DNA from: Bacteroidaceae bacterium
GTDB lineage: Bacteria > Bacteroidota > Bacteroidia > Bacteroidales > Bacteroidaceae
Assembly (NCBI GenBank): GCA_017965425.1
Contig: JAGCPY010000046.1
Coordinates: 1 to 61,045 of the forward strand
Length of the DNA stretch: 61,045 nucleotides
Reading direction: 5' to 3'
Shown here: one piece after another, positions 1-61,045 of the stretch
Position numbering within the stretch: position 1 is the first letter of the stretch
Layout: each line of letters opens with the position of its first letter
Translations under genes and position numbers: made by a program
Notes under the pieces: model-generated
The model's database searches: none
The model's input: only the letters and a program-made list of their open reading frames with translations
Told to the model about the DNA's origin: nothing

Positions 1-85
1 CCCAACGGTTTGACTTGCTCAACCCCGAGAGGGATTGCTGCAACTCAAACAGGTCGTGAGTGCGGTATTGTGAGTAGTATTTCAT
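1..85 (-). CDS. 5' fragment of a gene, possibly an IS5/IS1182-type transposase
   Basis: The first 28 codons of a minus-strand gene run off the left edge of the window. The start ATG (83-85) is preceded by an AAGGAG stretch and by a TACCTTTG promoter box about 25 nt upstream. The visible peptide starts MKYYSQYRTHDLFEL and ends in a S-N-R-W stretch. Many Bacteroidota IS5/IS1182-like transposases carry an NRWV-type motif near their N-terminus, so a transposase is possible, but 28 residues are too few to decide. The gene could equally be an unrelated hypothetical. Confidence 0.4.
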   Translation of the reverse strand, partial: MKYYSQYRTHDLFELQQSLSGLSKSNRW

Positions 86-109
86 GAACTCCTTCTTGAT
101 TTTAACGCA

Positions 110-117
110 CAAAGGTA
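110..117 (-). promoter_or_regulatory. Bacteroidota -7 box (TACCTTTG)
   Basis: The minus strand reads TACCTTTG, matching the TAnnTTTG box of the Bacteroidota primary sigma factor. It lies about 25 nt upstream of the ATG at 85 and would drive the partial gene at the left edge. Confidence 0.55.
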
Positions 118-303
118 GGCTTTTTTCTTGAAACAGAGAAATATTCAGCGTTATATTTTATTAAATATCAGATGGATAGCTTATTTTAGTGAACCCTATT
201 TAGCATCGAATATTGGGCTAGTTTAAAAACAATTATCTCCCTTTTTCATTAAATAATCACAAAATCTCCTATACCATAATATATTATATATAGGGAAAAA
301 CTC

Positions 304-311
304 TATCTTTG
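304..311 (+). promoter_or_regulatory. -7 box (TATCTTTG) of a short orphan gene
   Basis: TATCTTTG matches the TAnnTTTG consensus and lies 21 nt upstream of the ATG at 333. The surrounding 119-300 stretch is very A+T-rich and has no other recognisable feature. Confidence 0.6.
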
Positions 312-332
312 CACCCACAAATACGAAAACAA

Positions 333-461
333 ATGATGAAGCGATTCTATAGGCCAATATTGTTAGTCTCTCTGATAATACTACAGGGACTCAATAGTAG
401 TTATGCTTCATTATGCCCCACATCAAAATCGTATATTTATGTTGCGACCAGCGTGGGATGA
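333..461 (+). CDS. Short secreted peptide, possibly a gene remnant
   Basis: A 42-residue reading frame begins with a double Met, basic residues (MMKRFYR) and a hydrophobic stretch (PILLVSLIILQGL), which looks like an export signal, and ends at a TGA soon after. It has its own consensus promoter. Nothing in the few residues after the signal allows a function. Because promoter and signal peptide are intact but the body is missing, it may be the 5' end of a secreted-protein gene whose remainder was lost, perhaps through rearrangement near the possible transposase at the window edge. It may also not be translated at all. Confidence 0.35.
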   Translation: MMKRFYRPILLVSLIILQGLNSSYASLCPTSKSYIYVATSVG

Positions 462-569
462 TGTTCATTTCATGTGAGCAATCACCTCTTCGAGTTGGCC
501 TTCACGTAGTACGTGTAGCGAGGCACGGAAAAAACCTCCTTTAAATTTGCGAATGTCGCTTTGTTGATA

Positions 570-577
570 TATTTTTG
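570..577 (+). promoter_or_regulatory. -7 box (TATTTTTG) for the DUF2461 gene
   Basis: TATTTTTG fits TAnnTTTG and lies 30 nt before the ATG at 608. It overlaps an in-frame TTG at 575 and therefore argues that translation begins at 608 and not at 575. Confidence 0.55.
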
Positions 578-607
578 CAGCGCAATTATAGTTTGTTCCC
601 GTTTTGT

Positions 608-1285
608 ATGCAACATATCTACCATTTTCTGCAGCAGATAGCCCGTCACAACGACCGCGACTGGTTCCATGCCCATCAGCCGGAATACAAGGCTGCGCGC
701 ACGTCTTATGAGACGTTTGTCCGCGAAATGATCATGCGCATAGCTGCTTTTGACCCCAGCGTGGCTTACCAGACCCCCCAGACGTGCATCTACCGCTTTG
801 CTCGCGACACGCGTTTTTCCAACGACAAGAGCCCGTATAAACGCCACTTCGGCGCGTTTGTCTGTTCCCACGGTCGCAAAAGCTATCGTGGCGGCTATTA
901 TCTGCACCTGGAACCCGGCAACTCTTTAATCGCAGGTGGTTCGTGGTGTCCGCCAGCACCGATGCTCAAGCACATCCGCGAGACCATCGTCGATGACATC
1001 GACCGCTTTCGCGATATCGTGGAGGAGCCGGCTTTCCACGCGCTCTTTCCCGTCGTTGGCGAGGATCCCGTCAAGACCATGCCCAAAGGCTTTCCCAAGG
1101 ACTTCGCCTATCCCGAATATCTGCGTCCTCGGCTCTATACCGTCTGGCATCCCATCCCCGACACATTGGTCTCGGAGCCCGATGCCCAAGACCGCGTGGA
1201 GCAGATGTTTCGCGTGATGTCGCCTTTCAACTTGTTCCTCAACGAGATTTTTGAAGACTTCGACCCCGACTCCTCTTTCGCCTAA
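608..1285 (+). CDS. DUF2461 family protein
   Basis: The 225-residue product matches the DUF2461 (TIGR02453) family, whose biochemical role is unknown. Family-like stretches visible are HNDRDWFHAHQPEY near the N-terminus, the YRFARDTRFSNDKSPYK block around residue 65, and the GGYYLHLEPG segment. No signal peptide or membrane span is seen, so it is probably cytoplasmic. I chose the ATG at 608 because the promoter box lies at 570-577; a TTG 33 nt upstream would overlap it. The stop codon is 39 nt before the lyase start used here, so read-through into the next gene is possible. Family assignment is fairly secure; function is not known. Confidence 0.88.
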   Translation: MQHIYHFLQQIARHNDRDWFHAHQPEYKAARTSYETFVREMIMRIAAFDPSVAYQTPQTCIYRFARDTRFSNDKSPYKRHFGAFVCSHGRKSYRGGYYLHLEPGNSLIAGGSWCPPAPMLKHIRETIVDDIDRFRDIVEEPAFHALFPVVGEDPVKTMPKGFPKDFAYPEYLRPRLYTVWHPIPDTLVSEPDAQDRVEQMFRVMSPFNLFLNEIFEDFDPDSSFA

Positions 1286-1324
1286 GCGCGTTGAATGAAT
1301 AGATTAAACCCCTCACAGAAAGAT

Positions 1325-4300
1325 ATGAACATGAGAATGATTCTACCTCTGCAACCCGCCCTGCGGACAGTTCTGCGGCTGCTGTTGCCGCTGTTGCTGT
1401 CGCTTCCGGCCCTTGCCGACCATGTTGATGTGACGTGGCCGATGACCGATAAAGACAACTTCGGTGCCTGCTCTCTGTCTGCCGACACCGCCTCTGTCCT
1501 CATACCCCGTTTCACGTTAGGAGCGGGGCTGATGGTGGGTGATGTCATGACCATGCCCAACGCCGATGCCGGCTACACGGCCCAACCCTACGATCCGCCC
1601 TTCGTGCAGCTGACGCCCAAGAACCGTGTGAGCGTGAAGACCAGCGGCCATCAGGTCACGCTCACCGTGGCACCCTCGGCGGGCCATACGTTCAAACCCA
1701 CTACCATCGAGTTCGATGCCGTGAAGTGCGGCACGGACGGCGGCAACTTCGATGTCTGCATCAAGAACGGTTCGGCAGCTGAGGCGGTGCTGGCCACGGC
1801 GGTTGCCCCCCTGCGCAACAAGGTCGGAACGGGCAATCCCAACGGCTACAGCCACCACACGTTCCAGCTTTCCGACCAGCTGGTGAAGGCCAATCGTGGC
1901 TTCCAGCTCATCTTCTATGTCTATAACTTCAATGGACGCGACGACGCAAACCCCAAAAGCATTGCCTTCAGGAACGTCACCATCAGCGGCGAGACCGACG
2001 AACCCATCTACGACGCCTCGCATTATTTCACTGCCGCCAGCTGTTCTGCGGGTGACTTGTTGCCGACAATCGCCGGCTTGAAGAACGGCGAAAATGTCAC
2101 CTGGGACACGAAGCTCTACGGTGATCCAAAGGACTTTGTGGTGTCAGCCGCCGACGGCTACACCGCCACTGTCACCTATCAGAACAAATTCGCCACCCTC
2201 TCCGCTCAGAAAGACGGGCGTGAAGTGTTCTCGGTCAGCATACGTTTCGTCGTCAGCTATCTTGAACCCCGTGGCGACGCAAAACCCTTGAACCGAGGCT
2301 TGTTGGCCGTCAAGACTGGCAGCGGCGTGTTGGTCAGCTGGCGCCTGCGTGCAGCGGATAATCCACGAGACATCCGCTTCCGCCTCTACAGAGGCAAGAC
2401 ACTCATCACCAAGACGCCCGTCGTGGGCAAGACCAACTATCTCGACCCCAGCGGCACGGCCAGCAGCGTTTACACCCTCGAGGCTGTGGACGGTGAAGGA
2501 CATCTCATTGATAGACAAGAGGGTGTCAGGGCGTGGGACAGCCAAACGAAATATATTACCTTGCAGGGTGGAGCACCCACAGACCCCACTTCGGCAGGCG
2601 CCACATATACACCCAACGATGCTTCGTTCTGCGACATGGACGGCGATGGCGAGTATGACATTGTCCTCAAGTGGGCACCGTCCAACGAGAAGGACGCCGC
2701 CAGTAACGGCACCACATCGCCTGCTTTCTACGCATGCTACAAGATGGACGGCACGAGGCTGTGGATCCTCCACACAGGAGCCAATATGTTCAATTCCGCC
2801 CACACCACGCCCTACATCGCTTGGGATCTTGACGGAGACGGATACGGCGAGTTTATGGTGAAGACGGCACCTGGTGCCATTGACGGCGAAGGCAACTATG
2901 TCCTCCTCCCCGGCGACAATTCTACCGAGAACCTGCTGAGCAGCCGTGGCAAACAGGATCATGGTTCTGAATACATTACCGTCTTCGATGGCGTTACTGG
3001 AGCCGAACTCAAGACCATCAAATACCACACGGCATACGCCGACGAGAGCACCGCCTTCTGGGGCGATGACAAACAGAACCGTGCGGAACGCTATCTGGCG
3101 GCTATCGCCTGGCTCGACGGCGAGAAAGGCAAGCCGTCGGCCATCTTTGCCCGAGGCTACTACAGCGGATGCAAGATCGGTGCCTACGACTGGGACGGTG
3201 ACAACCTCACCTTGCGCTGGCTGCATCGTGGCGAGAGTGCGTCGAAAGGTACTGTCACCTACGCCAACGGCACCGTCAAGGACCTCTCGACGACCGTCTA
3301 TGGCGAAGGATGCCACTGGGTGAGCGTCGGCGACGTCACCGGAGATGGCAGACAGGAGATTCACTATGGCTCCGGTGCCTTGAAGCACGACGGAACCACC
3401 CTCTACCGTACAGGATTGGGCCACGGCGACGCTATTCACCTGGGCGACTTCATTCCCTCTCGCCCCGGACAGGAATACTTCATGGTTCACGAGCACAAAC
3501 CTTACGGTATGGACCTGCGCGATGCCAAGACGGGCGAAATCCTGTTGAGACGCACGGCAGACGCCGACACGGGACGTGGCATCATGGCCAATTTCAACCC
3601 CGAAACAGAGAACGCCTATTGGCAGTTCAGCGCCGGCAACGGCCTCTATGATACCGACGGCAACGTGGTGGCAGATAACGTCACACACGGGGGCGGCGCC
3701 GGACTCAGCTTCCGCATCTACTGGAACGGCGACCTCGCAGACGACTTCTACGGCAAGAACGTACTCGAATACTGGAACGCCTCTGCCAACGGCTTCTGGC
3801 GAATGCAGGTCAACGGGGGAAACTACGTGATCGGCAACTACAACAATTCGTCGAAGCAGAACCCATGTGTATCGGGTGACTTGCTCGGAGACTGGCGTGA
3901 GGAAATCGTCACGTGGACGCAGACGGGCAACGACTACCAGCTCGTCATCAATGCCACGGACCACCAGACAGATTATGGCGTGCCGCACCTCATGGACGAC
4001 CTCGCCTATCGTGCACAGCTGATTAGCCAGAACGTGGTTTACAACCAGCCTCCACACCTCTCCTATAACCTCAGAACCCGCTACACGATAGAGCGCACCG
4101 TGCCACAGACGGGATGGGACGTTCTCTACGCATCTTACCCCGTGAGCCTGCCTGAAGGCGTGACAGCCTATAATCTCACGGGTGTCAACGCTGCGGCGGA
4201 CACCGTGCGTATCACCAAACTGGGCAAAGGAGTCGTCATTCCTGCTGGGGCGGCTGTCATCTACAATGGAAAAGCAGGCACACGGGTTAAATTCGTGCCC

Positions 4301-4714
4301 ACCACCAAGAATGCTGCCACCGTTAGCACGAATTACCTCAAGGGGTGTGCCGTGGACAGTGTCCTCACCTGCAACGAGGCTACCTATGAGTATTTCTATG
4401 TCTTGCAGCGTGATGAAACGACGGGCGCGCTTGGTTTCTTCAAGGTCGAGGACGGACACCGACAACCAGCCGGCACGCCGTGGCTGCGGGTCAAAGGAAC
4501 GGCTGCCAATCCGCCATTGCCCGTTTACTACCTCCGAGGCCAGGATGCACGGGTCGGCATCGAGGACATCGAAGCTGCAGACGACGAGGACACACACGTC
4601 CAATCCATCTCGTCGGAATCAGAAATCTTTGACCTGAGTGGACGTAGGATCCGAAACGGACAAGAACAAAAAGGCATTCGCATCTACCAAGGCCACAAGG
4701 TCTTAATGCCTTAA
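1325..4714 (+). CDS. Rhamnogalacturonan lyase, PL11 family, exported
   Basis: The protein of about 1129 residues starts with a signal peptide (LRLLLPLLLSLPALA then DHVD). An N-terminal carbohydrate-binding-like beta region (to about residue 310) is followed by a fibronectin-like segment (about 320-400) and the PL11 beta-propeller, recognisable by CDMDGDGEYDIVLKWAPS, WDLDGDGYGEF and the VGDVTGDGRQEI calcium-binding repeats. PL11 enzymes cleave the rhamnose-galacturonic acid backbone of rhamnogalacturonan I by beta-elimination. The C-terminus (FDLSGRRIRNG...GIRIYQGHKVLM) resembles the short tails common on exported Prevotella proteins. It is longer than minimal PL11 lyases because of the extra N-terminal region. 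An ATG at 1295 is an alternative start. It is followed by a GH51 enzyme, giving a pectin-degrading context. Confidence 0.9.
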   Translation: MNMRMILPLQPALRTVLRLLLPLLLSLPALADHVDVTWPMTDKDNFGACSLSADTASVLIPRFTLGAGLMVGDVMTMPNADAGYTAQPYDPPFVQLTPKNRVSVKTSGHQVTLTVAPSAGHTFKPTTIEFDAVKCGTDGGNFDVCIKNGSAAEAVLATAVAPLRNKVGTGNPNGYSHHTFQLSDQLVKANRGFQLIFYVYNFNGRDDANPKSIAFRNVTISGETDEPIYDASHYFTAASCSAGDLLPTIAGLKNGENVTWDTKLYGDPKDFVVSAADGYTATVTYQNKFATLSAQKDGREVFSVSIRFVVSYLEPRGDAKPLNRGLLAVKTGSGVLVSWRLRAADNPRDIRFRLYRGKTLITKTPVVGKTNYLDPSGTASSVYTLEAVDGEGHLIDRQEGVRAWDSQTKYITLQGGAPTDPTSAGATYTPNDASFCDMDGDGEYDIVLKWAPSNEKDAASNGTTSPAFYACYKMDGTRLWILHTGANMFNSAHTTPYIAWDLDGDGYGEFMVKTAPGAIDGEGNYVLLPGDNSTENLLSSRGKQDHGSEYITVFDGVTGAELKTIKYHTAYADESTAFWGDDKQNRAERYLAAIAWLDGEKGKPSAIFARGYYSGCKIGAYDWDGDNLTLRWLHRGESASKGTVTYANGTVKDLSTTVYGEGCHWVSVGDVTGDGRQEIHYGSGALKHDGTTLYRTGLGHGDAIHLGDFIPSRPGQEYFMVHEHKPYGMDLRDAKTGEILLRRTADADTGRGIMANFNPETENAYWQFSAGNGLYDTDGNVVADNVTHGGGAGLSFRIYWNGDLADDFYGKNVLEYWNASANGFWRMQVNGGNYVIGNYNNSSKQNPCVSGDLLGDWREEIVTWTQTGNDYQLVINATDHQTDYGVPHLMDDLAYRAQLISQNVVYNQPPHLSYNLRTRYTIERTVPQTGWDVLYASYPVSLPEGVTAYNLTGVNAAADTVRITKLGKGVVIPAGAAVIYNGKAGTRVKFVPTTKNAATVSTNYLKGCAVDSVLTCNEATYEYFYVLQRDETTGALGFFKVEDGHRQPAGTPWLRVKGTAANPPLPVYYLRGQDARVGIEDIEAADDEDTHVQSISSESEIFDLSGRRIRNGQEQKGIRIYQGHKVLMP

Positions 4715-4779
4715 TCACCAAAATGAAGCCCAAGTGGCATTTTCCAGCGGACAAACTTGGAGCCACGCTCATCTTTTAC

Positions 4780-4787
4780 TATCTTTG
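4780..4787 (+). promoter_or_regulatory. -7 box (TATCTTTG) for the GH51 gene
   Basis: TATCTTTG lies 30 nt before the ATG at 4818, and a TTG (4757-4759) lies 20 nt further upstream where the -33 element is expected. It shows that the arabinofuranosidase has its own promoter although the lyase stop is only about 100 nt away. Confidence 0.7.
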
Positions 4788-4817
4788 CACACAAAAGAAC
4801 TTTATAAAATAACTACA

Positions 4818-6836
4818 ATGAGATTCAGACACATCCTTTTCAGTGCCTCCTTGACACTGGCCACAATGCCTGTTCAGGCTCAAGAGAACGTGATTCAGGT
4901 CAACATGAAGAAGCTGGGTGCACCTATCCAACCGACGATGTACGGCATCTTCTTCGAGGACATCAACTACGCCGCCGACGGCGGACTCTATGGCGAACTG
5001 GTGAAGAACCGCAGCTTTGAGTTTCCCAATCCCTTCACGGGATGGGACATCTCTGGCAAAGTGTCGCTGAAAGACGACGGCCCCTTCGACAAGAACCCTC
5101 ATTACGTGCGGCTGGCACCGTCTGGACATCGCGACAAGCACACGATGATCGAGAACCACGGTTTCTTTGGCATGGGCGTGAAGGCCGGCGAAGAATATCG
5201 CTTCTCCGTCTGGGCACGAGTTCCTGACGGCGGTAAGGCCAAACTGTGGATCGACCTCGTGGAGAACGCCACGATGGAAGAGGATCAGAAACTGGGAAAC
5301 GTCGGAGTCGATGTGAACGGCAAGGAATGGAAGAAATACACGGCAGTCATTAAGCCGAAACGCACTTTTGCCAAAGCTCACCTCCGCGTGTGGGGCGACG
5401 GCAAGGTGACCACCGATGTCGAGCACATCAGCCTGTTCCCCGTCAAGACCTATAAAGGCCATGAGAATGGAATGCGTATGGATGTTGCCCAAGCGCTTGA
5501 AGACCTGCACCCCGGCGTGTTCCGCTTCCCTGGCGGTTGCATTGTCGAAGGCACGGATCTGGACACCCGTTATCAGTGGAAGAATTCCGTGGGGCCTGTG
5601 GAGAACCGTCCACTTAACGAGAATCGCTGGCACTACACTTTCACCCAACGTTATTTCCCTGACTATTTCCAGAGTTACGGCCTTGGCTTCTTCGAGTATT
5701 TTCAGCTTGCGGAAGAGATTGGTGCCGAACCCCTTCCCGTTTTGAATGTGGGTATGGCTTGCCAGTTCCAGAACGGTGACGATGCTCACGCTCCAGCTAC
5801 GAAAGCAGGCTTGCAGCAGTTCATAGACGATTGTATCGACCTCATCGACTTTGCAAATGGCGATCCAAACACTAACAAATGGGCCAAGTTGCGCGCTGAC
5901 ATGGGGCACCCTGCACCTTTCAACCTCAAGTTCCTGGCCATCGGCAACGAGCAGTGGGAACAGCCTTTCTTTGACCGTCTGGCTGTCATCGCTCCTGAAG
6001 TGCGAAAGGTTCATCCTGAAATCAAACTCATCGGCACCAGCGGCCCCAATGCCGAGGACGATCACTTCCGCCACGGCTGGAAGGCCATGCGGGAACTGAA
6101 AGCTGACCTCGTGGATGAGCATTATTACCGTGATATCCAGTGGTATAAGGATTGGATGAGCCGCTACAGCGACCGTACGTTCTACACCAAAGATGGTCCA
6201 CGTGTCTTCGCTGGAGAGTGGGCGTGTCACGATCGTGGCAAGAAGTATAACCACGCAGGAGCCAGCATCTATGAGGCTGCCTTCATGACCAACATAGAAC
6301 GCAATGCCGACCTCGTACACATGGCCACTTATGCTCCTTTGTTCTCGCACGTCGAGGGATGGCAGTGGCGTCCGGACCTTATTTGGTACGACAACCTCTC
6401 CACCGCCCGCACCGCCAGTTACTATGTCCAACAACTCTATATGCTTAACAAGGGAACGAACGTGCTGCCGACGACCATCAGCCTCAACGGCGGACAACCT
6501 GCTGCCAACCCTGTTGAGAAAGGACAGGACGGTGTCTTCGCCAGCGCTGTCATGGACAAGCAGAAGAACGAAGTGATTATCAAGGTCATCAACACCTTGG
6601 CAAAGGCCAGCTCTGCCAGCATTAACCTAACAGGACAAAAGCTGAAAGCCTCCACCCTTCCTGTCGAAGTCATCAGCCTCGATTGTTCTGACTACGATGC
6701 TGAGAACGTGCCAGGGAAGCCGGAGGTCGTCACGCCCAAGACTGCCAGTACTTCTTTCGCTGTCACCAAGAACGTTGCTACGCTCAACTTCAGCGTGCCT
6801 GCCAAAACGATGCAGATTTTTAAGGTGAAGCTGTAA
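4818..6836 (+). CDS. Alpha-L-arabinofuranosidase, GH51 family, exported
   Basis: The 672-residue product has a signal peptide ending near VQAQ, a carbohydrate-binding-like region with the FEDINYAADGGLYGELVKNR block at its start, and a GH51 catalytic domain. The acid/base Glu is visible in AIGNEQWE (E378) and the likely nucleophile in RVFAGEWACH (E467). GH51 enzymes remove arabinose from arabinan and arabinoxylan side chains. Next to a PL11 lyase this fits trimming of rhamnogalacturonan I in the periplasm or at the surface. The frame is open to 4734, but the promoter at 4780-4787 rules out that start. The gene ends just before a strong hairpin shared with the convergent PurF-like gene. Confidence 0.93.
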   Translation: MRFRHILFSASLTLATMPVQAQENVIQVNMKKLGAPIQPTMYGIFFEDINYAADGGLYGELVKNRSFEFPNPFTGWDISGKVSLKDDGPFDKNPHYVRLAPSGHRDKHTMIENHGFFGMGVKAGEEYRFSVWARVPDGGKAKLWIDLVENATMEEDQKLGNVGVDVNGKEWKKYTAVIKPKRTFAKAHLRVWGDGKVTTDVEHISLFPVKTYKGHENGMRMDVAQALEDLHPGVFRFPGGCIVEGTDLDTRYQWKNSVGPVENRPLNENRWHYTFTQRYFPDYFQSYGLGFFEYFQLAEEIGAEPLPVLNVGMACQFQNGDDAHAPATKAGLQQFIDDCIDLIDFANGDPNTNKWAKLRADMGHPAPFNLKFLAIGNEQWEQPFFDRLAVIAPEVRKVHPEIKLIGTSGPNAEDDHFRHGWKAMRELKADLVDEHYYRDIQWYKDWMSRYSDRTFYTKDGPRVFAGEWACHDRGKKYNHAGASIYEAAFMTNIERNADLVHMATYAPLFSHVEGWQWRPDLIWYDNLSTARTASYYVQQLYMLNKGTNVLPTTISLNGGQPAANPVEKGQDGVFASAVMDKQKNEVIIKVINTLAKASSASINLTGQKLKASTLPVEVISLDCSDYDAENVPGKPEVVTPKTASTSFAVTKNVATLNFSVPAKTMQIFKVKL

Positions 6837-6840
6837 GGCC

Positions 6841-6920
6841 GAAGACACGGAAAGGTGCGGAAAAATACGGAATTCCTTATAGCTGGAGTTGCCGTGTTTT
6901 CCGCACCTTTTCGTGTCTTC
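6841..6920. terminator. Long hairpin between convergent genes, bidirectional terminator
   Basis: A nearly perfect inverted repeat has a left arm starting GAAGACACGGAAAGG (6841-6870) and a right arm ending CCTTTTCGTGTCTTC (6892-6920), with a loop of about 20 nt. It sits between the 3' ends of the GH51 gene and the PurF-like gene and is placed to terminate both. Confidence 0.8.
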
Positions 6921-6954
6921 AGTCGTTTTAGCTCTTTGGCTGATATATGACTGT

Positions 6955-8403
6955 TCAGCAATGGCTGCTCCCGTCGAAGCAATGGGTGCAGACTTTGCAC
7001 TTGGGCAATCCGATGGCTTGAATCAGATGTTCCAGCGTGTTGAACTTCAGCGAAGAGAGTCCTAATCGACGTCCCATCTCATCGACCATTGCTCGGTACT
7101 TTTCTGAGTCCGTACGGGCATACTCCTGTAGGATTTCGTGGGGCGTGGAAGCCTCTCCGCCGATACCTCCAGGAGTCTTGTCATGGTCGTTTTCAAGATC
7201 GTGGATGACCTGTCTCGTGAGCAGTTCCATATCTGTCTTCGATGCAGAGAAGTTGATGAACGGGCAGCCGTAGATGAGTGGTGGACAAGCGATGCGCATG
7301 TGCACTTCTTTGGCTCCAAGGTCAAAGAGTCCGCGCACATTGTCACGCAGTTGCGTTCCACGCACAATGCTGTCATCGCAGAAGAGACACCGCTTGCCGT
7401 TGAGGGCATCACGATTGGGGATGAGCTTCATCTTGGCCACAAGGTTGCGTGTCAGTTGGTTACCAGGCATGAACGAACGTGGCCACGTGGGCGTGTATTT
7501 GCTGATGGCACGACGATATGGAACGCCTAAGCCTTCGGCATAGCCTGTGGCCATGCCTAAGCCTGAATCGGGAATGCCGCTGACTAAGTCAACCTCGGCT
7601 GGGTCTTCCTTGCCCATGAGCTTGCCGCAAGTATGACGCATGGCTTCCACATTGCGGCCTTCGTAGTTGGAGGTGGGGAAACCATAGTAAACCCAAAGGA
7701 AAGAACACACTTGCATCTCTTCCTCTGGTTGGCGTAGCTGTTCCATTCGGTCGGCTGTGAGGCGTACGATCTCGCCGGGACCGACGTAATGAACAATGTC
7801 AAAGTCAAGATTCGGAAAACTGCTGCTCTCGCTCGTGGCGGCAAAGGCACCGTCCTTTTGTCCGATGATGATTGGTGTTCTGCCCAGACGGTCACGGGCC
7901 GCAATGATGCCATCTTCGGTGAGAATCAGCATGGAGCACGAACCTTTCACCTTGCGATAGACATTCTCGATGCCATCGACGAAAGACTTGCCGCGTGCGA
8001 TGAGCAGGGTGATGAGTTCCGTCGGATTGGTCTTGCCGCTGGACATCTCGGAGAAGTGGTCGCCGTTTTCCAGTAGTTCGCGTGTCAGCTCATCTATGTT
8101 GTTGATTTTGGCAACGGTGACCACGGCCATCTTACCCAGATGTGAGTTCACCATGATGGGCTGTGGGTCGGTGTCGGAAATGACGCCGATGCCGCTGTTG
8201 CCTTCAAAACGTGTGAGTTCTTTCTCGAAGCGGGAGCGGAAGTAATTGCTCTCGAGGTTGTGGATGCTGCGGAAGAAGCCTTTTTCCTGAGAGAAAGTCG
8301 CGAGTCCGCCGCGTTTGGTGCCTAAGTGACTGTTGTAGTCCGTGCCGTAGAAGAGATCTGTGATGCACGGACGCTTGGAGATGGTACCGAAGAAGCCGCC
8401 CAT
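6955..8403 (-). CDS. PurF-like amidophosphoribosyltransferase paralogue lacking Cys1
   Basis: The 482-residue protein has an N-terminal Ntn-type glutamine amidotransferase-like domain (GTDYNSHLGTKRGG, SSGKTNPTELI) and a C-terminal type I phosphoribosyltransferase domain with the PRPP loop LFCDDSIVRGTQLRD. Canonical PurF transfers glutamine-derived ammonia to PRPP in the first step of purine synthesis and needs an N-terminal cysteine exposed after Met removal. Here the sequence begins MGGFFG, so that nucleophile is absent, and no Cys codon lies just upstream in frame. The C-terminal CKVCTHCFDG cluster could bind metal. From memory, many Bacteroidales carry such a paralogue beside a normal purF; that suggests an ammonia-dependent or different role. 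A weak promoter match (TACCTTCG) lies at 8436-8443. Confidence 0.85.
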   Translation of the reverse strand: MGGFFGTISKRPCITDLFYGTDYNSHLGTKRGGLATFSQEKGFFRSIHNLESNYFRSRFEKELTRFEGNSGIGVISDTDPQPIMVNSHLGKMAVVTVAKINNIDELTRELLENGDHFSEMSSGKTNPTELITLLIARGKSFVDGIENVYRKVKGSCSMLILTEDGIIAARDRLGRTPIIIGQKDGAFAATSESSSFPNLDFDIVHYVGPGEIVRLTADRMEQLRQPEEEMQVCSFLWVYYGFPTSNYEGRNVEAMRHTCGKLMGKEDPAEVDLVSGIPDSGLGMATGYAEGLGVPYRRAISKYTPTWPRSFMPGNQLTRNLVAKMKLIPNRDALNGKRCLFCDDSIVRGTQLRDNVRGLFDLGAKEVHMRIACPPLIYGCPFINFSASKTDMELLTRQVIHDLENDHDKTPGGIGGEASTPHEILQEYARTDSEKYRAMVDEMGRRLGLSSLKFNTLEHLIQAIGLPKCKVCTHCFDGSSHC

Positions 8404-8441
8404 GAGCGTGTGGGGTTTGATTTGGTTTTGCGGTGCGAAGG

Positions 8442-8502
8442 TATGAAAAAAAGGCCAGCGGCCAAAACTTCATGGTTTGAAGTTGTTGGCCGCTGGACGT
8501 TT
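8442..8502 (-). terminator. Terminator of the transglutaminase-like operon
   Basis: On the minus strand a stem (CCAGCGGCCAA...CTTCA, arms 8455-8472 and 8478-8496) is followed by a run of seven T residues. It lies about 40 nt after the stop at 8540 and just upstream of the PurF-like gene, so it ends the four-gene operon starting at 13975. Confidence 0.75.
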
Positions 8503-8539
8503 TTTTGCCTTATGTCAAGGTAGGAAAAGACTAGTCAGA

Positions 8540-10540
8540 TTATTGCTGAGCTGTTGGTTGAAGTACGATGGCCTGTGCCGACTGGTTGTCCATGTTGGGC
8601 ATCGTCATGCCGACGGGAGCTCCGATGTAGGTGGGATCGGCTATCGTAAAACGGTCACCGTCCACGACAAGGTAGTCACCATCAACAGGGGCTGTGAAAT
8701 GCACGGCAGCTGCCAAATGTCCTGGGTAGTAGATGAGGACGGTCTTCAGGCCTACCAAATCGCGCACGAGGCGAGTGAAGAGGATGGAACGGTCTTCACA
8801 GTCAGCGTATGGGTAGTAGAGCGATTCCTCGGCGAAGAATACGCGGTCGCCGCCCCAGACCTTGTCGTCGTATTCATAGACAAGACCTGTCTGAACGAAA
8901 TTCAACAGACGGTTGACAGCTTCTTTCTGTGTCTTACCCTTGATCTTTTCTTTGAGTACGGGATAGAGTTGTTTACGCACTTCTTCGGCCAGCGGCGTGT
9001 TGGCATACATGGCCCAGCGGCTCATGGTGCTGCCTCCAATCTCGGAGGTCGGATAGCCGTTGAAGAAATTGATGAGGTTCTTGTTGACGGAGACGTTCAC
9101 CTTGATGTCCGGGTATTCCTCGGATGAGATTGTGCGTGGCTGCGAGGGGTCGTCGTCGAAGACAGGCTCGTCGGGAACGACCAGAGAGAGCGCTTGTTCG
9201 GCGGGGTAGGGAAGGGCGCAGACGCTGAGAGCGTCTTCATCGCAGTTACGTGGGTAGAATTTCTCGCCGTTCAGGGTGAAAAAGGACACATTAAAGATTT
9301 TATGCCGGCTACCGAAGAGGAAGTAGAGGCGGTTGCTGGATTTGGCAAGGCGCATCTGGTAGCCCGACTGACAGAACAGATAGGCCGTGAAGAGGGTGCT
9401 TTCGTTGCTCTTGCCGAAGGCGGCCTCGCCAACAGCTTCCAACAGCAACAGATAACCCCAGTCACTGAGCTTCAGTTCGTCGCGAAGGCTCAGGCAATCC
9501 AATACTGTGTTGTTGAATCCTTTGTTGGCCAGGTCAATCCAACCATCGGTGATGGCATCTTCGCTAATATTGGGCAGGCGGAATCTGTCTTTCTTGTCGA
9601 AGCGCACGCGTAGCTTGGTGCCGAAGAAAGTGAACTGCAAGCCTTCGAAATGCTGTGGTGCCACTTTCAACGGACTCACCACCAGGTTCTGCTTGAAGGG
9701 GTTGTTCTTGATGGGGTCGGAGAGGATGGGCTGCATCTTCACGGGATCGAGGTCTTGCTTCTCAATTTTTAGCTTCTCGACATCCACGAGGGCAATGGGA
9801 TCGATGGGAACCGGTTGTGGTTCGGGCAAGGTAGGAGCGATTACCTGATCAATCTTTATGGGTTTGCCTTTGATGGTCTTTCCGCGCTGGTTCTTGGGCA
9901 AACGCAAGGGCTTTACCTCCTGACGCACAGGCTGCGGGATGGGTGGTTCTTTGTCGAACGTCTTCCAAGCATCCTTCATGAATTTGGCATACTCCTCATT
10001 GGCGGCTTTCTGGAAATTGTAGTATTCTTCGGTGACCTTTTGCTTGAAGTCATCATACTCGTCCTTCATGGCCTGCATCTCGCGGCGTGCCTTCTCGAAA
10101 TCATCCAGTTCCTCTTCTTCCTTGTCTTTCTTGAACTTCTGGATTTCGCGGGTGACGGTGGCCACGTCGCTGTGGCGTTGTGCCATCTTCTTCGAGGCTC
10201 CTGTCATCTGGGCAACCATGTAGTCGGCGAAGCGTTGAGTCAGTTCCACAACGTTCGTCCCTTTCTGTTCCATGAGTGCCTTGACGGTGGAGGTGCCTTG
10301 TGTCTTGATAACATATTGCTTCCTGTTGGCCTGATCAACCAGACGGACAGAAGCATCGTAGGGAATGGTTATGGTCGTGTTGGGCGTCAGCTTGTCCGAC
10401 ACCTTCAGGTCTTTCTTGCCTTCGGACGTTGACTGCTGGACTTTTCCTGACACCGAGAAGACCACAAGCTCCTGCGCGCCTACACTGACGGTCGTCGCAA
10501 CCAGCAGGAGCAAAGTGATGGCTTTATTCAGATGTTTCAT
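8540..10540 (-). CDS. Exported transglutaminase-like protein with coiled coil (paralogue 1)
   Basis: The 666-residue protein has a signal peptide (LLLLVATTVSVGAQ), a small beta-rich FecR-like segment (about 24-95), a strongly charged coiled coil (about 120-200), a proline-rich linker and a C-terminal half ending in a transglutaminase-like core. The candidate triad is Cys581 (ADCEDRS), His608 (GHLAAAVHF) and Asp635 (ADPTYIG). Such papain-like folds act as proteases, transglutaminases or deamidases, so the reaction cannot be stated. The last 350 residues align throughout with the next gene upstream, so the two are tandem paralogues. It is the last gene of the operon from 13975 (25-nt gap to its neighbour). 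Not recognised as any named protein. Confidence 0.8.
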   Translation of the reverse strand: MKHLNKAITLLLLVATTVSVGAQELVVFSVSGKVQQSTSEGKKDLKVSDKLTPNTTITIPYDASVRLVDQANRKQYVIKTQGTSTVKALMEQKGTNVVELTQRFADYMVAQMTGASKKMAQRHSDVATVTREIQKFKKDKEEEELDDFEKARREMQAMKDEYDDFKQKVTEEYYNFQKAANEEYAKFMKDAWKTFDKEPPIPQPVRQEVKPLRLPKNQRGKTIKGKPIKIDQVIAPTLPEPQPVPIDPIALVDVEKLKIEKQDLDPVKMQPILSDPIKNNPFKQNLVVSPLKVAPQHFEGLQFTFFGTKLRVRFDKKDRFRLPNISEDAITDGWIDLANKGFNNTVLDCLSLRDELKLSDWGYLLLLEAVGEAAFGKSNESTLFTAYLFCQSGYQMRLAKSSNRLYFLFGSRHKIFNVSFFTLNGEKFYPRNCDEDALSVCALPYPAEQALSLVVPDEPVFDDDPSQPRTISSEEYPDIKVNVSVNKNLINFFNGYPTSEIGGSTMSRWAMYANTPLAEEVRKQLYPVLKEKIKGKTQKEAVNRLLNFVQTGLVYEYDDKVWGGDRVFFAEESLYYPYADCEDRSILFTRLVRDLVGLKTVLIYYPGHLAAAVHFTAPVDGDYLVVDGDRFTIADPTYIGAPVGMTMPNMDNQSAQAIVLQPTAQQ

Positions 10541-10565
10541 AGTTGACGTTTTTTAGTCAAGCCGC

Positions 10566-12356
10566 TTATTGCATGAGGATGATGCTGGCTTGTGAATTGT
10601 CTTCGAAGGGGTTGGTCATTGTCACACCAGGACGGGGCACGATGTTCGTCGGGTCACAAATGTAGTAGCGTTCACCATCTGCCAGGAGGTAGTCGCCCGT
10701 CACCGTGGGGTCGGTGAAGTGAACTGCGGCTGCCAAGTGTCCGGCGGATGCTGGATAATAGACCAGACCAGATTTCAACCCTGTCACTTCCTTGACCAGC
10801 TTGACGAAGAGGATGGCGTGGTCTTCACAGTCGCATTTGGGATAGAAGAGTGTTTCCTCGGCGAAGAACGCACGATCGTAGCCCCAAACGACATCGTCGT
10901 ATTCGTATTCCAGCCCGCTTTGCATTAGGTCAAGCAGACGTTCGATTTGCTCTTTCTCGCTCAGGCCTGCCAGTTTCTTCTTCAGGGCAGGAACAATCTG
11001 CTTGAAGACATCCTCGTCCCAGGCGGCTTCGGCGTAAGATTGCCATTTGGTCATCATGTTATTGTCGTATTCCGAGCTGGGATAATCGGCGTAGAAGTCA
11101 AGCAGGTTCTTGTTCACGGCCACGTCGATGCTTACATCCGGGTACTTTGGTGAGGCAATGGTACGGACGTCGGAAATGTTCTTGGTCAAGACAGGAGACT
11201 CGTCTATCAGCAGCGACATGGGCTGCGTGCCGGTGAATTCCTGGTCACATGCGGTGACATAGTAGAATGTCTTGGCACGGTCGTTCAAGACATAGTAGTG
11301 GGTTCCGTTGATGTCGAAGCGGCCCTTTCCGTAGATGGCGTGGGGTGAGGCAAATAGCATCAACAGCTCGCCGTTGTTTTCACCGAGCATGATCTTATAG
11401 CCCGATTGGCAGTAGAGATAGGCAATGAGGAAGGTGGTGGCGTTGTTGTCTTTGCCCAGCCACGTCTCGGCCATAATCTGCAACATGCGCAGATAGGCCC
11501 AGTCGCCCAACTTGTGTTCCTCTTTCAGACGGAGGCAATCGTCCAAAAGCGGGTCGTAGGGCTTGGAAGAGCAGGTACGCCAAGCATCGGCCACCAACTT
11601 GTGGTCGTTGTTAGGCAAACGTTGTGGCAATGTCAGCTTCTTGGTGATTTCGCCGATGTTTACATACATGGGCGTACCATAGAACATGAACGTCAGCACT
11701 TTGCTGGGGTCGGGTGCTGGTTTAGCGGGTTGTATGGCTGGCAGTTCAGGCTTTTTTTCAGCTTTTATTTCAGGCTTCTTCTCTTCTTTGAAGAAATTGT
11801 CGAATTTATCATCGATTTTCTTAGGTTCAGCTTTGGGTGCGGCAGGCTTCTCAGCAGTAGTAGGTGCTCGTTTGTAGATGGGATCGGGCTTTGGTTTTGA
11901 AGAGAAGACCTTCTTGATGGACTTGACCACGCGTTTCAAGGAGAAGCCTGCGTCGGTCAGAGGTGCGTCACTCACGACGGCAGAGGCGGCCATCATTTGC
12001 TTCTGGCGTTCCTTCGGGTCAATGCTGTTTAAGTCTTTGGGTTTCTCAAGCGGCTCTTTCTTTTTGTCCTTGATGTCGGTCCATGAACCTTCTAAGAGGC
12101 TGGCGTATTTCTCGTTGCATTCGCGACGGAACTTCTCCCACTCCTCTTCTGTTTCCTCTACGAATTTATTCCAGGAATTATCTTCCTTGTTCATGCGGGC
12201 CTTGATGGAGTCTTTCTCAGCTTTTGCACGTGCGCGTTTCTCTTCCAGAACCTTTTGCTGTGCCTTTGTGAGTCTCGGTTTCTTTTGCGACATGGCTGGG
12301 GAGGCAAACAGCAGGGCTGCCAGCACTCCGATGATGATGCGATGTTTCTGTCTCAT
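10566..12356 (-). CDS. Exported transglutaminase-like protein with coiled coil (paralogue 2)
   Basis: The 596-residue protein begins with a signal peptide (ALLFASPAMSQ), then a Lys/Glu-rich coiled coil (about 25-110), a low-complexity Pro/Lys/Ala linker (about 150-215), and a C-terminal half that matches the 666-residue neighbour (for example YCQSGYK versus FCQSGYQ and DWAYLRMLQ versus DWGYLLLLE). The transglutaminase-like triad is Cys510 (CDCEDHA), His540 (GHLAAAVHF) and Asp568 (ICDPTN). It lacks the FecR-like segment of paralogue 1. Keeping both triads intact suggests that both are active. The enzymatic reaction and substrate are unknown. It is third in the operon, with gaps of 29 and 25 nt. 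Confidence 0.8.
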   Translation of the reverse strand: MRQKHRIIIGVLAALLFASPAMSQKKPRLTKAQQKVLEEKRARAKAEKDSIKARMNKEDNSWNKFVEETEEEWEKFRRECNEKYASLLEGSWTDIKDKKKEPLEKPKDLNSIDPKERQKQMMAASAVVSDAPLTDAGFSLKRVVKSIKKVFSSKPKPDPIYKRAPTTAEKPAAPKAEPKKIDDKFDNFFKEEKKPEIKAEKKPELPAIQPAKPAPDPSKVLTFMFYGTPMYVNIGEITKKLTLPQRLPNNDHKLVADAWRTCSSKPYDPLLDDCLRLKEEHKLGDWAYLRMLQIMAETWLGKDNNATTFLIAYLYCQSGYKIMLGENNGELLMLFASPHAIYGKGRFDINGTHYYVLNDRAKTFYYVTACDQEFTGTQPMSLLIDESPVLTKNISDVRTIASPKYPDVSIDVAVNKNLLDFYADYPSSEYDNNMMTKWQSYAEAAWDEDVFKQIVPALKKKLAGLSEKEQIERLLDLMQSGLEYEYDDVVWGYDRAFFAEETLFYPKCDCEDHAILFVKLVKEVTGLKSGLVYYPASAGHLAAAVHFTDPTVTGDYLLADGERYYICDPTNIVPRPGVTMTNPFEDNSQASIILMQ

Positions 12357-12385
12357 AATATATAAAGGTATATATGGCGGAAATG

Positions 12386-13306
12386 TTAGTTCTTCTTTTG
12401 GATGCTGATGATGCGTTTAGAGCGTTGCAGCTCCGTGTCTTTGCTCATCAGCTTGATTTGCCATTTCTGGAAGTCGGCGTATGGCACCTCGCCGACCAGT
12501 GTGCGTTCCACACCGCTGCCATCCGTGATGGTTGCGCGGTCGCCGTTCGTGGCTTTGCGGAATTTGTTGGGTGAGAAGAATACGTAAACTTGGTCGTATT
12601 CGATTCTGCTATTTGTCCAGAGCACCAGTTCCTGCGTCTTTTCCAAACCCACTTCACCATTATTGTGCTTGGGGTTATCAGAGAAGAAGACGTATTGTTG
12701 TCCGCCTTTGACGGGATAGATGCCTCTGGGGTCTTGGTCGTTGGGAACAATACATTGTGCGGCACCTCGCTCGTCGCAGATATAGACGGCCAAGAAGCCG
12801 TCACAGGGTGCCTGAAACGTCATGAAGAGTTGGTCATCGACGAAGAAACTCTCAGCCTCTGAGGCGTCTTCGACATGGTTGCGCATCAGTTTCCACTTGA
12901 AGTCGGGCGTCGCCCACTTCACCTCGCGCACCTTCCCCTTCACTTTGCATGTGATGCGCCACATGTCCGTGGTGTTATCGTAGGCGGGGTCGGAATATTG
13001 AGGGTCTTTGCTGTCTCCCATCCATTCTCCCTTCACCTCGCTCAGTCCTGTCATATTGAAACTGCTGGAGCTGTTGCCAGCCGAACTATTCAAGGTCACG
13101 GAATGACTCTCGGCCACAATCGTGCCAGGGAAGACGCTTTGGATGGCGTCGATCTTGGCGCGTTCGTAGGCCAAGACCTTGGCCTGCTTGGGCGACATGT
13201 CGCTGTGATAGGTGACTTCGCCGAAACCCTCTGCCGTCTTCACCTCCTGGGCTATTGCCCAAGGGGTGAAGAGCGTGAGGGAGAGAACAAGTAGAAATCT
13301 TGTCAT
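12386..13306 (-). CDS. Exported DUF4384 protein (copy A)
   Basis: The 306-residue product has a signal peptide ending PWAIAQ, an LPP20-like N-terminal segment (EVTYHSDMSPKQAKVLAYERAKIDAIQ) and a DUF4384 domain from about residue 150 (FFVDDQLFMTFQAPCDGFLAVY). In other phyla DUF4384 is often fused to or next to caspase-like proteases. A clear homologue lies at 25295 in the opposite arm (shared VKGEW, CKVKGKVRE, LMRNH, VKGG.YVFFS), so each arm of the cluster carries one. No catalytic residues are evident, so a binding or scaffold role is more likely than an enzyme. It is second in the operon after the gene at 13352 (45-nt gap holding a GGCTCATGAGCC palindrome). Confidence 0.82.
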   Translation of the reverse strand: MTRFLLVLSLTLFTPWAIAQEVKTAEGFGEVTYHSDMSPKQAKVLAYERAKIDAIQSVFPGTIVAESHSVTLNSSAGNSSSSFNMTGLSEVKGEWMGDSKDPQYSDPAYDNTTDMWRITCKVKGKVREVKWATPDFKWKLMRNHVEDASEAESFFVDDQLFMTFQAPCDGFLAVYICDERGAAQCIVPNDQDPRGIYPVKGGQQYVFFSDNPKHNNGEVGLEKTQELVLWTNSRIEYDQVYVFFSPNKFRKATNGDRATITDGSGVERTLVGEVPYADFQKWQIKLMSKDTELQRSKRIISIQKKN

Positions 13307-13351
13307 GGATGTGAAGTTGTTAAGCTCATGGGGCTCATGAGCCTCGCAGGA

Positions 13352-13975
13352 TCATTTCAGTTCTTTGTCAAACTTTTCACCAAGACCCTTGATAGATTGT
13401 TCAAGGGCATCGCGGTATGCCTCTTTCGCTTTGGCCATACCCGTCTTGGTGCTGTAGGCAACTCGGAACATGATTTCGACATTACCATTGGGTAGCTTCC
13501 TGTAGGCTTCGAAGACAGGCACCGTGCGTCCCAAAGTGCCTGATACGAGCTCCTTGCCTTTGGCGATGACTTGAGCAACAGAGGCAGCTTCGTCGCCCGT
13601 AAGTTGTTTGTTGCCTAAGCTGGTTTCGATAATCTGCGTGATTTCAGCGTTCATCTGTTCAGCGACACTCGTGCGAGCCAGAGCATTGGCCTGAAGCTTG
13701 GCTGCATCATAGAATTCACCGATGGGGTTGCTTTCTCCGATGATCCACTTGGAAATACCTTCATCGTCCAACTCCAAGTTCTTTTTGATGTACATATCTT
13801 CGAGCTGACGTTCTAGGGGCAGCGCTCCAGGTACAGTTACCCAACCTGCTTTCTTCAGTTCTTTGGCCTGCTTCTTGGCATCCTTGATGATTTCCTTCAT
13901 GGTGCTTCTCTGAGCGAAGCCACTGAGTGAGAACACGAATGCACTGATGAGTGCAAAGAGAATAGTCTTTTTCAT
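13352..13975 (-). CDS. Small exported LPP20-like protein
   Basis: The 207-residue protein has a signal peptide (FALISAFVFSLSGFAQ) with no lipobox, followed by a mostly helical body. The stretch AKLQANALARTSVAEQMNAEITQ resembles the LPP20-like repeats in other products of this cluster, where an A-x-x-x-A-R segment precedes a short beta unit (GNVEIMFRVAYS). No enzyme motif is seen. It is first in the operon leading to the DUF4384 and transglutaminase-like genes, with a promoter at 14094-14101. The function is unknown; an envelope-assembly or binding role is inferred from context only. Confidence 0.75.
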   Translation of the reverse strand: MKKTILFALISAFVFSLSGFAQRSTMKEIIKDAKKQAKELKKAGWVTVPGALPLERQLEDMYIKKNLELDDEGISKWIIGESNPIGEFYDAAKLQANALARTSVAEQMNAEITQIIETSLGNKQLTGDEAASVAQVIAKGKELVSGTLGRTVPVFEAYRKLPNGNVEIMFRVAYSTKTGMAKAKEAYRDALEQSIKGLGEKFDKELK

Positions 13976-14093
13976 TTTTCTTTGGTTTAGTTGTTTTGAA
14001 TTGGGTTAATACTTTTTCTCGTTCAATGTGGCGGTGTGGATGATGCTTGCACGGCATGAAATGACGAGTATTATATCATCCACTTGCCGCCGC

Positions 14094-14101
14094 AAAGTTA
14101 T
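14094..14101 (-). promoter_or_regulatory. -7 box (TAACTTTG) for the 13975-8540 operon
   Basis: The minus strand reads TAACTTTG, matching TAnnTTTG, about 120 nt upstream of the start at 13975. This separates the DUF4384/transglutaminase-like operon from the operon that ends at 14998. Confidence 0.6.
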
Positions 14102-14271
14102 GAAGAAAATCTAAATGACAACTATTTCTTCACTTTTTTTAGCGTGAAAAGGTAAAAATGGGCCAAAATGTACTAAAATATGCACATCTTAACGTTATTT
14201 GTGCTGGATTTTCACACTTCTTGACACCTTTCCACGCTCTTTTCCACGCAAACCTGAACCTCTTCCGCCTC

Positions 14272-14320
14272 GAATGTGCACACCTTCCGCTTGGAACGTG
14301 TACACCTTCCACTCGTTTTC
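14272..14320. repeat. 22-nt period repeat, two units
   Basis: Two units share the form GAAyGTGyACACCTTCCgcT and start exactly 22 nt apart (GAA at 14272 and 14294). Similar units occur in six other intergenic spots of the window. The rest of 14110-14270 shows no feature. Confidence 0.7.
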
Positions 14321-14377
14321 ACTTTTCTTTCACCACTCCTGTGTTTCGTTCCTCCCGCTTCCTATACTTTTATTCCC

Positions 14378-14475
14378 AAAAAGCCTCAATCCCTCACCAT
14401 TTGATGCAACTGGCTGTTTGATAATTGTTTACAGGTGAGGGATTGGTGAGGAATAGGTGAGGGATGGTGAGGGAA
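14378..14475 (+). repeat. Fold-back repeat R1, copy A
   Basis: A ~100-nt element starts AAGCCTCAATCCCTCACC and ends in four GGTGAGGGA-like units. The CAATCCCTCACC and GGTGAGGGATTG segments pair around a ~35-nt loop. Copies B-E are at 14859, 28213, 28387 and 42930. Confidence 0.85.
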
Positions 14476-14601
14476 ATGAAAATAGGTGTCGCTGCGGCAC
14501 GTTCGATATGAGCAAGATGCTGAAAGAAATGCGGTGATGACAAGAACGGATAGAACCATCAATCAACAAACATCTATTCTAACTGATAACCAATTAGTGA
14601 T

Positions 14602-14800
14602 AATAGGTGTCCGCTAAAAAACGGAAAGGCCAATAAGCACATAGCCCAAAGCAGCGCCCTAGGTTACATGGTGATGTCAGAAACGCCCTGAAAGGGCAAA
14701 AGCGTTTATCTTCAATGCTTTTGCCCTTTCAGGGCGTGGGCCATTCTACATACTCTACCCAGCGTGTTGCCCAGGGCTGACTGCTCATAGGCCTTGCAGG
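14602..14800. repeat. Composite intergenic repeat R2, copy 1
   Basis: It begins AGGTGTCCGCTAAAAAACGG, contains a large hairpin whose arms are CGCCCTGAAAGGGC and GCCCTTTCAGGGCG (about 14682-14738), and has GCCCAGGGC-like blocks on its flanks. A second copy with the same order of parts lies at 42573-42797. It resembles REP-like elements common in Bacteroidota (from memory). No transposase frame is inside. Confidence 0.7.
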
Positions 14801-14858
14801 CAGCTAAATATCCTCACCATCCCCACCTATTCTTCACCAACCCTCACCAATTTCACAA

Positions 14859-14958
14859 CATCCCTCACCATCCCTCACCTATTCCTCACCAATCCCTCAC
14901 CTGTAAATGGCTGTGGAATAACAAGATAATCCAAATGGTGAGGGATTGAGGCTTTTTT
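14859..14958 (-). repeat. Fold-back repeat R1, copy B (inverted to A)
   Basis: It has the same units as copy A in the opposite orientation: four CCCTCACC units, a GGCTGT loop region, then GGTGAGGGATTGAGGC and a T-run. Degenerate CCTCACC units extend upstream to 14810. Copies A and B bracket R2. With the following A-run it could terminate the gene ending at 14998. Confidence 0.85.
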
Positions 14959-14997
14959 CTGTAAAAAGCTAATGGTAGGTGAATGAGGTGCTCTCTG

Positions 14998-16920
14998 TCA
15001 GTCGAGCAAATCTACATTCATGAGTCCCCAGAATTTATAGAGCTGGCGGGCTTCCTCAATGTTCTTGCGCATGAGTTTGGTGGTGAACTTTTCATCGCGT
15101 TCAGCTTGCCATGTGCGGTACTGGATGATGGGCCAATTGATGTTGGATGCATCCAGCATGAGGAAGAGGAAACCGCTGTCGCAGTATTTGGTGGAGCAGT
15201 AGTCTTGATGGATGTTGATGGCAAAACGCTGTACACCAGGAGCGCGGTCATTCATTTTCTCGATGGTGGCATCGGCGAATTTGATGTTGATGTAGCTGTT
15301 CCCAGCAAAAGTTTTCTTGAGATTCTTGATGTATTGCTCTTTGTCTTGGGTGGTGTACTGGACAAGTTGCTGTTCTTTTGCACTCATAGCGCCTGAACTT
15401 CGATCCTTCTTGGCGGGTCGGGTAACAGTTCCCGTGACAATCGTGGCGTAGTCGGCAAAGAAGGCGTTGATGTAGTCGAGGCGTTTGAGTGCGAAGGCTG
15501 TCTGGTAGTTCTCGAGGAAGGCGGCGAGCATGTGGCAAGTGCTGTCGCCCCAAGCTGTGAGGTTCTTCTCGGAATAGATTTGGTCACGAGTTGGTTTGTC
15601 TAAACCGAAAGCGAGACTTTCAATTTTGCCATCCTTGTTGAATGTGAAGTTGACGTCTTCAATGAAATCGCGTCGTGCTTCTTTGAAGGTAAACTTCATG
15701 GGGATACTTCTACATACGATTTTGTCCAGGAACTCATAGCAGTGGAGTTCGGGAATCGTAAGAATGGCGGCGTGGCCATAGTGAAGCAGTGAGTCGTACA
15801 TGTGGTAGCCATATTCCGTGAAGTAATCGCGCACGGCATCGAATTGCTCGCTTTTGATGGCTTCGGCAATCTCCAGCACCTTGGTGGTGTATTCCTTACT
15901 GCGTTTCATGAAAGCATCGGTGGGGGAAGCCTGTTCTTGAGCGGCAGCCTCGAACTGCTTCATCGCGCTCTTCATCTCTTTCTTTGTAGGCTTAGGGATG
16001 ATGGCAGAAGCGTGTTTAAAGGGTGTTCCTTTGTAGATTTCCAATACTTCAGACAGTTCGGAATCGGTACTGGCTAGTCCTGTGAATTCAAATTCGTAGT
16101 GAATCTGTACGTTCTCCGGCTCATATCCAGGAACCATCTGGATGAGCCCCATGCCATCTTTAGCCGTTTCGGGACTGCTCCAACGTCGTCCGTCGTGATA
16201 TTTGAATTCCACACGGGGAACAGGGTTCCCATCATAGGTAATCATCAACTTGGCCTGTGCTTGGTCCACCTCGGTGATGGTAGCTTTGAGCTTACCGAAA
16301 ATGTCATTCATTTGCTGGTCAATCCAGTTGATGAGGACACGGTTCTCGATGCCATGTTTTTTGTCGGAGAAGAGTACGTTGGAAGGATTCTTTAAGCTTT
16401 TCAGCAGGCATAGTCCCCAATAGTAGTTTTTCAAAGCATCATCTATGTAGCCTTTTTCTTCAGCTTCCATCGCCATGCGCATATAATCTTCGATACGATA
16501 CTTGCGAAGGTTCATGATGCTGTCGAAAGTGGCAACGGTAAGATAACGCATCACGCGGAAAGGTGCATTCTTGGTGAGAAGCAAGGTCTTCACATCCTGA
16601 ATGTGTCCACTGGTATAGGTTCTCAAAACATTTTCTGTGGCCATCTTTGAACTGATGTTCTGCCCGTCCACCAGATTTTCTGTTCTGACATCGAATTGAC
16701 CTGTGACGTGGGTGGAAATATTGCCGACGAGATCCTGCATGGCCGCTTGGCCTGCACTATATTCGGTATCTCCCGAGCCGATACCCCAGTAATATTTGGA
16801 ATTGCCTTGTATCTCCTGTGCTTTCTTTTGGTTCTGCTTCACGTCCTGAGCCGTAGCCCAGAACGAGAAGCCGAACGCTAAGAGGATGATGCCAAGGAGA
16901 CGTGACATGTAGAAGTTCAT
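14998..16920 (-). CDS. Exported LPP20-like protein
   Basis: The 640-residue product has a signal peptide (IILLAFGFSFWATAQ). Residues about 35-130 (YYWGIGSGDTEYSAGQAAMQDLVGNIS and THVTGQFDVRTE) match LPP20-type lipoprotein modules, which were named for Helicobacter Lpp20, although no lipobox is present here. A helical tetratricopeptide-like segment follows (AEEKGYIDDALKNYYWGLCLL). The C-terminal 250 residues contain an NTF2-like-looking stretch (INAFFADYATIVTG). No catalytic motif is visible. It is the third gene of the operon from 19951, 24 nt after the BACON gene. The start at 16920 is preferred; a second Met lies 12 nt later. Confidence 0.78.
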   Translation of the reverse strand: MNFYMSRLLGIILLAFGFSFWATAQDVKQNQKKAQEIQGNSKYYWGIGSGDTEYSAGQAAMQDLVGNISTHVTGQFDVRTENLVDGQNISSKMATENVLRTYTSGHIQDVKTLLLTKNAPFRVMRYLTVATFDSIMNLRKYRIEDYMRMAMEAEEKGYIDDALKNYYWGLCLLKSLKNPSNVLFSDKKHGIENRVLINWIDQQMNDIFGKLKATITEVDQAQAKLMITYDGNPVPRVEFKYHDGRRWSSPETAKDGMGLIQMVPGYEPENVQIHYEFEFTGLASTDSELSEVLEIYKGTPFKHASAIIPKPTKKEMKSAMKQFEAAAQEQASPTDAFMKRSKEYTTKVLEIAEAIKSEQFDAVRDYFTEYGYHMYDSLLHYGHAAILTIPELHCYEFLDKIVCRSIPMKFTFKEARRDFIEDVNFTFNKDGKIESLAFGLDKPTRDQIYSEKNLTAWGDSTCHMLAAFLENYQTAFALKRLDYINAFFADYATIVTGTVTRPAKKDRSSGAMSAKEQQLVQYTTQDKEQYIKNLKKTFAGNSYINIKFADATIEKMNDRAPGVQRFAINIHQDYCSTKYCDSGFLFLMLDASNINWPIIQYRTWQAERDEKFTTKLMRKNIEEARQLYKFWGLMNVDLLD

Positions 16921-16944
16921 GTGAATGTGAAGTAGATGAATAGA

Positions 16945-18306
16945 TTAGTGGCGGCGACGTATCTCTTTTGGATTGGGGTCTGGAGTTGGGTTGTCGTCGT
17001 CATCAGGAACAGCCAGTGTCTTGAACTCGACGACGTCGCTGTAAGTGGGACCATCTCCTACGCCGTTCTTGGCATAGACGCGAACGTAATAATAGTCTCC
17101 GTGAGATAAGTTCGTGAGCTGATACTCTACATCACCATCCGTCTTGTCAAGTTTCACGGGGGCGATGGTCGTGTTTTCAACATCTGCCTTGTTCTTGCTG
17201 TAGTAAAGACCGCACTCGGTCACAGCCAAGGTTGTCGTGGAGACATTGAACTTGACAGTGGCGCTGTTGCGCGTGATGTCGGTAATGTTCACGTTGCTGA
17301 GGACGGGCTTGGTGCCGGCAGCCTGGTTGATGGTCAGTGTCTGAGTGGCTTGTGTTCCTGTTTCAGCACGGGTGGTGAGATTGACAGTGATGGTGTGCGG
17401 CTCTTCATCCGTGTTAGGATTGACGGTAATGCCCATTTCCTGAGCTTCTGTACTGGCAATACCAGTAAAGATGGGACCATCATAGTTCTTGAAGGTGGCA
17501 TACGAGCCTTCTGCTGAGATCGTGGCTTGCCAATTGAAGTTAGAGGAAACGCTGTATAAGATGTCCTGACCAACAGCTGGTACGTCAATAGTGTTGTCTG
17601 GCGAGACGGTGATGTAAGCGTTCTTGCCGCCGATGGTCACATTGATAGCGACGGTTTCGGCTTTGTCAAGAGCACGAAGGAGAATGGTACCCTCCTTTTG
17701 TGCGGGATCTTGGTTCTCTTCAGCCTTGATGGTGAGAGTAAAACCAGAAGCGTTCGCAATTGCCCATGTCTCGTCATCGTCAGACTTGACATCATTGGGA
17801 TAGGAACTATAGCCGTTGACCTTGAGCCAATTGACCGAGCTTTGAGCATACCACTTGGTGTTACATGTGATATTGACAATCTGCTCGCCACCAGAATAGA
17901 GGTATGCCAACGTGGAAGGCGTAGCTGTGAGGCTGATGTCGCCAGGACGTTGAGTGACCTTGACCTGATTGGTAATGCCATCACTGGTTGTGATGGTCAA
18001 CGTGGCCGTGCGTTCATTGGGGTTGTTATTCTTTTGTGGAGTAATTGTGAGGTTAGAGTTACCACTTCCTTGTCCACCATTGCTGAGAGATAGCCATCCT
18101 TCGCTTGACTTTGCTGTCCAGCTGGTGTTGGATTGGATTTCCAAGGTTTCCTCTGTGGTGCCACCGCCGAGGGTAATGGTAGGAGGAACCAACAGCATGT
18201 CTGAGCTGGCTATCTGTTCTTCTCCCAAATTGTCGCCACTACAGGCGACGAGAACGCCTGCCATCAACGGCAGTGCCAAGTATATCTTATTGAAAAACGT
18301 TTTCAT
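16945..18306 (-). CDS. BACON-domain lipoprotein with fibronectin-like domain
   Basis: The protein of about 453 residues is a predicted lipoprotein: a signal peptide ending LVAC with Cys22 as the lipidated residue. Three BACON-type domains are visible (about 45-130, 135-240 and 245-345), each with a SNTSWTAKS- or CNTKWYAQS-like strand and an ending such as VKVTQRPG or LTINQAAG. A fibronectin type III-like domain follows (about 350-435), then a Pro/Asp linker and a basic end. BACON domains are thought to bind carbohydrate or glycoprotein. The upstream open frame to 18444 overlaps the PEGA gene and is not used. It is second in the operon with a 46-nt gap. Confidence 0.88.
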   Translation of the reverse strand: MKTFFNKIYLALPLMAGVLVACSGDNLGEEQIASSDMLLVPPTITLGGGTTEETLEIQSNTSWTAKSSEGWLSLSNGGQGSGNSNLTITPQKNNNPNERTATLTITTSDGITNQVKVTQRPGDISLTATPSTLAYLYSGGEQIVNITCNTKWYAQSSVNWLKVNGYSSYPNDVKSDDDETWAIANASGFTLTIKAEENQDPAQKEGTILLRALDKAETVAINVTIGGKNAYITVSPDNTIDVPAVGQDILYSVSSNFNWQATISAEGSYATFKNYDGPIFTGIASTEAQEMGITVNPNTDEEPHTITVNLTTRAETGTQATQTLTINQAAGTKPVLSNVNITDITRNSATVKFNVSTTTLAVTECGLYYSKNKADVENTTIAPVKLDKTDGDVEYQLTNLSHGDYYYVRVYAKNGVGDGPTYSDVVEFKTLAVPDDDDNPTPDPNPKEIRRRH

Positions 18307-18352
18307 GAGTGAGAGTTTATTTATTAGTACTATTATATATAATAAGGTGAAA

Positions 18353-19951
18353 CTACTTACCGATGTTGATGATGATACCCGCGCTGATGGAGAGTCCTCC
18401 AGCTGCGAAGCCTGCTGCATCGGCTGCCTTCTCGAAGGTGGCATCCTTGCTTACAGGCACAGCATATTCAGGCGTGAGGAAAAGATAGACAAACTGGGAC
18501 GGTACGCCGATGAGCTTTGCACCCAGTGTGAGGTTCATGGCCTTGGCACCGTCGGCATACACGGTGTTGTTGGCAAAGCCCTTGTCGAGGCTGCCTTGAA
18601 TCGTCTGGTATGATAAACCCACCTGCGGGGTGATGCTCATACGAGGAATCAGCAGAATCTGATAGCCCAAACGCCCACCAAAGGAACTCATCTTGTAGGT
18701 GTTGCTGCTCAGGAGTTCATGATTGCCTCCATTGAGGTTGTACCAATAAGCAGGGTCGGAGGAGCCGAGCCCCAAAGTGTAGGAGAGCTGTAGGTCGAAA
18801 TGGCTATAGACACCACCCAGGTAGATGGATACGCCCGACAATGAACCGATGTTGAGGCTGTAGCCTGCTCCAAGGTAGAAGGCATACTTGTTCTTGACGT
18901 AGTTGATAGGTTCCAGCACGAGCGTGTCGGACACAAGTCCACCCTTGAGAATGTTGATTTCCTTCTCAAATTTGTTGTAGTCCTTACGAGTAGCCGTGAA
19001 AAGGTGTCTGCCGACGGTCAGCACTTGTGCCTCGTTCATGTTGAAGGGCTGGTTGTTGTCGTAGGTGACGGTGGCACTGCGGGGAACGGTATGCAGTTGG
19101 ATACTTCCCGTATGAGGCACGGGGGCATTGACGGTGATGCGGTTGGTCTGCTGTGCCTTGACGGTGAAGCTGGTCTCGGCATCGTCGCAGTTGGCCTTCT
19201 TGGTGATGACACGATAAGTAGCACCTTCTCTCAGCTCTGTTCGCCAAGTGCCGGCACCACGGCGTGCATTCTCAAACCAAATCTCTGCATTGGGGTCGTC
19301 TTTAACTGTCAAAACGACTTCGCCAAAATAAATGGTCTGATCAATCATCTGAAGGCTAAAGTTCTGTTTGCCTTCGCCTTCAACGACACGCAACTCTGCC
19401 TTACCTTCAAAACGCTCTTTTCTACCAGCAAGTTGGTAGGTTCCAAAGGGAAGATAATGGTTGTAGAGAGGTGTTTTGCCAACTTCCTTGCCGTCGATGG
19501 TAATCGGAACTTCGTTTGTTCCAGATGAAGTAATGTTGACGAAACGGCCTCCACCGACATTAACCAACATGCTGTAGGTTTCACCTTTATCCAGAGCAAA
19601 AGGATACTCATAAGAGAAATCACCAAAAGTGGGATGGCTAATGTTGAGCTTGATGCCAGATGCAGGAACATAAATCCAAATCTCATTGCCTTCAACCTTG
19701 GTTGTGACAATGCCGCGCGTACCGCCGTCGAATCGGAAGTTCTCGATTGTTGGAGCCTTGAATTTGATGAGGGCGGCAGGGTCGCCATTCGCATCTCGAA
19801 CCATCGTGCCTTGAGTCTTGTTGGACAGGTCATTCGACCGATGCTCGAATTCTTCAACGGTCATTTGGGCAAGGGCAGGCAAGGCCAGGAAGGACATGCT
19901 TGCAAGAAGAAAAACCTTTTGCAGCAAATTAAAAAGAGGTGAATGTTTCAT
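18353..19951 (-). CDS. PEGA-domain outer-membrane beta-barrel protein
   Basis: The product of about 532 residues has a signal peptide (FLLASMSFLALPALAQ), an N-terminal beta domain, at least two PEGA-like domains (VPITIDGKEVGKTPLYNHYLPFGTY about 160-210 and GSIQLHTVPRSATVTYDN about 285-340) and a C-terminal barrel of aromatic alternating strands (YAFYLGAGYSLNIG to ISAGIIINIGK). It is probably anchored in the outer membrane with PEGA domains in the periplasm or outside. I chose the ATG at 19951 because the -7 box at 19995-20002 would leave almost no leader for the ATG at 19981. It is first in the PEGA/BACON/LPP20-like operon. Confidence 0.83.
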   Translation of the reverse strand: MKHSPLFNLLQKVFLLASMSFLALPALAQMTVEEFEHRSNDLSNKTQGTMVRDANGDPAALIKFKAPTIENFRFDGGTRGIVTTKVEGNEIWIYVPASGIKLNISHPTFGDFSYEYPFALDKGETYSMLVNVGGGRFVNITSSGTNEVPITIDGKEVGKTPLYNHYLPFGTYQLAGRKERFEGKAELRVVEGEGKQNFSLQMIDQTIYFGEVVLTVKDDPNAEIWFENARRGAGTWRTELREGATYRVITKKANCDDAETSFTVKAQQTNRITVNAPVPHTGSIQLHTVPRSATVTYDNNQPFNMNEAQVLTVGRHLFTATRKDYNKFEKEINILKGGLVSDTLVLEPINYVKNKYAFYLGAGYSLNIGSLSGVSIYLGGVYSHFDLQLSYTLGLGSSDPAYWYNLNGGNHELLSSNTYKMSSFGGRLGYQILLIPRMSITPQVGLSYQTIQGSLDKGFANNTVYADGAKAMNLTLGAKLIGVPSQFVYLFLTPEYAVPVSKDATFEKAADAAGFAAGGLSISAGIIINIGK

Positions 19952-19994
19952 AGAACTTGGTATTTGTTTTAGTGAATTCATTATATTTGCGCGG

Positions 19995-20002
19995 CAAATG
20001 TA
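19995..20002 (-). promoter_or_regulatory. -7 box (TACATTTG), leftward arm of the cluster
   Basis: The minus strand reads TACATTTG 43 nt before the ATG at 19951. Together with the box at 20117 it forms a divergent promoter pair at the centre of the cluster. Confidence 0.65.
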
Positions 20003-20116
20003 CTAAAAAGATTCTAATCGCTCCTGATTATTGTAGAAAAAATATGCGCGAGGGCGTGTTTTTAAGAAAAAAGAGAAAAAAACGAAGATTTTTGTACTTA
20101 TAATCATTTTTATTCC

Positions 20117-20124
20117 TACATTTG
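20117..20124 (+). promoter_or_regulatory. -7 box (TACATTTG), rightward arm of the cluster
   Basis: TACATTTG with a TTTG at 20091-20094 as a possible -33 element. Both arms use the identical box sequence, which fits joint expression. It predicts an unusually long leader of about 195 nt before the ATG at 20328. Confidence 0.65.
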
Positions 20125-20130
20125 CACCCG

Positions 20131-20327
20131 CATAGTGTGCAAAATTGAGCCGGAAAGCGTTTGACAAGCGTCATGAGGGGCGAAGATGAGCACGTTAATT
20201 TGTAAACATAGAGGCGTTTACCGCGAGGTGAGGACTCCCACGACCTCTTATGTTCATAGCTTAATGATTCACTAACAGCCTGAATGGGGGGTCGCAGGTG
20301 CCAAAAAAGGCTGAGCCGCCTGTACAC
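20131..20327 (+). promoter_or_regulatory. Structured 5' leader RNA of unknown class
   Basis: The predicted leader contains a stem of about ten base pairs with one bulge (AACATAGAGG at 20205-20214 with CCTCTTATGTT at 20244-20254), an inner GAGGT/ACCTC pairing, a small stem near 20157 (CGTTTGACAAGCG) and a 3' stem (CAGCCT with AGGCTG). I do not recognise it as any riboswitch or ribosomal leader class. It may control the beta-propeller/caspase operon or hold a small RNA. Confidence 0.45.
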
Positions 20328-22400
20328 ATGAAGAAAATTATTCTTTGCGCCATTGCCAGCGCTTTCATGGCGAATCCTGCCGTCCAAGCTCAGAGCACCA
20401 CGCTCGGCTATGACTACCCGCAAGGCCTTACGCCGACGGGTTTGGACACTTATTCTTTTTCTACTTATTACTTCAATGGGCCGAGGACCTACAACTTGCG
20501 TGGAGCCTATCTTAGCAAGGGTGGTGAAATAGCTGCCATGAAGGTGAATCCTTCTGGTTCGTCGTTCGCCGTGATTGAGAGTAATAGCGGAAAGGTGAAG
20601 ATTTTCGATTTGTGGAAATCCAACAAACTGCTTCAGCAGGTGACATGCAGCAGCACACCTGTTCAAATGGCATTTTCCAATGATGCCCGCTCACTGGCTA
20701 TTGGTCAGGAAAGTAAAAGCGTGGACATTTGTTCCACAGATAACTACACCGTTCAGCGTACACTCACCGCAGGTGTCGTTGCCAAGTGCATGGCATATAG
20801 CAAAGATGACGCCTTGTTGGCTGTGGCCGACGATCGCAACGTTGAAGTCTGGGCTCCGAATGCCGGAACTTTGCGCAAGCGTATCAGTGCTGGTGCTCGC
20901 ATCAACGACATTGCTTTTGCCGACGATGACACTAAATTGTTGGTGGCTACTAATGCTGGTAAGGTGGAAGTGTATGATGCACAAACCCTTAATTCCCTTA
21001 CGGCTATTGACAATGTGGGAGACGCAAAAACTTGTACCCCGACTCCGGATGGTAAGTATGTTGCCGTGGTAACGAACCCGCGCCAAGTGGTAATTGTCAA
21101 CCTCTTGGATCCCAGTGACCGTAAGACTGTGGACAATGAGGTGGGTGGCACGACAGATGCCCGCTTCGTGCAGGACAGCAAGGAGAACATCTACCTTGTG
21201 CACAACACCAGCAACTCCGTGGTCTATTCACGTATTACCAGCTTGTCTCCTTATTTGAGGAAGATGTTGTCAATGGAGCTCAACCAGCGTATGGATGCGT
21301 GGAAACAGAAGAAAGCAGGTGAAAGCGATGCGGATTACCAGGCTCGTGTGAATGAAAAAACAATCTCTGAGCAGATTAAGCTGCAGGAACGTGAACTGGC
21401 AACTAAATATGTAAAGAACGTGGATCTTCCAAAGCTTACGGCTTCAAATGCCAAGTATGATCCTTCCTCTGAATTGTTGATTCTGCAAACCACTGGTACT
21501 GCTTCCAAACTCAAGGTGAAGATGACTTCTGAAGAAGCTGCCGCCCTCCCGGATATGGGAAAATTGCAGATGCGTAATCCTAAGTATAGAATTAACGAGA
21601 AAGACCAAGCTGAGCTGGTTGCAGTTACCCTCGTAGATCCCACGACGGGTAAGGAATATCAGGCAGACGCAGAAGACATGGGGTCAACTTCTTCCACAGG
21701 AAGCCTTGCACAGAACGACAACAATTTGGTTTCTTTGGAGGTTATCCGCAATGCCCAAAAGGAAACGAATGCCATTGAGACCATTAAGGAAGAAGAAACC
21801 GCTAAGGCTCAGAAGCAACAGCTTATCTCCAACCACACCAAAATCAACGTGGCCATGAAGCCTATTGTCGGACGTAACGCCAAGGGTGACAAGACTGTGA
21901 ACTACAAAGCCAGTTTCGATTATGCAGTGGAACCTGCTTATTCTGCCAGCGAAGACTTCGCACTGGGCAGCTATAATGTCAACGAATCTGGTGCTGCCAA
22001 GGCTGTACTGAACATGATCAAGAAGTCCTTCGACACAAACTTGGCTAAGTATGCAGCTGCTGGCAAGCAGGTACAGATCAAGATTAAAGGTTCTGCCGAT
22101 GCAGTTCCCATCAACAATCCGATTGCATACGATGGTCGTTACGGCACCTTCAACCGTGAGCCGGTCACCAAGGGCGGACGCCTGACAAATGTTACCCTCA
22201 ACAGCGAGGAAGGCATCGCCACCAACGAACAGCTGGCTTTCGCACGTGCTGCCAGTATGAAGGATTACCTCATGAAGAATGTTCCTGCCTTGAAGAAGAT
22301 GCAGGATAAGACCGATTATGAGATTGAAGTGTCCAACTCAAAAGGTGGTGAATATCGTCGCGTTAGCGTAGAGTTCACGTTTGTGGATGCTCAACCTTAA
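20328..22400 (+). CDS. Exported beta-propeller protein with OmpA-like C-terminus
   Basis: The 690-residue product has a signal peptide (CAIASAFMANPAVQAQ), a WD40-like propeller (about 60-300; repeats such as MAFSNDARSLAIGQESKSV and MAYSKDDALLAVADDRNVEVW), a charged helical middle (about 310-500) and a C-terminal domain (about 540-690) resembling the OmpA peptidoglycan-binding fold (ATNEQLAFARAASMKDYL, EYRRVSVEFTF). The layout suggests a protein that docks partners via the propeller and holds the cell wall via the OmpA-like domain. The open frame begins 30 nt earlier, but the ATG at 20328 gives the proper signal peptide. It is first in the operon with the caspase gene, 32 nt upstream of it. 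Confidence 0.83.
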   Translation: MKKIILCAIASAFMANPAVQAQSTTLGYDYPQGLTPTGLDTYSFSTYYFNGPRTYNLRGAYLSKGGEIAAMKVNPSGSSFAVIESNSGKVKIFDLWKSNKLLQQVTCSSTPVQMAFSNDARSLAIGQESKSVDICSTDNYTVQRTLTAGVVAKCMAYSKDDALLAVADDRNVEVWAPNAGTLRKRISAGARINDIAFADDDTKLLVATNAGKVEVYDAQTLNSLTAIDNVGDAKTCTPTPDGKYVAVVTNPRQVVIVNLLDPSDRKTVDNEVGGTTDARFVQDSKENIYLVHNTSNSVVYSRITSLSPYLRKMLSMELNQRMDAWKQKKAGESDADYQARVNEKTISEQIKLQERELATKYVKNVDLPKLTASNAKYDPSSELLILQTTGTASKLKVKMTSEEAAALPDMGKLQMRNPKYRINEKDQAELVAVTLVDPTTGKEYQADAEDMGSTSSTGSLAQNDNNLVSLEVIRNAQKETNAIETIKEEETAKAQKQQLISNHTKINVAMKPIVGRNAKGDKTVNYKASFDYAVEPAYSASEDFALGSYNVNESGAAKAVLNMIKKSFDTNLAKYAAAGKQVQIKIKGSADAVPINNPIAYDGRYGTFNREPVTKGGRLTNVTLNSEEGIATNEQLAFARAASMKDYLMKNVPALKKMQDKTDYEIEVSNSKGGEYRRVSVEFTFVDAQP

Positions 22401-22432
22401 TCAATAACACTTTTACATAGGAAACAAGCACG

Positions 22433-24421
22433 ATGAATCGTTCCGTGTCCACGTTAATAAGCCGCATATTGGTCATGGCTTGCACTCTCTTTTGGGGAGT
22501 GCAGGTTCATGGCCAATCGCTGACCCATGCAGAAAACATGTATAATGATTTCTTGAAAATGATGGCGGCGGAAAATAACGTAGCAAAGGCTTCAGCAGAA
22601 GCAGAGGGTGAAGCGGAAGAGCAGACAGAGGAAGACCTGCAGGCCAAGAAGGTTGAAGCTTTTCGCTTTCTCTATCAAAGCTATCTGGAGTATCAGAAAA
22701 TCTTCCGCAATGCTCCTCGCAGGACAGATAACTACAAGAAGGCCAAGAACGGTCTGATAGAGTTGTGGCCATCCTTGCAGAATGGAGCTGCTCAGTTCCA
22801 AGAGATTGATCCTCTGACTTCCACGAAGTTCGCCCGAGCTTACGTTGATGTGGCTATGGACTCCGAGATGAAAGACCAAAAGCAGATGAAGGGCGACCCC
22901 TATTATCCTACAATGGTCTTCTACGCTGGTATGATGTCTTATTCCAAAGACAATTTCCGGGCAAGCATCAAGTATTTGAGTGAATATCTTGATACTGGAG
23001 AGGAAACGCGTAAGGAGTCTGCATTCCGAATGTTGGCTGATTCGCGAAAGTTCCTTGCGGAGATGATTTCCAAGTCTCATACCATTCCTGTTGATCAGTT
23101 AGCTTTGGAAGTTCCAGACTTTCTCAGCTATCTGGAGAAATTCAGGGAGGTGGAGAACGTAAAGGGTGAGTTCGAAACGACGGCGGAATTCAACAAACGC
23201 ATCAATGATGTGACTGGTACTCGAAAGAGTGCGATAGAAGAATATACGACCCGCTTCTATAGTCAGTTCAGTCGTGAAGAGCTGGTGCTCAATGCCTATG
23301 ACCCAGATTACGGTTCCTATCCTATCGATTCTCCTTATGGTAGCTTCATGTTGAAGGTTCCTCGCAGGGACAATGAGGCTCAGCGGTTCCGTGACAGCGA
23401 ATGGTCGGGAGTGGAAGTGTCTAATCCTGCGTATGCGTTTATCAACAACGAAGTTGCCCTGTCTCATCTGGAGTTCACGACTTCGAGCGGCAACAAGTAT
23501 GTTTACGACATCAACGACTTGCCACAACGTGAGGCCGAAGCTGACTTGGCTTTGAATCCGACGCCAGAAGAGACAACCAACTTGGCGACCAATACGCCTA
23601 AGCCAGCTCCTTCCTCAGACCCCAACAACATCGTGTTGCCTTCTACCCGCATCAACATGGAGATTCCTCGTCTGAAGAAAAAGGTGGAGAACTCCTTTGC
23701 CGTGGTGATTGCCAATGAACGGTATGACTATGCTCCTAACGTGCCGAACGCTTTATATGATGGTGAGGCTTTTGCCAACTATTGTGAGCTGACGCTTGGT
23801 ATGGAGAAGAGTCACATCTTCAAGGTCTTCAATGCCACTTTTGGCAAGATGGACAAGGCCATCAGAGACATCCAGCGGATTTCCCGTGGCCGTAGTGGTG
23901 ACATGAATGTGGTGTTCTACTATGCCGGACATGGCGTCCCCAACTCAGAGACGAAGGACGCATACCTGTTGCCTATAGATACCGACGGGAAGGACACGGA
24001 GCGTACTTGCTATTCCTTGAAGACGCTCTATCGTGAGCTGGCTTCGATGAACGCCAACTCTTGCCTGGTCTTCCTCGATGCCTGCTTCAGTGGTGCCAGT
24101 CTTGAAAAAGAAGGCACTCGCGGCAAGATAGTTGTCAAGCCCAAGGGAGAGAAACCACAGGGTAACTTGGCAATCTTCAGTGCTGCCACGGACGAGCAGG
24201 TATCCTTCCCTTATAAGGACGAACAACATGGACTGTTTACATTTTTCCTTCTCAAGAAGTTGCATGATACCAAGGGAAAGGTGACTCTGAAGGAGTTGGG
24301 CGATTATGTTCAGCGTGAAGTGACGAACTACGCCACCATCATCCTGAAAGAGTCGCAGACCCCGACCCTGAATGTCTCGCCAGACTTCGTTGACTGGGAG
24401 AAGGTCAAGCTTGTTCCCTAA
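22433..24421 (+). CDS. Exported caspase-family protease (peptidase C14)
   Basis: The 662-residue protein has an N-terminal signal peptide (MACTLFWGVQVHGQ), a helical TPR-like region (about 30-215), a linker rich in Pro, Thr and Asn, and a C14 caspase domain from about residue 420 (NSFAVVIANERYDY). The catalytic dyad is intact: His500 in YYAGHG and Cys551 in LDACFSGA. A basic stretch (GTRGKIVVKPKG) follows the Cys, where metacaspases are often cleaved for activation (inference). Bacterial caspase homologues typically cut after Arg or Lys. The signal peptide puts this one in the envelope, unlike cytoplasmic defence caspases. It is second in the operon, 50 nt before the next gene. Confidence 0.88.
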   Translation: MNRSVSTLISRILVMACTLFWGVQVHGQSLTHAENMYNDFLKMMAAENNVAKASAEAEGEAEEQTEEDLQAKKVEAFRFLYQSYLEYQKIFRNAPRRTDNYKKAKNGLIELWPSLQNGAAQFQEIDPLTSTKFARAYVDVAMDSEMKDQKQMKGDPYYPTMVFYAGMMSYSKDNFRASIKYLSEYLDTGEETRKESAFRMLADSRKFLAEMISKSHTIPVDQLALEVPDFLSYLEKFREVENVKGEFETTAEFNKRINDVTGTRKSAIEEYTTRFYSQFSREELVLNAYDPDYGSYPIDSPYGSFMLKVPRRDNEAQRFRDSEWSGVEVSNPAYAFINNEVALSHLEFTTSSGNKYVYDINDLPQREAEADLALNPTPEETTNLATNTPKPAPSSDPNNIVLPSTRINMEIPRLKKKVENSFAVVIANERYDYAPNVPNALYDGEAFANYCELTLGMEKSHIFKVFNATFGKMDKAIRDIQRISRGRSGDMNVVFYYAGHGVPNSETKDAYLLPIDTDGKDTERTCYSLKTLYRELASMNANSCLVFLDACFSGASLEKEGTRGKIVVKPKGEKPQGNLAIFSAATDEQVSFPYKDEQHGLFTFFLLKKLHDTKGKVTLKELGDYVQREVTNYATIILKESQTPTLNVSPDFVDWEKVKLVP

Positions 24422-24471
24422 TTAAACTTAACCAATTAGCTAAATCCAACAAACAAAAATCTCATACTGCA

Positions 24472-25248
24472 ATGAAACAAAAATTATTGCCCATCCTGAT
24501 GCTCCTCCTTGGAGCTATTGCTCCGCTCTCAGCCCAGAACCAAGTAACTGGTAAGGTCGTTGATGGCAATGGCAACCCTGTCATGGGTGCAAAGGTCTCT
24601 GTGCCTTATTCCAACAAGTTCGTACTTTCAGATCCAGACGGCACCTTCGTTCTGGATGTTCCAGCCTCCACCGACCGCGTGATGGTGGAATACGTAGGAC
24701 TTGGCAGTCAGCTCTTGAACATCTCTCCCAACATGCAAATTGTCATGAAAGACAAGTCACAGTCGGAAGGTGGTAAGTGGAGTCCTTTTGTTGGGCTGAA
24801 TGCAACTTTTGGCAAGGAACTGAACCGTCCTGTCTATGGAGCGATGCTGGGAGCTTTGCATAACAATTTTGGCTTCTATATCCGTGCAGCCTTCTTCAAC
24901 CATCCCTACGACAAGGAAGTCGTAGCAGAAAAGATGACTTACACAGAGAAGCATAAGTTCTATGCCGTGACCGTCGGAGGCTTGGCACGTATCTACAAAC
25001 CGCTCTTCCTGAATCTCGGAGTTGGTTTCACGAAGCATAACAAGGACATCAAGGCCACCTATCCTTCCACGCTGGGAGAATCGGTTTCCTATGACTTTTT
25101 GGAGAATCACAAGGCGCACGTTTGTGTGGATCTTGGCCTCTCTTTGAAGGTCAGCCACTTCATGCTCAACGGTGGTACGCTCTATGAAGCCAACAAGGCG
25201 GCCGCTTCTGAGTGGTATCCCTACGTGGGCCTGAACTACTGCTTCTGA
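24472..25248 (+). CDS. Outer-membrane protein with carboxypeptidase-regulatory-like domain
   Basis: The 258-residue protein has a signal peptide (LLGAIAPLSAQN), then a CarboxypepD_reg-like domain (about 23-95: VTGKVVDGNGNPVMGAKVSV, TFVLDVPASTDRVMVEYVG), as seen at the N-terminus of SusC-type receptors, but no plug or receptor domain. The rest forms alternating aromatic strands and ends YPYVGLNYCF, a typical barrel end with a terminal aromatic residue. It is probably a small eight-stranded outer-membrane barrel. Function unknown; its position between the caspase and DUF4384 genes ties it to this system. A short TCGCCT/AGGCGA hairpin lies after its stop at 25256-25273. Confidence 0.78.
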   Translation: MKQKLLPILMLLLGAIAPLSAQNQVTGKVVDGNGNPVMGAKVSVPYSNKFVLSDPDGTFVLDVPASTDRVMVEYVGLGSQLLNISPNMQIVMKDKSQSEGGKWSPFVGLNATFGKELNRPVYGAMLGALHNNFGFYIRAAFFNHPYDKEVVAEKMTYTEKHKFYAVTVGGLARIYKPLFLNLGVGFTKHNKDIKATYPSTLGESVSYDFLENHKAHVCVDLGLSLKVSHFMLNGGTLYEANKAAASEWYPYVGLNYCF

Positions 25249-25294
25249 TCAGAACTCGCCTTTTAAGAGGCGACTTAACCAAAACTGAAAAGTG

Positions 25295-26221
25295 ATGAAA
25301 CGATTATTTCTTTTTGTTTTCATCCTCTCTTGTTTTTCCTTCACCTTCTGTGCTCAGGCGCAGGAGGTGAAAACCGTTGAGGGGGAATACATCTTCCACT
25401 ATGGCAGCGACGTTTCCCGTAGGGATGCACGCAACTATGCTTTCGAGCAGGCAAAACTCAACGCCATCCAGAACGCCTTCCCTGGCACGATTACGGCGGA
25501 GAGCAACACGCTCACCATCGCCAACGGCACCGAGGGCAGTTTCTCGAAGTTCATGCAAACCAGCGAGAGCGAGGTCAAGGGCGAATGGCTGGGTGAAGTC
25601 GGTGAGCCCGAATACACCTCTCTGTCATACGACGAGGAGCATGACCTTGACGGCATCAAGTGCCGCGTGAAGGGCAAAGTGCGCGAGCTGACGTGGACAA
25701 AACCGCAGTTCACTTGGACGCTGATGCGCAATCATATTGAGGCTGCTTCTGCCACGGCTGAATTCGTTTCAGGCGACGACATCTACATGGACTTCACGGC
25801 TCCGTGCAATGGCTTTCTCGTGGTCTGCTGCATGGACGGTGCTTCGGGCGAGGTGAACTGCATGGTGCCACATCCCGATGAGCCAGGCGGAGTCTATGAG
25901 GTGAAGGGCGGCAAGCGCTATGTCTTCTTCTCTGAACGCCATGACAATCAGGACCACATGCTTCCTACTCAGGAGCTGCAGCCCATCGCAGAGAGTCCTA
26001 TGGACTATATGCAATTCTTCGTCATCTTTTCTCCTCAGCGCTTCACACGTCCGGCTGCTACTTCCGGCGGCTTCGTCGAGATAGATGGACACAAGTACCA
26101 GCAAGTGCCAATTATTTCGGCAGATGTCTTCAACAAGTGGCTGCTCAAGCAACGCATTCGTGACACGCAGTTGCAATGCGAGAAGAAGCTGATCAGTCTT
26201 CGCAAGAAAACTCAGTTCTAA
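25295..26221 (+). CDS. Exported DUF4384 protein (copy B)
   Basis: The 308-residue product has a signal peptide (FILSCFSFTFCAQAQ) and the same layout as the protein at 12386: an LPP20-like N-terminal part (DVSRRDARNYAFEQAKLNAIQ), a conserved middle (SEVKGEWLG, CRVKGKVREL) and a DUF4384 domain (DDIYMDFTAPCNGFLVV, VKGGKRYVFFSE). The two copies are clearly homologous but diverged, and close opposite ends of the cluster. I use the ATG at 25295; a GTG lies just before it. It is the last gene of the rightward operon and is followed directly by a 13-bp terminator hairpin. Confidence 0.82.
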   Translation: MKRLFLFVFILSCFSFTFCAQAQEVKTVEGEYIFHYGSDVSRRDARNYAFEQAKLNAIQNAFPGTITAESNTLTIANGTEGSFSKFMQTSESEVKGEWLGEVGEPEYTSLSYDEEHDLDGIKCRVKGKVRELTWTKPQFTWTLMRNHIEAASATAEFVSGDDIYMDFTAPCNGFLVVCCMDGASGEVNCMVPHPDEPGGVYEVKGGKRYVFFSERHDNQDHMLPTQELQPIAESPMDYMQFFVIFSPQRFTRPAATSGGFVEIDGHKYQQVPIISADVFNKWLLKQRIRDTQLQCEKKLISLRKKTQF

Positions 26222-26261
26222 ACGAATGACGGGGAATGCTTAAACGCTCCCCGTCATTCGT
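26222..26261. terminator. Perfect 13-bp hairpin terminator
   Basis: ACGAATGACGGGG (26222-26234) pairs with CCCCGTCATTCGT (26249-26261) immediately after the stop of the DUF4384 gene, followed by a short T-run. It ends the caspase operon and may also serve the convergent SulP gene. Confidence 0.85.
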
Positions 26262-26262
26262 T

Positions 26263-26354
26263 TATAGGTTTTCCGTTAAACCTTTATAGATTTCCGTCAA
26301 CACGTATATAGGTTCTGCGATGAACGTATATACGTGTCGGGCGTAAGGTATAGA
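26263..26354. repeat. 22-nt period repeat, TATAGG-type array
   Basis: Five TATAG or TATAC cores begin at 26263, 26285, 26307, 26329 and 26349, giving spacings of 22, 22, 22 and 20. Each is followed by a TTNNCG-like stretch. The array fills the gap between the terminator and the convergent SulP stop. Confidence 0.75.
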
Positions 26355-26356
26355 CG

Positions 26357-28066
26357 TTATGGCTGTTGGGTCAATACCTCTTGGGCACGTTGCAAAGCCT
26401 GATTGATGTGCGGTTGGATATTCTCCTCGCCGACAATCTCACCGAAATCGTTTTTCATCAACACCTCATGCACTTTCGGGTTGACGCCCGAGAGGATGAT
26501 GTGTATGCCCTGCTGGCGTGACATTTCCACGAGGTTCTGCAGGTTGTGCATACCTGTACTATCGACGAACGGCACCTTACGCATTCGGATGATGCGCACC
26601 TTGGGCCTTTTCGCCATGCGTCCCATGATTTCCTCGAAGCGGTTGGCGATGCCGAAGAAGAACGGGCCGTTGATTTCATAAACCTCACAACCGTCGGGGA
26701 TGCGGAAGTGCTCGAGGTTGGTGGCCTCGAAGTCCACCTCTGTGGCAGGGTCAATCTCGTCGGTGAGCACGCTGACCTGGGTGGTCTCGGCCATACGGCG
26801 CATACACAACAGGCAGGCAAGCATCAGACCCACCTCAATCGCTACGGTCAGGTCGAAGATAACGGTGAGGAAGAACGTGATGAGCAACACCGAGATGTCG
26901 GACTTCGGGTTCTTCAGCAACTGGCGGAAAGTGCGCCATCCACTCATGTTGTAGGCCACGATGACGAGTACGCCTGCCAGACAAGCCATGGGGATGTACT
27001 GCGCGTAGGGCATGAGAATGAGGAAGATGAGCAGCAGCACTGCCGCGTGGATGATGCCGGCGACGGGTGTGCGTCCGCCATTGTTGATGTTCGTCATCGT
27101 TCGTGCAATAGCTCCAGTGGCGGGGATGCCGCCGAAGATGGGGCTGACCAGATTGGCCACCCCTTGTGCAATCAGCTCCTGGTTGCTGTCGTGGCGGTCG
27201 CCAATCACACCGTCGGCCACGGTGGCAGACAACAGCGACTCAATGGCACCGAGGACGGCGATGGTCACGGCAGGGGCAAAAAGTTGGCGGATGACCTCCC
27301 ATGAGATATCGGGCACGGCCGGAGCCGGCAGGGTGGCATTGATTCGGAAACGGTCGCCGATGGTGTCCACGTTCTCGGCCAAACCATAGTTCTTCAAGAT
27401 GAGCACGCCCACGGTCATGACGATGATGGCTACGAGGGAACCCGGAATCTTGTTGAGGGCAGAGAGGTGGCCGTTTACATATTTGGCTTTGACGATGAAA
27501 GGCCAGCAGGCGATGAGAGCGACGCTGCCGATGCCCACGATGGCACTCCACCCATCCACGCTGTTGAAATTCTGCGCGTAGCATACCCATTTCGACATGA
27601 AATCGGCAGGAATGCTGCCCTCGATGCTCAAGCCCAGAAGGTCTTTCACCTGCGTGGTGAAGATGGTCAGTGCGATGCCGGAGGTGAAACCAACGACGAT
27701 GGGGTAGGGTATGTATTTGATAATGGTGCCTAAGCGGAAGAGCCCCAGCATGATGAGGAAGACGCCAGCCAGCACGGTGGCAATCATCAGGCCTTGGATA
27801 CCGTATTGCTGGATGATGCCGGCAATGATGACGATGAAAGCGCCTGTAGGGCCTCCGATTTGCACGCGTGAACCGCCGAGCAGCGAGATGATGAGGCCGG
27901 CCACGATGGCGGTGATGATGCCCTGTTCGGGCGTGACGCCCGACGCGATACCGAAAGCGATGGCCAGCGGCAGGGCGACAATGCCGACGATGATGCCCGC
28001 CATGAGATCCTTGGTGAACGTTTCGCGGTTATAGTTTTTGAGGCAGTGGAGAAGAGATGGTTTCAT
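26357..28066 (-). CDS. SulP-family anion transporter with STAS domain
   Basis: The 569-residue membrane protein has the SulP (SLC26-like) fold: a start LMAGIIVGIVALPLAIAF, the GGPTGAFIVIIAGI segment, VGFTSGIALTIF, and a run of hydrophobic spans to about residue 420. A cytoplasmic STAS domain follows (about 450-560) with the VDSTGMHNLQNL motif around the conserved Asp-Ser. Family members move sulfate, bicarbonate or other anions; the substrate cannot be read from sequence. It stands alone, with its own promoter at 28089-28096. Confidence 0.92.
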   Translation of the reverse strand: MKPSLLHCLKNYNRETFTKDLMAGIIVGIVALPLAIAFGIASGVTPEQGIITAIVAGLIISLLGGSRVQIGGPTGAFIVIIAGIIQQYGIQGLMIATVLAGVFLIMLGLFRLGTIIKYIPYPIVVGFTSGIALTIFTTQVKDLLGLSIEGSIPADFMSKWVCYAQNFNSVDGWSAIVGIGSVALIACWPFIVKAKYVNGHLSALNKIPGSLVAIIVMTVGVLILKNYGLAENVDTIGDRFRINATLPAPAVPDISWEVIRQLFAPAVTIAVLGAIESLLSATVADGVIGDRHDSNQELIAQGVANLVSPIFGGIPATGAIARTMTNINNGGRTPVAGIIHAAVLLLIFLILMPYAQYIPMACLAGVLVIVAYNMSGWRTFRQLLKNPKSDISVLLITFFLTVIFDLTVAIEVGLMLACLLCMRRMAETTQVSVLTDEIDPATEVDFEATNLEHFRIPDGCEVYEINGPFFFGIANRFEEIMGRMAKRPKVRIIRMRKVPFVDSTGMHNLQNLVEMSRQQGIHIILSGVNPKVHEVLMKNDFGEIVGEENIQPHINQALQRAQEVLTQQP

Positions 28067-28088
28067 AGGGCTGTAACGTTTTGTGCGG

Positions 28089-28096
28089 CAAAGGTA
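28089..28096 (-). promoter_or_regulatory. -7 box (TACCTTTG) for the SulP gene
   Basis: The minus strand reads TACCTTTG 22 nt upstream of the ATG at 28066, giving a very short leader. Confidence 0.65.
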
Positions 28097-28212
28097 CGCT
28101 TTTCCTGCTCTATCAGAAAAGGATTGAAAGAAAAAAGGTTGTAAAGTGTTTTTTTCTTGATTTATTCATGTCCAAGTGCTTGCAGACATCCTCCTCTTCA
28201 TTTTTCATGGAA

Positions 28213-28310
28213 AATCCCTCAATCCCTCACCTTTTGTGATAATCTTCTGTGTGAAAGACGCTTATAGGTGAGACTTTGGTGAGGGATAGGTGAGGGATGG
28301 TGAGGGATTT
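28213..28310 (+). repeat. Fold-back repeat R1, copy C
   Basis: It starts AATCCCTCAATCCCTCACC and ends in GGTGAGGGA units, in the same orientation as copy A. Between 28066 and 28633 there is no gene; this gap holds the SulP promoter, R1 copies C and D, and a 22-nt array. Confidence 0.85.
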
Positions 28311-28386
28311 ACAGAAATATACAAAAAAGAGCGGAAAATGCTGAAGGAGAGCGAGTTAGCAAAGGAACTAAAAAGCACCTGTTTCC

Positions 28387-28484
28387 AAATCCCTCACCAT
28401 CCCTCACCTATCCCTCACCAAAGTCTCACCTGTAAGGTGCTGTTTCATAGCCTGATAGCGCAAAAGGTGAGGGATTGAGGGAGT
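28387..28484 (-). repeat. Fold-back repeat R1, copy D (inverted to C)
   Basis: Four CCCTCACC-like units, then GTAAGGTGCTGT and GGTGAGGGATTGAGG. It faces copy C across about 75 nt, so C and D can form one very long hairpin. Confidence 0.85.
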
Positions 28485-28544
28485 TTTGGCGAAACAGCAG
28501 GGTAGAGTGTGAGAGATGAGCCCCGCTTTCCGACGAATTGCCTT

Positions 28545-28605
28545 GAACGTGAACATCTTAGGTGTGGAAGGTGTACACGTTCCAGGCAAATGGTGTGCCT
28601 GTTCA
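28545..28605. repeat. 22-nt period repeat, three units
   Basis: GTG cores of GTGAACATC, GTGTACACG and GTGTGCCTG start at 28549, 28571 and 28593, exactly 22 nt apart. The centre unit is GGAAGGTGTACACGTTCC, the best palindromic form seen in the window. Confidence 0.75.
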
Positions 28606-28632
28606 GGCTTAGGGTTGTGGGTGTGTTGGCAG

Positions 28633-29259
28633 CTATTTCAACACCACTTTGCGCACTTTGCCGTCCGAGAAGCGTGCGAGGCTGATGCCACGCGGCTGTT
28701 TGTCGATGCGGCGACCGTCAAGTGTATAAAACTCCAGTGCGACCGGCTTTTGTGCATTGGCAGCTCCCACGTTGGCTTCCTCCGAATAGACAAAATGGAT
28801 GTTGACGGTGTAGGTCTTACCATTGATCTTCACCTCCAGCTTGGTCAGCATCTCGCCCTCTTGGTTGGGTTCGCAATCGAATTTAGCCATGATCTTGGAG
28901 GAAGCTGGCAGATCGAAGCTTTTTGAGAGCGAGGTGCCCTTGACTTGCATACAGTCTTGGCCCATGCACCATTGAATGCTTGAGCCTTTCAAGGTGTTGG
29001 TTTGAATAGTCACCGTACCGTCGCAGGAAAGCTTTCTCGAGGTTTTGTTCACAAGGAATAACCCGTTGTCTGCATCCCATGACGGGTTCGTGTCGCAGGT
29101 GAGCCATCCGAACAATGGGTCTTCTGTCGCTGCAATGTTGATGGTTGCCCCGTCCTCGAGTTCTTGGCCTTGGAACTGGAACACTGCGTCTTGTGCCTGC
29201 GCGACGAAGGCAAATAGCGAGGCGCAGAAAAGTGTAATGGAAGTAATGATTTTCTTCAT
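28633..29259 (-). CDS. Exported hypothetical protein with C-terminal tail
   Basis: The 208-residue product has a signal peptide (LFCASLFAFVAQAQ), a beta-rich body with four cysteines (CDTN, LSCDG, CMGQDC) and a C-terminal segment FYTLDGRRIDKQPRGISL, which resembles the short tails on exported Prevotella proteins. No known domain is recognised. Its ATG overlaps the stop codon of the Omp28 gene by four bases (ATGA), indicating translational coupling. It is last in the TlpA / DUF6029 / Omp28 operon, so a joint envelope role is likely. Confidence 0.72.
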   Translation of the reverse strand: MKKIITSITLFCASLFAFVAQAQDAVFQFQGQELEDGATINIAATEDPLFGWLTCDTNPSWDADNGLFLVNKTSRKLSCDGTVTIQTNTLKGSSIQWCMGQDCMQVKGTSLSKSFDLPASSKIMAKFDCEPNQEGEMLTKLEVKINGKTYTVNIHFVYSEEANVGAANAQKPVALEFYTLDGRRIDKQPRGISLARFSDGKVRKVVLK

Positions 29260-30122
29260 ATTGGATCTGTGTTTTGGTGAGTCGTCATGATTTTCTTTTC
29301 TGTCACCTGCACGACTCCGCTGTTGTCATAGACAAACGCGACGACAGCCATGTTCTCTGGCACCCATTCCGTGTCGAGGTTGCAGTTGAAGATGTGGCTG
29401 GTGATTTCTCCGGCAGCGGCTTGGTAGGTCTCTCCCCATTGTCCGTTGACGGTCTTGCGGAAGACATGTTGGTGGTTGTATGCTTGGTTGGCAGAGCCAT
29501 CGGGCATCATCTGAATGGCCGTGATGTTGCTCTCGATGAGCCAAAGCTGCAGGTGTCCGTTGACAGCCGCTCCGTTGATGATTTCCAAGGCGATGTGAGC
29601 CTGCCGAGTGTCGGGGTCGTAGTTGGTGGTCAGGCCCATCTGGATGTCGGTCGGCATCTGTATGGCCTCGCGAATGAGCGTTGCCCACTGGTCAACCGTC
29701 GAGATGTTGCCGCGCCGGTTGACATAGCCCATCGGTTCCTGAGTGATGCCCCAGTGGTCGTAGTAGGCATCGCCCTCTTCGGTGCGCAGTCCCAGGATGT
29801 TGTTTCTGGTGTAGAGTGCCAGCGGCCCTGAATGTATGCCCACGGCGATGATGGCACTGTCGCCGTATTCAGCTTTCAGCTTCTCAATTTCGGCTGCCGC
29901 GTTCGGGCAGTTGACGCAACGCTGTCCCGTGAAATCTTCGATGAGCACGGCGCGCATGGCTTGTGGCGGCTTCACAAAGATCAGTCGCTCGTCCTCCGAA
30001 ATAGTGGAGCAGGAGGCGAGGAAGAGGAGGGAAAGGAAGAAAAGAAAAGCCCCTCCCCTTGTCCTCCCTTGTAGGGACGGAGCGGATACTTTAGCAATAA
30101 GTCTTCTTATCAATGTTGTCAT
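29256..30122 (-). CDS. Omp28-related lipoprotein
   Basis: The product of about 288 residues is a predicted lipoprotein with Cys38 in LASC. It matches the Omp28 family: a thioredoxin-like N-terminal part with a CVNC pair (EDFTGQRCVNCPNAAAEI) and a C-terminal beta domain. The role of Omp28 is unsettled; the CxxC pair suggests thiol chemistry or an adhesin-like fold. The n-region before the signal (RLIAKVSAPSLQGRTRGG) is supplied by a repeat element and is shared with the non-homologous neighbour at 31891. A Met at 30122 is used; the frame is open upstream to 30239 but would overlap the next gene. Confidence 0.82.
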   Translation of the reverse strand: MTTLIRRLIAKVSAPSLQGRTRGGAFLFFLSLLFLASCSTISEDERLIFVKPPQAMRAVLIEDFTGQRCVNCPNAAAEIEKLKAEYGDSAIIAVGIHSGPLALYTRNNILGLRTEEGDAYYDHWGITQEPMGYVNRRGNISTVDQWATLIREAIQMPTDIQMGLTTNYDPDTRQAHIALEIINGAAVNGHLQLWLIESNITAIQMMPDGSANQAYNHQHVFRKTVNGQWGETYQAAAGEITSHIFNCNLDTEWVPENMAVVAFVYDNSGVVQVTEKKIMTTHQNTDPI

Positions 30123-30180
30123 TTCAGTCAATCTTTTCAAGTAATTGCCTCTTCCTGCAAGGGAGGGCGGGGGGAGGGTC
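30049..30180. repeat. Fold-back repeat spanning the Omp28 start codon
   Basis: The left arm (CCCTCCCCTTGTCCTCCCTTG) and right arm (GCAAGGGAGGGCGGGGGGAG, 30155-30174) are inverted to each other, and the start codon at 30120-30122 lies in the loop. A second copy with the same order lies at 31813-31942. The right arm ends 8 nt before the DUF6029 stop codon. Confidence 0.7.
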
Positions 30181-30187
30181 TTCACTT

Positions 30188-31891
30188 TTAGAAGTTGAAG
30201 TTGTAGGAGATGTTGAAGCCGCGTGTGGCCGGAATCCATCGACAGACGCCGCCGGTGCAGTTAAAGCCCGCGCGTGTGCGGCCGTAGGTGCCTTGCAGGC
30301 GGTGTGCGCCGACGCTGTAGGTGGCTCCGACCTGATAATAGTGGTTGTGGGTTTCGCCCACGTTGTACATGTCGCTGGCGGTGAACATCCAGTGCGGGTT
30401 CACGGACAGCTCCAGCAGCCCGAATGCCCAGTCGCCCTCGTCGTCCTTGGTGAAGAGGTATTGGCCTTCGCCGCGCAGGGTGAGCTTTTGGTTGATGCGC
30501 CATTTGGCTTCGCCGATGACGATGTGGCTGTTAATCATTCCGCCCTCACCTTCCACGGCCGTTTTGTTGTAGCGCTGGTACATGTACATCAGGTTGAGCT
30601 TCCATGCCGAGGTCAGCTTCTTGTCGAGTTGCACGTTAAGGTCTTGGTAATAGACCTCGTCGCCCCATCCCCAGAAAGGTGATGTGTAACCGTTTCGTTT
30701 GGTGGCATCGCCGGCAGCGGGCGGATCGACTTTCGGCGCGTGGACGTGCGAGAAGTTGATTTTCACGGTGGTTCCATACTTCCCTCCCAGCGGCGTCTTG
30801 CGTTTGAAGTTGTAGCCGAACTCCGCCTGGTAAGCCCATTCGCCCTGTGCGTTGGTGGCGTATGGATACAGCGCTGCGAGGGCGTAGGTGTGATCGAGCG
30901 TGAAGGCTGGCAGGTGGTTGATCATCGACGATGTGCCGAGCATGGTCCTGCGGCTGCGGAAAGACATGTTGTCGCTGCGTTTGGCTTGAAGGAGAATGCT
31001 CATTCCGCGCTTGGAATAGCTGCCGGAGAGCATGGCGACATAGCCGGGCCGATAGATGTATTTGTTGTCGAAGTTGGGGTCTTGTCCTTTCCGTGCATAT
31101 TCGGCAAGGATGTTCCATCCTCCTGTTTGCAGCCGTGCACGGACGTCAAAGGCGTGCACCATTGTGGGGAGGTTCAGGCGGTGGGTGGCATCCACGAAGA
31201 TGTCCTCGTCCTCTTCAAACTTGTTGACGTAGGAGCCGCCGACGGTGAGGTACGTGCCATTCTCTGCGAGCTTTGGCACCCATTCGTCCAGGCTCAGCTC
31301 GGCATCCGCTCCGCTGACCCACGCTTCGTTGTGCGCCCAGTAACGGCGTTGTCGTCCGCTGAGCACTTTGAGCGCGATGCCCTTGTAGGGTTGCCAAGCG
31401 ATGTGTGCTCCGCGCAGCGAGTTGTCGATGCCGAGGCTGCGTTCCTCGTAGGTGCGAAGAATGAACCCCGACCCGAACTGCTCGTAGAAGTCGCCAAGTG
31501 TGACCGCTCCGTCTTTCCATCTGACCTTGGTGTAGAAATGGGCCAGACCCCAGCCCTTGAAGTCGGGTTCGTAGCCGGGCAACGGGAATTGGTTCCATTC
31601 CAGCCGGGCACCGGCATCGACATATCGGCTTTGCAGGCGCAGGTCGGCATAGGTGTTGGCTCGTGCCCACGTGTCTCCTCTTTCGGCTCCAATCATGGAA
31701 TCGTTCTGAGGGATGAGGATGTCCGTCTGGATGCTGCCGCTTAATGTGGCGCGATCCTGCTGTTGGGCAAGGGCGGTCGAGCAGAAGAAACAAAGGAGCA
31801 AAAGGGAAGACACTCTCCCCGCCCTCCCTTGCAGGGACGGAGCGGTTACTTTAGCGATGAGCCTCTTGATTGTTTCTGACAAATCTATCAT
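30188..31891 (-). CDS. DUF6029 outer-membrane protein
   Basis: The 567-residue protein starts with a signal peptide (LLLLCFFCSTALAQ) and has the features of the DUF6029 family found next to Omp28 genes in Bacteroidota: GDFYEQFGSGFILRTYEERSLGIDNS near residue 130, then long amphipathic strands to the final aromatic residue in ISYNFNF, typical of a large outer-membrane beta-barrel. Function unknown. The N-terminal RLIAKVTAPSLQGRAG segment lies in a repeat element. It is second in the operon, with 64 nt after the TlpA gene occupied by that element and 65 nt before the Omp28 start. Confidence 0.8.
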   Translation of the reverse strand: MIDLSETIKRLIAKVTAPSLQGRAGRVSSLLLLCFFCSTALAQQQDRATLSGSIQTDILIPQNDSMIGAERGDTWARANTYADLRLQSRYVDAGARLEWNQFPLPGYEPDFKGWGLAHFYTKVRWKDGAVTLGDFYEQFGSGFILRTYEERSLGIDNSLRGAHIAWQPYKGIALKVLSGRQRRYWAHNEAWVSGADAELSLDEWVPKLAENGTYLTVGGSYVNKFEEDEDIFVDATHRLNLPTMVHAFDVRARLQTGGWNILAEYARKGQDPNFDNKYIYRPGYVAMLSGSYSKRGMSILLQAKRSDNMSFRSRRTMLGTSSMINHLPAFTLDHTYALAALYPYATNAQGEWAYQAEFGYNFKRKTPLGGKYGTTVKINFSHVHAPKVDPPAAGDATKRNGYTSPFWGWGDEVYYQDLNVQLDKKLTSAWKLNLMYMYQRYNKTAVEGEGGMINSHIVIGEAKWRINQKLTLRGEGQYLFTKDDEGDWAFGLLELSVNPHWMFTASDMYNVGETHNHYYQVGATYSVGAHRLQGTYGRTRAGFNCTGGVCRWIPATRGFNISYNFNF

Positions 31892-31942
31892 GTCTTGTTG
31901 GGTAATTGCCCCTTTCCTTCAAGGGAGGGCAGGGGGTGGGTC
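31813..31942. repeat. Fold-back repeat spanning the DUF6029 start codon
   Basis: CTCTCCCCGCCCTCCCTTGC (31813-31832) is inverted to TCAAGGGAGGGCAGGGGG (31919-31936). The ATG at 31889-31891 lies in the loop. It matches the element at 30049-30180, including a shared GGGACGGAGCGG and TACTTTAGC segment inside both coding regions. Confidence 0.7.
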
Positions 31943-31955
31943 CCTTGGTTTTCCC

Positions 31956-32450
31956 TTATTTCTTCACCAGTTCCCTCACCTTTTCAATCAACTCCTCTTC
32001 TGCACCGTCGGTGTAGCCGTTATGTTTATACACGACGTTGCCCGCGCCGTCACAGATGACGACATACGGAATCAGCTCTCCACCGAAGGTGCGACGCAGT
32101 TCGCTGTTGGGGTCAAGCAGCACGTCGTAGGTCCATCCGTGGTTATCGACCAAGGGCTTCACCTTGTTGGTGTTTTGTGCACGGTCGATGCTGATGGCGA
32201 AAAGCTTGACGCCCGTTTCCTCTTTCCATTCCTCATAGACTTCGGCAATGGCATCGAGCTCACGGTTACACGGCTTGCACCACGTGGCAAAGAAATCGAT
32301 GATGAACGGCTTGCCGTTGTTCGAGAGGGTGTCCATGCGGACGCTCTTGCCGTTGATGTCTTTCAGCGTGATGGCAGGCAGTTTCTGAGCCATCGTTTCA
32401 CCTGCGAAAAGGAACAGGAAGGAGATGAGTGTGATAAAAAGGTGTTTCAT
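31956..32450 (-). CDS. TlpA-like thioredoxin-fold oxidoreductase, exported
   Basis: The product of about 164 residues has a signal peptide (FLFLFAGETMAQ) and a thioredoxin fold of the TlpA/AhpC-TSA type with the redox motif WCKPC (FFATWCKPCNREL) and the cis-proline region GGELIPYVVI. It probably reduces or exchanges disulfides in the periplasm. As the first gene of the operon with two outer-membrane proteins, one having a CxxC pair, it may service their thiols (inference). I chose the ATG at 32450 because the promoter lies at 32478-32485. Confidence 0.88.
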   Translation of the reverse strand: MKHLFITLISFLFLFAGETMAQKLPAITLKDINGKSVRMDTLSNNGKPFIIDFFATWCKPCNRELDAIAEVYEEWKEETGVKLFAISIDRAQNTNKVKPLVDNHGWTYDVLLDPNSELRRTFGGELIPYVVICDGAGNVVYKHNGYTDGAEEELIEKVRELVKK

Positions 32451-32477
32451 CGTTACAAAGCATATAGTTTCAGGCGG

Positions 32478-32485
32478 CAAAGATA
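32478..32485 (-). promoter_or_regulatory. -7 box (TATCTTTG) for the TlpA operon
   Basis: The minus strand reads TATCTTTG 27 nt before the start at 32450. It is divergent from the promoter at 32591. Confidence 0.68.
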
Positions 32486-32590
32486 GTGAAAAATGGACGT
32501 GAACGCCAAAGATTTGTGGAATTTCTTTCAAAAGAAGGTCTTCGGGCGTAAAAAACTTAACTTTCTGTGCCGTTCATCTTCAAAAATGTC

Positions 32591-32598
32591 TATCTTTG
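32591..32598 (+). promoter_or_regulatory. -7 box (TATCTTTG) for the POT/M60 operon
   Basis: TATCTTTG lies 39 nt before the ATG at 32638 and rules out the upstream in-frame start at 32596. Confidence 0.68.
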
Positions 32599-32637
32599 CC
32601 ACCAAATTTATCTATTTATACACTAATCTCAACAACT

Positions 32638-34164
32638 ATGTTTGAAAACCAACCCAAAGGCCTCTATGCACTTGCACTGGCCAACACGGGCGAACGCTTC
32701 GGCTACTACACGATGATTGCCGTCTTCGCCCTCTTCCTTCGTGCCAACTTCGGCCTGGATCCCGATGTGGCAGGCATCATCTACAGTTCGTTCCTCGGAC
32801 TTGTCTATTTCCTCCCGCTCGTGGGCGGCATTCTGGCAGACAAGTTCGGCTTCGGGCGCATGGTCACCATCGGCATCATCGTGATGTTCTTTGGCTACCT
32901 CCTGCTCTCCGTGCCTCTTGGCGGTGGCGGTGTGGCGCTGGCCGGCATGTTCGCAGCCCTCTTGCTGATTAGCTTCGGCACGGGATTGTTCAAAGGCAAC
33001 CTTCAGGTCATGGTGGGAAATCTCTACGATGATGCACAGTTTGCCTCGCGGCGCGATTCAGGTTTTTCCATTTTCTATATGGCCATCAACATCGGCGCTC
33101 TTTTCGCTCCCACGGCTGCCGTACGCATCATGGAGTGGGCGCAAACCAGCCTGGGCTACAGCGAAAACGACTCCTACCACTTCGCTTTTGCCGTGGCGTG
33201 TGCCTCGCTCATCCTCAGCATCGCCATCTACTATGCCTTCCGTGCCACATTCCGTCACGTGGAGGGCGGAAAGAAAAAGGATGCCGCCGCCGAGGCTGCT
33301 CCCGTCGAGGAACTCTCTCCCGCCGAGACCCGTCAGCGCATTACCGCACTCATCCTCGTGTTTGCCGTGGTCATCTTCTTTTGGATGGCCTTCCATCAGA
33401 ATGGTCTTTCCCTGACGTTCTTTGCCAATGAGTTTACCCAGAAGACGGCTACCGGCATCGACACGATGGTTTTTGACGTCTGGAACCTCGTGGCCATTAT
33501 CTTCATCGTTTACGCCTTGTTCTCCTTCTTCCAGTCGAAGAGCGGTCAGACCAAGGCCATATCCGCTGCCATTGTCTTGGCCGCCGGTGCCTTCCTGGGC
33601 TGGCAGTACTCCAATGCCTCGGGTGAAGTCGCCATCAGCGCTCCCATCTTCCAGCAGTTCAATCCCTTCTATGTCGTGGCGCTGACACCGGTGTCCATGG
33701 CCATCTTTGGCGCTCTTGCTGCCAAGGGCAAGGAACCCAAGGCACCGCGCAAGATTGCGTACGGAATGATTGTGGCGGCTGTCGCTTTCTGCTTGATGAT
33801 CTTCGCCTCGCAAGGCCTGCTGACGCCCAACGAGCAGAAGGCCGCCATTGAGGCTGGCACGGCCACCTATCCCGCATCGCCCTATTGGCTTATCTCTGTC
33901 TATCTTGTCCTTACGTTTGGCGAGCTCCTGCTCAGCCCGATGGGCATCAGCTTCGTGTCGAAGGTGGCTCCTCCTAAATACAAAGGCATGATGATGGGCG
34001 GATGGTTCGTGGCTACGGCCATCGGCAACCTGCTCGTCAGTGTGGGCGGCATCCTCTGGGGCGGCCTTTCCCTGACCACTGTCTGGTTGGTCTTCGCCGG
34101 CCTCTGTCTGCTCTCTGCCCTCTTCATGTTTGCCATGATGAAGCGCCTCGAGAAAGTGGCCTAA
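32638..34164 (+). CDS. POT/PTR-family proton-coupled oligopeptide transporter
   Basis: The inner-membrane protein of about 508 residues has MFS topology and the POT signature: GERFGYYTMIAVFALFL in the first helix, GGILADKFGFGR, and a later FWMAFHQNGLSLTFF segment matching the family FWALFEQ-type motif with His in place of Glu-Gln context. POT carriers import di- and tripeptides with protons. The following genes encode an exported metalloprotease and another secreted protein with gaps of 27 and 35 nt, so import of peptides released outside is a likely job. Confidence 0.9.
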   Translation: MFENQPKGLYALALANTGERFGYYTMIAVFALFLRANFGLDPDVAGIIYSSFLGLVYFLPLVGGILADKFGFGRMVTIGIIVMFFGYLLLSVPLGGGGVALAGMFAALLLISFGTGLFKGNLQVMVGNLYDDAQFASRRDSGFSIFYMAINIGALFAPTAAVRIMEWAQTSLGYSENDSYHFAFAVACASLILSIAIYYAFRATFRHVEGGKKKDAAAEAAPVEELSPAETRQRITALILVFAVVIFFWMAFHQNGLSLTFFANEFTQKTATGIDTMVFDVWNLVAIIFIVYALFSFFQSKSGQTKAISAAIVLAAGAFLGWQYSNASGEVAISAPIFQQFNPFYVVALTPVSMAIFGALAAKGKEPKAPRKIAYGMIVAAVAFCLMIFASQGLLTPNEQKAAIEAGTATYPASPYWLISVYLVLTFGELLLSPMGISFVSKVAPPKYKGMMMGGWFVATAIGNLLVSVGGILWGGLSLTTVWLVFAGLCLLSALFMFAMMKRLEKVA

Positions 34165-34191
34165 TGTTTACATCTTTTTATCATTGATACA

Positions 34192-36813
34192 ATGAACAAA
34201 TCTTTCTGTCAATTATCTGGACTTGTCGTGGCCGGTGTCTTTGCGGTGATGCCGGTTTCGGCACAGCGCATGTTGCCTTCGGCCAAGGCCAACTTGATTC
34301 TGGCCACGACGACCGACAAGTCCCTTTCGTACCTGGCACATGCCGACACCATCCCTGTCGTCGGCACGGCTCGCCAGAGCTATACCGCAGCGACGAACGC
34401 CGACTGGCTGACGGCTACACGTTCGGCCAGCGGCCTTGTACTTTCTGCCGCCTTCAATGACGGCGAAGCACGAACCGCCAACGTGACGCTGACGTCGGGA
34501 ACGACGACCAAGACCCTCACCGTCACTCAGGAAGCCAACGCCATCAAGAACTTGCTGCCCGTGCAAATCAAGGTCTCCAGCGCTTCGGCTTCCTCGGAGG
34601 AAACCGTCGCAGAGAACACCCCCCTCGCCAATGCATACGACGACGACCCCACGACTTTCTATCATAGCAAATGGTATGGTGGAGAGACGACGTTCCCTGT
34701 GACCCTCACCTTCACCCTGCCCAGCGGCACACACCGACTCTCGCGCATCGAGTACCTGCCACGTGTTGTCGGTAACGCCTCGGGACGGTTCAAGGAAGTG
34801 GAAGTGCAAATAAGTACCAATATCTACAGCTCTTCCTTCACCTCCGTAGGTAAAATCACCTTTACCAACACGTCAAATGCTCAGAGTTTTGTCTTTTCAT
34901 CTCCGCAGTCCGGCGTCCGCAGGGTAAGGCTCAGTGTGAAGAGCGGTTATGATGCATTTATTAGCGCCAGCGAGATCCGCTTTTACGATGAGAGCGGTGC
35001 TGACAGTTTCGTCCCCTCGAAGCTCTTTGCCGACGACCTCTGCACCCAACTCAAGAGCGGTGTCACGCAAGCCGACATCACTGCCGAGGAGAATACCCTG
35101 CTGAAGCATCTGGCACAAGAGACGTTCGACGGCAACTATTCCACCCGCTGGCGCGTCGGCACCTTTGCCGCCTATCGTCCTATCGAGGAACTCCGAAGCC
35201 AAACGCTGCACACCAACAGCGCGTTCTGCCCGCACGAGAACCCAACGGGCATCTACTTCCGTTCGGGCGAGACCGTTGCCGTCCTCGTCAAGGGCATCGG
35301 CTCGTCGCCCGTGGCCTTGGAGGTCTATGACGTCAGCCCCGTGAAAAACAACGGCGGCTACGTCAGCTCCACCTATTCACTCCATAACGGCCTGAACTTC
35401 ATTACTCCGACCAACGAGGGCAATGGCTATCTGAACTATTATACGTCCAGTTTCGCCTCGGCTCCAGAGGTGAGCATCCACGTGATTGACGGCATCCAGA
35501 ACGGCGTCTTCCGCATGGGCGACTCCAATGCACTGTGGAAGGCCCTGTTGGCTTCGGCCAAGGCACCTGTCCTCGACATCCTGACGCCGCACGTGCAGGT
35601 CATCGCTCCCGTGGATGTGCTCAGCTGGTCGTGCCCCGACGACGGTGCCGCCCTGGCCGCCATCATGGACAGCACGGTACGCAGGTCATGGGAAATCATG
35701 GGGTATTACTATCAAGGTGTTGCCCCCCGCAACCATCAGTTCGTGCAGCCATCCTATGAAGGCATGTTCGCCAACTATAACGGTTCCCACGCGGGATGGA
35801 GCATCTTCCACGATTGGACCCGTCCGCACGACTTCGGCGTCTGGGGCTTTGCCCACGAGTTAGGGCATAACACCCAGATTACGCCCTTCTGCTGGAACGG
35901 CATGACGGAGGTGACCAACAACGTCTGTTCGCTGTGGTCGCAGTATAACCTGCGGCAGCTCTTGTCGAAACCCGACCTGCGCCTCGACGACGAAGTAATC
36001 GAGTGTGCCGCCGGTTGGTTGCGTGGCGGACGTTTGCAGAACTTCATCGACGAGGACGTCACCTGCAACCTCCAGCATCCCGACGGTCACCGCTACTATT
36101 GGGACACGGAGCGCGACGTGAACGGCAGCGGGACGGATGTCTTCGTCACCCTGGTTCCCCTTTGGCAAATGATGCTCTACACCGAGGTCGCCGCCAAGAG
36201 CCCGAACGCCTTCCCCAAGATGTACACACAGATGCGCTTGAAGGATGCCACGTTAAACGTCCTCTCGCCCGAGAACTTGCGCCTGAACTGGTATCGCGCT
36301 ATCTGCGACGCGGCTCAGCTCAATTTCATCCCCTTCTTCGACAAGGCGGGAATGCTCGAAGCGTTGGACAATGTCTTTGTCAGCGACTATACGGACCACA
36401 CCTATAATATTACCGCCGCTCAGTTCGCGTCTGTACGCAGCGACGTCAACGCCAAGAACTACGTGGCCGTGCCCGCAGAGCTGGTTTACATGACGGCTTA
36501 CAACGCAGACCTCTTCCGCGACAACGTGCTGCTGACTTCCACGCCCGCCGTCAATACCGGCTGCACCGCAGAGACGCTCAACGGACACGCGATGGTGAAG
36601 ATAGATAACCAGAGGTGGCGCGGAGCCGTCGGCTATGAGACCTACGACGCCAGCGGGAAGTTGCTCCACGCGACCATCTTCGGCCTCGGCGACGATGCCT
36701 GTTCCAACCGCTACACCCACGTCATCTGGAAACTATCCTCAGACACCGCCACGCCCTCGTACATCATGGCCGTGGGCATCGACGGCAAGCGCGTGAAATG
36801 TTATCAACGTTAA
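34192..36813 (+). CDS. M60-like metalloprotease with BACON and F5/8-type domains, exported
   Basis: The 873-residue protein has a signal peptide (GVFAVMPVSAQ), a BACON-like domain (about 60-118: TAATNADWLTATRS, LTVTQEAN), an F5/8 type C (discoidin-like) domain (about 122-265), and a peptidase M60-like domain (about 320-760). The zinc motif is HELGH (H555, E556, H559) followed by E573, fitting HExxH-x(8,28)-E. M60 proteases of gut bacteria cleave O-glycosylated host proteins such as mucins, using carbohydrate-binding domains to find them. Co-transcription with a peptide transporter supports nutrition from glycoprotein. The exact substrate is an inference. Confidence 0.9.
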   Translation: MNKSFCQLSGLVVAGVFAVMPVSAQRMLPSAKANLILATTTDKSLSYLAHADTIPVVGTARQSYTAATNADWLTATRSASGLVLSAAFNDGEARTANVTLTSGTTTKTLTVTQEANAIKNLLPVQIKVSSASASSEETVAENTPLANAYDDDPTTFYHSKWYGGETTFPVTLTFTLPSGTHRLSRIEYLPRVVGNASGRFKEVEVQISTNIYSSSFTSVGKITFTNTSNAQSFVFSSPQSGVRRVRLSVKSGYDAFISASEIRFYDESGADSFVPSKLFADDLCTQLKSGVTQADITAEENTLLKHLAQETFDGNYSTRWRVGTFAAYRPIEELRSQTLHTNSAFCPHENPTGIYFRSGETVAVLVKGIGSSPVALEVYDVSPVKNNGGYVSSTYSLHNGLNFITPTNEGNGYLNYYTSSFASAPEVSIHVIDGIQNGVFRMGDSNALWKALLASAKAPVLDILTPHVQVIAPVDVLSWSCPDDGAALAAIMDSTVRRSWEIMGYYYQGVAPRNHQFVQPSYEGMFANYNGSHAGWSIFHDWTRPHDFGVWGFAHELGHNTQITPFCWNGMTEVTNNVCSLWSQYNLRQLLSKPDLRLDDEVIECAAGWLRGGRLQNFIDEDVTCNLQHPDGHRYYWDTERDVNGSGTDVFVTLVPLWQMMLYTEVAAKSPNAFPKMYTQMRLKDATLNVLSPENLRLNWYRAICDAAQLNFIPFFDKAGMLEALDNVFVSDYTDHTYNITAAQFASVRSDVNAKNYVAVPAELVYMTAYNADLFRDNVLLTSTPAVNTGCTAETLNGHAMVKIDNQRWRGAVGYETYDASGKLLHATIFGLGDDACSNRYTHVIWKLSSDTATPSYIMAVGIDGKRVKCYQR

Positions 36814-36848
36814 AACCTTTTCCACTTCATTCATAAACAGCTACAAGT

Positions 36849-38183
36849 ATGAAAAAGTCATTCCTTCTCTCTTTACTCTTGATGGCAGTGGCAGTCGGAA
36901 AAGGTGCTGAGGTCTATAGCCTCGCCGACCTCGATGTGTCGCAGGCTTACCTCATCCGCACAGCTTCGGGCTACCTCTATGCCAATGGTTCTTCGACTTA
37001 TGTACAGTCTTCCGCCAACAGCTCTGACCTCAACTGCCTGTGGGGTACTTACGAGACACAGTACGGGGAACGCGTCATCTACAATGTCGGCATGGGCTCT
37101 TTCCTCACGGGCAACGGCACCACCTGCCCCCTGAGAGCCGATGCCATGTTCCTGGACATGCTGCCCGCACGGAAACGGGGCACGTGGCACATGATGTGTG
37201 GAGACTATGTCCTCGGCCTCTCTTCCGCTTCCACCGGCATCCAATTCATCGAAGACCTGACCGCTTTTGCCTTTGAACCTACGGGCAAGACGATTCCTGT
37301 CAAGACGATGGGCGCTGCCCAAGCCAAGGCACTCATGGCTCACGCAAAAGCTCATCCGCGTCAGATGCTTTCCGCCCAAGGTTCGCTCATCACCAGCCTG
37401 ACGACCTTGAAGGATGGTATGAACGTGCTGCTCCAGAAGGTCAACAACAGCGGGCAGTTCGTCTATGAAAGTCAGGGCAGTCGCCAGCTCCTTCTCGGAA
37501 ATCTCCAATACAACACCTACGCCAGCCTTGACCATGTCCTGACGCTTCATAAGGCCGACGACGGTTGGCAACTGGAGATGCCCGCTTCCGGGCGTTATGT
37601 CGCTGACATTGTGCAGAGTGTGGGCATCTACACGGGCGATGACCCGCTGACCTTCACGTTTGCCGCTCACGCCTCCACGGCCAATGCCTTTACCTTGCTC
37701 GCACAGGGCACCGGACAGTATTTCGACGGCACTGGAACGACCTGCGTCGGTTGGTGGGACGGTTCGGGCGCAAACACGGCCTACAAGTTCTACGTTGCCG
37801 AAGTCGCCGACGACACAGCCCATTTCCCCGTCGTCTATGACTGTTATCACCGAGGCAAACACCTGGGGGTGCAGCTGGTTTACGACTCCAGCAACAGGCC
37901 CACGCCTCCGACGTTCGACGGCCTGACGGTGGAGAGCCGAACGCCGTGGACGGCCACCTTCACGGCTGCCACCATCGTGACGGTCGAGTACGTGGCTGCC
38001 ACCGATGCCGCCATCGGCGATGTCAACAACGACAAGCAGATAACGATTGCCGATGTGACCGCCCTGGTCAACATCATCCTCGGACGGGCCACCGACACGT
38101 ATAACTCCGCAGACGTCAATCAAGACGGAGTCATCTCCATCGCCGATGTCACCGCACTGGTCAATAAAATCTTGAAAAAGTAG
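36849..38183 (+). CDS. Exported protein with C-terminal dockerin-like repeats
   Basis: The 444-residue product has a signal peptide (LLLMAVAVGKG), a long beta-rich body without recognised catalytic motif, and a C-terminal pair of dockerin type I repeats: GDVNNDKQITIADVTALVN and ADVNQDGVISIADVTALVN, each with the D-x-N-x-D calcium loop. Dockerins bind cohesins in cellulosomes; in Bacteroidota, dockerin-like tails occur without known cohesins. It follows the M60 gene by 35 nt and may be an accessory binding protein for it. A body repeat (LIRTASGYLYANGSSTYV and FLTGNGTTC versus YFDGTGTTC) suggests internal duplication. Confidence 0.78.
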   Translation: MKKSFLLSLLLMAVAVGKGAEVYSLADLDVSQAYLIRTASGYLYANGSSTYVQSSANSSDLNCLWGTYETQYGERVIYNVGMGSFLTGNGTTCPLRADAMFLDMLPARKRGTWHMMCGDYVLGLSSASTGIQFIEDLTAFAFEPTGKTIPVKTMGAAQAKALMAHAKAHPRQMLSAQGSLITSLTTLKDGMNVLLQKVNNSGQFVYESQGSRQLLLGNLQYNTYASLDHVLTLHKADDGWQLEMPASGRYVADIVQSVGIYTGDDPLTFTFAAHASTANAFTLLAQGTGQYFDGTGTTCVGWWDGSGANTAYKFYVAEVADDTAHFPVVYDCYHRGKHLGVQLVYDSSNRPTPPTFDGLTVESRTPWTATFTAATIVTVEYVAATDAAIGDVNNDKQITIADVTALVNIILGRATDTYNSADVNQDGVISIADVTALVNKILKK

Positions 38184-38202
38184 CCTCTTGAAACTGCGCT
38201 CG

Positions 38203-38286
38203 GAACGTATAGACCTGATGCCTTGAAGGTATTGACGTTCGACCTCGAAGGTGCACACGCTCCGCACGGAACGTGTGCACCTTCCA
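38203..38286. repeat. 22-nt period repeat, four units
   Basis: GAACG or GAAGG starts at 38203, 38225, 38247 and 38269, exactly 22 nt apart, with cores TATAGACC, TATTGACG, TGCACACG and TGTGCACC. The array fills the gap between two convergent genes and links the TATAG and TGTACA versions in one place. Confidence 0.8.
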
Positions 38287-38287
38287 C

Positions 38288-40267
38288 TTATTTTATCTGT
38301 AGGCGCAGGAGCAGTTGAACGTCGGCTTTCCAGGATGCGTGAATGCGGGTGGGGCCAGAGGAGATTGACGTGCGGTCGTCGTAGTGTGTCGCTCCGAGCT
38401 TCGCCTGCAAGGTCCATCGCTTGTCGGGTGTTCGCAGGCGTGCGGTGGCGGCCAGACGCTGGCCGTGGCCGTAAAGCTGTTGAAGGCCGAAGGTTTGGAA
38501 GAGCGAAGGCTCATAGATGTATAATCGGCTGTCGTAGCCGTCGGTTCTGAAGAGCGCAGCCATGAGCGAGAGGCGCAGCCGGCTGTCGTGGCTGGTGTAG
38601 TCTATTCGCGGTGCCACGGCGAATCCGTGGCTGTCGGCGGTCTGGTGAAAACGATGGAAGAAGGCCGTGGCGACGACGTTCCAGCGAGGTGTGAAGGTGT
38701 GGGTGTAGGTGGCTCTGAGCCGATGGCTGATGCCCCGCTGGTCGTTGCGTTCCTTGCTTTTGACGGAATAGCGCAGCAGCAGACTTTGTCCTCGCCGTGG
38801 CTGTAGGCTGGCCTGCAAGAGCCCTTCCCATCCGTGGGAAGCACGGGTCATGGTGTAGCGCGGCCACGGCGAATAGAAGAAATCGATGAGGGCGCGCAGG
38901 GCGAAAGGTCCGACGTGGTCGGCGTCGGCCTGTAGGGTCAGGCCGCTCTCGTTCTGCGCGCGGCTGTTCTCGCTGAAAGTCGAGGCGTGTGGAGAGTAAT
39001 AGTCTTTCGAGAAGAAGCGCTGTATGGCAGCCACTTGTGTGGTGGGCGAGAAGCGCCAGACGGCTTTGTTCAGTGTGGCCCATCCGCCTCCGTGGCGGTC
39101 GAAGCTGTGAGCCGTTTCGCCACAGAGAAGCAGGCGAGACAGGCGCAGCGAGTAGTCGGCGGAGGCGGCACCGAAGAACGTTCCTTCCGGGTAGATTTGA
39201 CGGTAGAGCTGGGTGCCGCGTGCGAAGGCGTGGTCATAGCGCTGTCCCATGACGGTGGCGCCAATGCGCCACGGACCGTGCTGCCACGTCGCGTGCATCG
39301 CCACTGTTTGGCTGGCCAGCGATTCTTTGTGCGAAAGCTCTGAAGGGGTTCTGTGTAACCCCGTTGTGGTGATGGTGTTGACGGTGTTGTCGGCGTTGAT
39401 GGTGGCATCGAGCTGTCTCCATGAGGCGAGGACGGTCAGATCCCATTCCCGACCGAGGCCGAACGTGGCGGCCACGCCGCGAAGGAAGCGGACTTCGTCG
39501 GCAGAACGGTGGGGACGGATGCCGCCAGCCGTGCGCCAAAGCCCCATCGAAAGTTTGCCGAAGCGCAGGCCGTTGTTCAGGACGAGTCCTTCGCCGAAGC
39601 CAGCCTTGAAGTCTCCGAGAATCAGCGTCCGCAGGTGGCGCAGGTCCTTCAGCATGACGTGCCCGCCGTAGCTGTCGTAAAAACGTTGGTCGCGGGAGAA
39701 CAACGGCTCGCCGGCATCTTTCTCAAGCCGCAGGCCCACGTCGAAATGGCGTCCCGTCTCGAAGGTGTAGCGCAGGCGGTGGGCGATGCCTCGCTGCCAC
39801 GTCCAGCCGTCACGGGTGTAGAGGGGCACGTCTGCGCGTGTGGTGAGTTCGTGGCGGCTCTTCTTGTGCAAGGGTTTTCGGCTACCCGACGGCACGGCTT
39901 CGCCGACGGTCACAAACTGCCGCAGCCACTGGCGTTCGGCGGTGGTCAGGCCGGGGATGAGGCGTAGCTCTCCGGGCGTCCGCATGGGGCCTTTCGTGGC
40001 GATGTAGTTCAGGATGTCATCCACGGCCTTTTCGCTGAGGAACGGAAGGGCCAGCAGTTGTTCGCGGGAAGCGTGGTTGAGGTCGATGGGATGTTCATGC
40101 AGCTCATTCAGAAGCTCTTGCTGTGACTCCCAGAACCCTTCGTCCTCGTCGTCGATGCCTGTTTCCTCGGCCATCTGTTGCATCATTTCTTCCCAGTCGG
40201 ACTGCCCCCGGGCAGGAGCCACAGGCAGAAGGAACAAGAGGATGGCAATCAAGAGAAAACGCATCAT
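38288..40267 (-). CDS. Helix-hairpin-helix outer-membrane beta-barrel protein
   Basis: The 659-residue protein has a signal peptide (LLFLLPVAPARGQ), an acidic segment, a helix-hairpin-helix (ComEA-like) domain (about 55-120: PIDLNHASREQLLALPFLSEKAVDDI, LRLIPGLTTAERQWL) and a large C-terminal barrel of aromatic strands. HhH domains bind DNA non-specifically, so a surface or periplasmic DNA-binding barrel, perhaps for uptake or scavenging, is conceivable, but this is inference. It starts 5 nt after the helicase stop, so the two form an operon. Confidence 0.78.
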   Translation of the reverse strand: MMRFLLIAILLFLLPVAPARGQSDWEEMMQQMAEETGIDDEDEGFWESQQELLNELHEHPIDLNHASREQLLALPFLSEKAVDDILNYIATKGPMRTPGELRLIPGLTTAERQWLRQFVTVGEAVPSGSRKPLHKKSRHELTTRADVPLYTRDGWTWQRGIAHRLRYTFETGRHFDVGLRLEKDAGEPLFSRDQRFYDSYGGHVMLKDLRHLRTLILGDFKAGFGEGLVLNNGLRFGKLSMGLWRTAGGIRPHRSADEVRFLRGVAATFGLGREWDLTVLASWRQLDATINADNTVNTITTTGLHRTPSELSHKESLASQTVAMHATWQHGPWRIGATVMGQRYDHAFARGTQLYRQIYPEGTFFGAASADYSLRLSRLLLCGETAHSFDRHGGGWATLNKAVWRFSPTTQVAAIQRFFSKDYYSPHASTFSENSRAQNESGLTLQADADHVGPFALRALIDFFYSPWPRYTMTRASHGWEGLLQASLQPRRGQSLLLRYSVKSKERNDQRGISHRLRATYTHTFTPRWNVVATAFFHRFHQTADSHGFAVAPRIDYTSHDSRLRLSLMAALFRTDGYDSRLYIYEPSLFQTFGLQQLYGHGQRLAATARLRTPDKRWTLQAKLGATHYDDRTSISSGPTRIHASWKADVQLLLRLQIK

Positions 40268-40272
40268 CGTTT

Positions 40273-42288
40273 TTAGAACGTTTCATCGATATATTCTGCC
40301 AGCCGCTGGTAGAAAGGCATCTTGCAGATGGTGGCCTTGTCGCCCAGGATGATGAGCTTCATGCGTGCACGGGTGATGGCGACGTTCATGCGGCGCAGGT
40401 CGCGAAGGAAACCGATGTCGCCCAGCTGGTTGCTGCGCACGAGACTGATGACGATGACGTCGCGCTCCTGTCCTTGGAACCCATCGATGGTGTTGACCGT
40501 GATGAGGCTGCGGAAAGGCTTCCAGTAGCGGTCTTGTCTCAACAGCCGCCGCAACAACTGCACCTGACCTTTGTAGGGCGAGATGATGCCCACTTCGATG
40601 CGTTCTTCCAAAAGGCGTTCCTTCCCGATCTTCTCGAAGTAACGTTGGAGCGTGGCCAGGGTCAGCTGTGCCTCATAGACGTTGATGCGGGACAGACCAG
40701 CTGAGGACTCGCCCCCCCTTGGCTCCCCGGCGGGGAGCGCTTGACCGTAGCTTGCCTGCTCGCCCCCCGCCAGGGGGCTGAGGGGGGCCTCCACCCATTC
40801 AATCGCGGTGTCCCAATCCAAGATACCTCGGTACTTCACTTCTGGCGCGCTCTGGAGCTGTCCGCCGTAGAACTCGCGGTTGGGGAACTGCATGATGGCG
40901 TCGCACATGCGGTATTGGACGGTCAGCAGCGAGACCGCTATCGGCTTTTGCTCCACAATGTACTGCATCAGCGTCTTATCCAGTCCCCCGTGCATGGCTT
41001 CGGGCGACTTGATGGTGGGCGGCAGCTGGCGGTGGTCGCCGGCAAGGATGACGCGGTGCGCCTTCCGAATGGCTATCCAGCACGCACCTTCGAGGGCTTG
41101 GGCAGCTTCGTCGATGAACAGCGTGCCGAACTTCATCCCCGTGAGGATGCGGTTGGCCGAACCGGCGAGGGTGCAGGCGATGACCTTCGCATCGTCAAAA
41201 AGCGACTGGTTGATGGTGTATTCGAGGTCGGTGGCACGGTCTTTCAGGCGGGCGATTTTCTGATGACGGCTGTCGCTGCTCCCGTTGCGGCTGGCATAGA
41301 TGTCGCGAATCGTTTTGCGCACCGCCCACAGCTCTGTGTAGAGGGGATGGCTCTCGAAACGGCGTTCGTAGGTGAACGAGAGCATCTTGTCCGTCACGCG
41401 TGTGGGGTTGCCGATGCGCAGGACGCTCACGCCACGATCTACCAATTTCTCGGAAATCCAATCCACGGCCATGTTCGACTGTGCACATACCAGCACCTGG
41501 TTCTCGCGGCGAAGGGTCTCGTAGATGGCCTCCACCAGGGTCGTCGTCTTGCCTGTTCCCGGAGGGCCGTGGACAACGGCCACGTCCTTGGCCCACAAGA
41601 CTTCGTTCACCGCTGCCTGCTGCGAGGGATTCAACCAAGGAAAACGCACGGGGGCGAAGGTGAACTTGCCGATGGGCTGTGTCGAATGGAACATCTCGCG
41701 CAACTCTGCCAGACGGCCTGTCTTGGCGTGGATGACGTCGTCCAAAGCCTCGAACATCAGGCGGTAGGTCTGTTCGTCGAGGTACAACTGAACGCCGAGG
41801 CGGTAGGCCGCTTGGATTTGTTCCAGAGCGTCTGGTGACGGCAGGGCAATCACCATGCGGTCTTCCTCCACATAGCTTACCTGGGCGACGAACTTGTAAT
41901 AATGCAACAGCCCGCCCGTGCCGTGGAGGTCGCCGGAAGCATCTTGCGTAAAGAAACAGACAGGCTTGCCTGGCTCAAACAAGGAACTGCTGCCAACCCC
42001 GCCAGCAAGAGAGGAGAACCCACCGGCTTGAAAATCTTCGTCGCTCCAGCCATTCCCTCCATCGTGGGAAGAGTCTGGCGCGGGCCTGAAAGCCTCTACG
42101 ACCAACTGGTCCAACGAGTTGCGATAGCTGCGTCCCAGCGTAAGAGGATACCACGCCACCCCGCGCCGCACCTTCTGCTCGATGCCAGTCGCCTCGGTCA
42201 GACGCTGAAACTCTTCCTTCTCATAGGCGTACTCCACCTGCAACAAAGCGCGCTGCCTTTGGAGGATTGTGATAGGACTTTCGGCCAT
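40273..42288 (-). CDS. SF1 helicase of the Upf1/IGHMBP2 type
   Basis: The product of about 671 residues has SF1B helicase motifs: Walker A HGPPGTGKTT (about 240-249), motif II FIDEAAQALEG (DEAA), motif III LAGDHRQLPPT, motif IV region QYRMCDAIMQFPN, motif V TVNTIDGFQGQERDVI and motif VI NVAITRARMKL. It is related to the Upf1/IGHMBP2 group of 5'-3' RNA/DNA helicases and lacks a nuclease domain. Two segments look inserted in frame: GFSSLAGGVGSSS near residue 90-102 and PLSPLAGGEQASYGQALPAG between motifs IV and V (DNA 40705-40790). The ATG at 42288 is chosen because of the promoter at 42307-42314. Confidence 0.88.
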   Translation of the reverse strand: MAESPITILQRQRALLQVEYAYEKEEFQRLTEATGIEQKVRRGVAWYPLTLGRSYRNSLDQLVVEAFRPAPDSSHDGGNGWSDEDFQAGGFSSLAGGVGSSSLFEPGKPVCFFTQDASGDLHGTGGLLHYYKFVAQVSYVEEDRMVIALPSPDALEQIQAAYRLGVQLYLDEQTYRLMFEALDDVIHAKTGRLAELREMFHSTQPIGKFTFAPVRFPWLNPSQQAAVNEVLWAKDVAVVHGPPGTGKTTTLVEAIYETLRRENQVLVCAQSNMAVDWISEKLVDRGVSVLRIGNPTRVTDKMLSFTYERRFESHPLYTELWAVRKTIRDIYASRNGSSDSRHQKIARLKDRATDLEYTINQSLFDDAKVIACTLAGSANRILTGMKFGTLFIDEAAQALEGACWIAIRKAHRVILAGDHRQLPPTIKSPEAMHGGLDKTLMQYIVEQKPIAVSLLTVQYRMCDAIMQFPNREFYGGQLQSAPEVKYRGILDWDTAIEWVEAPLSPLAGGEQASYGQALPAGEPRGGESSAGLSRINVYEAQLTLATLQRYFEKIGKERLLEERIEVGIISPYKGQVQLLRRLLRQDRYWKPFRSLITVNTIDGFQGQERDVIVISLVRSNQLGDIGFLRDLRRMNVAITRARMKLIILGDKATICKMPFYQRLAEYIDETF
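40705..40790. repeat. GC-rich palindromic repeat inside the helicase gene
   Basis: It contains GCTCCCCGGCGGGGAGC (7-bp stem) and CGCCCCCCGCCAGGGGGC, typical of intergenic hairpins of Bacteroidota, but here it is translated in frame as roughly 30 extra residues between motifs IV and V. Confidence 0.6.
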
Positions 42289-42306
42289 GCTCCTTTGTTT
42301 TTGGCG

Positions 42307-42314
42307 CAAAGATA
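42307..42314 (-). promoter_or_regulatory. -7 box (TATCTTTG) for the helicase operon
   Basis: The minus strand reads TATCTTTG 18 nt before the ATG at 42288. Confidence 0.65.
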
Positions 42315-42572
42315 GCAAAAAGCCCCGACGCAATCCCTATGATGCCTCACTTTTTTGCCCTCGTGGCCACAAAATCATACATCTTACCAACATCATCAGC
42401 GGTTGTGCCCGTGAATAGGAATCGTCAAAAAGGGAGGCTTTTCAGCTTCACAGTTTTCCATTTGCATTCATTGCAGTGGACGCTCTAATGGGTTCGCGCT
42501 CCCGGAATCGTGAACGTTTAAAGCGTTAAAGATGGACTCAGAAAAGGGCCTTAGCGATAAAAGAGATATTGA

Positions 42573-42797
42573 TGTCCGGTAAAAAAACGGCCCGAAAGGC
42601 CAAAGAGCAGTCAGCCCAGGGCATCGCCCTGGGGATGATGCATAGAGTAAAGTCGCCCTGAAAGGACAAAAGCATTGAATATAAGGCTTTTGCCCTTTCA
42701 GGCCATTCTTCCAAGCCTCCTTAAGACGGAATCAGCGAAAAGACCTATGGAGACGGGTATGATGAGGTTCCGACGATAAGTTTACTGGACACCAATA
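42573..42797. repeat. Composite intergenic repeat R2, copy 2, with inverted ends
   Basis: It begins TGTCCGGTAAAAAAACGG and ends TTTACTGGACACC, so its ends are inverted (consensus GGTGTCCrGTAAA). Inside are a GCCCAGGGC/GCCCTGGG pair and a CGCCCTGAAAGG / CCCTTTCAGG hairpin in the same order as copy 1 at 14602. No gene is inside. The gap 42315-43179 contains only this, R1 copy E and a 22-nt array. Confidence 0.65.
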
Positions 42798-42929
42798 TAA
42801 AAGAGACAGCCATTTGCCCAAAAGGGTGAATTTACACAGCTTTTTTGAAAAAGGTATAAGGCATTGATAGACAACTTTTTTCTCCATTGCAGGAAATCGT
42901 CGGAATGGCTTTATCTGAACCTTCTTTCA

Positions 42930-43031
42930 TCAATCCCTCACCATCCCTCACCTATTCCTCACCAATCCCTCACCTGCAAGTGGCTGTCTGTTAATCTGTT
43001 GAGCGATAAGGTGAGGGATTGAGGCTTTTTT
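42930..43031 (-). repeat. Fold-back repeat R1, copy E
   Basis: Four CCCTCACC-type units, GCAAGTGGCTGT, then AAGGTGAGGGATTGAGG and a T-run, nearly identical to copy B. It is the only unpaired copy in the window. Confidence 0.85.
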
Positions 43032-43076
43032 GGACAAAATAAAGAGAGGGAGGAGGAAGGTGAAGTAATTTTGGGC

Positions 43077-43121
43077 GGAAGGTGTACACGTTCCGTCAGG
43101 AAGGTCTATACCTTCGAGCAG
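43077..43121. repeat. 22-nt period repeat, two units
   Basis: TGTACA at 43083 and TCTATA at 43105 are exactly 22 nt apart, within GGAAGGTGTACACGTTCC and GGAAGGTCTATACCTTC. Confidence 0.7.
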
Positions 43122-43179
43122 AAATGCAAGACGGAAGTGTCAGAAAGGTGAAATAATGTATAGCTATTTGTTCACCTAC

Positions 43180-43653
43180 TTAATTGAAACTTCCTTGGTA
43201 GTATGCTCGTGCAATATAGTAAGAAGGCTCGTAGTAGGCACTGGAGTTGTAGTCGTCGAGTATTTGGCAAATGGGTGAGTTATAGACACGGAGGATGGCA
43301 TCGGCGTAGTCTTCGTCGGAAGATTGTGTCTGCTCAATGAGACGGGCATACACTTTTCCCATCTGCAGGGCCGTGGGTGGAGTGGTGACGTAATCGGGAT
43401 TAACAGCAAGCACGTCAAATGTCCCTGTTTCCAAGTGATGGTCTTCTGTCCATTGTTGCACTACGGCTTCAGGGTTTTCTGCATGTTGCACGTTGGCCAC
43501 TGATAGGCGTTCAGTCAGCTCGCGTTTTCCCATCTTGTTGACGACGTAGCTGTTGGGCTGTTTCAGCTTACGCGCTGTCCGTTCAATCATGTAGCATACG
43601 AAGCGCAGATCGTTGGGGCTGATGGTTTCATCGGGAAAGAATATGTTCTTCAT
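43180..43653 (-). CDS. DUF3791-like protein, partner of the DUF3990 gene
   Basis: The product of about 157 residues begins with a DUF3791-like helical segment (DLRFVCYMIERTARKLKQPNSYVVNKMG). A second helical part follows (about 80-157), ending in a Tyr-rich stretch (SSAYYEPSYYIARAYYQG), which is longer than a minimal DUF3791. The ATG overlaps the stop of the DUF3990 gene by four bases, so translation is coupled. In this arrangement it is the probable antitoxin or immunity-like partner of an ADP-ribosyltransferase-fold protein (inference). The Tyr-rich tail is curious and could be an independent module. Confidence 0.7.
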   Translation of the reverse strand: MKNIFFPDETISPNDLRFVCYMIERTARKLKQPNSYVVNKMGKRELTERLSVANVQHAENPEAVVQQWTEDHHLETGTFDVLAVNPDYVTTPPTALQMGKVYARLIEQTQSSDEDYADAILRVYNSPICQILDDYNSSAYYEPSYYIARAYYQGSFN

Positions 43654-44108
43654 AGTTCGTAACAGGTCTTGAAAGTGAGGTGGCGAAGTGACTGTTCTGT
43701 GCAGAAAACAATTTGATGGGTGGGATGCTTGAACCTGGCCAATACCCAGAAAGCCTCTCGAGTAATGTTGCCATTCAAGAAGTCTTCGACGTAGTCCCAG
43801 ATTGTATCGTCGGCCATCGGGCCTTCCACGATGTCGTATGTGTGTTCTTTTCCACGGCGGCAATCAACTACGAAGTCCAGCCATTCATCAGTCATCTCAG
43901 GAAAAAGATGTTTATTCAAGCTGTCATCGTCTTCAAATTCATAGACGTTCACAATATGCTGGGGCCTTTTCGTCATCGCCCAGCGTTTAACTTGACGTTC
44001 CAGTTCAGAGCAGTAGAAACCAAAGCCGAAATCTTTATAGAATCCGGCAACCTTCACCTGTGGCTGTTCCACCTGAACATTGCTTCCGTGATATAATGTT
44101 CTGTTCAT
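43650..44108 (-). CDS. DUF3990 protein, ADP-ribosyltransferase-like fold
   Basis: The product of about 152 residues matches DUF3990: it starts MNRTLYHGSN, where the YHGS segment resembles the NAD-contact strand of ADP-ribosyltransferases, continues with GFYKDFGFGFYCSE and ends in a QIVFCTEQSLRHLTF strand with a possible catalytic Glu. I recall the family being placed in the ADP-ribosyl clan. With the coupled downstream gene it looks like a toxin-antitoxin pair acting by ADP-ribosylation, not tested from sequence. The ATG at 44108 fits the promoter at 44139-44146. Confidence 0.72.
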   Translation of the reverse strand: MNRTLYHGSNVQVEQPQVKVAGFYKDFGFGFYCSELERQVKRWAMTKRPQHIVNVYEFEDDDSLNKHLFPEMTDEWLDFVVDCRRGKEHTYDIVEGPMADDTIWDYVEDFLNGNITREAFWVLARFKHPTHQIVFCTEQSLRHLTFKTCYEL

Positions 44109-44138
44109 GAATATAAGATACTTGACTTCTTGACGGGG

Positions 44139-44146
44139 CAAAGATA
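44139..44146 (-). promoter_or_regulatory. -7 box (TATCTTTG) for the DUF3990/DUF3791 pair
   Basis: The minus strand reads TATCTTTG 31 nt before the ATG at 44108. It faces away from the RND gene. Confidence 0.65.
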
Positions 44147-44285
44147 GAGATTCGTCGTGAGTTGACAAAGAAAAAAAGTAAAAAGTTTGCGGGAATCAAG
44201 GAAAATGCGTTCCTTTGCAGTAAACCTTTGGCAGAGTGGCTTGTCTTCTATAAAGATAGGACGTTTGTCCATCGTTTCTCTTTTT

Positions 44286-47200
44286 ATGCTGAGTGTCCGC
44301 ACCTTCGTAGATCGTCCCATCTTGGCGGGAGTGATATCCGTGATGATTGTCATCATGGGTGCCATCGGTCTTACCCAATTGCCCATCGAGCAGTTTCCTG
44401 ATATCGCACCGCCCACGGTCTCTGTGGGTGCCAATTACACGGGTGCCAACGCCGAGACGTTGCAGAAGTCCGTCGTCGTGCCGTTGGAAGAAGCCATCAA
44501 CGGGGTCGAGAACATGCTCTACATGACCAGCAATGCCAGCAACAACGGTTCGGCTCGCATCAACGTCTTCTTCAAACAGGGAACCGACCCCGACATGGCT
44601 ACGGTGAACGTGCAAAACCGCGTTGCTCAGGCACAAGGGCTGTTGCCGGCGGAGGTAACACGCACAGGCGTGACCGTGATGCGCCGACAGACATCGACGC
44701 TGAAAAGTCTTGGCCTCTACAGCCCCAACGGAACCTATGACCTGGCGTTCCTGAACAACTACTTCAAGATCAATATTGAGCCGCGCCTGAGTCGTGTGCC
44801 GGGCGTGGGGGAGGTCGATGTCTATGGCTCCAACTACTCGATGCGTATCTGGCTCGATCCGACTAAGATGGCGCAGCACCATTTGATGCCATCAGACATC
44901 ACCGCCGTCCTGGCCGAGCAGAATGTGGAAAGCCCTGCGGGCACGTTGGGGGAGGAGAGTGAGAACACCTTCCAATATGTTCTCAAATACCGAGGTCGCT
45001 ATGAAGAGGAAACTGACTATGAGAACCTGGTCATCCGCAGCGACGACGATGGCAGCATCCTCCGCCTGAAGGACGTGGCGAGGGTGGAGATGGGCTTGCA
45101 GGGTTATGCTATTGAGGGTGAGATCAACGGCCACCCAGGTTCGACATGTATGATTTCTCAGACACCCGGCTCCAATGCCAACGAAATCATTATCGCCATC
45201 GACAAGCTGGTGGAAAAGATCCGCCAAGACCTGCCTGCCGATATGGAGCTGATCGACCTCATGTCAACCAAGGACTTCCTTGATGCCAGCATCCATAGTG
45301 TGGAGCGCACGCTGCTGGAGGCTGTCGTACTGGTGGTGCTGGTCGTGTTGCTGTTCCTGCGTTCTTGGCGGGCGACGCTGGTGCCGCTGGTGGCCATCGT
45401 GGTTTCGCTCGTCGGCACCTTTGCTTTTCTTTATGTGGCGGGCTTTTCGCTGAATACCTTGACGCTCTTTGCCTTGGTGCTGGTCATCGGCACGGTCGTG
45501 GACGATGCCATTGTCGTGGCAGAGGCGGTTCAGGCGAAGTTGGAGGCTGGTCATGCCACGGCTGGTGGCCATCACAGCGGTCGCCAAATGCCCTTCACTG
45601 GAGGGTCACGAGAGGCTACTCTCTCTGCCATGCACGATGTCACGATGGCGCTCATTACTTCCACGCTGGTCTTCATGGCGGTCTTCATTCCTGTATGCTT
45701 CATGGGCGGCACAAGCGGAATCTTCTACACCCAGTTTGGTCTGACGATGGCCGTAGCGGTGTTGATATCGATGATAAACGCCTTGACCCTCAGCCCTGCG
45801 CTGTGTGCGAGGCTCTTGAAAAGGAAAGATGCTGCTCACGCCGCAACAGGCACTGCCACTCCTTCCCTCACAGGGAGGACGGGGAGTGGGGCTTCTCTAC
45901 TCACAGGGCGTGCGTCCGTTCTTCCCTCCCTTTTCAGAGCGGGGAGAGCGTCTCTTCTCTTCTTCATGCGTCGCTCTTGGTTCACCTTCCTCCTTGTCTT
46001 TGCCGCCCTGGCAACCTTCTTCTATCTCCTCGGCACCACGAAGACGGCTCTGGTGCCCGACGAGGATATGGGGGTCATCTATGTAACTGTTCAGACGCAG
46101 CCAGGCAGTACCAAGGCCGAGACGCACAGGATGATGAATCGAGTGGAGGAACGTATTGTGGATTTGCCCCAGATCAAAGCTTATTCGAAGAGTGTCGGCG
46201 TCAGCCGAATGGCCGGACAAAGCTCGAACAACGGCATGTTTCTGTTGCGCCTGAAGAACTGGGAAGAGCGCAAAGGCAAGGACGATGACCTGAAAAGCGT
46301 CATGGCCGAAGTCAATCGCCGCGTGGCCGATATCAGCGAGGCAAAGATCATGGCATTCACGCAACCCATGATCAGTGGCTACGGTGCCACCAACGGCTTC
46401 GAGTTGCAAGTGCAGGATCATCAGGATCGGGGCGTAGATTCGTTGATGGCGGTGACCAATCGTTTAATTGCCGCCTTGCAGGCACGCCCGGAAATATCAC
46501 GTTCGCAAACCTCTTTCAACAACCGCTATCCGCAATACCGGCTCACCATCGATGCCGCCCGCTGCAAACGGGCTGGCGTGTCGCCCGCGGATGTGCTCTC
46601 TTGCTTGTCGGGGTACATCGGGGGCAACTATTCCTCGAACATGAACAAGTTCTCAAAGCTGTATCGTGTCATGGTGCAGGCAGAGGTCGATGCCCGTTTG
46701 GATGAGCAGTCATTAAATAATATGTACGTACGCGCGAAAGATGGCTCGATGGCACCCGTGTCCAGCTTCATCCAACTCACCCCCATCCTCGGTACGGCCA
46801 ACCTGACTCGTTTCAACCTTTTCCCGGCCATTCAAGTGAGCGGTATGCCCGAGAAGGGCTACAGTTCGGGACAGGCTTTGAAGGCGGTGCGCGAAGAGGC
46901 TGCCCGCATCTTGCCTGAAGGCTATGGCTATGAGTTTGCTGGCATGAGCCGCGAGGAAGCCAGCGCCGGACAACACACGCTCTACGTCTTTGCCGCTTGT
47001 GTCATCTTCATCTACCTGATTCTCTGCGCGCTCTACGAGAGCCTTCTCATCCCTTTGGCCATCATCCTCTCGGTGCCGTTCGGCCTGATGGGTAGTTTTC
47101 TCTTTGCGCAGTGGTTCGGCTTGGAAAACAATATCTACATGCAGACGGGCGTCATCATGCTCATTGGCCTGCTTTCAAAAACGGCCATCCTGCTGACCGA

Positions 47201-47501
47201 GTACGCCAGCGAACAAAGGCGGGCAGGATTGTCCATTCCCCGTGCAGCTCTTGTGGCAGCCAAGAGGCGTCTGCGTCCCATCTTGATGACCTCCCTCACG
47301 ATGATTTTCGGTCTTCTGCCCATGATGTTCGCCACGGGTGCAGGTGCCAACGGCAACATCTCACTTGGCGTGGGCACCGTGGGCGGCATGTTTATCGGGA
47401 CGATTGCCCTTCTGCTCTTCGTGCCTGCTCTCTTCGTCGTCTTCCAAACATGTGAAGAGCGGCTGAAACGCTTCAGCAACCATCATCCAACTAACCGATA
47501 G
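44286..47501 (+). CDS. RND-family efflux transporter, AcrB-like
   Basis: The product of about 1071 residues has the HAE1-RND layout: first helix after MLSVRTFVDRP, a large periplasmic loop starting at FPDIAPPTVSVGANYTGA, TM4 with the proton-relay Asp pair in GTVVDDAIVVAEAV, a second half starting near RSWFTFLLVFAALATFF, and a final helix cluster. Such pumps export drugs, bile salts or other amphiphiles with an adaptor and an outer-membrane channel, neither of which is encoded here. The central cytoplasmic loop carries an in-frame repeat-like insertion (TPSLTGRTGSGAS and following, DNA 45850-45955). The ATG at 44286 matches usual family starts; the frame is open to 44187. No clear TAnnTTTG box was found. 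Confidence 0.9.
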   Translation: MLSVRTFVDRPILAGVISVMIVIMGAIGLTQLPIEQFPDIAPPTVSVGANYTGANAETLQKSVVVPLEEAINGVENMLYMTSNASNNGSARINVFFKQGTDPDMATVNVQNRVAQAQGLLPAEVTRTGVTVMRRQTSTLKSLGLYSPNGTYDLAFLNNYFKINIEPRLSRVPGVGEVDVYGSNYSMRIWLDPTKMAQHHLMPSDITAVLAEQNVESPAGTLGEESENTFQYVLKYRGRYEEETDYENLVIRSDDDGSILRLKDVARVEMGLQGYAIEGEINGHPGSTCMISQTPGSNANEIIIAIDKLVEKIRQDLPADMELIDLMSTKDFLDASIHSVERTLLEAVVLVVLVVLLFLRSWRATLVPLVAIVVSLVGTFAFLYVAGFSLNTLTLFALVLVIGTVVDDAIVVAEAVQAKLEAGHATAGGHHSGRQMPFTGGSREATLSAMHDVTMALITSTLVFMAVFIPVCFMGGTSGIFYTQFGLTMAVAVLISMINALTLSPALCARLLKRKDAAHAATGTATPSLTGRTGSGASLLTGRASVLPSLFRAGRASLLFFMRRSWFTFLLVFAALATFFYLLGTTKTALVPDEDMGVIYVTVQTQPGSTKAETHRMMNRVEERIVDLPQIKAYSKSVGVSRMAGQSSNNGMFLLRLKNWEERKGKDDDLKSVMAEVNRRVADISEAKIMAFTQPMISGYGATNGFELQVQDHQDRGVDSLMAVTNRLIAALQARPEISRSQTSFNNRYPQYRLTIDAARCKRAGVSPADVLSCLSGYIGGNYSSNMNKFSKLYRVMVQAEVDARLDEQSLNNMYVRAKDGSMAPVSSFIQLTPILGTANLTRFNLFPAIQVSGMPEKGYSSGQALKAVREEAARILPEGYGYEFAGMSREEASAGQHTLYVFAACVIFIYLILCALYESLLIPLAIILSVPFGLMGSFLFAQWFGLENNIYMQTGVIMLIGLLSKTAILLTEYASEQRRAGLSIPRAALVAAKRRLRPILMTSLTMIFGLLPMMFATGAGANGNISLGVGTVGGMFIGTIALLLFVPALFVVFQTCEERLKRFSNHHPTNR
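45850..45955. repeat. Repeat-like insertion within the RND gene
   Basis: A stretch containing CCTTCCCTCACAGGGAGG and several CTCACAGGG or CTCCC units encodes T-P-S-L-T-G-R and L-L-T-G-R peptides, close to the PSLQGR peptide coded by the elements at 30049 and 31813. It lies in the tolerant loop between the two halves of the pump. Confidence 0.5.
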
Positions 47502-47505
47502 ACTT

Positions 47506-48501
47506 ATGAACTTTCAACGTAGAATGCTTGCGGCTATGCTCTTTGCCGCCTGTCTGTTTCCCTTGCGTGCTCAGCAACAGACCTTGACGCCGGAGAACCG
47601 TTTAATCAGTCTTCGTCATCAATTATCGGAGTCCCCCATCGTCAAACAACAGCGTAAAATCCTCGATGAAATGGCTGAAACTGGCACTTTCGTTGCCATG
47701 ACTACTCTTGGAAAAAGTCTCGACAGCCCTGACCTGCGAAAGGTGGCAGCCAAAGGGATTGCAACCATCGCCTTAGCTCATCCCGATTACGACGGCTATC
47801 TGACTCGCCACCTGCTGGCGCGCAGCCTGCCCTTCCTCAGTGGCAAACAGCGGAAAGAGGTGCTGACGTTCCTGGCTCAGCCTCCGGTGGAGGGGTTCGT
47901 CTCGCATTTCAATGGCCGAGACCTCACTGGATGGAAAGGACTTGTGGAGAACCCGATAGAGCGGGAACAGATGACGCCCTTGCAGTTGGCGGAAAAACAG
48001 CTGGTGGCCGACCAACGGATGCGCGACGACTGGAAAGTGGAGGACGGCCTGCTGGCCTACATCGGCACGGGCTATGACAACATTTGCACGGTGGAACAGT
48101 ACGGAGATTTCGAGATGTTGGTGGATTGGCGGTTGGATCCCAACGGCAAAGAACCCGATGCGGGCATCTATCTCCGTGGCACACCACAGGTTCAGATCTG
48201 GGATATTGCCCGCACTAACGTGGGGGCACAGGTGGGTTCAGGAGGATTGTATAACAATCAGAAAAATAAGAGTATTCCTAACTGCGTGGCCGATAACAAG
48301 CTGGGCGAGTGGAACAGCTTCTATATTCGTATGGTTGGGAATCTTGTCACAGTGCGTCTCAATGGCATTCTCGTTGTTGACAATGTGCCTCTTGAGAACT
48401 ACTGGGACCGAAAGCGTCCGATCTTCCCGGTCGAACAGATTGAATTGCAAGCCCACGGCAGTAAGGTCTATTACCGAGATATCTATATCAAACGGCTCTA
48501 A
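47506..48501 (+). CDS. DUF1080 protein (3-keto-disaccharide hydrolase-like), exported
   Basis: The 331-residue product has a signal peptide (LFAACLFPLRAQ), a helical HEAT-like N-terminal part (about 35-115) and a DUF1080 jelly-roll domain (about 128-331) with FNGRDLTGWKG, WKVEDGLLAYIG, FEMLVDWRLDPN and AGIYLRGTPQVQIWD. DUF1080 includes 3-keto-disaccharide hydrolases and many laminin-G-like glycan-active proteins. It starts 4 nt after the RND stop, so both are in one operon, which is unusual; the link between them is unclear. Confidence 0.85.
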   Translation: MNFQRRMLAAMLFAACLFPLRAQQQTLTPENRLISLRHQLSESPIVKQQRKILDEMAETGTFVAMTTLGKSLDSPDLRKVAAKGIATIALAHPDYDGYLTRHLLARSLPFLSGKQRKEVLTFLAQPPVEGFVSHFNGRDLTGWKGLVENPIEREQMTPLQLAEKQLVADQRMRDDWKVEDGLLAYIGTGYDNICTVEQYGDFEMLVDWRLDPNGKEPDAGIYLRGTPQVQIWDIARTNVGAQVGSGGLYNNQKNKSIPNCVADNKLGEWNSFYIRMVGNLVTVRLNGILVVDNVPLENYWDRKRPIFPVEQIELQAHGSKVYYRDIYIKRL

Positions 48502-48548
48502 ACAGTTGGCAATTTCTGTTATAGAGAAACGTGAAGGAAGGCAACACG

Positions 48549-48620
48549 TTCAGCCTTTTTCGTGTACACCTTCAGCCCATCAGGTGTTCACCTGCTTCTA
48601 TGAGCGTCTTCACCTTCCTG
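48549..48620. repeat. 22-nt period repeat, three units
   Basis: Cores TGTACA, TGTTCA and TCTTCA begin at 48563, 48585 and 48607, exactly 22 nt apart, each followed by CC. The rest of 48621-48770 has one 6-bp palindrome (GAACGT...ACGTTC) and no gene. Confidence 0.75.
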
Positions 48621-48772
48621 CTACTTCGTCCGATCAACAGACAATAGGTTGCTGTTTGTTTGCGAACTTGTCAGAACGTTTGAAGACGTTCATGGACGGA
48701 GAAACCTTAATCCGCCTCTGTTTGTTAATGTTTTTTAACGAAAGTATTGCTCCTTACATCCCTTTTTTGTCG

Positions 48773-48780
48773 TACCTTTG
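48773..48780 (+). promoter_or_regulatory. -7 box (TACCTTTG) of the capsule locus
   Basis: TACCTTTG lies 268 nt before the upxY start. I looked for flanking inverted repeats, as found at invertible capsule promoters of Bacteroides fragilis, and saw none. Confidence 0.65.
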
Positions 48781-48786
48781 CCCCGA

Positions 48787-49047
48787 CAAGTAGCATACGG
48801 AAAGGTATGCTTCGCATAAAGGTGGGTGTTCACGCCAGACAAGACGGTGAAAACCATACGGGGCTAAAGGATAAAGAATCCTCAAAGCCGAGGTCGATAA
48901 AAGGCTGTCAACCAATAAGATAGTCATGTGTCGGCGGTTCTATAGGAATGCTTAAACGACAATAACTGCCTTCAAAACGGCCTCGGAAAAGCAAGCTAAA
49001 AGACTGCACTTTTCACCTTCATCACAACGCTGTAACAGACTCTCATT
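48787..49047 (+). promoter_or_regulatory. Structured leader of the upxY operon
   Basis: The predicted 260-nt leader contains AGCATAC/GTATGCT (7-bp hairpin starting at 48792) and a nested hairpin GGCT-AGGAT...ATCCT-AGCC at about 48861-48890. In Bacteroides, UpxY proteins act on such leaders to stop early termination of capsule transcription, so this is the expected site of action (established for the family, inferred here). Confidence 0.6.
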
Positions 49048-49584
49048 TTGGCATATTCTGACCGTACACAACCCCATTGGTTCGCCATGCGCACAAAAAC
49101 ACTTGAATCGCGCATGGAGGAGTTGCTCACGGGCAGTCAGTTGGAATACTTCATCGCCAAACATGAAATTCTTAAAGGAGGCAAACGTCGCGTCGTTCCT
49201 GTTGTCCGTGGACTTATCTTCGTCCATGCTTGTTTCGACGACATCATGACGTTCAAGCAGACACGTACCGACAAGCTTCAGTTCACGCATGTTCGCAACG
49301 TCTTCGACCGAAATTACGCGACCCTCACGGTGCCTGATAAGGAAATGGAGGATTTCATACGTGTTGCCTCGGAATTGGAAACGGAAAAGCGTTATTATAT
49401 GCCCACTGAAGTGGAGCTGAAAGCCGGACAACGCATCCGCATCGCTGAGGGCCCCTTCAAGGGCGTGGAAGGAACGCTTCTCAAAATCAAAGGACTGCGA
49501 GACAAACGCTTTGTGGTTTCCATTCCCGGTTTTCTCTCTGTGGCCACCATCGTTGACCCCTCCTTCATTCAGGTTGTCAGCTGA
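49048..49584 (+). CDS. upxY: UpxY-family (NusG-like) transcription antiterminator
   Basis: The 178-residue protein has the NusG N-terminal fold (HWFAMRTKTLESRMEELL, VPVVRGLIFVHACFDDI) and a KOW-type C-terminal part (GQRIRIAEGPFKGVEGTLLKIKG). UpxY proteins let RNA polymerase read through the leader of their own capsule operon. The only start that keeps the HWFAMR strand is TTG at 49048 (or ATT just before); an in-frame TAA at 49033 blocks anything further upstream, and the internal ATG at 49087 would remove the first strand. The usual companion upxZ, which inhibits other UpxY proteins, is missing; gmd follows directly. Confidence 0.87.
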   Translation: MAYSDRTQPHWFAMRTKTLESRMEELLTGSQLEYFIAKHEILKGGKRRVVPVVRGLIFVHACFDDIMTFKQTRTDKLQFTHVRNVFDRNYATLTVPDKEMEDFIRVASELETEKRYYMPTEVELKAGQRIRIAEGPFKGVEGTLLKIKGLRDKRFVVSIPGFLSVATIVDPSFIQVVS

Positions 49585-49631
49585 AGCTTGTTCAGCTAAT
49601 TCGGACAGAAAATGCAAACAATTGATTTATT

Positions 49632-50768
49632 ATGAAAACAGCACTGATTACTGGCGTAACAGGGCAGGATGGTTCATACCTGAGCGAGTTCCTGTTGGCA
49701 AAAGGATATGATGTCCACGGCATTATCCGTCGTAGCAGTGTTGACATCCGTGAACGTATCGCTCATTTGGAAGGCCGGCCTCATTTCCACCTGCATTATG
49801 CAGACATGGGTGACTCCATGTCTATCGTGCAAGTGGTGGGAAGGGTTCGTCCCGATGAGATTTATAACTTGGCGGCACAGAGCCATGTGCAAGTGAGCTT
49901 CGACTCTCCGGAATTCACTGCAGATGTGGATGCCACAGGTGTCCTCCGTGTTTTGGAAGCGGTGCGGGCATGTGGACTTGAGAAGACTTGCCGCATATAC
50001 CAAGCTTCTACTTCCGAACTCTATGGCAAGGTGGAGGAAGTCCCTCAGAACGAGAATACACCCTTCCATCCCTATTCTCCCTACGCCGTGGCCAAGCTTT
50101 ACGGCTATTGGATCGTCAAAGAGTATCGGGAGGCATACAATATGTTCTGCTGTTCTGGCATCCTCTTCAACCACGAAAGCGAACGCCGTGGCGAGACCTT
50201 CGTGACCCGCAAGATTACCCTCGCAGCCGCCCGCATTGCACAAGGACTGCAGGACTGCCTCTTCCTTGGCAATCTATCGTCACTCCGCGACTGGGGCTAT
50301 GCCAAAGATTATGTGGAATGTATGTGGCTCATCCTTCAACAAGACAAACCCGAGGATTTTGTCATCGCCACAGGTGTGCAGCATAGCGTTCGCGAATTTG
50401 CCTATTACGCCTTCAAACATGTAGGCATCGAACTGGAGTTCCGAGGCGAGGGTGTCAACGAGGTGGGCGTATGCGTGGAAGACAACCGCGTAACGTTAAA
50501 CGCTAAGCTATCACCTCAAAATTCCCTCGAAGGCAAGACTCTGATAGCCGTGAGCGAGGACTTTTATCGTCCCACGGATGTCGTCAACCTCTGGGGCGAC
50601 CCCACCAAGGCCAAGGCCAAGCTGAAATGGAATCCCAACAAGACTTCCTTTGAGGAGCTGGTGCAGCTGATGGTGGAGCATGACATGGCCAAGGTGGCTG
50701 GTGAAGGGGCTGCTGCCAAGGTGCGCATGAACCTTGCAGAATATCTGGAAAAGGGTATTGTCAAGTAA
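49632..50768 (+). CDS. gmd: GDP-mannose 4,6-dehydratase
   Basis: The 378-residue SDR-type enzyme shows the nucleotide-binding start [40 protein letters not shown] and the YxxxK pair in [10 protein letters not shown], plus [17 protein letters not shown], typical of Gmd. It converts GDP-D-mannose to GDP-4-keto-6-deoxy-D-mannose, the step before GDP-L-fucose. The matching reductase gene (fcl) is two genes downstream. The length is normal for the family, slightly long at the C-terminus. Confidence 0.96.
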
Positions 50769-50813
50769 CTCGTCTTCTTCTCTTTTCACTTTTTCATTTT
50801 TCACTCTTCCCAT

Positions 50814-52007
50814 TTGAAAAAGGTTTTTGTCAGCGGCTGTTATGACCTCTTGCATTCTGGTCATGTAGAGTTCTTCCGTCAGGCTGCAGCGTATGGCGAC
50901 TTGTATGTGGGCATCGGTTCCGATGCCACCTATTTAGGCTACAAGCATCGGCCGACGGTCTATCCCGAACAGGAACGGCTTTTCATGGTCAAGAGCATCC
51001 GCTATGTGAAGGATGCCTTCATCAATGCGGGTAGCGGTGTGATGGACTTCGTTCCCACATTGGACATTGTCAAACCCGACGTCTTTGTGGTAAATCGTGA
51101 TGGCGCTTCCGATGAGAAGGAACGTGTATGTCGTGAACGGGGCATTCAATATGTGGTTCTTGAACGCACACCGCAGGAAGGCTTGCAGGCGCGTTCGAGC
51201 ACTGACCTGAAAGCTGCAACATGTCAGTTGCCCACTCGATTGGATTTGGCAGGGACATGGATAGATCAACCCTATGTGTCCCACTATGGGGCAGGTTGGG
51301 CGCTGACCATTTCCTTGGAACCCACCTTCGAGATTCGCGAGCGTTGTGGCTTGAGTACTTCTACGCGCAATGTCATCAAGAGCATCTGGCCCTACCGTTT
51401 GCCGGATATGCAACCAGAGATGCTGGCGCGACTCGTGTTCTGTTTCGAGAACCACCCCGAACAAGAGAACGGTCTCATCAGCGGTGCTCAGGATGCCATC
51501 GGAATCTGTGTTCCCGGGCTGTGCCGTCACTTCTACGATGGCCACTTCTGGCCAGAACGTATAGAGACTTGTAATGATCGTGATGTCCTCGATTGGCTGG
51601 AGAGCCATCTGTGCATGATTCCGATGGAACCGCGTCGGCCTGGCTGCTCCGTGGTGGAAGGAAAGGACATTACCCCGCAAAAGGTGAAGACCCTGACCGC
51701 TGCGGCTGAAGCCTGCTGGCAGGCGATTCTCCAGAAGGACCTCGAGGCTTTTGCCGCCGCCTACCGCGCCTCCTTCGACGCACAGGTGGCGATGTTTCCG
51801 GGCATGGTTCATCCGTCATTACCCGACGGCAAAACCACTGACGTGGTCATCAATGCGATAGCACGGTGGTCCAAGGAACCTGATGTGCTGGCCTGGAAGA
51901 TGCCTGGTGCTGGTGGAGGTGGCTATCTTGCTCTCATTGTCAGAGATGCTTCCAGTTTCTGCGAAGCTCATTCCGAAGCCATTCCCCTCCATATTCGTCG
52001 GGCGTGA
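50814..52007 (+). CDS. Fusion of a HIGH-type nucleotidyltransferase and a GHMP-kinase-like domain
   Basis: The 397-residue protein has an N-terminal cytidylyltransferase-like domain (about 1-135) with GCYDLLHSGHVEFF (the HxGH motif) and a C-terminal GHMP-kinase-like domain (about 140-397) with LPTRLDLAGTWIDQP, a GLSTSTRN loop in place of the usual GLGSSS, SGAQDAIG matching the GGWQDQ region of Fkp/HddA-type sugar kinases, and MPGAGGGGYL. The altered phosphate loop makes kinase activity uncertain. Its position between gmd and fcl suggests work on a sugar or sugar phosphate for the same polysaccharide, but the substrate is unknown. It begins with TTG; no ATG is near. Confidence 0.75.
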   Translation: MKKVFVSGCYDLLHSGHVEFFRQAAAYGDLYVGIGSDATYLGYKHRPTVYPEQERLFMVKSIRYVKDAFINAGSGVMDFVPTLDIVKPDVFVVNRDGASDEKERVCRERGIQYVVLERTPQEGLQARSSTDLKAATCQLPTRLDLAGTWIDQPYVSHYGAGWALTISLEPTFEIRERCGLSTSTRNVIKSIWPYRLPDMQPEMLARLVFCFENHPEQENGLISGAQDAIGICVPGLCRHFYDGHFWPERIETCNDRDVLDWLESHLCMIPMEPRRPGCSVVEGKDITPQKVKTLTAAAEACWQAILQKDLEAFAAAYRASFDAQVAMFPGMVHPSLPDGKTTDVVINAIARWSKEPDVLAWKMPGAGGGGYLALIVRDASSFCEAHSEAIPLHIRRA

Positions 52008-52037
52008 TATCTTTTCACTCTTTCTTTTATCCAATTG

Positions 52038-52979
52038 ATGGAAACATCTTCCAAAATATATGTAGCTGGCCATCGTGGCATGGTAGGCTCAGCCATTGTC
52101 CGCGAGTTACAGCGTCAAGGTTACCTTAATATTATCACACGCGCGCACGCGGAATTGGATTTGACCCGTCAGGCTGAGGTGGAGGCGTTCTTTGAGCAGG
52201 AGAAACCCGAATATGTTTTCCTTGCCGCTGCCAAGGTGGGAGGCATCGTTGCCAACCAGTCGGCCCTCGCAGATTTCATGTACGACAACATGATTCTGGA
52301 GATGAATGTCATCCATTCGGCGTGGAAGAATGGCTGCAAGAAACTGGAATTCCTCGGTAGTAGCTGCATTTATCCCCGTCTGGCTCCGCAGCCCATGACC
52401 GAAAGCTGCCTGCTGACGGGTGAACTGGAAAAGACCAACGAGGCGTATGCGCTTGCCAAGATCAGTGGCTTGAAGTACTGCGAGTTCCTGAACCGTCAGT
52501 ACGGCACCGACTTCATCAGCGTCATGCCCACCAACCTCTATGGCCCCAATGATAATTACCATCCAGAACATTCGCACGTCCTGCCTGCTCTCATCCGTCG
52601 CTTTCACGAAGCCAAAGAGGCAGGCCTGAAACACGTTACCTGCTGGGGCGACGGTTCTCCGTTGAGGGAGTTCCTTTATGTCGATGACCTCGCCAACCTT
52701 TGTGTGTTCCTCATGAACAATTACAGCGGCAACGAAACCGTCAATGCTGGCACGGGGAAGGAACTGACCATACGTGCCCTCACCGAACTGGTTGCCAAGG
52801 TGGTTGGCTATCATGGTGAAATCAAGTGGGATACGTCCCGCCCCAACGGTACGCCTCGCAAGCTTCTGGATGTCTCTAAGGCCACCCGTCTTGGATGGAC
52901 ATATAAGACCGAGCTTGAAGACGGCATCCGCTTGGCTTACGAAGACTTCCTACAAAACCCCATGCGGGCAGAAAGATAA
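52038..52979 (+). CDS. fcl: GDP-L-fucose synthase
   Basis: The product of about 313 residues matches Fcl/WcaG: KIYVAGHRGMVGSAIVREL, AAAKVGGIVANQ, FLGSSCIYPRLAPQPMTE, the YxxxK motif in EAYALAKISG and MPTNLYGPNDNYHPEHSHV. It epimerises C3 and C5 and reduces C4 of the Gmd product to give GDP-L-fucose. It completes that pathway with gmd. The ATG at 52038 is used; a TTG lies just before it. Confidence 0.96.
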   Translation: METSSKIYVAGHRGMVGSAIVRELQRQGYLNIITRAHAELDLTRQAEVEAFFEQEKPEYVFLAAAKVGGIVANQSALADFMYDNMILEMNVIHSAWKNGCKKLEFLGSSCIYPRLAPQPMTESCLLTGELEKTNEAYALAKISGLKYCEFLNRQYGTDFISVMPTNLYGPNDNYHPEHSHVLPALIRRFHEAKEAGLKHVTCWGDGSPLREFLYVDDLANLCVFLMNNYSGNETVNAGTGKELTIRALTELVAKVVGYHGEIKWDTSRPNGTPRKLLDVSKATRLGWTYKTELEDGIRLAYEDFLQNPMRAER

Positions 52980-53008
52980 TTTGAAAACATCTAAAAATCA
53001 ATAATAAA

Positions 53009-54058
53009 ATGTCAATTTTCAAAGACAAAGTCCTGATGATTACAGGCGGAACGGGCAGTTTCGGCAACGCCGTTCTGAACCGCTTCCTTCGTACCGACAT
53101 CGGTGAAATCCGCATCTTCTCACGCGACGAGAAGAAACAAGACGACATGCGCCACGAGTACCAGGCCAAGATGCCTGAGGTGGCCAACAAGATTAAGTTC
53201 TACATCGGCGACGTGCGCAACAAGAGCACGCTGAAGACGGCCATGCGCGGGGTGGACTACATCTTCCATGCCGCAGCCCTCAAGCAGGTGCCTTCCTGCG
53301 AGTTCTTCCCCATGGAGGCCGTGAAGACGAATGTCATCGGTACGGACAACGTCCTCGACGTGGCCATCGATGCTGGTGTCAAGTGTGTCATCTGCCTCTC
53401 CACCGACAAGGCGGCTTATCCCATCAACGCAATGGGTATCTCCAAGGCCCTCGAAGAGAAGATTGCCGTGGCAAAGTCTCGCAACTCCCTCGGCACGAAG
53501 ATCTGCTGCACACGCTACGGCAACGTGATGTGCTCTCGTGGCTCTGTCATCCCCCTCTGGATCGACCAGATTCGTCAGGACAACCCCATCACCATCACGG
53601 AACCGAAGATGACACGCTTCATCATGTCCCTCGAAGAGGCCGTGGACCTCGTACTCTTTGCCTTCGAGCACGGACAGAACGGCGACATCCTCGTCCAGAA
53701 AGCGCCTGCTTGCACCATACAGACACAGGCCGAGGCGGTCTGCGAACTCTTCGGTGGCAAGAAGGAGGAAATCAAGGTCATCGGCATACGCCACGGCGAG
53801 AAGATGTACGAGACGCTCCTCACCAATGAGGAGTGTGCCAAGGCGGAGGACATGGGCGACTTCTACCGCGTTCCTGCCGACAACCGCACCCTCAACTACG
53901 ACAAGTTCTTCACCGAAGGCGACACGAAGCGCGTCACCCTCACGGAGTTCAATAGCGACAACACACGACGCCTCAACCTCGAAGAGACGAAGGCGAAAAT
54001 CGCCAGCCTGGAGTACATCCAGAATGAACTGAAAGGCATCGAGAACATAGCTAAGTAA
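53009..54058 (+). CDS. capE: UDP-GlcNAc 4,6-dehydratase/5-epimerase (CapE/FnlA type)
   Basis: The 349-residue SDR enzyme carries MITGGTGSFGNAVLNRFL, FHAAALKQVPSCEFFPMEA and CTRYGNVMCSRGSVIPLW, matching CapE/FnlA/WbjB. In this family the usual YxxxK position reads MGISKALEE, with Met in place of Tyr. It makes the 4-keto-6-deoxy-L-arabino-hexosulose form of UDP-GlcNAc, the first step to UDP-N-acetyl-L-fucosamine. The next two genes encode the other two enzymes in order. Confidence 0.93.
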   Translation: MSIFKDKVLMITGGTGSFGNAVLNRFLRTDIGEIRIFSRDEKKQDDMRHEYQAKMPEVANKIKFYIGDVRNKSTLKTAMRGVDYIFHAAALKQVPSCEFFPMEAVKTNVIGTDNVLDVAIDAGVKCVICLSTDKAAYPINAMGISKALEEKIAVAKSRNSLGTKICCTRYGNVMCSRGSVIPLWIDQIRQDNPITITEPKMTRFIMSLEEAVDLVLFAFEHGQNGDILVQKAPACTIQTQAEAVCELFGGKKEEIKVIGIRHGEKMYETLLTNEECAKAEDMGDFYRVPADNRTLNYDKFFTEGDTKRVTLTEFNSDNTRRLNLEETKAKIASLEYIQNELKGIENIAK

Positions 54059-54148
54059 AGGTTAAGCAGATCTCACGGATAAGACAGATTCTTCAGCGAA
54101 AAAAGAAGATTTGTGGATCCTGTGAGAACATAATAATATCAGTGTGAA

Positions 54149-55468
54149 ATGAAAATCCTCGTCACGGGTGCCAAAGGCTTCGTCGGTCGCAACCTCTGTG
54201 CCACCTTATATAATCTCCGCGACGGCAAGGACAGAACACGTCCAGGCTTGAAGATTGACGAGGTCTTTGAGTACGACCTCGACACCGAGTCCAGTGCGCC
54301 CGTCCTCGACACCGAGTCCAGTGCGCCCAACCTCGAAAGCAAAGTCAGTGTGCCCGACGGTTTTCCCGTCGGGTCTCCTGCCTCCCCCTCCCCCCATCCT
54401 GTCCTCGACCACTTCTGCGCCAACTGCGACTTTGTCTTCAACCTCGCGGGCGTCAACCGTCCACAGAACCAGGAGGAATTCATGCAGGGTAACTTCGGCT
54501 TCGCCAGTGCCCTCCTCGACACCCTGAAGGCGCACGGCAACCGCTGTCCCGTCATGCTCTCCTCCTCGCAGCAAGCTTCCCTCACCGGGCGCTTCGGCAA
54601 CAGCGAGTATGGCCGCTCCAAGAAAGCGGGCGAAGACCTCTTCCTCCAGTACCAAGAGGAAACGGGGGCTAAGGTGCTCATCTATCGCTTCCCCAACCTC
54701 TTCGGCAAATGGTGCCGGCCCAACTACAACTCTGCCGTCGCCACCTTCTGCAACAACATCGCCAACGACCTTCCCATCACCGTCAACGACCCGTCCGTGG
54801 AGCTGGAGCTCCTCTACATCGACGACCTCGTCACCGAAATGCTGGATGCCCTCGAAGGGCATGAGCACCGTTGCGAGTTCAAGGGTCTCGAAGTAGTCTC
54901 GTCTGTTGCGACTCAGTCGCAACCTCTCCGCTATTGCTACTGCCCCGTCACCCACCACGCCACCCTCGGCCACATCGTTGACCTCTTACATCAGTTTGCA
55001 GATCAACCCCGGACATTGTTGCTTCCCGAAATACCCGACAACAGCTTCGCCAAGAAACTCTATTCCACCTACCTCAGCTATCTCCCCAAGGAAAAGGTGG
55101 CCTTCCCTCTGAAGATGAACGTGGACGACCGTGGCTCCTTCACCGAACTCGTCCACACCCTCAACTGCGGTCAGGTCAGCATCAACATCTCTAAGCCGGG
55201 CATTACCAAGGGTCAGCACTGGCACCACACCAAGTGGGAGTTCTTCATCGTCGTCTCTGGCCACGGACTCATCCAAGAGCGTAAGGTCGGCACCGACGAG
55301 GTATTAGAGTTTGAGGTCAGCGGCGATAAGATAGAAGCCGTCCACATGCTTCCGGGCTACACGCACAACATCATCAACCTCTCCAAGACCGAGAACCTCG
55401 TCACCGTCATGTATGCCAACGAACTTCTCGACCCCAACCGTCCGGACACCTTCTTTGAACCAGTATAA
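54149..55468 (+). CDS. capF: CapF/FnlB bifunctional reductase-epimerase with in-frame repeats
   Basis: The 439-residue protein has an N-terminal SDR domain (KILVTGAKGFVGRNL, FNLAGVNRPQNQEEF, YGRSKKAGE) and a C-terminal cupin domain (about 315-439: RGSFTELVHTLNCGQVSI, GQHWHHTKWEFF). CapF reduces the CapE product to UDP-N-acetyl-6-deoxy-L-talosamine; the cupin epimerises C3. Family members are usually near 370 residues. The extra length comes from three 9-residue repeats (LDTESSAPV, LDTESSAPN, LESKVSVPD; DNA 54278-54358), a P-rich hairpin-coded stretch after them, and VVSSVATQSQ at a second hairpin (54905-54923). All lie in likely surface loops, so activity may be kept. Confidence 0.92.
   Translation: MKILVTGAKGFVGRNLCATLYNLRDGKDRTRPGLKIDEVFEYDLDTESSAPVLDTESSAPNLESKVSVPDGFPVGSPASPSPHPVLDHFCANCDFVFNLAGVNRPQNQEEFMQGNFGFASALLDTLKAHGNRCPVMLSSSQQASLTGRFGNSEYGRSKKAGEDLFLQYQEETGAKVLIYRFPNLFGKWCRPNYNSAVATFCNNIANDLPITVNDPSVELELLYIDDLVTEMLDALEGHEHRCEFKGLEVVSSVATQSQPLRYCYCPVTHHATLGHIVDLLHQFADQPRTLLLPEIPDNSFAKKLYSTYLSYLPKEKVAFPLKMNVDDRGSFTELVHTLNCGQVSINISKPGITKGQHWHHTKWEFFIVVSGHGLIQERKVGTDEVLEFEVSGDKIEAVHMLPGYTHNIINLSKTENLVTVMYANELLDPNRPDTFFEPV
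54278..54373. repeat. Three 27-nt tandem units plus hairpin inside capF
   Basis: Units start CTCGACACC, CTCGACACC and CTCGAAAGC at 54278, 54305 and 54332. The first two differ only at their last bases. The third runs into CCCGACGGTTTTCCCGTCGGG (54353-54373), an 8-bp hairpin. All are multiples of three and stay in frame. Confidence 0.8.
54905..54923. repeat. Perfect 8-bp hairpin inside capF
   Basis: GTTGCGAC TCA GTCGCAAC is a perfect inverted repeat with a 3-nt loop, coding V-A-T-Q-S-Q. It lies at the junction between the SDR domain and the linker, where related proteins appear shorter. Confidence 0.7.
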
Positions 55469-55505
55469 GTAGATGAATAATTAGCATTCAATTACATGGC
55501 TATTA

Positions 55506-56687
55506 ATGTTTAAAATCATGGATATTGCACATTTTGCCAATAACGGCAAACTCAAGCTCCTCATCATCGTCGGCACACGCCCCGAGATCATCCGTCTGGC
55601 AGCCGTCATCAACAAGTGCCGTCAGTATTTCGACTGCCTCCTGGCACATACGGGTCAGAACTACGACTACAACCTCAACGGCGTATTCTTCAAGGACCTG
55701 AAGCTGAAAGACCCCGACATCTACATGGAAGCCGTGGGCAACGACCTCGGCGAGACAATGGGCAACATCATCGCCAAGTCCTACCAACTCATGGTGGAAG
55801 TGAAGCCTGATGCCGTCCTCGTACTCGGCGACACCAACTCCTGCCTCTCCGTCATCGGCGCCAAGCGCCTCCATATCCCCATCTTCCACATGGAAGCCGG
55901 CAACCGCTGCAAGGACGAATGCCTCCCCGAAGAGACGAACCGTCGCATCGTCGATATCATCTCCGATGTCAACATGGCCTACTCCGAGCATGCCCGCCGC
56001 TACCTCGCCGACACGGGTCTTCCCAAAGAACGTACCTACGTCACCGGCTCTCCCATGGCCGAGGTGCTGCACAACAACCTCGCCGATATCGAGGCCAGTG
56101 ATATTCACAAACGTCTGGGATTAGAGAAGGGCAAGTACATCCTCCTCTCCGCCCACCGCGAGGAAAACATCGACACCGAGAAGAACTTTCTCTCCCTCTT
56201 CACAGCCATCAACCGCATGGCTGAGAAGTACGACATGCCCATCCTCTACAGCTGCCATCCCCGTTCCCGCAAGCGCTTGGAACAAAGTGGCTTCCAGCTC
56301 GATCCGCGGGTCATACAGCATGAGCCCCTCGGCTTTCATGACTACAACCAGCTCCAGATGAACGCCTTTGCCGTCGTTTCCGACAGTGGCACCCTCCCCG
56401 AAGAGTCTTCTTTCTTCACCAGCATCGGCCATCCCTTCCCCGCCGTGTGCATCCGCACCAGCACCGAGCGCCCCGAAGCCCTCGACAAAGGATGTTTCGT
56501 ATTGAGTGGTATTGACACAGAGGGTCTGCTGCAGAGCGTCGATGTGGCCGTCAGCCTGATTAAAGACGGCCTCCCCGGCATCCCCGTTCCCGATTACGTC
56601 GATGAGAACGTCTCCACCAAAGTCGTACGCATCATCCAGTCCTACACTGGCGTGGTGAATAAGATGGTGTGGAGGAAATCTTTCTGA
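55506..56687 (+). CDS. fnlC: UDP-N-acetyl-L-fucosamine-forming 2-epimerase (FnlC/WbjD/CapG type)
   Basis: The 393-residue protein has the UDP-GlcNAc 2-epimerase fold: [66 protein letters not shown] and [12 protein letters not shown]. In this context it inverts C2 of UDP-N-acetyl-6-deoxy-L-talosamine to UDP-N-acetyl-L-fucosamine, completing the CapE-CapF-CapG route. The alternative role of ManNAc synthesis is less likely because the three genes are consecutive. A second Met 12 nt after the chosen start is possible. Confidence 0.92.
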
Positions 56688-56748
56688 ATCGACGATAGTT
56701 CTCCATTGGCATCGCTCTCGCCAAAAAAATACAATTCATCATCTCATC

Positions 56749-58245
56749 ATGAATACGTTCGATAACCTCACAATAGCCGTAGCTGGGACAGGCTATGTTG
56801 GGTTGTCTATTGCTATTTTGCTGGCACAACATCACAAGGTGACTGCTGTTGATGTCATTCCAGAAAAAGTGGAGAAAATCAACAAGCGGATTTCACCCAT
56901 TCAGGATGAGTACATTGAAAAGTATCTGGCAGGAAAAGATCTGGACCTGACGGCCACGTTGGATGGAGCAGCTGCTTATCAGGATGCCGACTTTGTTGTC
57001 ATCGCTGCCCCTACCAACTACGACCCCGTCAAGAACTTCTTCGACACCCACCACATCGAGGATGTCATCGACCTCATCCTCAGCGTCAACCCCGATGCCG
57101 TGATGGTCATCAAGAGCACCATCCCCGTAGGCTACTGTCGCAGCCTCTATGTCCGCTATGCCAAGAAGTTTGCAACAGACCCAGCGCTGAAAGGGAAGCA
57201 CTTCAACCTCCTTTTCTCCCCGGAGTTCCTGCGCGAGAGCAAAGCCCTCTTCGACAACCTCTATCCCTCCCGCATCATCGTAGGTTATCCTAAAATCATG
57301 GGACCCGTAGCTGGTGCAGAAGAGGATGAGGCCATCCGCACCATTGGCAATCCCCAAGCCGAAGAATACGCCCACACTTTCGCCTCCCTCCTCCTCGAAG
57401 GCACCATCGGCCCATCCCCCGATGCACCCTCCACTCCCTCTCCCTCCATCGCTCCCTCCACCCCCTCTCCCTCCTCCTCCGCGCCAGCCAATTCTTCATT
57501 TTTCATTGTTCATTCTTCATTAGGCACCTCCGTGCCGTCCAAGGGAATCCCTTGCCTCTTCATGGGCATGAAGGAAGCCGAGGCCGTGAAACTCTTCGCC
57601 AACACCTACCTCGCCCTGCGCGTCAGCTACTTCAACGAACTCGACACCTATGCCGAGGTCAAGGGTCTTGACTCTCAGGCCATCATCCAAGGTGTGGGTC
57701 TCGACCCTCGTATCGGCACCCACTACAACAACCCCAGCTTCGGCTACGGCGGCTACTGCCTCCCCAAGGACACCAAGCAGCTCCTGGCCAACTACGAGGA
57801 TGTACCCCAGAACATGATGTCCGCCATCGTCGAGAGCAACCGCACCCGCAAGGACTTCATCGCCGACCAGGTCCTCCGCATGGCTGGCTACTACGACTAC
57901 ACCACCCACAACGAATACGATACCCATCCCGCATCCCCCGATGGAGGATTACAGGGGGCCGTTCCCACCATCGGCGTCTATCGCCTCACGATGAAGTCCA
58001 ACAGCGACAACTTCCGGCAGAGCAGCATCCAGGGGGTCATGAAGCGCATCAAAGCTAAAGGGGCACAGGTCATCATCTATGAACCCACGCTCGAAGATGG
58101 CTCCTCTTTCTTCGGCTCAGAAGTCGTCAACGACATCGGCAAGTTCAAGTCCCGTTCCCAGGCCATCATCGCCAACCGCTACGACTCCATCCTCGACGAT
58201 GTCCAGGATAAAGTCTATACCCGCGACATCTTCAAACGCGACTAA
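56749..58245 (+). CDS. ugd: UDP-glucose 6-dehydrogenase with in-frame repeat insertions
   Basis: The 498-residue protein has the UDP-glucose/GDP-mannose dehydrogenase domains: an N-terminal Rossmann fold ([19 protein letters not shown]), [20 protein letters not shown], the catalytic Cys337 in [14 protein letters not shown] and a C-terminal UDP-binding part ([11 protein letters not shown]). It oxidises UDP-glucose to UDP-glucuronate. About 45 residues of Ser/Pro/Thr-rich sequence (about 222-266) sit between LLLEGTI and IPCLFMG, where homologues run almost directly on. The DNA there includes a TTCATT-rich hairpin like those between genes nearby. A second small insertion ([13 protein letters not shown]) lies near residue 395-408. 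Family length is usually nearer 390-440. Confidence 0.92.
57486..57536. repeat. Intergenic-type TTCATT hairpin element inside ugd
   Basis: Runs of ATTCTTCATT and TTCATTGTTC end in GGCAC CTCC GTGCC (57523-57536). Two intergenic copies of the same form, CTTCATTTGG[C/T]GCTCCGCGCC, are at about 60292-60312 and 60318-60340. In ugd it is translated as [14 protein letters not shown]. Confidence 0.75.
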
Positions 58246-58287
58246 TCCCCCAAGGCATCTTCACTCTTCATTCTTCCCTCTCTCAAT

Positions 58288-58539
58288 ATGTGTACGTATC
58301 ATATAACCGTTGATGAGCAGAAGCTCTCCAAGATGTCACCCGCATACAGCCGCGAGGAATTTGGTCGCATACTGCAATGCTATGTAGATGAATTTGTGGA
58401 TGCTATAACGGGCGATAAAGACCTTTCCGACTTCTCAGTGTGTCCAACCATCCCCGTCTTTTCCTATGACGACACTTTAGACTTGGAAGACGCTCGATTG
58501 GCGCTTCATGAAATGGTCGATTACGAATATTCCAAGTAA
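58288..58539 (+). CDS. Small protein, candidate antitoxin
   Basis: The 83-residue acidic protein starts MCTYHITVDEQ, has a helical middle (YSREEFGRILQCYVDEFVDAI) and an acidic C-terminus (DDTLDLEDARLALHEMVDYEY). It precedes a RelE-like gene by 2 nt, the usual order for antitoxin then toxin. No DNA-binding motif is obvious, so autoregulation is uncertain. It may be co-transcribed with ugd, since no promoter box was found in the 42-nt gap. Confidence 0.65.
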   Translation: MCTYHITVDEQKLSKMSPAYSREEFGRILQCYVDEFVDAITGDKDLSDFSVCPTIPVFSYDDTLDLEDARLALHEMVDYEYSK

Positions 58540-58541
58540 TA

Positions 58542-58838
58542 ATGTACAGATATCGCATCAGCAGCCAATGCTACAACAAGATACGCTCATTTTACAGAAA
58601 CGTATTTAGGAAATACCGGCATACGTATTCCAAGGCACTGATGCACAAGAATATTGATGATGCTTTCGCATCCATGTTTCATATCGAACGAACCCTGTTG
58701 AGGCGAAAACCAACGATTCAACAATGGCAAGGCTTCCACATGGCTAATGCAGGCAAATGGTATTTCGCATACGTCATAGAGGATGATGTCATTATCATTG
58801 TCGATGCCTGTCATTCACAAAACATACATGAAGAATAA
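58542..58838 (+). CDS. RelE/ParE-like small protein, candidate toxin
   Basis: The 98-residue basic protein ends with a strand pattern typical of the RelE/ParE superfamily (GKWYFAYVIEDDVIIIVDACH), where a beta-sheet core follows two N-terminal helices (YNKIRSFYRNVFRKY). The match is by pattern only; catalytic residues of mRNA interferases are not clearly assignable. It is coupled to the upstream acidic gene with a 2-nt gap. A GGCCGC/GCGGCC hairpin after it (58878-58899) could end transcription of the capsule operon. Confidence 0.62.
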   Translation: MYRYRISSQCYNKIRSFYRNVFRKYRHTYSKALMHKNIDDAFASMFHIERTLLRRKPTIQQWQGFHMANAGKWYFAYVIEDDVIIIVDACHSQNIHEE

Positions 58839-58877
58839 TGAAGCAGACTCCCTGCTGTCTGTGTGACTATAAAAACA

Positions 58878-58899
58878 GGCCGCACCTCACGGCGCGGCC
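58878..58899. terminator. GC-rich hairpin at the end of the capsule operon
   Basis: GGCCGC and GCGGCC flank a 10-nt loop 40 nt after the RelE-like stop. There is no strong T-run after it; the following 58910-58990 stretch is rich in TTTTCACTTTTCA and TTCCATTTT units and lies between convergent genes. Confidence 0.5.
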
Positions 58900-58986
58900 C
58901 ATCCCACATACACTCTTCACTTTTCACTTTTCACTTTTGATTTTACATTCTTCCATTTTCCATTTTCCATTCTTCCATTTTCCATT

Positions 58987-59514
58987 TTACATTCTTCCTT
59001 CTTCCTTCTCCTTCCCCTTCAGCAGTCCTTCGGGCTCCAGGTCCTCATACTCCAGGACAGCATCGAAGCAAGGGCAGTGCTTGGTCCAGGTGGCAGGGTT
59101 CGAATGGCCGTTTTTGAGGAATGAGAGATCTTCAGGGTCGTGGCCACTGGGTACTTGAAGGATGTCCCGATGTCCCAGGATGATGGCCGAGGGAAACATA
59201 CCCATCAAACGTTCGAGCAAGGCGCGCAGGCTCTGGCGCTGAGCCGCAGTGCGGGTGTCCGCAGGCTCGCCGGTAGCATCCAGGCCACCCTCGTAGCAGA
59301 TGCCGACAGAATGCTTGTTATGGCCGCAGCAGTGAGCACCCTCCTGCCATAGAGGCCGACCCTCGTGAACCTGTCCGTCACGACTGATGTAGAAGTGATA
59401 ACCGATGTCCTTCCATCCGCGTTTGCGGTGGTCCTCCCGGCACTGCCGGAACGTATAGCGCTGTGTGGTGCGCGTGGCGCTGCAATGCAGCACAATCAAA
59501 GTAATGGTTCTCAT
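58987..59514 (-). CDS. N-acetylmuramoyl-L-alanine amidase, T7 lysozyme type
   Basis: The 175-residue protein has an amidase_2 (PGRP-like) fold: VLHCSATR with the first zinc His, GWKDIGYHFYISRDG, GHNKHSVGICYEGG and ILGHRD with the second His. Such enzymes cut between MurNAc and the stem peptide. There is no signal peptide, as in phage lysozymes and in the copies that accompany HU-like genes in Bacteroidales. It is last in a minus-strand set with smalltalk and the HU-like gene. Its biological role in this setting is not known. Confidence 0.88.
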   Translation of the reverse strand: MRTITLIVLHCSATRTTQRYTFRQCREDHRKRGWKDIGYHFYISRDGQVHEGRPLWQEGAHCCGHNKHSVGICYEGGLDATGEPADTRTAAQRQSLRALLERLMGMFPSAIILGHRDILQVPSGHDPEDLSFLKNGHSNPATWTKHCPCFDAVLEYEDLEPEGLLKGKEKEEGRM

Positions 59515-59540
59515 AGTCCGAAAATAAATACCTCGGTGCT

Positions 59541-59645
59541 CTATCCGATGCAGCTGGCAGTTGTCAGCGCAGTCACAAGCGCGGTCAGCACCGTGATGAT
59601 GATGTCAATCACCCGTTTCCATGTCTGTTTAGAATTCTGATTCAT
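59541..59645 (-). CDS. Smalltalk protein
   Basis: This 34-residue frame reads MNQNSKQTWKRVIDII, then a hydrophobic stretch (TVLTALVTALTTASC) and stops after C-I-G. Charged start, one membrane-like helix and a final S-C-I-G fit the small Bacteroidales proteins named smalltalk, which lie between an HU-like gene and an amidase gene, exactly as here. Its function is unknown; with an amidase beside it, a holin-like or membrane role is possible (inference). Confidence 0.78.
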   Translation of the reverse strand: MNQNSKQTWKRVIDIIITVLTALVTALTTASCIG

Positions 59646-59723
59646 AAGCTCCTACACTCTTCATTATTCCTTATTCATTATTCATTATTCATTATTCATT
59701 TTTCATTTGTCGCCCCGCGCCAC

Positions 59724-60209
59724 TTACGGTTCGTCGTTGCCCTCTTCTTCCTTCTCGCTCCAGTCCGCAGTCGTGGCACCATCGTTCACGGCAGCCAGGG
59801 CAGCAGCCTGCACCTTGCGGGAAGTCGTCTTCTCGAACTGAGCGTCGCGGCGCAGGTTGTCGAAAGACTTACCGGGCGTGAAGTTGACACCCATCTTCTC
59901 GATGTTCTCGGCCGTGAAATCCTTGACCGTAGAGGCACCCTTGCTGGTGATGCTGGGAGCAAACTTACCGATAGTACCCAGGCACACCTTGTAGCCCTGC
60001 AGGATCAACTCGCGCATACACACCCCCAGCTCGGTCAGGATACCCACAATGGTGCCTTTAGAGAACACGCTGTTGTGGTCGTTGATGTGGTCTGCCAGTT
60101 CGTCGATGTCCACGACACCCGTCTGTTGCAGGTTAGCGTAGGCCTTCTTCGGATCGTTCTCGCTCATGGGGTTCTTCATCATGGCGACACTGTACTGAAT
60201 CTTTTTCAT
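59724..60209 (-). CDS. HU-family DNA-binding protein
   Basis: The 161-residue protein matches the HU-like (HU-HIG) family of Bacteroidota: an N-terminal extension (MKKIQYSVAMMKNPM), an HU-like core (YANLQQTGVVDIDELADHI, GTIVGILTELGVCMRELILQGYKVCLGTIGKF) and an Ala/Glu-rich tail. It is probably a nucleoid protein that bends DNA. The amidase and smalltalk genes follow downstream. A promoter box is predicted 217 nt upstream, with repeats in the leader. Confidence 0.86.
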   Translation of the reverse strand: MKKIQYSVAMMKNPMSENDPKKAYANLQQTGVVDIDELADHINDHNSVFSKGTIVGILTELGVCMRELILQGYKVCLGTIGKFAPSITSKGASTVKDFTAENIEKMGVNFTPGKSFDNLRRDAQFEKTTSRKVQAAALAAVNDGATTADWSEKEEEGNDEP

Positions 60210-60276
60210 AAGCAGTAAAATAATTAATGGTTAATAATTAGTTGAACTCGATGTCTTGCGCGCTGACATTCTTCAT

Positions 60277-60342
60277 TCTTCACTCTTCATTCTTCATTTG
60301 GCGCTCCGCGCCACCATTCTTCATTTGGTGCTCCGCGCCACA
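60277..60342. repeat. Two TTCATTTGG hairpin elements
   Basis: Two consecutive CTTCATTTGG[C/T]GCTCCGCGCC units, each with a 4-5 bp hairpin, follow a run of TTCATTCTTCA units. A related form (TTCATTTGTCGCCCCGCGCC) lies at about 59700-59720. They resemble the element inside ugd. Confidence 0.75.
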
Positions 60343-60344
60343 CC

Positions 60345-60408
60345 CTTATAGGTTTCGCCCAGAAGCCCTATAGGTTTTGCCCCGAAGTCTTAAGGGTTTG
60401 AGCCACCT
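60345..60408. repeat. 22-nt period repeat, TATAGG-type array
   Basis: TATAGG at 60347, TATAGG at 60369 and a TAAGGG variant at 60391 are 22 nt apart, each followed by TTT and a GCCC-like stretch. Same family as 26263-26354. Confidence 0.75.
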
Positions 60409-60425
60409 CTCTTGGTTTGACAATG

Positions 60426-60433
60426 CAAAATTA
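60426..60433 (-). promoter_or_regulatory. -7 box (TAATTTTG) for the HU-like operon
   Basis: The minus strand reads TAATTTTG with a TTG 18 nt further upstream. It would give a leader of about 210 nt that includes the hairpin and 22-nt repeats. Confidence 0.45.
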
Positions 60434-60560
60434 CTACAACCCAGCGCGCCGCAATCGCCTTTCATGCACCATCGTCACGAGACATCAAGATAAAGAACAA
60501 AAAGGGACAAACAGGGACGATAAAACCGCTGCAATGTTTTGTCGTTCAACCAAAAACAAC

Positions 60561-60568
60561 TATCTTTG
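60561..60568 (+). promoter_or_regulatory. -7 box (TATCTTTG) for the DUF4248 gene
   Basis: TATCTTTG lies 68 nt before the ATG at 60636. It is divergent from the HU-like operon promoter. Confidence 0.65.
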
Positions 60569-60635
60569 CAGAGCAATCAGCGGACAGAACCGCAGTTGTG
60601 AAGGACATCGTTACGATTAAAAAACACTCTGCAAG

Positions 60636-60866
60636 ATGCAACAAAAAGAAGAACCCCTCCGCGCACGCTCCATGGGCAAGTCCGAGCTGGCCCTGGCCTA
60701 CGCTCCCGAACTCACGCCCCATTCTGCTGTCAAGCGACTCATGAAATGGCTGAGCATCAACCCCGCGCTCATGGACGCCCTGCGCCAGACCCACTACTAT
60801 CCCACACAGAAAGTCCTCATCGCCCGCCAGGTGCAGCTCATCTTCGACTACCTCGGCGAACCCTGA
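60636..60866 (+). CDS. DUF4248 protein
   Basis: The 76-residue protein matches DUF4248: ARSMGKSELALAYAPELTPHSAVKRLMKWL and the closing LIARQVQLIFDYLGEP. The family is common in Bacteroidales beside HU-like and DUF3987/VirE-type genes; its role is unknown. The helical, basic pattern would suit nucleic-acid or protein binding (inference). The gene stands alone up to the window end. Confidence 0.85.
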   Translation: MQQKEEPLRARSMGKSELALAYAPELTPHSAVKRLMKWLSINPALMDALRQTHYYPTQKVLIARQVQLIFDYLGEP

Positions 60867-61045
60867 AAAAGAAAATACAGATGATACAGATGATACAGAT
60901 ATTTTCAGGAGTTGCATCACCTTGCCGTGTGCTGTGTCAATGAAAAATAAAAGTTCCTGCGCCCGCGCGCGTGAGGAGAAAACATCCGTATCATCTGTAT
61001 ATCTGTATTAGGTGGGTTCTATCAATTAGCTTTGCATTGCTTTTA
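60867..61045. other. Intergenic end of the window
   Basis: No gene is visible. ATACAGATGATACAGAT repeats just after the DUF4248 stop (about 60877-60899) are inverted relative to ATCATCTGTATATCTGTAT near 60990, giving a fold-back of about 130 nt. A GCGCCCGCGCGCG stretch lies between them. Confidence 0.5.

Follow-up and report, generated by a model that had tools for sequence, protein, structure and literature searches.

Eleven consecutive genes in a 61,045-nucleotide contig of a Bacteroidaceae bacterium (this whole stretch is called the window) may form part of a sensor-controlled, modular envelope cysteine-protease system of Bacteroidales that acts on co-encoded surface proteins, a reading to which we assign a probability of about 45%. 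Both the predicted export of the gene set and its linkage are well supported. The system is modular, with two largely separate subtypes around a transglutaminase-like (TG) core and no fixed eleven-gene unit, and the window carries both subtypes (DUF4384 plus caspase; LPP20-NTF2 plus PEGA).

Gene layout, promoters and export signals

Genes were called with a longest-ORF script. All eleven ORFs of an earlier note on this DNA were found in place at 8540-26221, with intergenic gaps of 24-50 bp save two of 1,022 bp and 346 bp:

TG1, 8540..10540, minus strand: 666 aa; predicted signal peptide, N-domain (residues 23-115), Pro-rich linker, TG-like domain with C581/H608/D635
TG2, 10566..12356, minus strand: 596 aa; transglutaminase-like, C510/H540/D568
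DUF4384a, 12386..13306, minus strand: 306 aa, predicted exported; Pfam match below cut-off
S207, 13352..13975, minus strand: 207 aa, predicted exported; weakly LPP20-like
Gap, 13976..14997: 1,022 bp; TAnnTTTG box at 14093-14100 (minus) and 97-nt inverted repeat
LPP640, 14998..16920, minus strand: 640 aa; LPP20-like N-domain and NTF2-like (Cds6_C) C-domain, each scoring under the Pfam cut-off here
BACON and fn3 lipoprotein, 16945..18309, minus strand: 454 aa; both domains above Pfam cut-offs; candidate surface protein or substrate
PEGA protein, 18353..19981, minus strand: 542 aa; PEGA above cut-off; possible outer-membrane barrel (Autotransporter, E 0.0026, below cut-off)
Divergent region, 19982..20327: 346 bp; TACATTTG at 19995 (minus) and 20117 (plus)
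WDOMP, 20328..22400, plus strand: 690 aa; WD40-like propeller, domain at 308-445 common to the caspase protein, motif-based OmpA_C-like end
Exported (predicted) caspase (C14), 22433..24421, plus strand: 662 aa; helical repeats, shared domain ~230-359, caspase domain ~405-662
CPDB, 24472..25248, plus strand: 258 aa; CarboxypepD_reg domain, remainder resembling a small barrel by eye
DUF4384b, 25295..26221, plus strand: 308 aa, predicted exported

The two divergent arms proposed earlier are present as regards the divergent region, but the left arm is interrupted by the 1,022-bp gap; because this gap holds an inverted repeat and a TAnnTTTG box, the left arm probably comprises two transcription units. 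The identical boxes said to be shared by the arms, TACATTTG, do occur on both strands of the divergent region but resemble ordinary promoter elements. They fit what we take to be the general Bacteroidetes -7 box TAnnTTTG, and the window contains three against 1.39 expected, with at least three reached by 18 of 100 shuffles. With a frequency near chance and this fit, the boxes were rejected as a signature of the system. Full TTTG-N-TAnnTTTG promoters numbered five in the window against 0.62 expected, and in the divergent region one was found for the plus-strand box only (20091-20124, plus). By eye, the genes flanking the set in the window resemble metabolism and transport genes.

All eleven proteins start with an export-like segment by a hydrophobicity and Q-site heuristic, as the earlier note had claimed. 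Script output combined with reading by eye gave ten proteins with a site of the Bacteroidetes 'Q-rule' type (PMC5837995, in part) and one, the BACON protein, with a lipobox (LVAC). The script itself labelled eight proteins as Q+1 and three as lipobox (BACON protein, caspase and DUF4384b), the latter two because of VMAC and ILSC; both also carry a Q site further along by eye (VHG/Q and AQA/Q, slash at the site). Among the loci of relatives, the script assigned a Q+1 site to 34 of 56 C14 ORFs versus 131 of 885 other ORFs, and no signal to 13 of the 56. The predicted signal on the window caspase and on these relatives thus argues for a location outside the cytoplasm.

Linkage and subtypes

The TG scan returned at least 592 relatives, of which the best 80 loci from named genomes were analysed. 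S207 was the commonest TG partner (54 of 80 loci), with DUF4384 in 35, LPP in 22, CHASE2 in 21 and PEGA in 20, as labelled by family HMMs made from these same loci and searched in a small database that makes E-values generous. C14 was found in 38 of the 80, or 42 when a short C14 type was included, and C14 of either type was absent from the flanks covered in 38; ten loci had none of S207, DUF4384, C14, LPP, PEGA or CHASE2 in the flanks covered. The TG strand carried 205 of the 210 labelled partner genes. Of the 16 neighbour types seen most often, 14 had median gaps between -4 and 48 bp, the wider two being TG-TG (186 bp) and C14-S207 (237 bp). The loci are not fully independent, since L121/L123, L126/L175 and L134/L151 each come from one record series, and L118, L136 and L156 look like contigs of genomes G129, G135 and G052. 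The records include isolates: Prevotella sp. P5-108 (L120) of the caspase type, and Parabacteroides acidifaciens (L118), Bacteroides muris (L138) and Paraprevotella xylaniphila (L137) of the LPP/PEGA type.

C14 occurred with DUF4384 in 32 TG loci versus 16.6 expected, and any C14 with LPP in three versus 11.6 expected (p 3e-5). These three (L103, L136 and L181) rule out strict exclusivity of the two subtypes, which was withdrawn because the short C14 type, missed by the first HMM, turned up. Across 247 genomes of the order, taken as Bacteroidales, all 36 with DUF4384 also had C14 (15.9 expected), TG-C14 co-occurrence was modestly raised (37 versus 25.6) and LPP-C14 co-occurrence was not significant (17 versus 13.2). 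Within 15 kb, S207-TG gave 14 matches versus 0.36 expected and LPP-TG 12 versus 0.47, after second pieces of one ORF had been removed from the TG and LPP tables; these expectations assume 3.5-Mb genomes, and all co-occurrence statistics ignore phylogeny. C14 rows of this 15-kb comparison, a hand-selected set of 28 drawn in part from a list of 343 hits, were left out of the evidence. Correlations of partner distance matrices ranged from r 0.71 (S207-DUF4384) down to 0.18 (TG-LPP) and were not used as proof, because they are confounded by species relatedness. A neighbourhood check on whether these genes are rarely together came out the opposite way, with co-occurrence and co-localisation above expectation.

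Predicted proteases and sensor, and partner families

The window caspase matched Peptidase_C14 (PF00656) with E 5.5e-20 and 72.5 bits against a cut-off of 21.4, and the dyad reported earlier, H500 and C551, is present. Across C14 domains the catalytic His was conserved in 49 of 52 and the Cys in 47 of 52, with catalytic residues lost in five of 52. The acidic-pocket candidates D443 and D549 were present in all 52-53 domains aligned. They seem to correspond to D95/D211 of TbMC2, judging for D549 from its position two residues ahead of the Cys and for D443 from rough spacing. In part of PMC6426788, D95/D211 are described as important for a basic P1. The caspase would be predicted to be an active protease with a P1 preference for Arg/Lys. 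R563, in 52 of 53 domains, lies in a loop with pLDDT <50. The match to NCBIfam NF047832 (EACC1-type caspase conflict system) reached 71.1 bits, below its cut-off of 140. Plasmid relatives of the caspase comprised 21 records, none covering 80% of it, and the eight listed match ~380-650 only.

Both TG-like proteins carry the C, H and D of the triads noted earlier, in that order. The three residues were found in 92 of 92 TG domains and in 21 of 21 in set A3, the Cys invariance being partly built in because the scan pattern contained Cys. Similarity to DUF553/Transglut_core is weak: the window proteins scored 16.8 and 16.7 bits, below the Pfam cut-off of 23, and five of 21 TG relatives matched Transglut_core at E≤0.01. 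A papain-like fold of TG1 and TG2 is putative. LapG is also TG-like, and the Pfam matches of the window proteins and TG relatives included no LapG-family domain. CylK matches of the first TG profile were discarded, as they disappeared with a domain-limited profile (only E 0.39 and 1.8); they probably stemmed from C-terminal repeats of long rows in the first profile.

A CHASE2 inner-membrane protein was found in 21 of the 80 TG loci, across both subtypes, which also have the S207 family in common. Two such proteins of ~390 aa matched PF05226 with E 5e-15 and 2e-26, and no other domain was matched. An N-domain of the TG1 type occurs in 14 further TGs, with CHASE2 directly upstream in 11 and not in three (in L083 it lies one short ORF away), and is absent from eight of 19 CHASE2-linked TGs. 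The sensor found is CHASE2 and not a LapD-like c-di-GMP receptor, and the window cluster has none; the copy of the same genome lies on contig C61 beside another TG. There, one strand carries CHASE2, TG, PEGA, BACON, a 2168-aa repeat protein, LPP640 and S207. Large surface proteins lie inside some relatives' clusters.

The BACON and PEGA assignments made earlier held, with these domains and fn3 above Pfam cut-offs. For DUF4384 and LPP20, the window matches of DUF4384a and LPP20 fall below cut-offs, but among relatives 30 of 34 match DUF4384 and 15 of 22 match LPP20 at E≤0.01. S207 was not accepted as a firm LPP20 member (hhalign probability 43%; LPP20 match in Pfam for two of 40 family members). 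Of the propeller and OmpA-like anchor claimed for WDOMP, the WD40-like propeller stood, whereas the wall anchor goes no further than a motif: the end carries AD...NEQL..RA...RRV, with Asp and Arg kept among relatives, and an OmpA anchor was not taken as proven because this end had no Pfam match and no PDB sequence match at E≤1. The T9SS component PorE likewise has a propeller with an OmpA-like end, from which WDOMP differs in that missing PDB match. Three clusters include a short gene judged sigma-like by eye. Sigma/anti-sigma genes in L136/L159 were by-eye calls and were dropped, as neither matched Pfam at E≤0.01. A C-terminal tail common to four cluster lipoproteins (4 versus 1.12 expected, post hoc regex) is a lead only.

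Proposed working, alternatives and known systems

In the preferred reading, the core would be a TG-like enzyme, exported and in most cases accompanied by S207. Input and scaffold would be provided either by DUF4384 and the exported caspase, in some loci with WD40/OmpA-like and CPDB proteins, or by LPP20-NTF2 and PEGA, and the sensor, where present, by CHASE2. An envelope signal would be sensed by CHASE2 or by the propeller/PEGA scaffold, the caspase would be activated, perhaps via self-cleavage at the conserved R563, and caspase and/or TG would then act on products of the same cluster, clipping or cross-linking its surface lipoproteins and its large adhesin-like proteins. Activation, substrates and the order from caspase to TG are what we infer. 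Of the earlier interpretation, an exported envelope system of several genes with caspase and TG was supported. The suggested 'regulated processing of surface proteins' is consistent with CHASE2 and the large surface proteins in some relatives' clusters, with activity and substrates putative. A sharper version, a periplasmic two-protease cascade, seems rather improbable: after a signal the caspase would self-cleave at the R563 loop and cut the Lys/Arg- and Pro-rich TG linker, releasing TG from a CHASE2- or scaffold-held state to remodel surface lipoproteins, with caspase/DUF4384 and LPP20/PEGA as largely interchangeable triggers of one executioner.

The TG fold includes transferases besides proteases, and TG might instead cross-link outer-membrane lipoproteins and barrels to one another or to the wall, the caspase merely maturing components. 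PEGA, BACON, possible barrels and the OmpA-like motif among the partners would suit such a structural role, which we nevertheless hold unlikely given the weak similarity to DUF553/Transglut_core and a CHASE2 link that speaks for regulation. LPP20-like, NTF2-like, PEGA and propeller adaptors could also bind misfolded proteins of the outer membrane on behalf of the proteases under envelope stress or in secretion-assembly quality control, and the sigma-like gene would fit; this is quite improbable, as that gene lacks a Pfam match at E≤0.01 and several copies per genome with surface-protein cargo fit housekeeping poorly. There is a very slim chance that the arms are neighbouring but unrelated operons, each with its own job. 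The 1-kb gap splits the left arm, and the right-arm genes occur without nearby TG in stretches of the genus-mates G011, G018:C8 and G013, two of which are short contigs. Against this stand the co-localisation statistics and five loci (L107, L148, L151, L153 and L167) in which WDOMP and caspase share one strand with S207 and TG, and, except in L167, with DUF4384.

A role in envelope defence or programmed death, in which attack by phages or competitors would lead the exported caspase to damage the envelope and TG and scaffold act as trigger, is also doubtful. In bacterial conflict systems caspases serve as effectors and, more rarely, TG-like peptidases take their place (passages of PMC7159879 and PMC8195603), and extracellular localisation and fratricide are mentioned in part of PMC3501461. 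The patchy distribution of the caspase (10 of 41 near genomes including its own; 5 of 15 among those ≥90% complete) and its PADLOC match (E 5.8e-6) point the same way. However, nine of ten proteins scanned (eight from the window, all other than the BACON and CPDB proteins, and one CHASE2) had no PADLOC match at E≤0.01, the matches of the window proteins included no STAND/NACHT, gasdermin or nuclease, and the caspase is absent from many LPP/PEGA loci. The metabolism- and transport-like neighbours also speak against defence, as does the one match of TG1 in a phage collection, a 4-kb unannotated record.

By analogy, the module may work like LapD/LapG without being a Lap member. In the LapD/LapG/LapA system, as described in part of PMC3032545, cleavage of a surface protein by a periplasmic protease is under the control of a signalling protein in the inner membrane; C61 similarly groups CHASE2, TG and the 2168-aa repeat protein. 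CHASE2, however, is a periplasmic-side sensor domain whereas LapD reads cytoplasmic c-di-GMP, and the window system has no LapG-family Pfam match. We know of no Lap locus with caspase, DUF4384, LPP20 or S207. The caspase shares PF00656, the H-C dyad and two Asp proposed for basic P1 with orthocaspases and prokaryotic metacaspases (PMC3501461 and PMC6426788, in part) and differs in its predicted export, its helical-repeat part and shared domain, and its operon-like set with TG. Secreted caspase homologues as such are not new, having been suspected already in 2012, and the caspase of a published CHASE2-metacaspase fusion was predicted to stay cytoplasmic (both in passages of PMC3501461). Conflict systems use both peptidase folds, there as alternatives (PMC7159879 and PMC8195603, in part). 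They are NTP-dependent, whereas the window set has export signals throughout and their NTPases are absent among its matches. As far as we know, these conflict systems are cytoplasmic.

The gene set recurs in gut and rumen Bacteroidales and looks undescribed, with no description among the literature matches listed (open-licence titles, abstract starts and some passages); the TG scan by itself gave at least 592 relatives. If the cascade were true, it would place a zymogen logic like that of apoptosis or coagulation in the bacterial envelope. If the preferred reading is true, exported bacterial caspases, usually discussed in connection with cell death, would be placed in the envelope together with a defined set of partners, and a sensor-linked module for surface-protein remodelling would be added to bacteria common in gut and rumen.

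Layout of the cluster and export of its products

The window corresponds to positions 1-61045 of contig C39 of the source genome G000 (3.73 Mb), and its eleven-gene cluster (8540..26221) is flanked by amidophosphoribosyltransferase-like and SulP transporter-like genes, both recognized by eye. The genes are arranged as follows.

Left arm, outward from the divergent region: PEGA protein; BACON/fn3 lipoprotein; LPP640 (LPP20-like and NTF2-like; LPP family); 1,022-bp gap; S207 (207-aa exported protein, weakly LPP20-like); DUF4384a; transglutaminase-like proteins (TG) TG2 and TG1
1,022-bp gap (S207/LPP640): TAnnTTTG box and 97-nt inverted repeat
Right arm: WDOMP (WD40/OmpA-like); caspase (C14); CPDB (CarboxypepD_reg protein); DUF4384b

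Neighbouring genes lie 24-50 bp apart, with two exceptions of 1,022 bp (the left-arm gap) and 346 bp (the divergent region). Because the 1,022-bp gap interrupts this spacing, the left arm of the two-arm cluster described in the earlier note probably comprises two units. The inverted repeat (14378-14957), whose arms are 85% complementary, may together with a hairpin of 24 nt at 14683-14737 represent a repeat sequence or a small mobile element. The source genome carries five LPP640, five C14 and five TG genes (contigs C25, C39, C46, C48, C57, C61, C89, C93, C94), so that a single cell holds several related clusters.

Bacteroidetes proteins cleaved by signal peptidase I usually present an exposed Gln (PMC5837995). 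A Gln-exposing site was identified in 10 of the 11 window proteins, including the caspase (eight by script, two by eye), and a lipobox in the eleventh, in agreement with the claim, made from sequence, that all eleven carry export signals. Among relatives, the script scored this site in 71/92 TG, 40/61 S207, 27/37 DUF4384 and 34/56 C14 ORFs, compared with 131/885 other ORFs; 13/56 C14 ORFs were scored as having no export signal, some perhaps due to contig ends or start-site errors. Since such sites are frequent in the window proteins and their relatives relative to other ORFs, cytoplasmic retention of the caspase, which the earlier note had set as a refutation, is not supported.

Linkage of the partner genes and their two subtypes

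A TG-profile scan of named genomes returned at least 592 relatives, of which the best 80 loci (L-numbered) were analysed; taxa in the record titles include Prevotella, Bacteroides, Parabacteroides, Paraprevotella, Alistipes, Odoribacter, Muribaculaceae, Paludibacteraceae and, once, Roseburia (L167). The L167 cluster closely resembles that of Prevotellaceae L151, and the record is probably mislabelled or a mixed bin. A TG relative (32% identity) also lies at 460-1899 of MT839828.1, a 4-kb unannotated "Bacteriophage sp." record that may be bacterial DNA.

Partners in the 80 loci were S207 (54), C14 (38, or 42 once a short C14 type is counted), DUF4384 (35), LPP (22), CHASE2 (21), PEGA (20), WDOMP (5) and CPDB (4). 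Of 210 labelled partner genes, 205 shared the strand of the TG, with median gaps of 6 bp (S207-DUF4384), -4 bp (DUF4384-C14), 15 bp (C14-TG) and 20 bp (LPP-PEGA). Across 247 genomes of the order, assumed to be Bacteroidales, TG occurred in 58, C14 in 109, DUF4384 in 36, S207 in 33 and LPP in 30, and C14 accompanied DUF4384 in 36/36. Co-occurrence exceeded expectation for S207+DUF4384 (20 vs 4.8), TG+DUF4384 (26 vs 8.5) and TG+LPP (23 vs 7.0), was modest for TG+C14 (37 vs 25.6) and was not significant for LPP+C14 (17 vs 13.2). Within 15 kb, S207-TG gave 14 matches in 12 genomes (0.36 expected), DUF4384-TG 13 in 12 (0.37) and LPP-TG 12 in 10 (0.47). Beyond the order, the TG profile matched 32/247 genomes of a phylum-wide sample, the source genome included. 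Co-occurrence and colocalisation above expectation speak against the rival reading of a mere neighbourhood of unrelated genes, and against the outcome, genes rarely found together, that the earlier note had set as a refutation.

Two subtypes were distinguished in the 80 loci: C14+DUF4384 (32 vs 16.6 expected) and LPP+PEGA (18 vs 5.5). DUF4384+LPP occurred in 1 locus (9.6 expected) and any C14 with LPP in 3 (L103, L136, L181; 11.6 expected, p 3e-5), the C14 of L136 and L181 being the short type (279-318 aa). The subtypes are largely but not strictly exclusive; this corrected count weakens "exclusive", not the surface-processing reading. S207 and CHASE2 accompany both subtypes, the window combines both with two TGs, and L103 carries LPP-PEGA and, further along, TG-S207-DUF4384-C14. 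In L107, L148, L151, L153 and L167, WDOMP-caspase shares the strand of S207 and TG. What survives of the one-system claim is a recurrent linked gene set, not one fixed unit: right-arm genes occur without TG in the stretches read of genus-mates G011 (38 kb), G018:C8 (19 kb) and G013 (18 kb), a caspase match was found in 10/41 near genomes, only 15 of these 41 being >=90% complete, and 10/80 TG loci lack every partner family tested.

The short C14 type was found in L136, L142, L149, L159 (Pfam C14 E 3e-12) and L181. In L136 and L159 it adjoins genes resembling, by eye, a sigma factor and its regulator, for which the Pfam scan gave no sigma match. L085, L086 and L087 carry a C14-TG pair followed by two partly leucine-rich-repeat-like genes (by eye), the TG having a C-terminal extension.

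Putative sensor, enzymes and candidate substrates

The putative inner-membrane sensor is a CHASE2 protein of about 386 aa (PF05226; E 5e-15 in L107, 2e-26 in the source genome), in most cases encoded directly upstream of TG. It has a single hydrophobic segment at the N-terminus and usually two to three at the C-terminus; domain scans of the L107 and source-genome proteins gave no other domain. The N-domain of TG1 recurs in 14 other TGs, 11 directly downstream of CHASE2; in a twelfth (source contig C61, L083) CHASE2 lies one short ORF further off, and no CHASE2 directly precedes those of L104 and L106. Eight CHASE2-linked TGs lack the N-domain. Window TG1 has the N-domain and no adjoining CHASE2; the single CHASE2 of its genome is on C61, in a one-strand cluster with the order CHASE2, TG, PEGA, BACON, a 2168-aa protein (19 CHB_HEX_C_1 stretches), LPP640 and S207. 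Lipoproteins of other clusters carry either BACON+FGE-sulfatase (L103, L150) or Lcl_C ends (L135, two proteins). These BACON, repeat, FGE-sulfatase and Lcl_C proteins are candidate substrates. Four cluster lipoproteins (L084, L134, L135, L137) have similar C-terminal tails around [YW]GxDxN-like letters, noticed post hoc and possibly a recognition tag.

The TG Cys/His/Asp triad was kept in 92/92 domains (partly selected, as the Cys lies within the scan pattern) and in 21/21 of the TG set A3. In C14, the catalytic His was kept in 49/52 and the Cys in 47/52; losses were confined to the tandem-C14 loci L109, L132 and L164, where the five affected copies (three with Leu for His and Pro for Cys, two with Ser for Cys) are possible pseudo-caspase partners. 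Because two C14 Asp residues equated with the TbMC2 metacaspase pocket (PMC6426788) are invariant, the caspase is predicted to prefer Arg/Lys at P1. In its AlphaFold2 model (35 sequences; pLDDT 83.6, pTM 0.49), helical repeats and an alpha/beta domain are followed by a linker (364-398) of low confidence and by the caspase part, in which the loop right after Cys551 (555-564) is likewise of low confidence. R563 in this loop, kept in 52/53 C14, fits a self-cleavage site but could serve another active-loop function. The caspase profile matched no solved structure at E<=0.001. WDOMP (308-445) and caspase (234-366) share a domain (window 20328-24421), also present in relatives; BLAST of the G011 caspase against window WDOMP recovered it (E 2e-5), and the Pfam scan gave it no name.

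Interpretation and known systems

The literature already mentions caspase homologues that are secreted, and a single CHASE2-metacaspase fusion (PMC3501461, PMC2853523); among the open-licence papers listed by the searches, none describes this gene set, judged by title, abstract start and passages. The proposed working resembles LapD/LapG (PMC3032545), but the LapG and LapD membership features tested were absent. Structural cross-linking, defence and quality control are rival functions for the genes. We consider a real, exported and recurrent gene system highly probable (about 0.9); that it would act as a sensor-controlled module for processing surface proteins is a tentative reading, to which we give slightly less than even odds.
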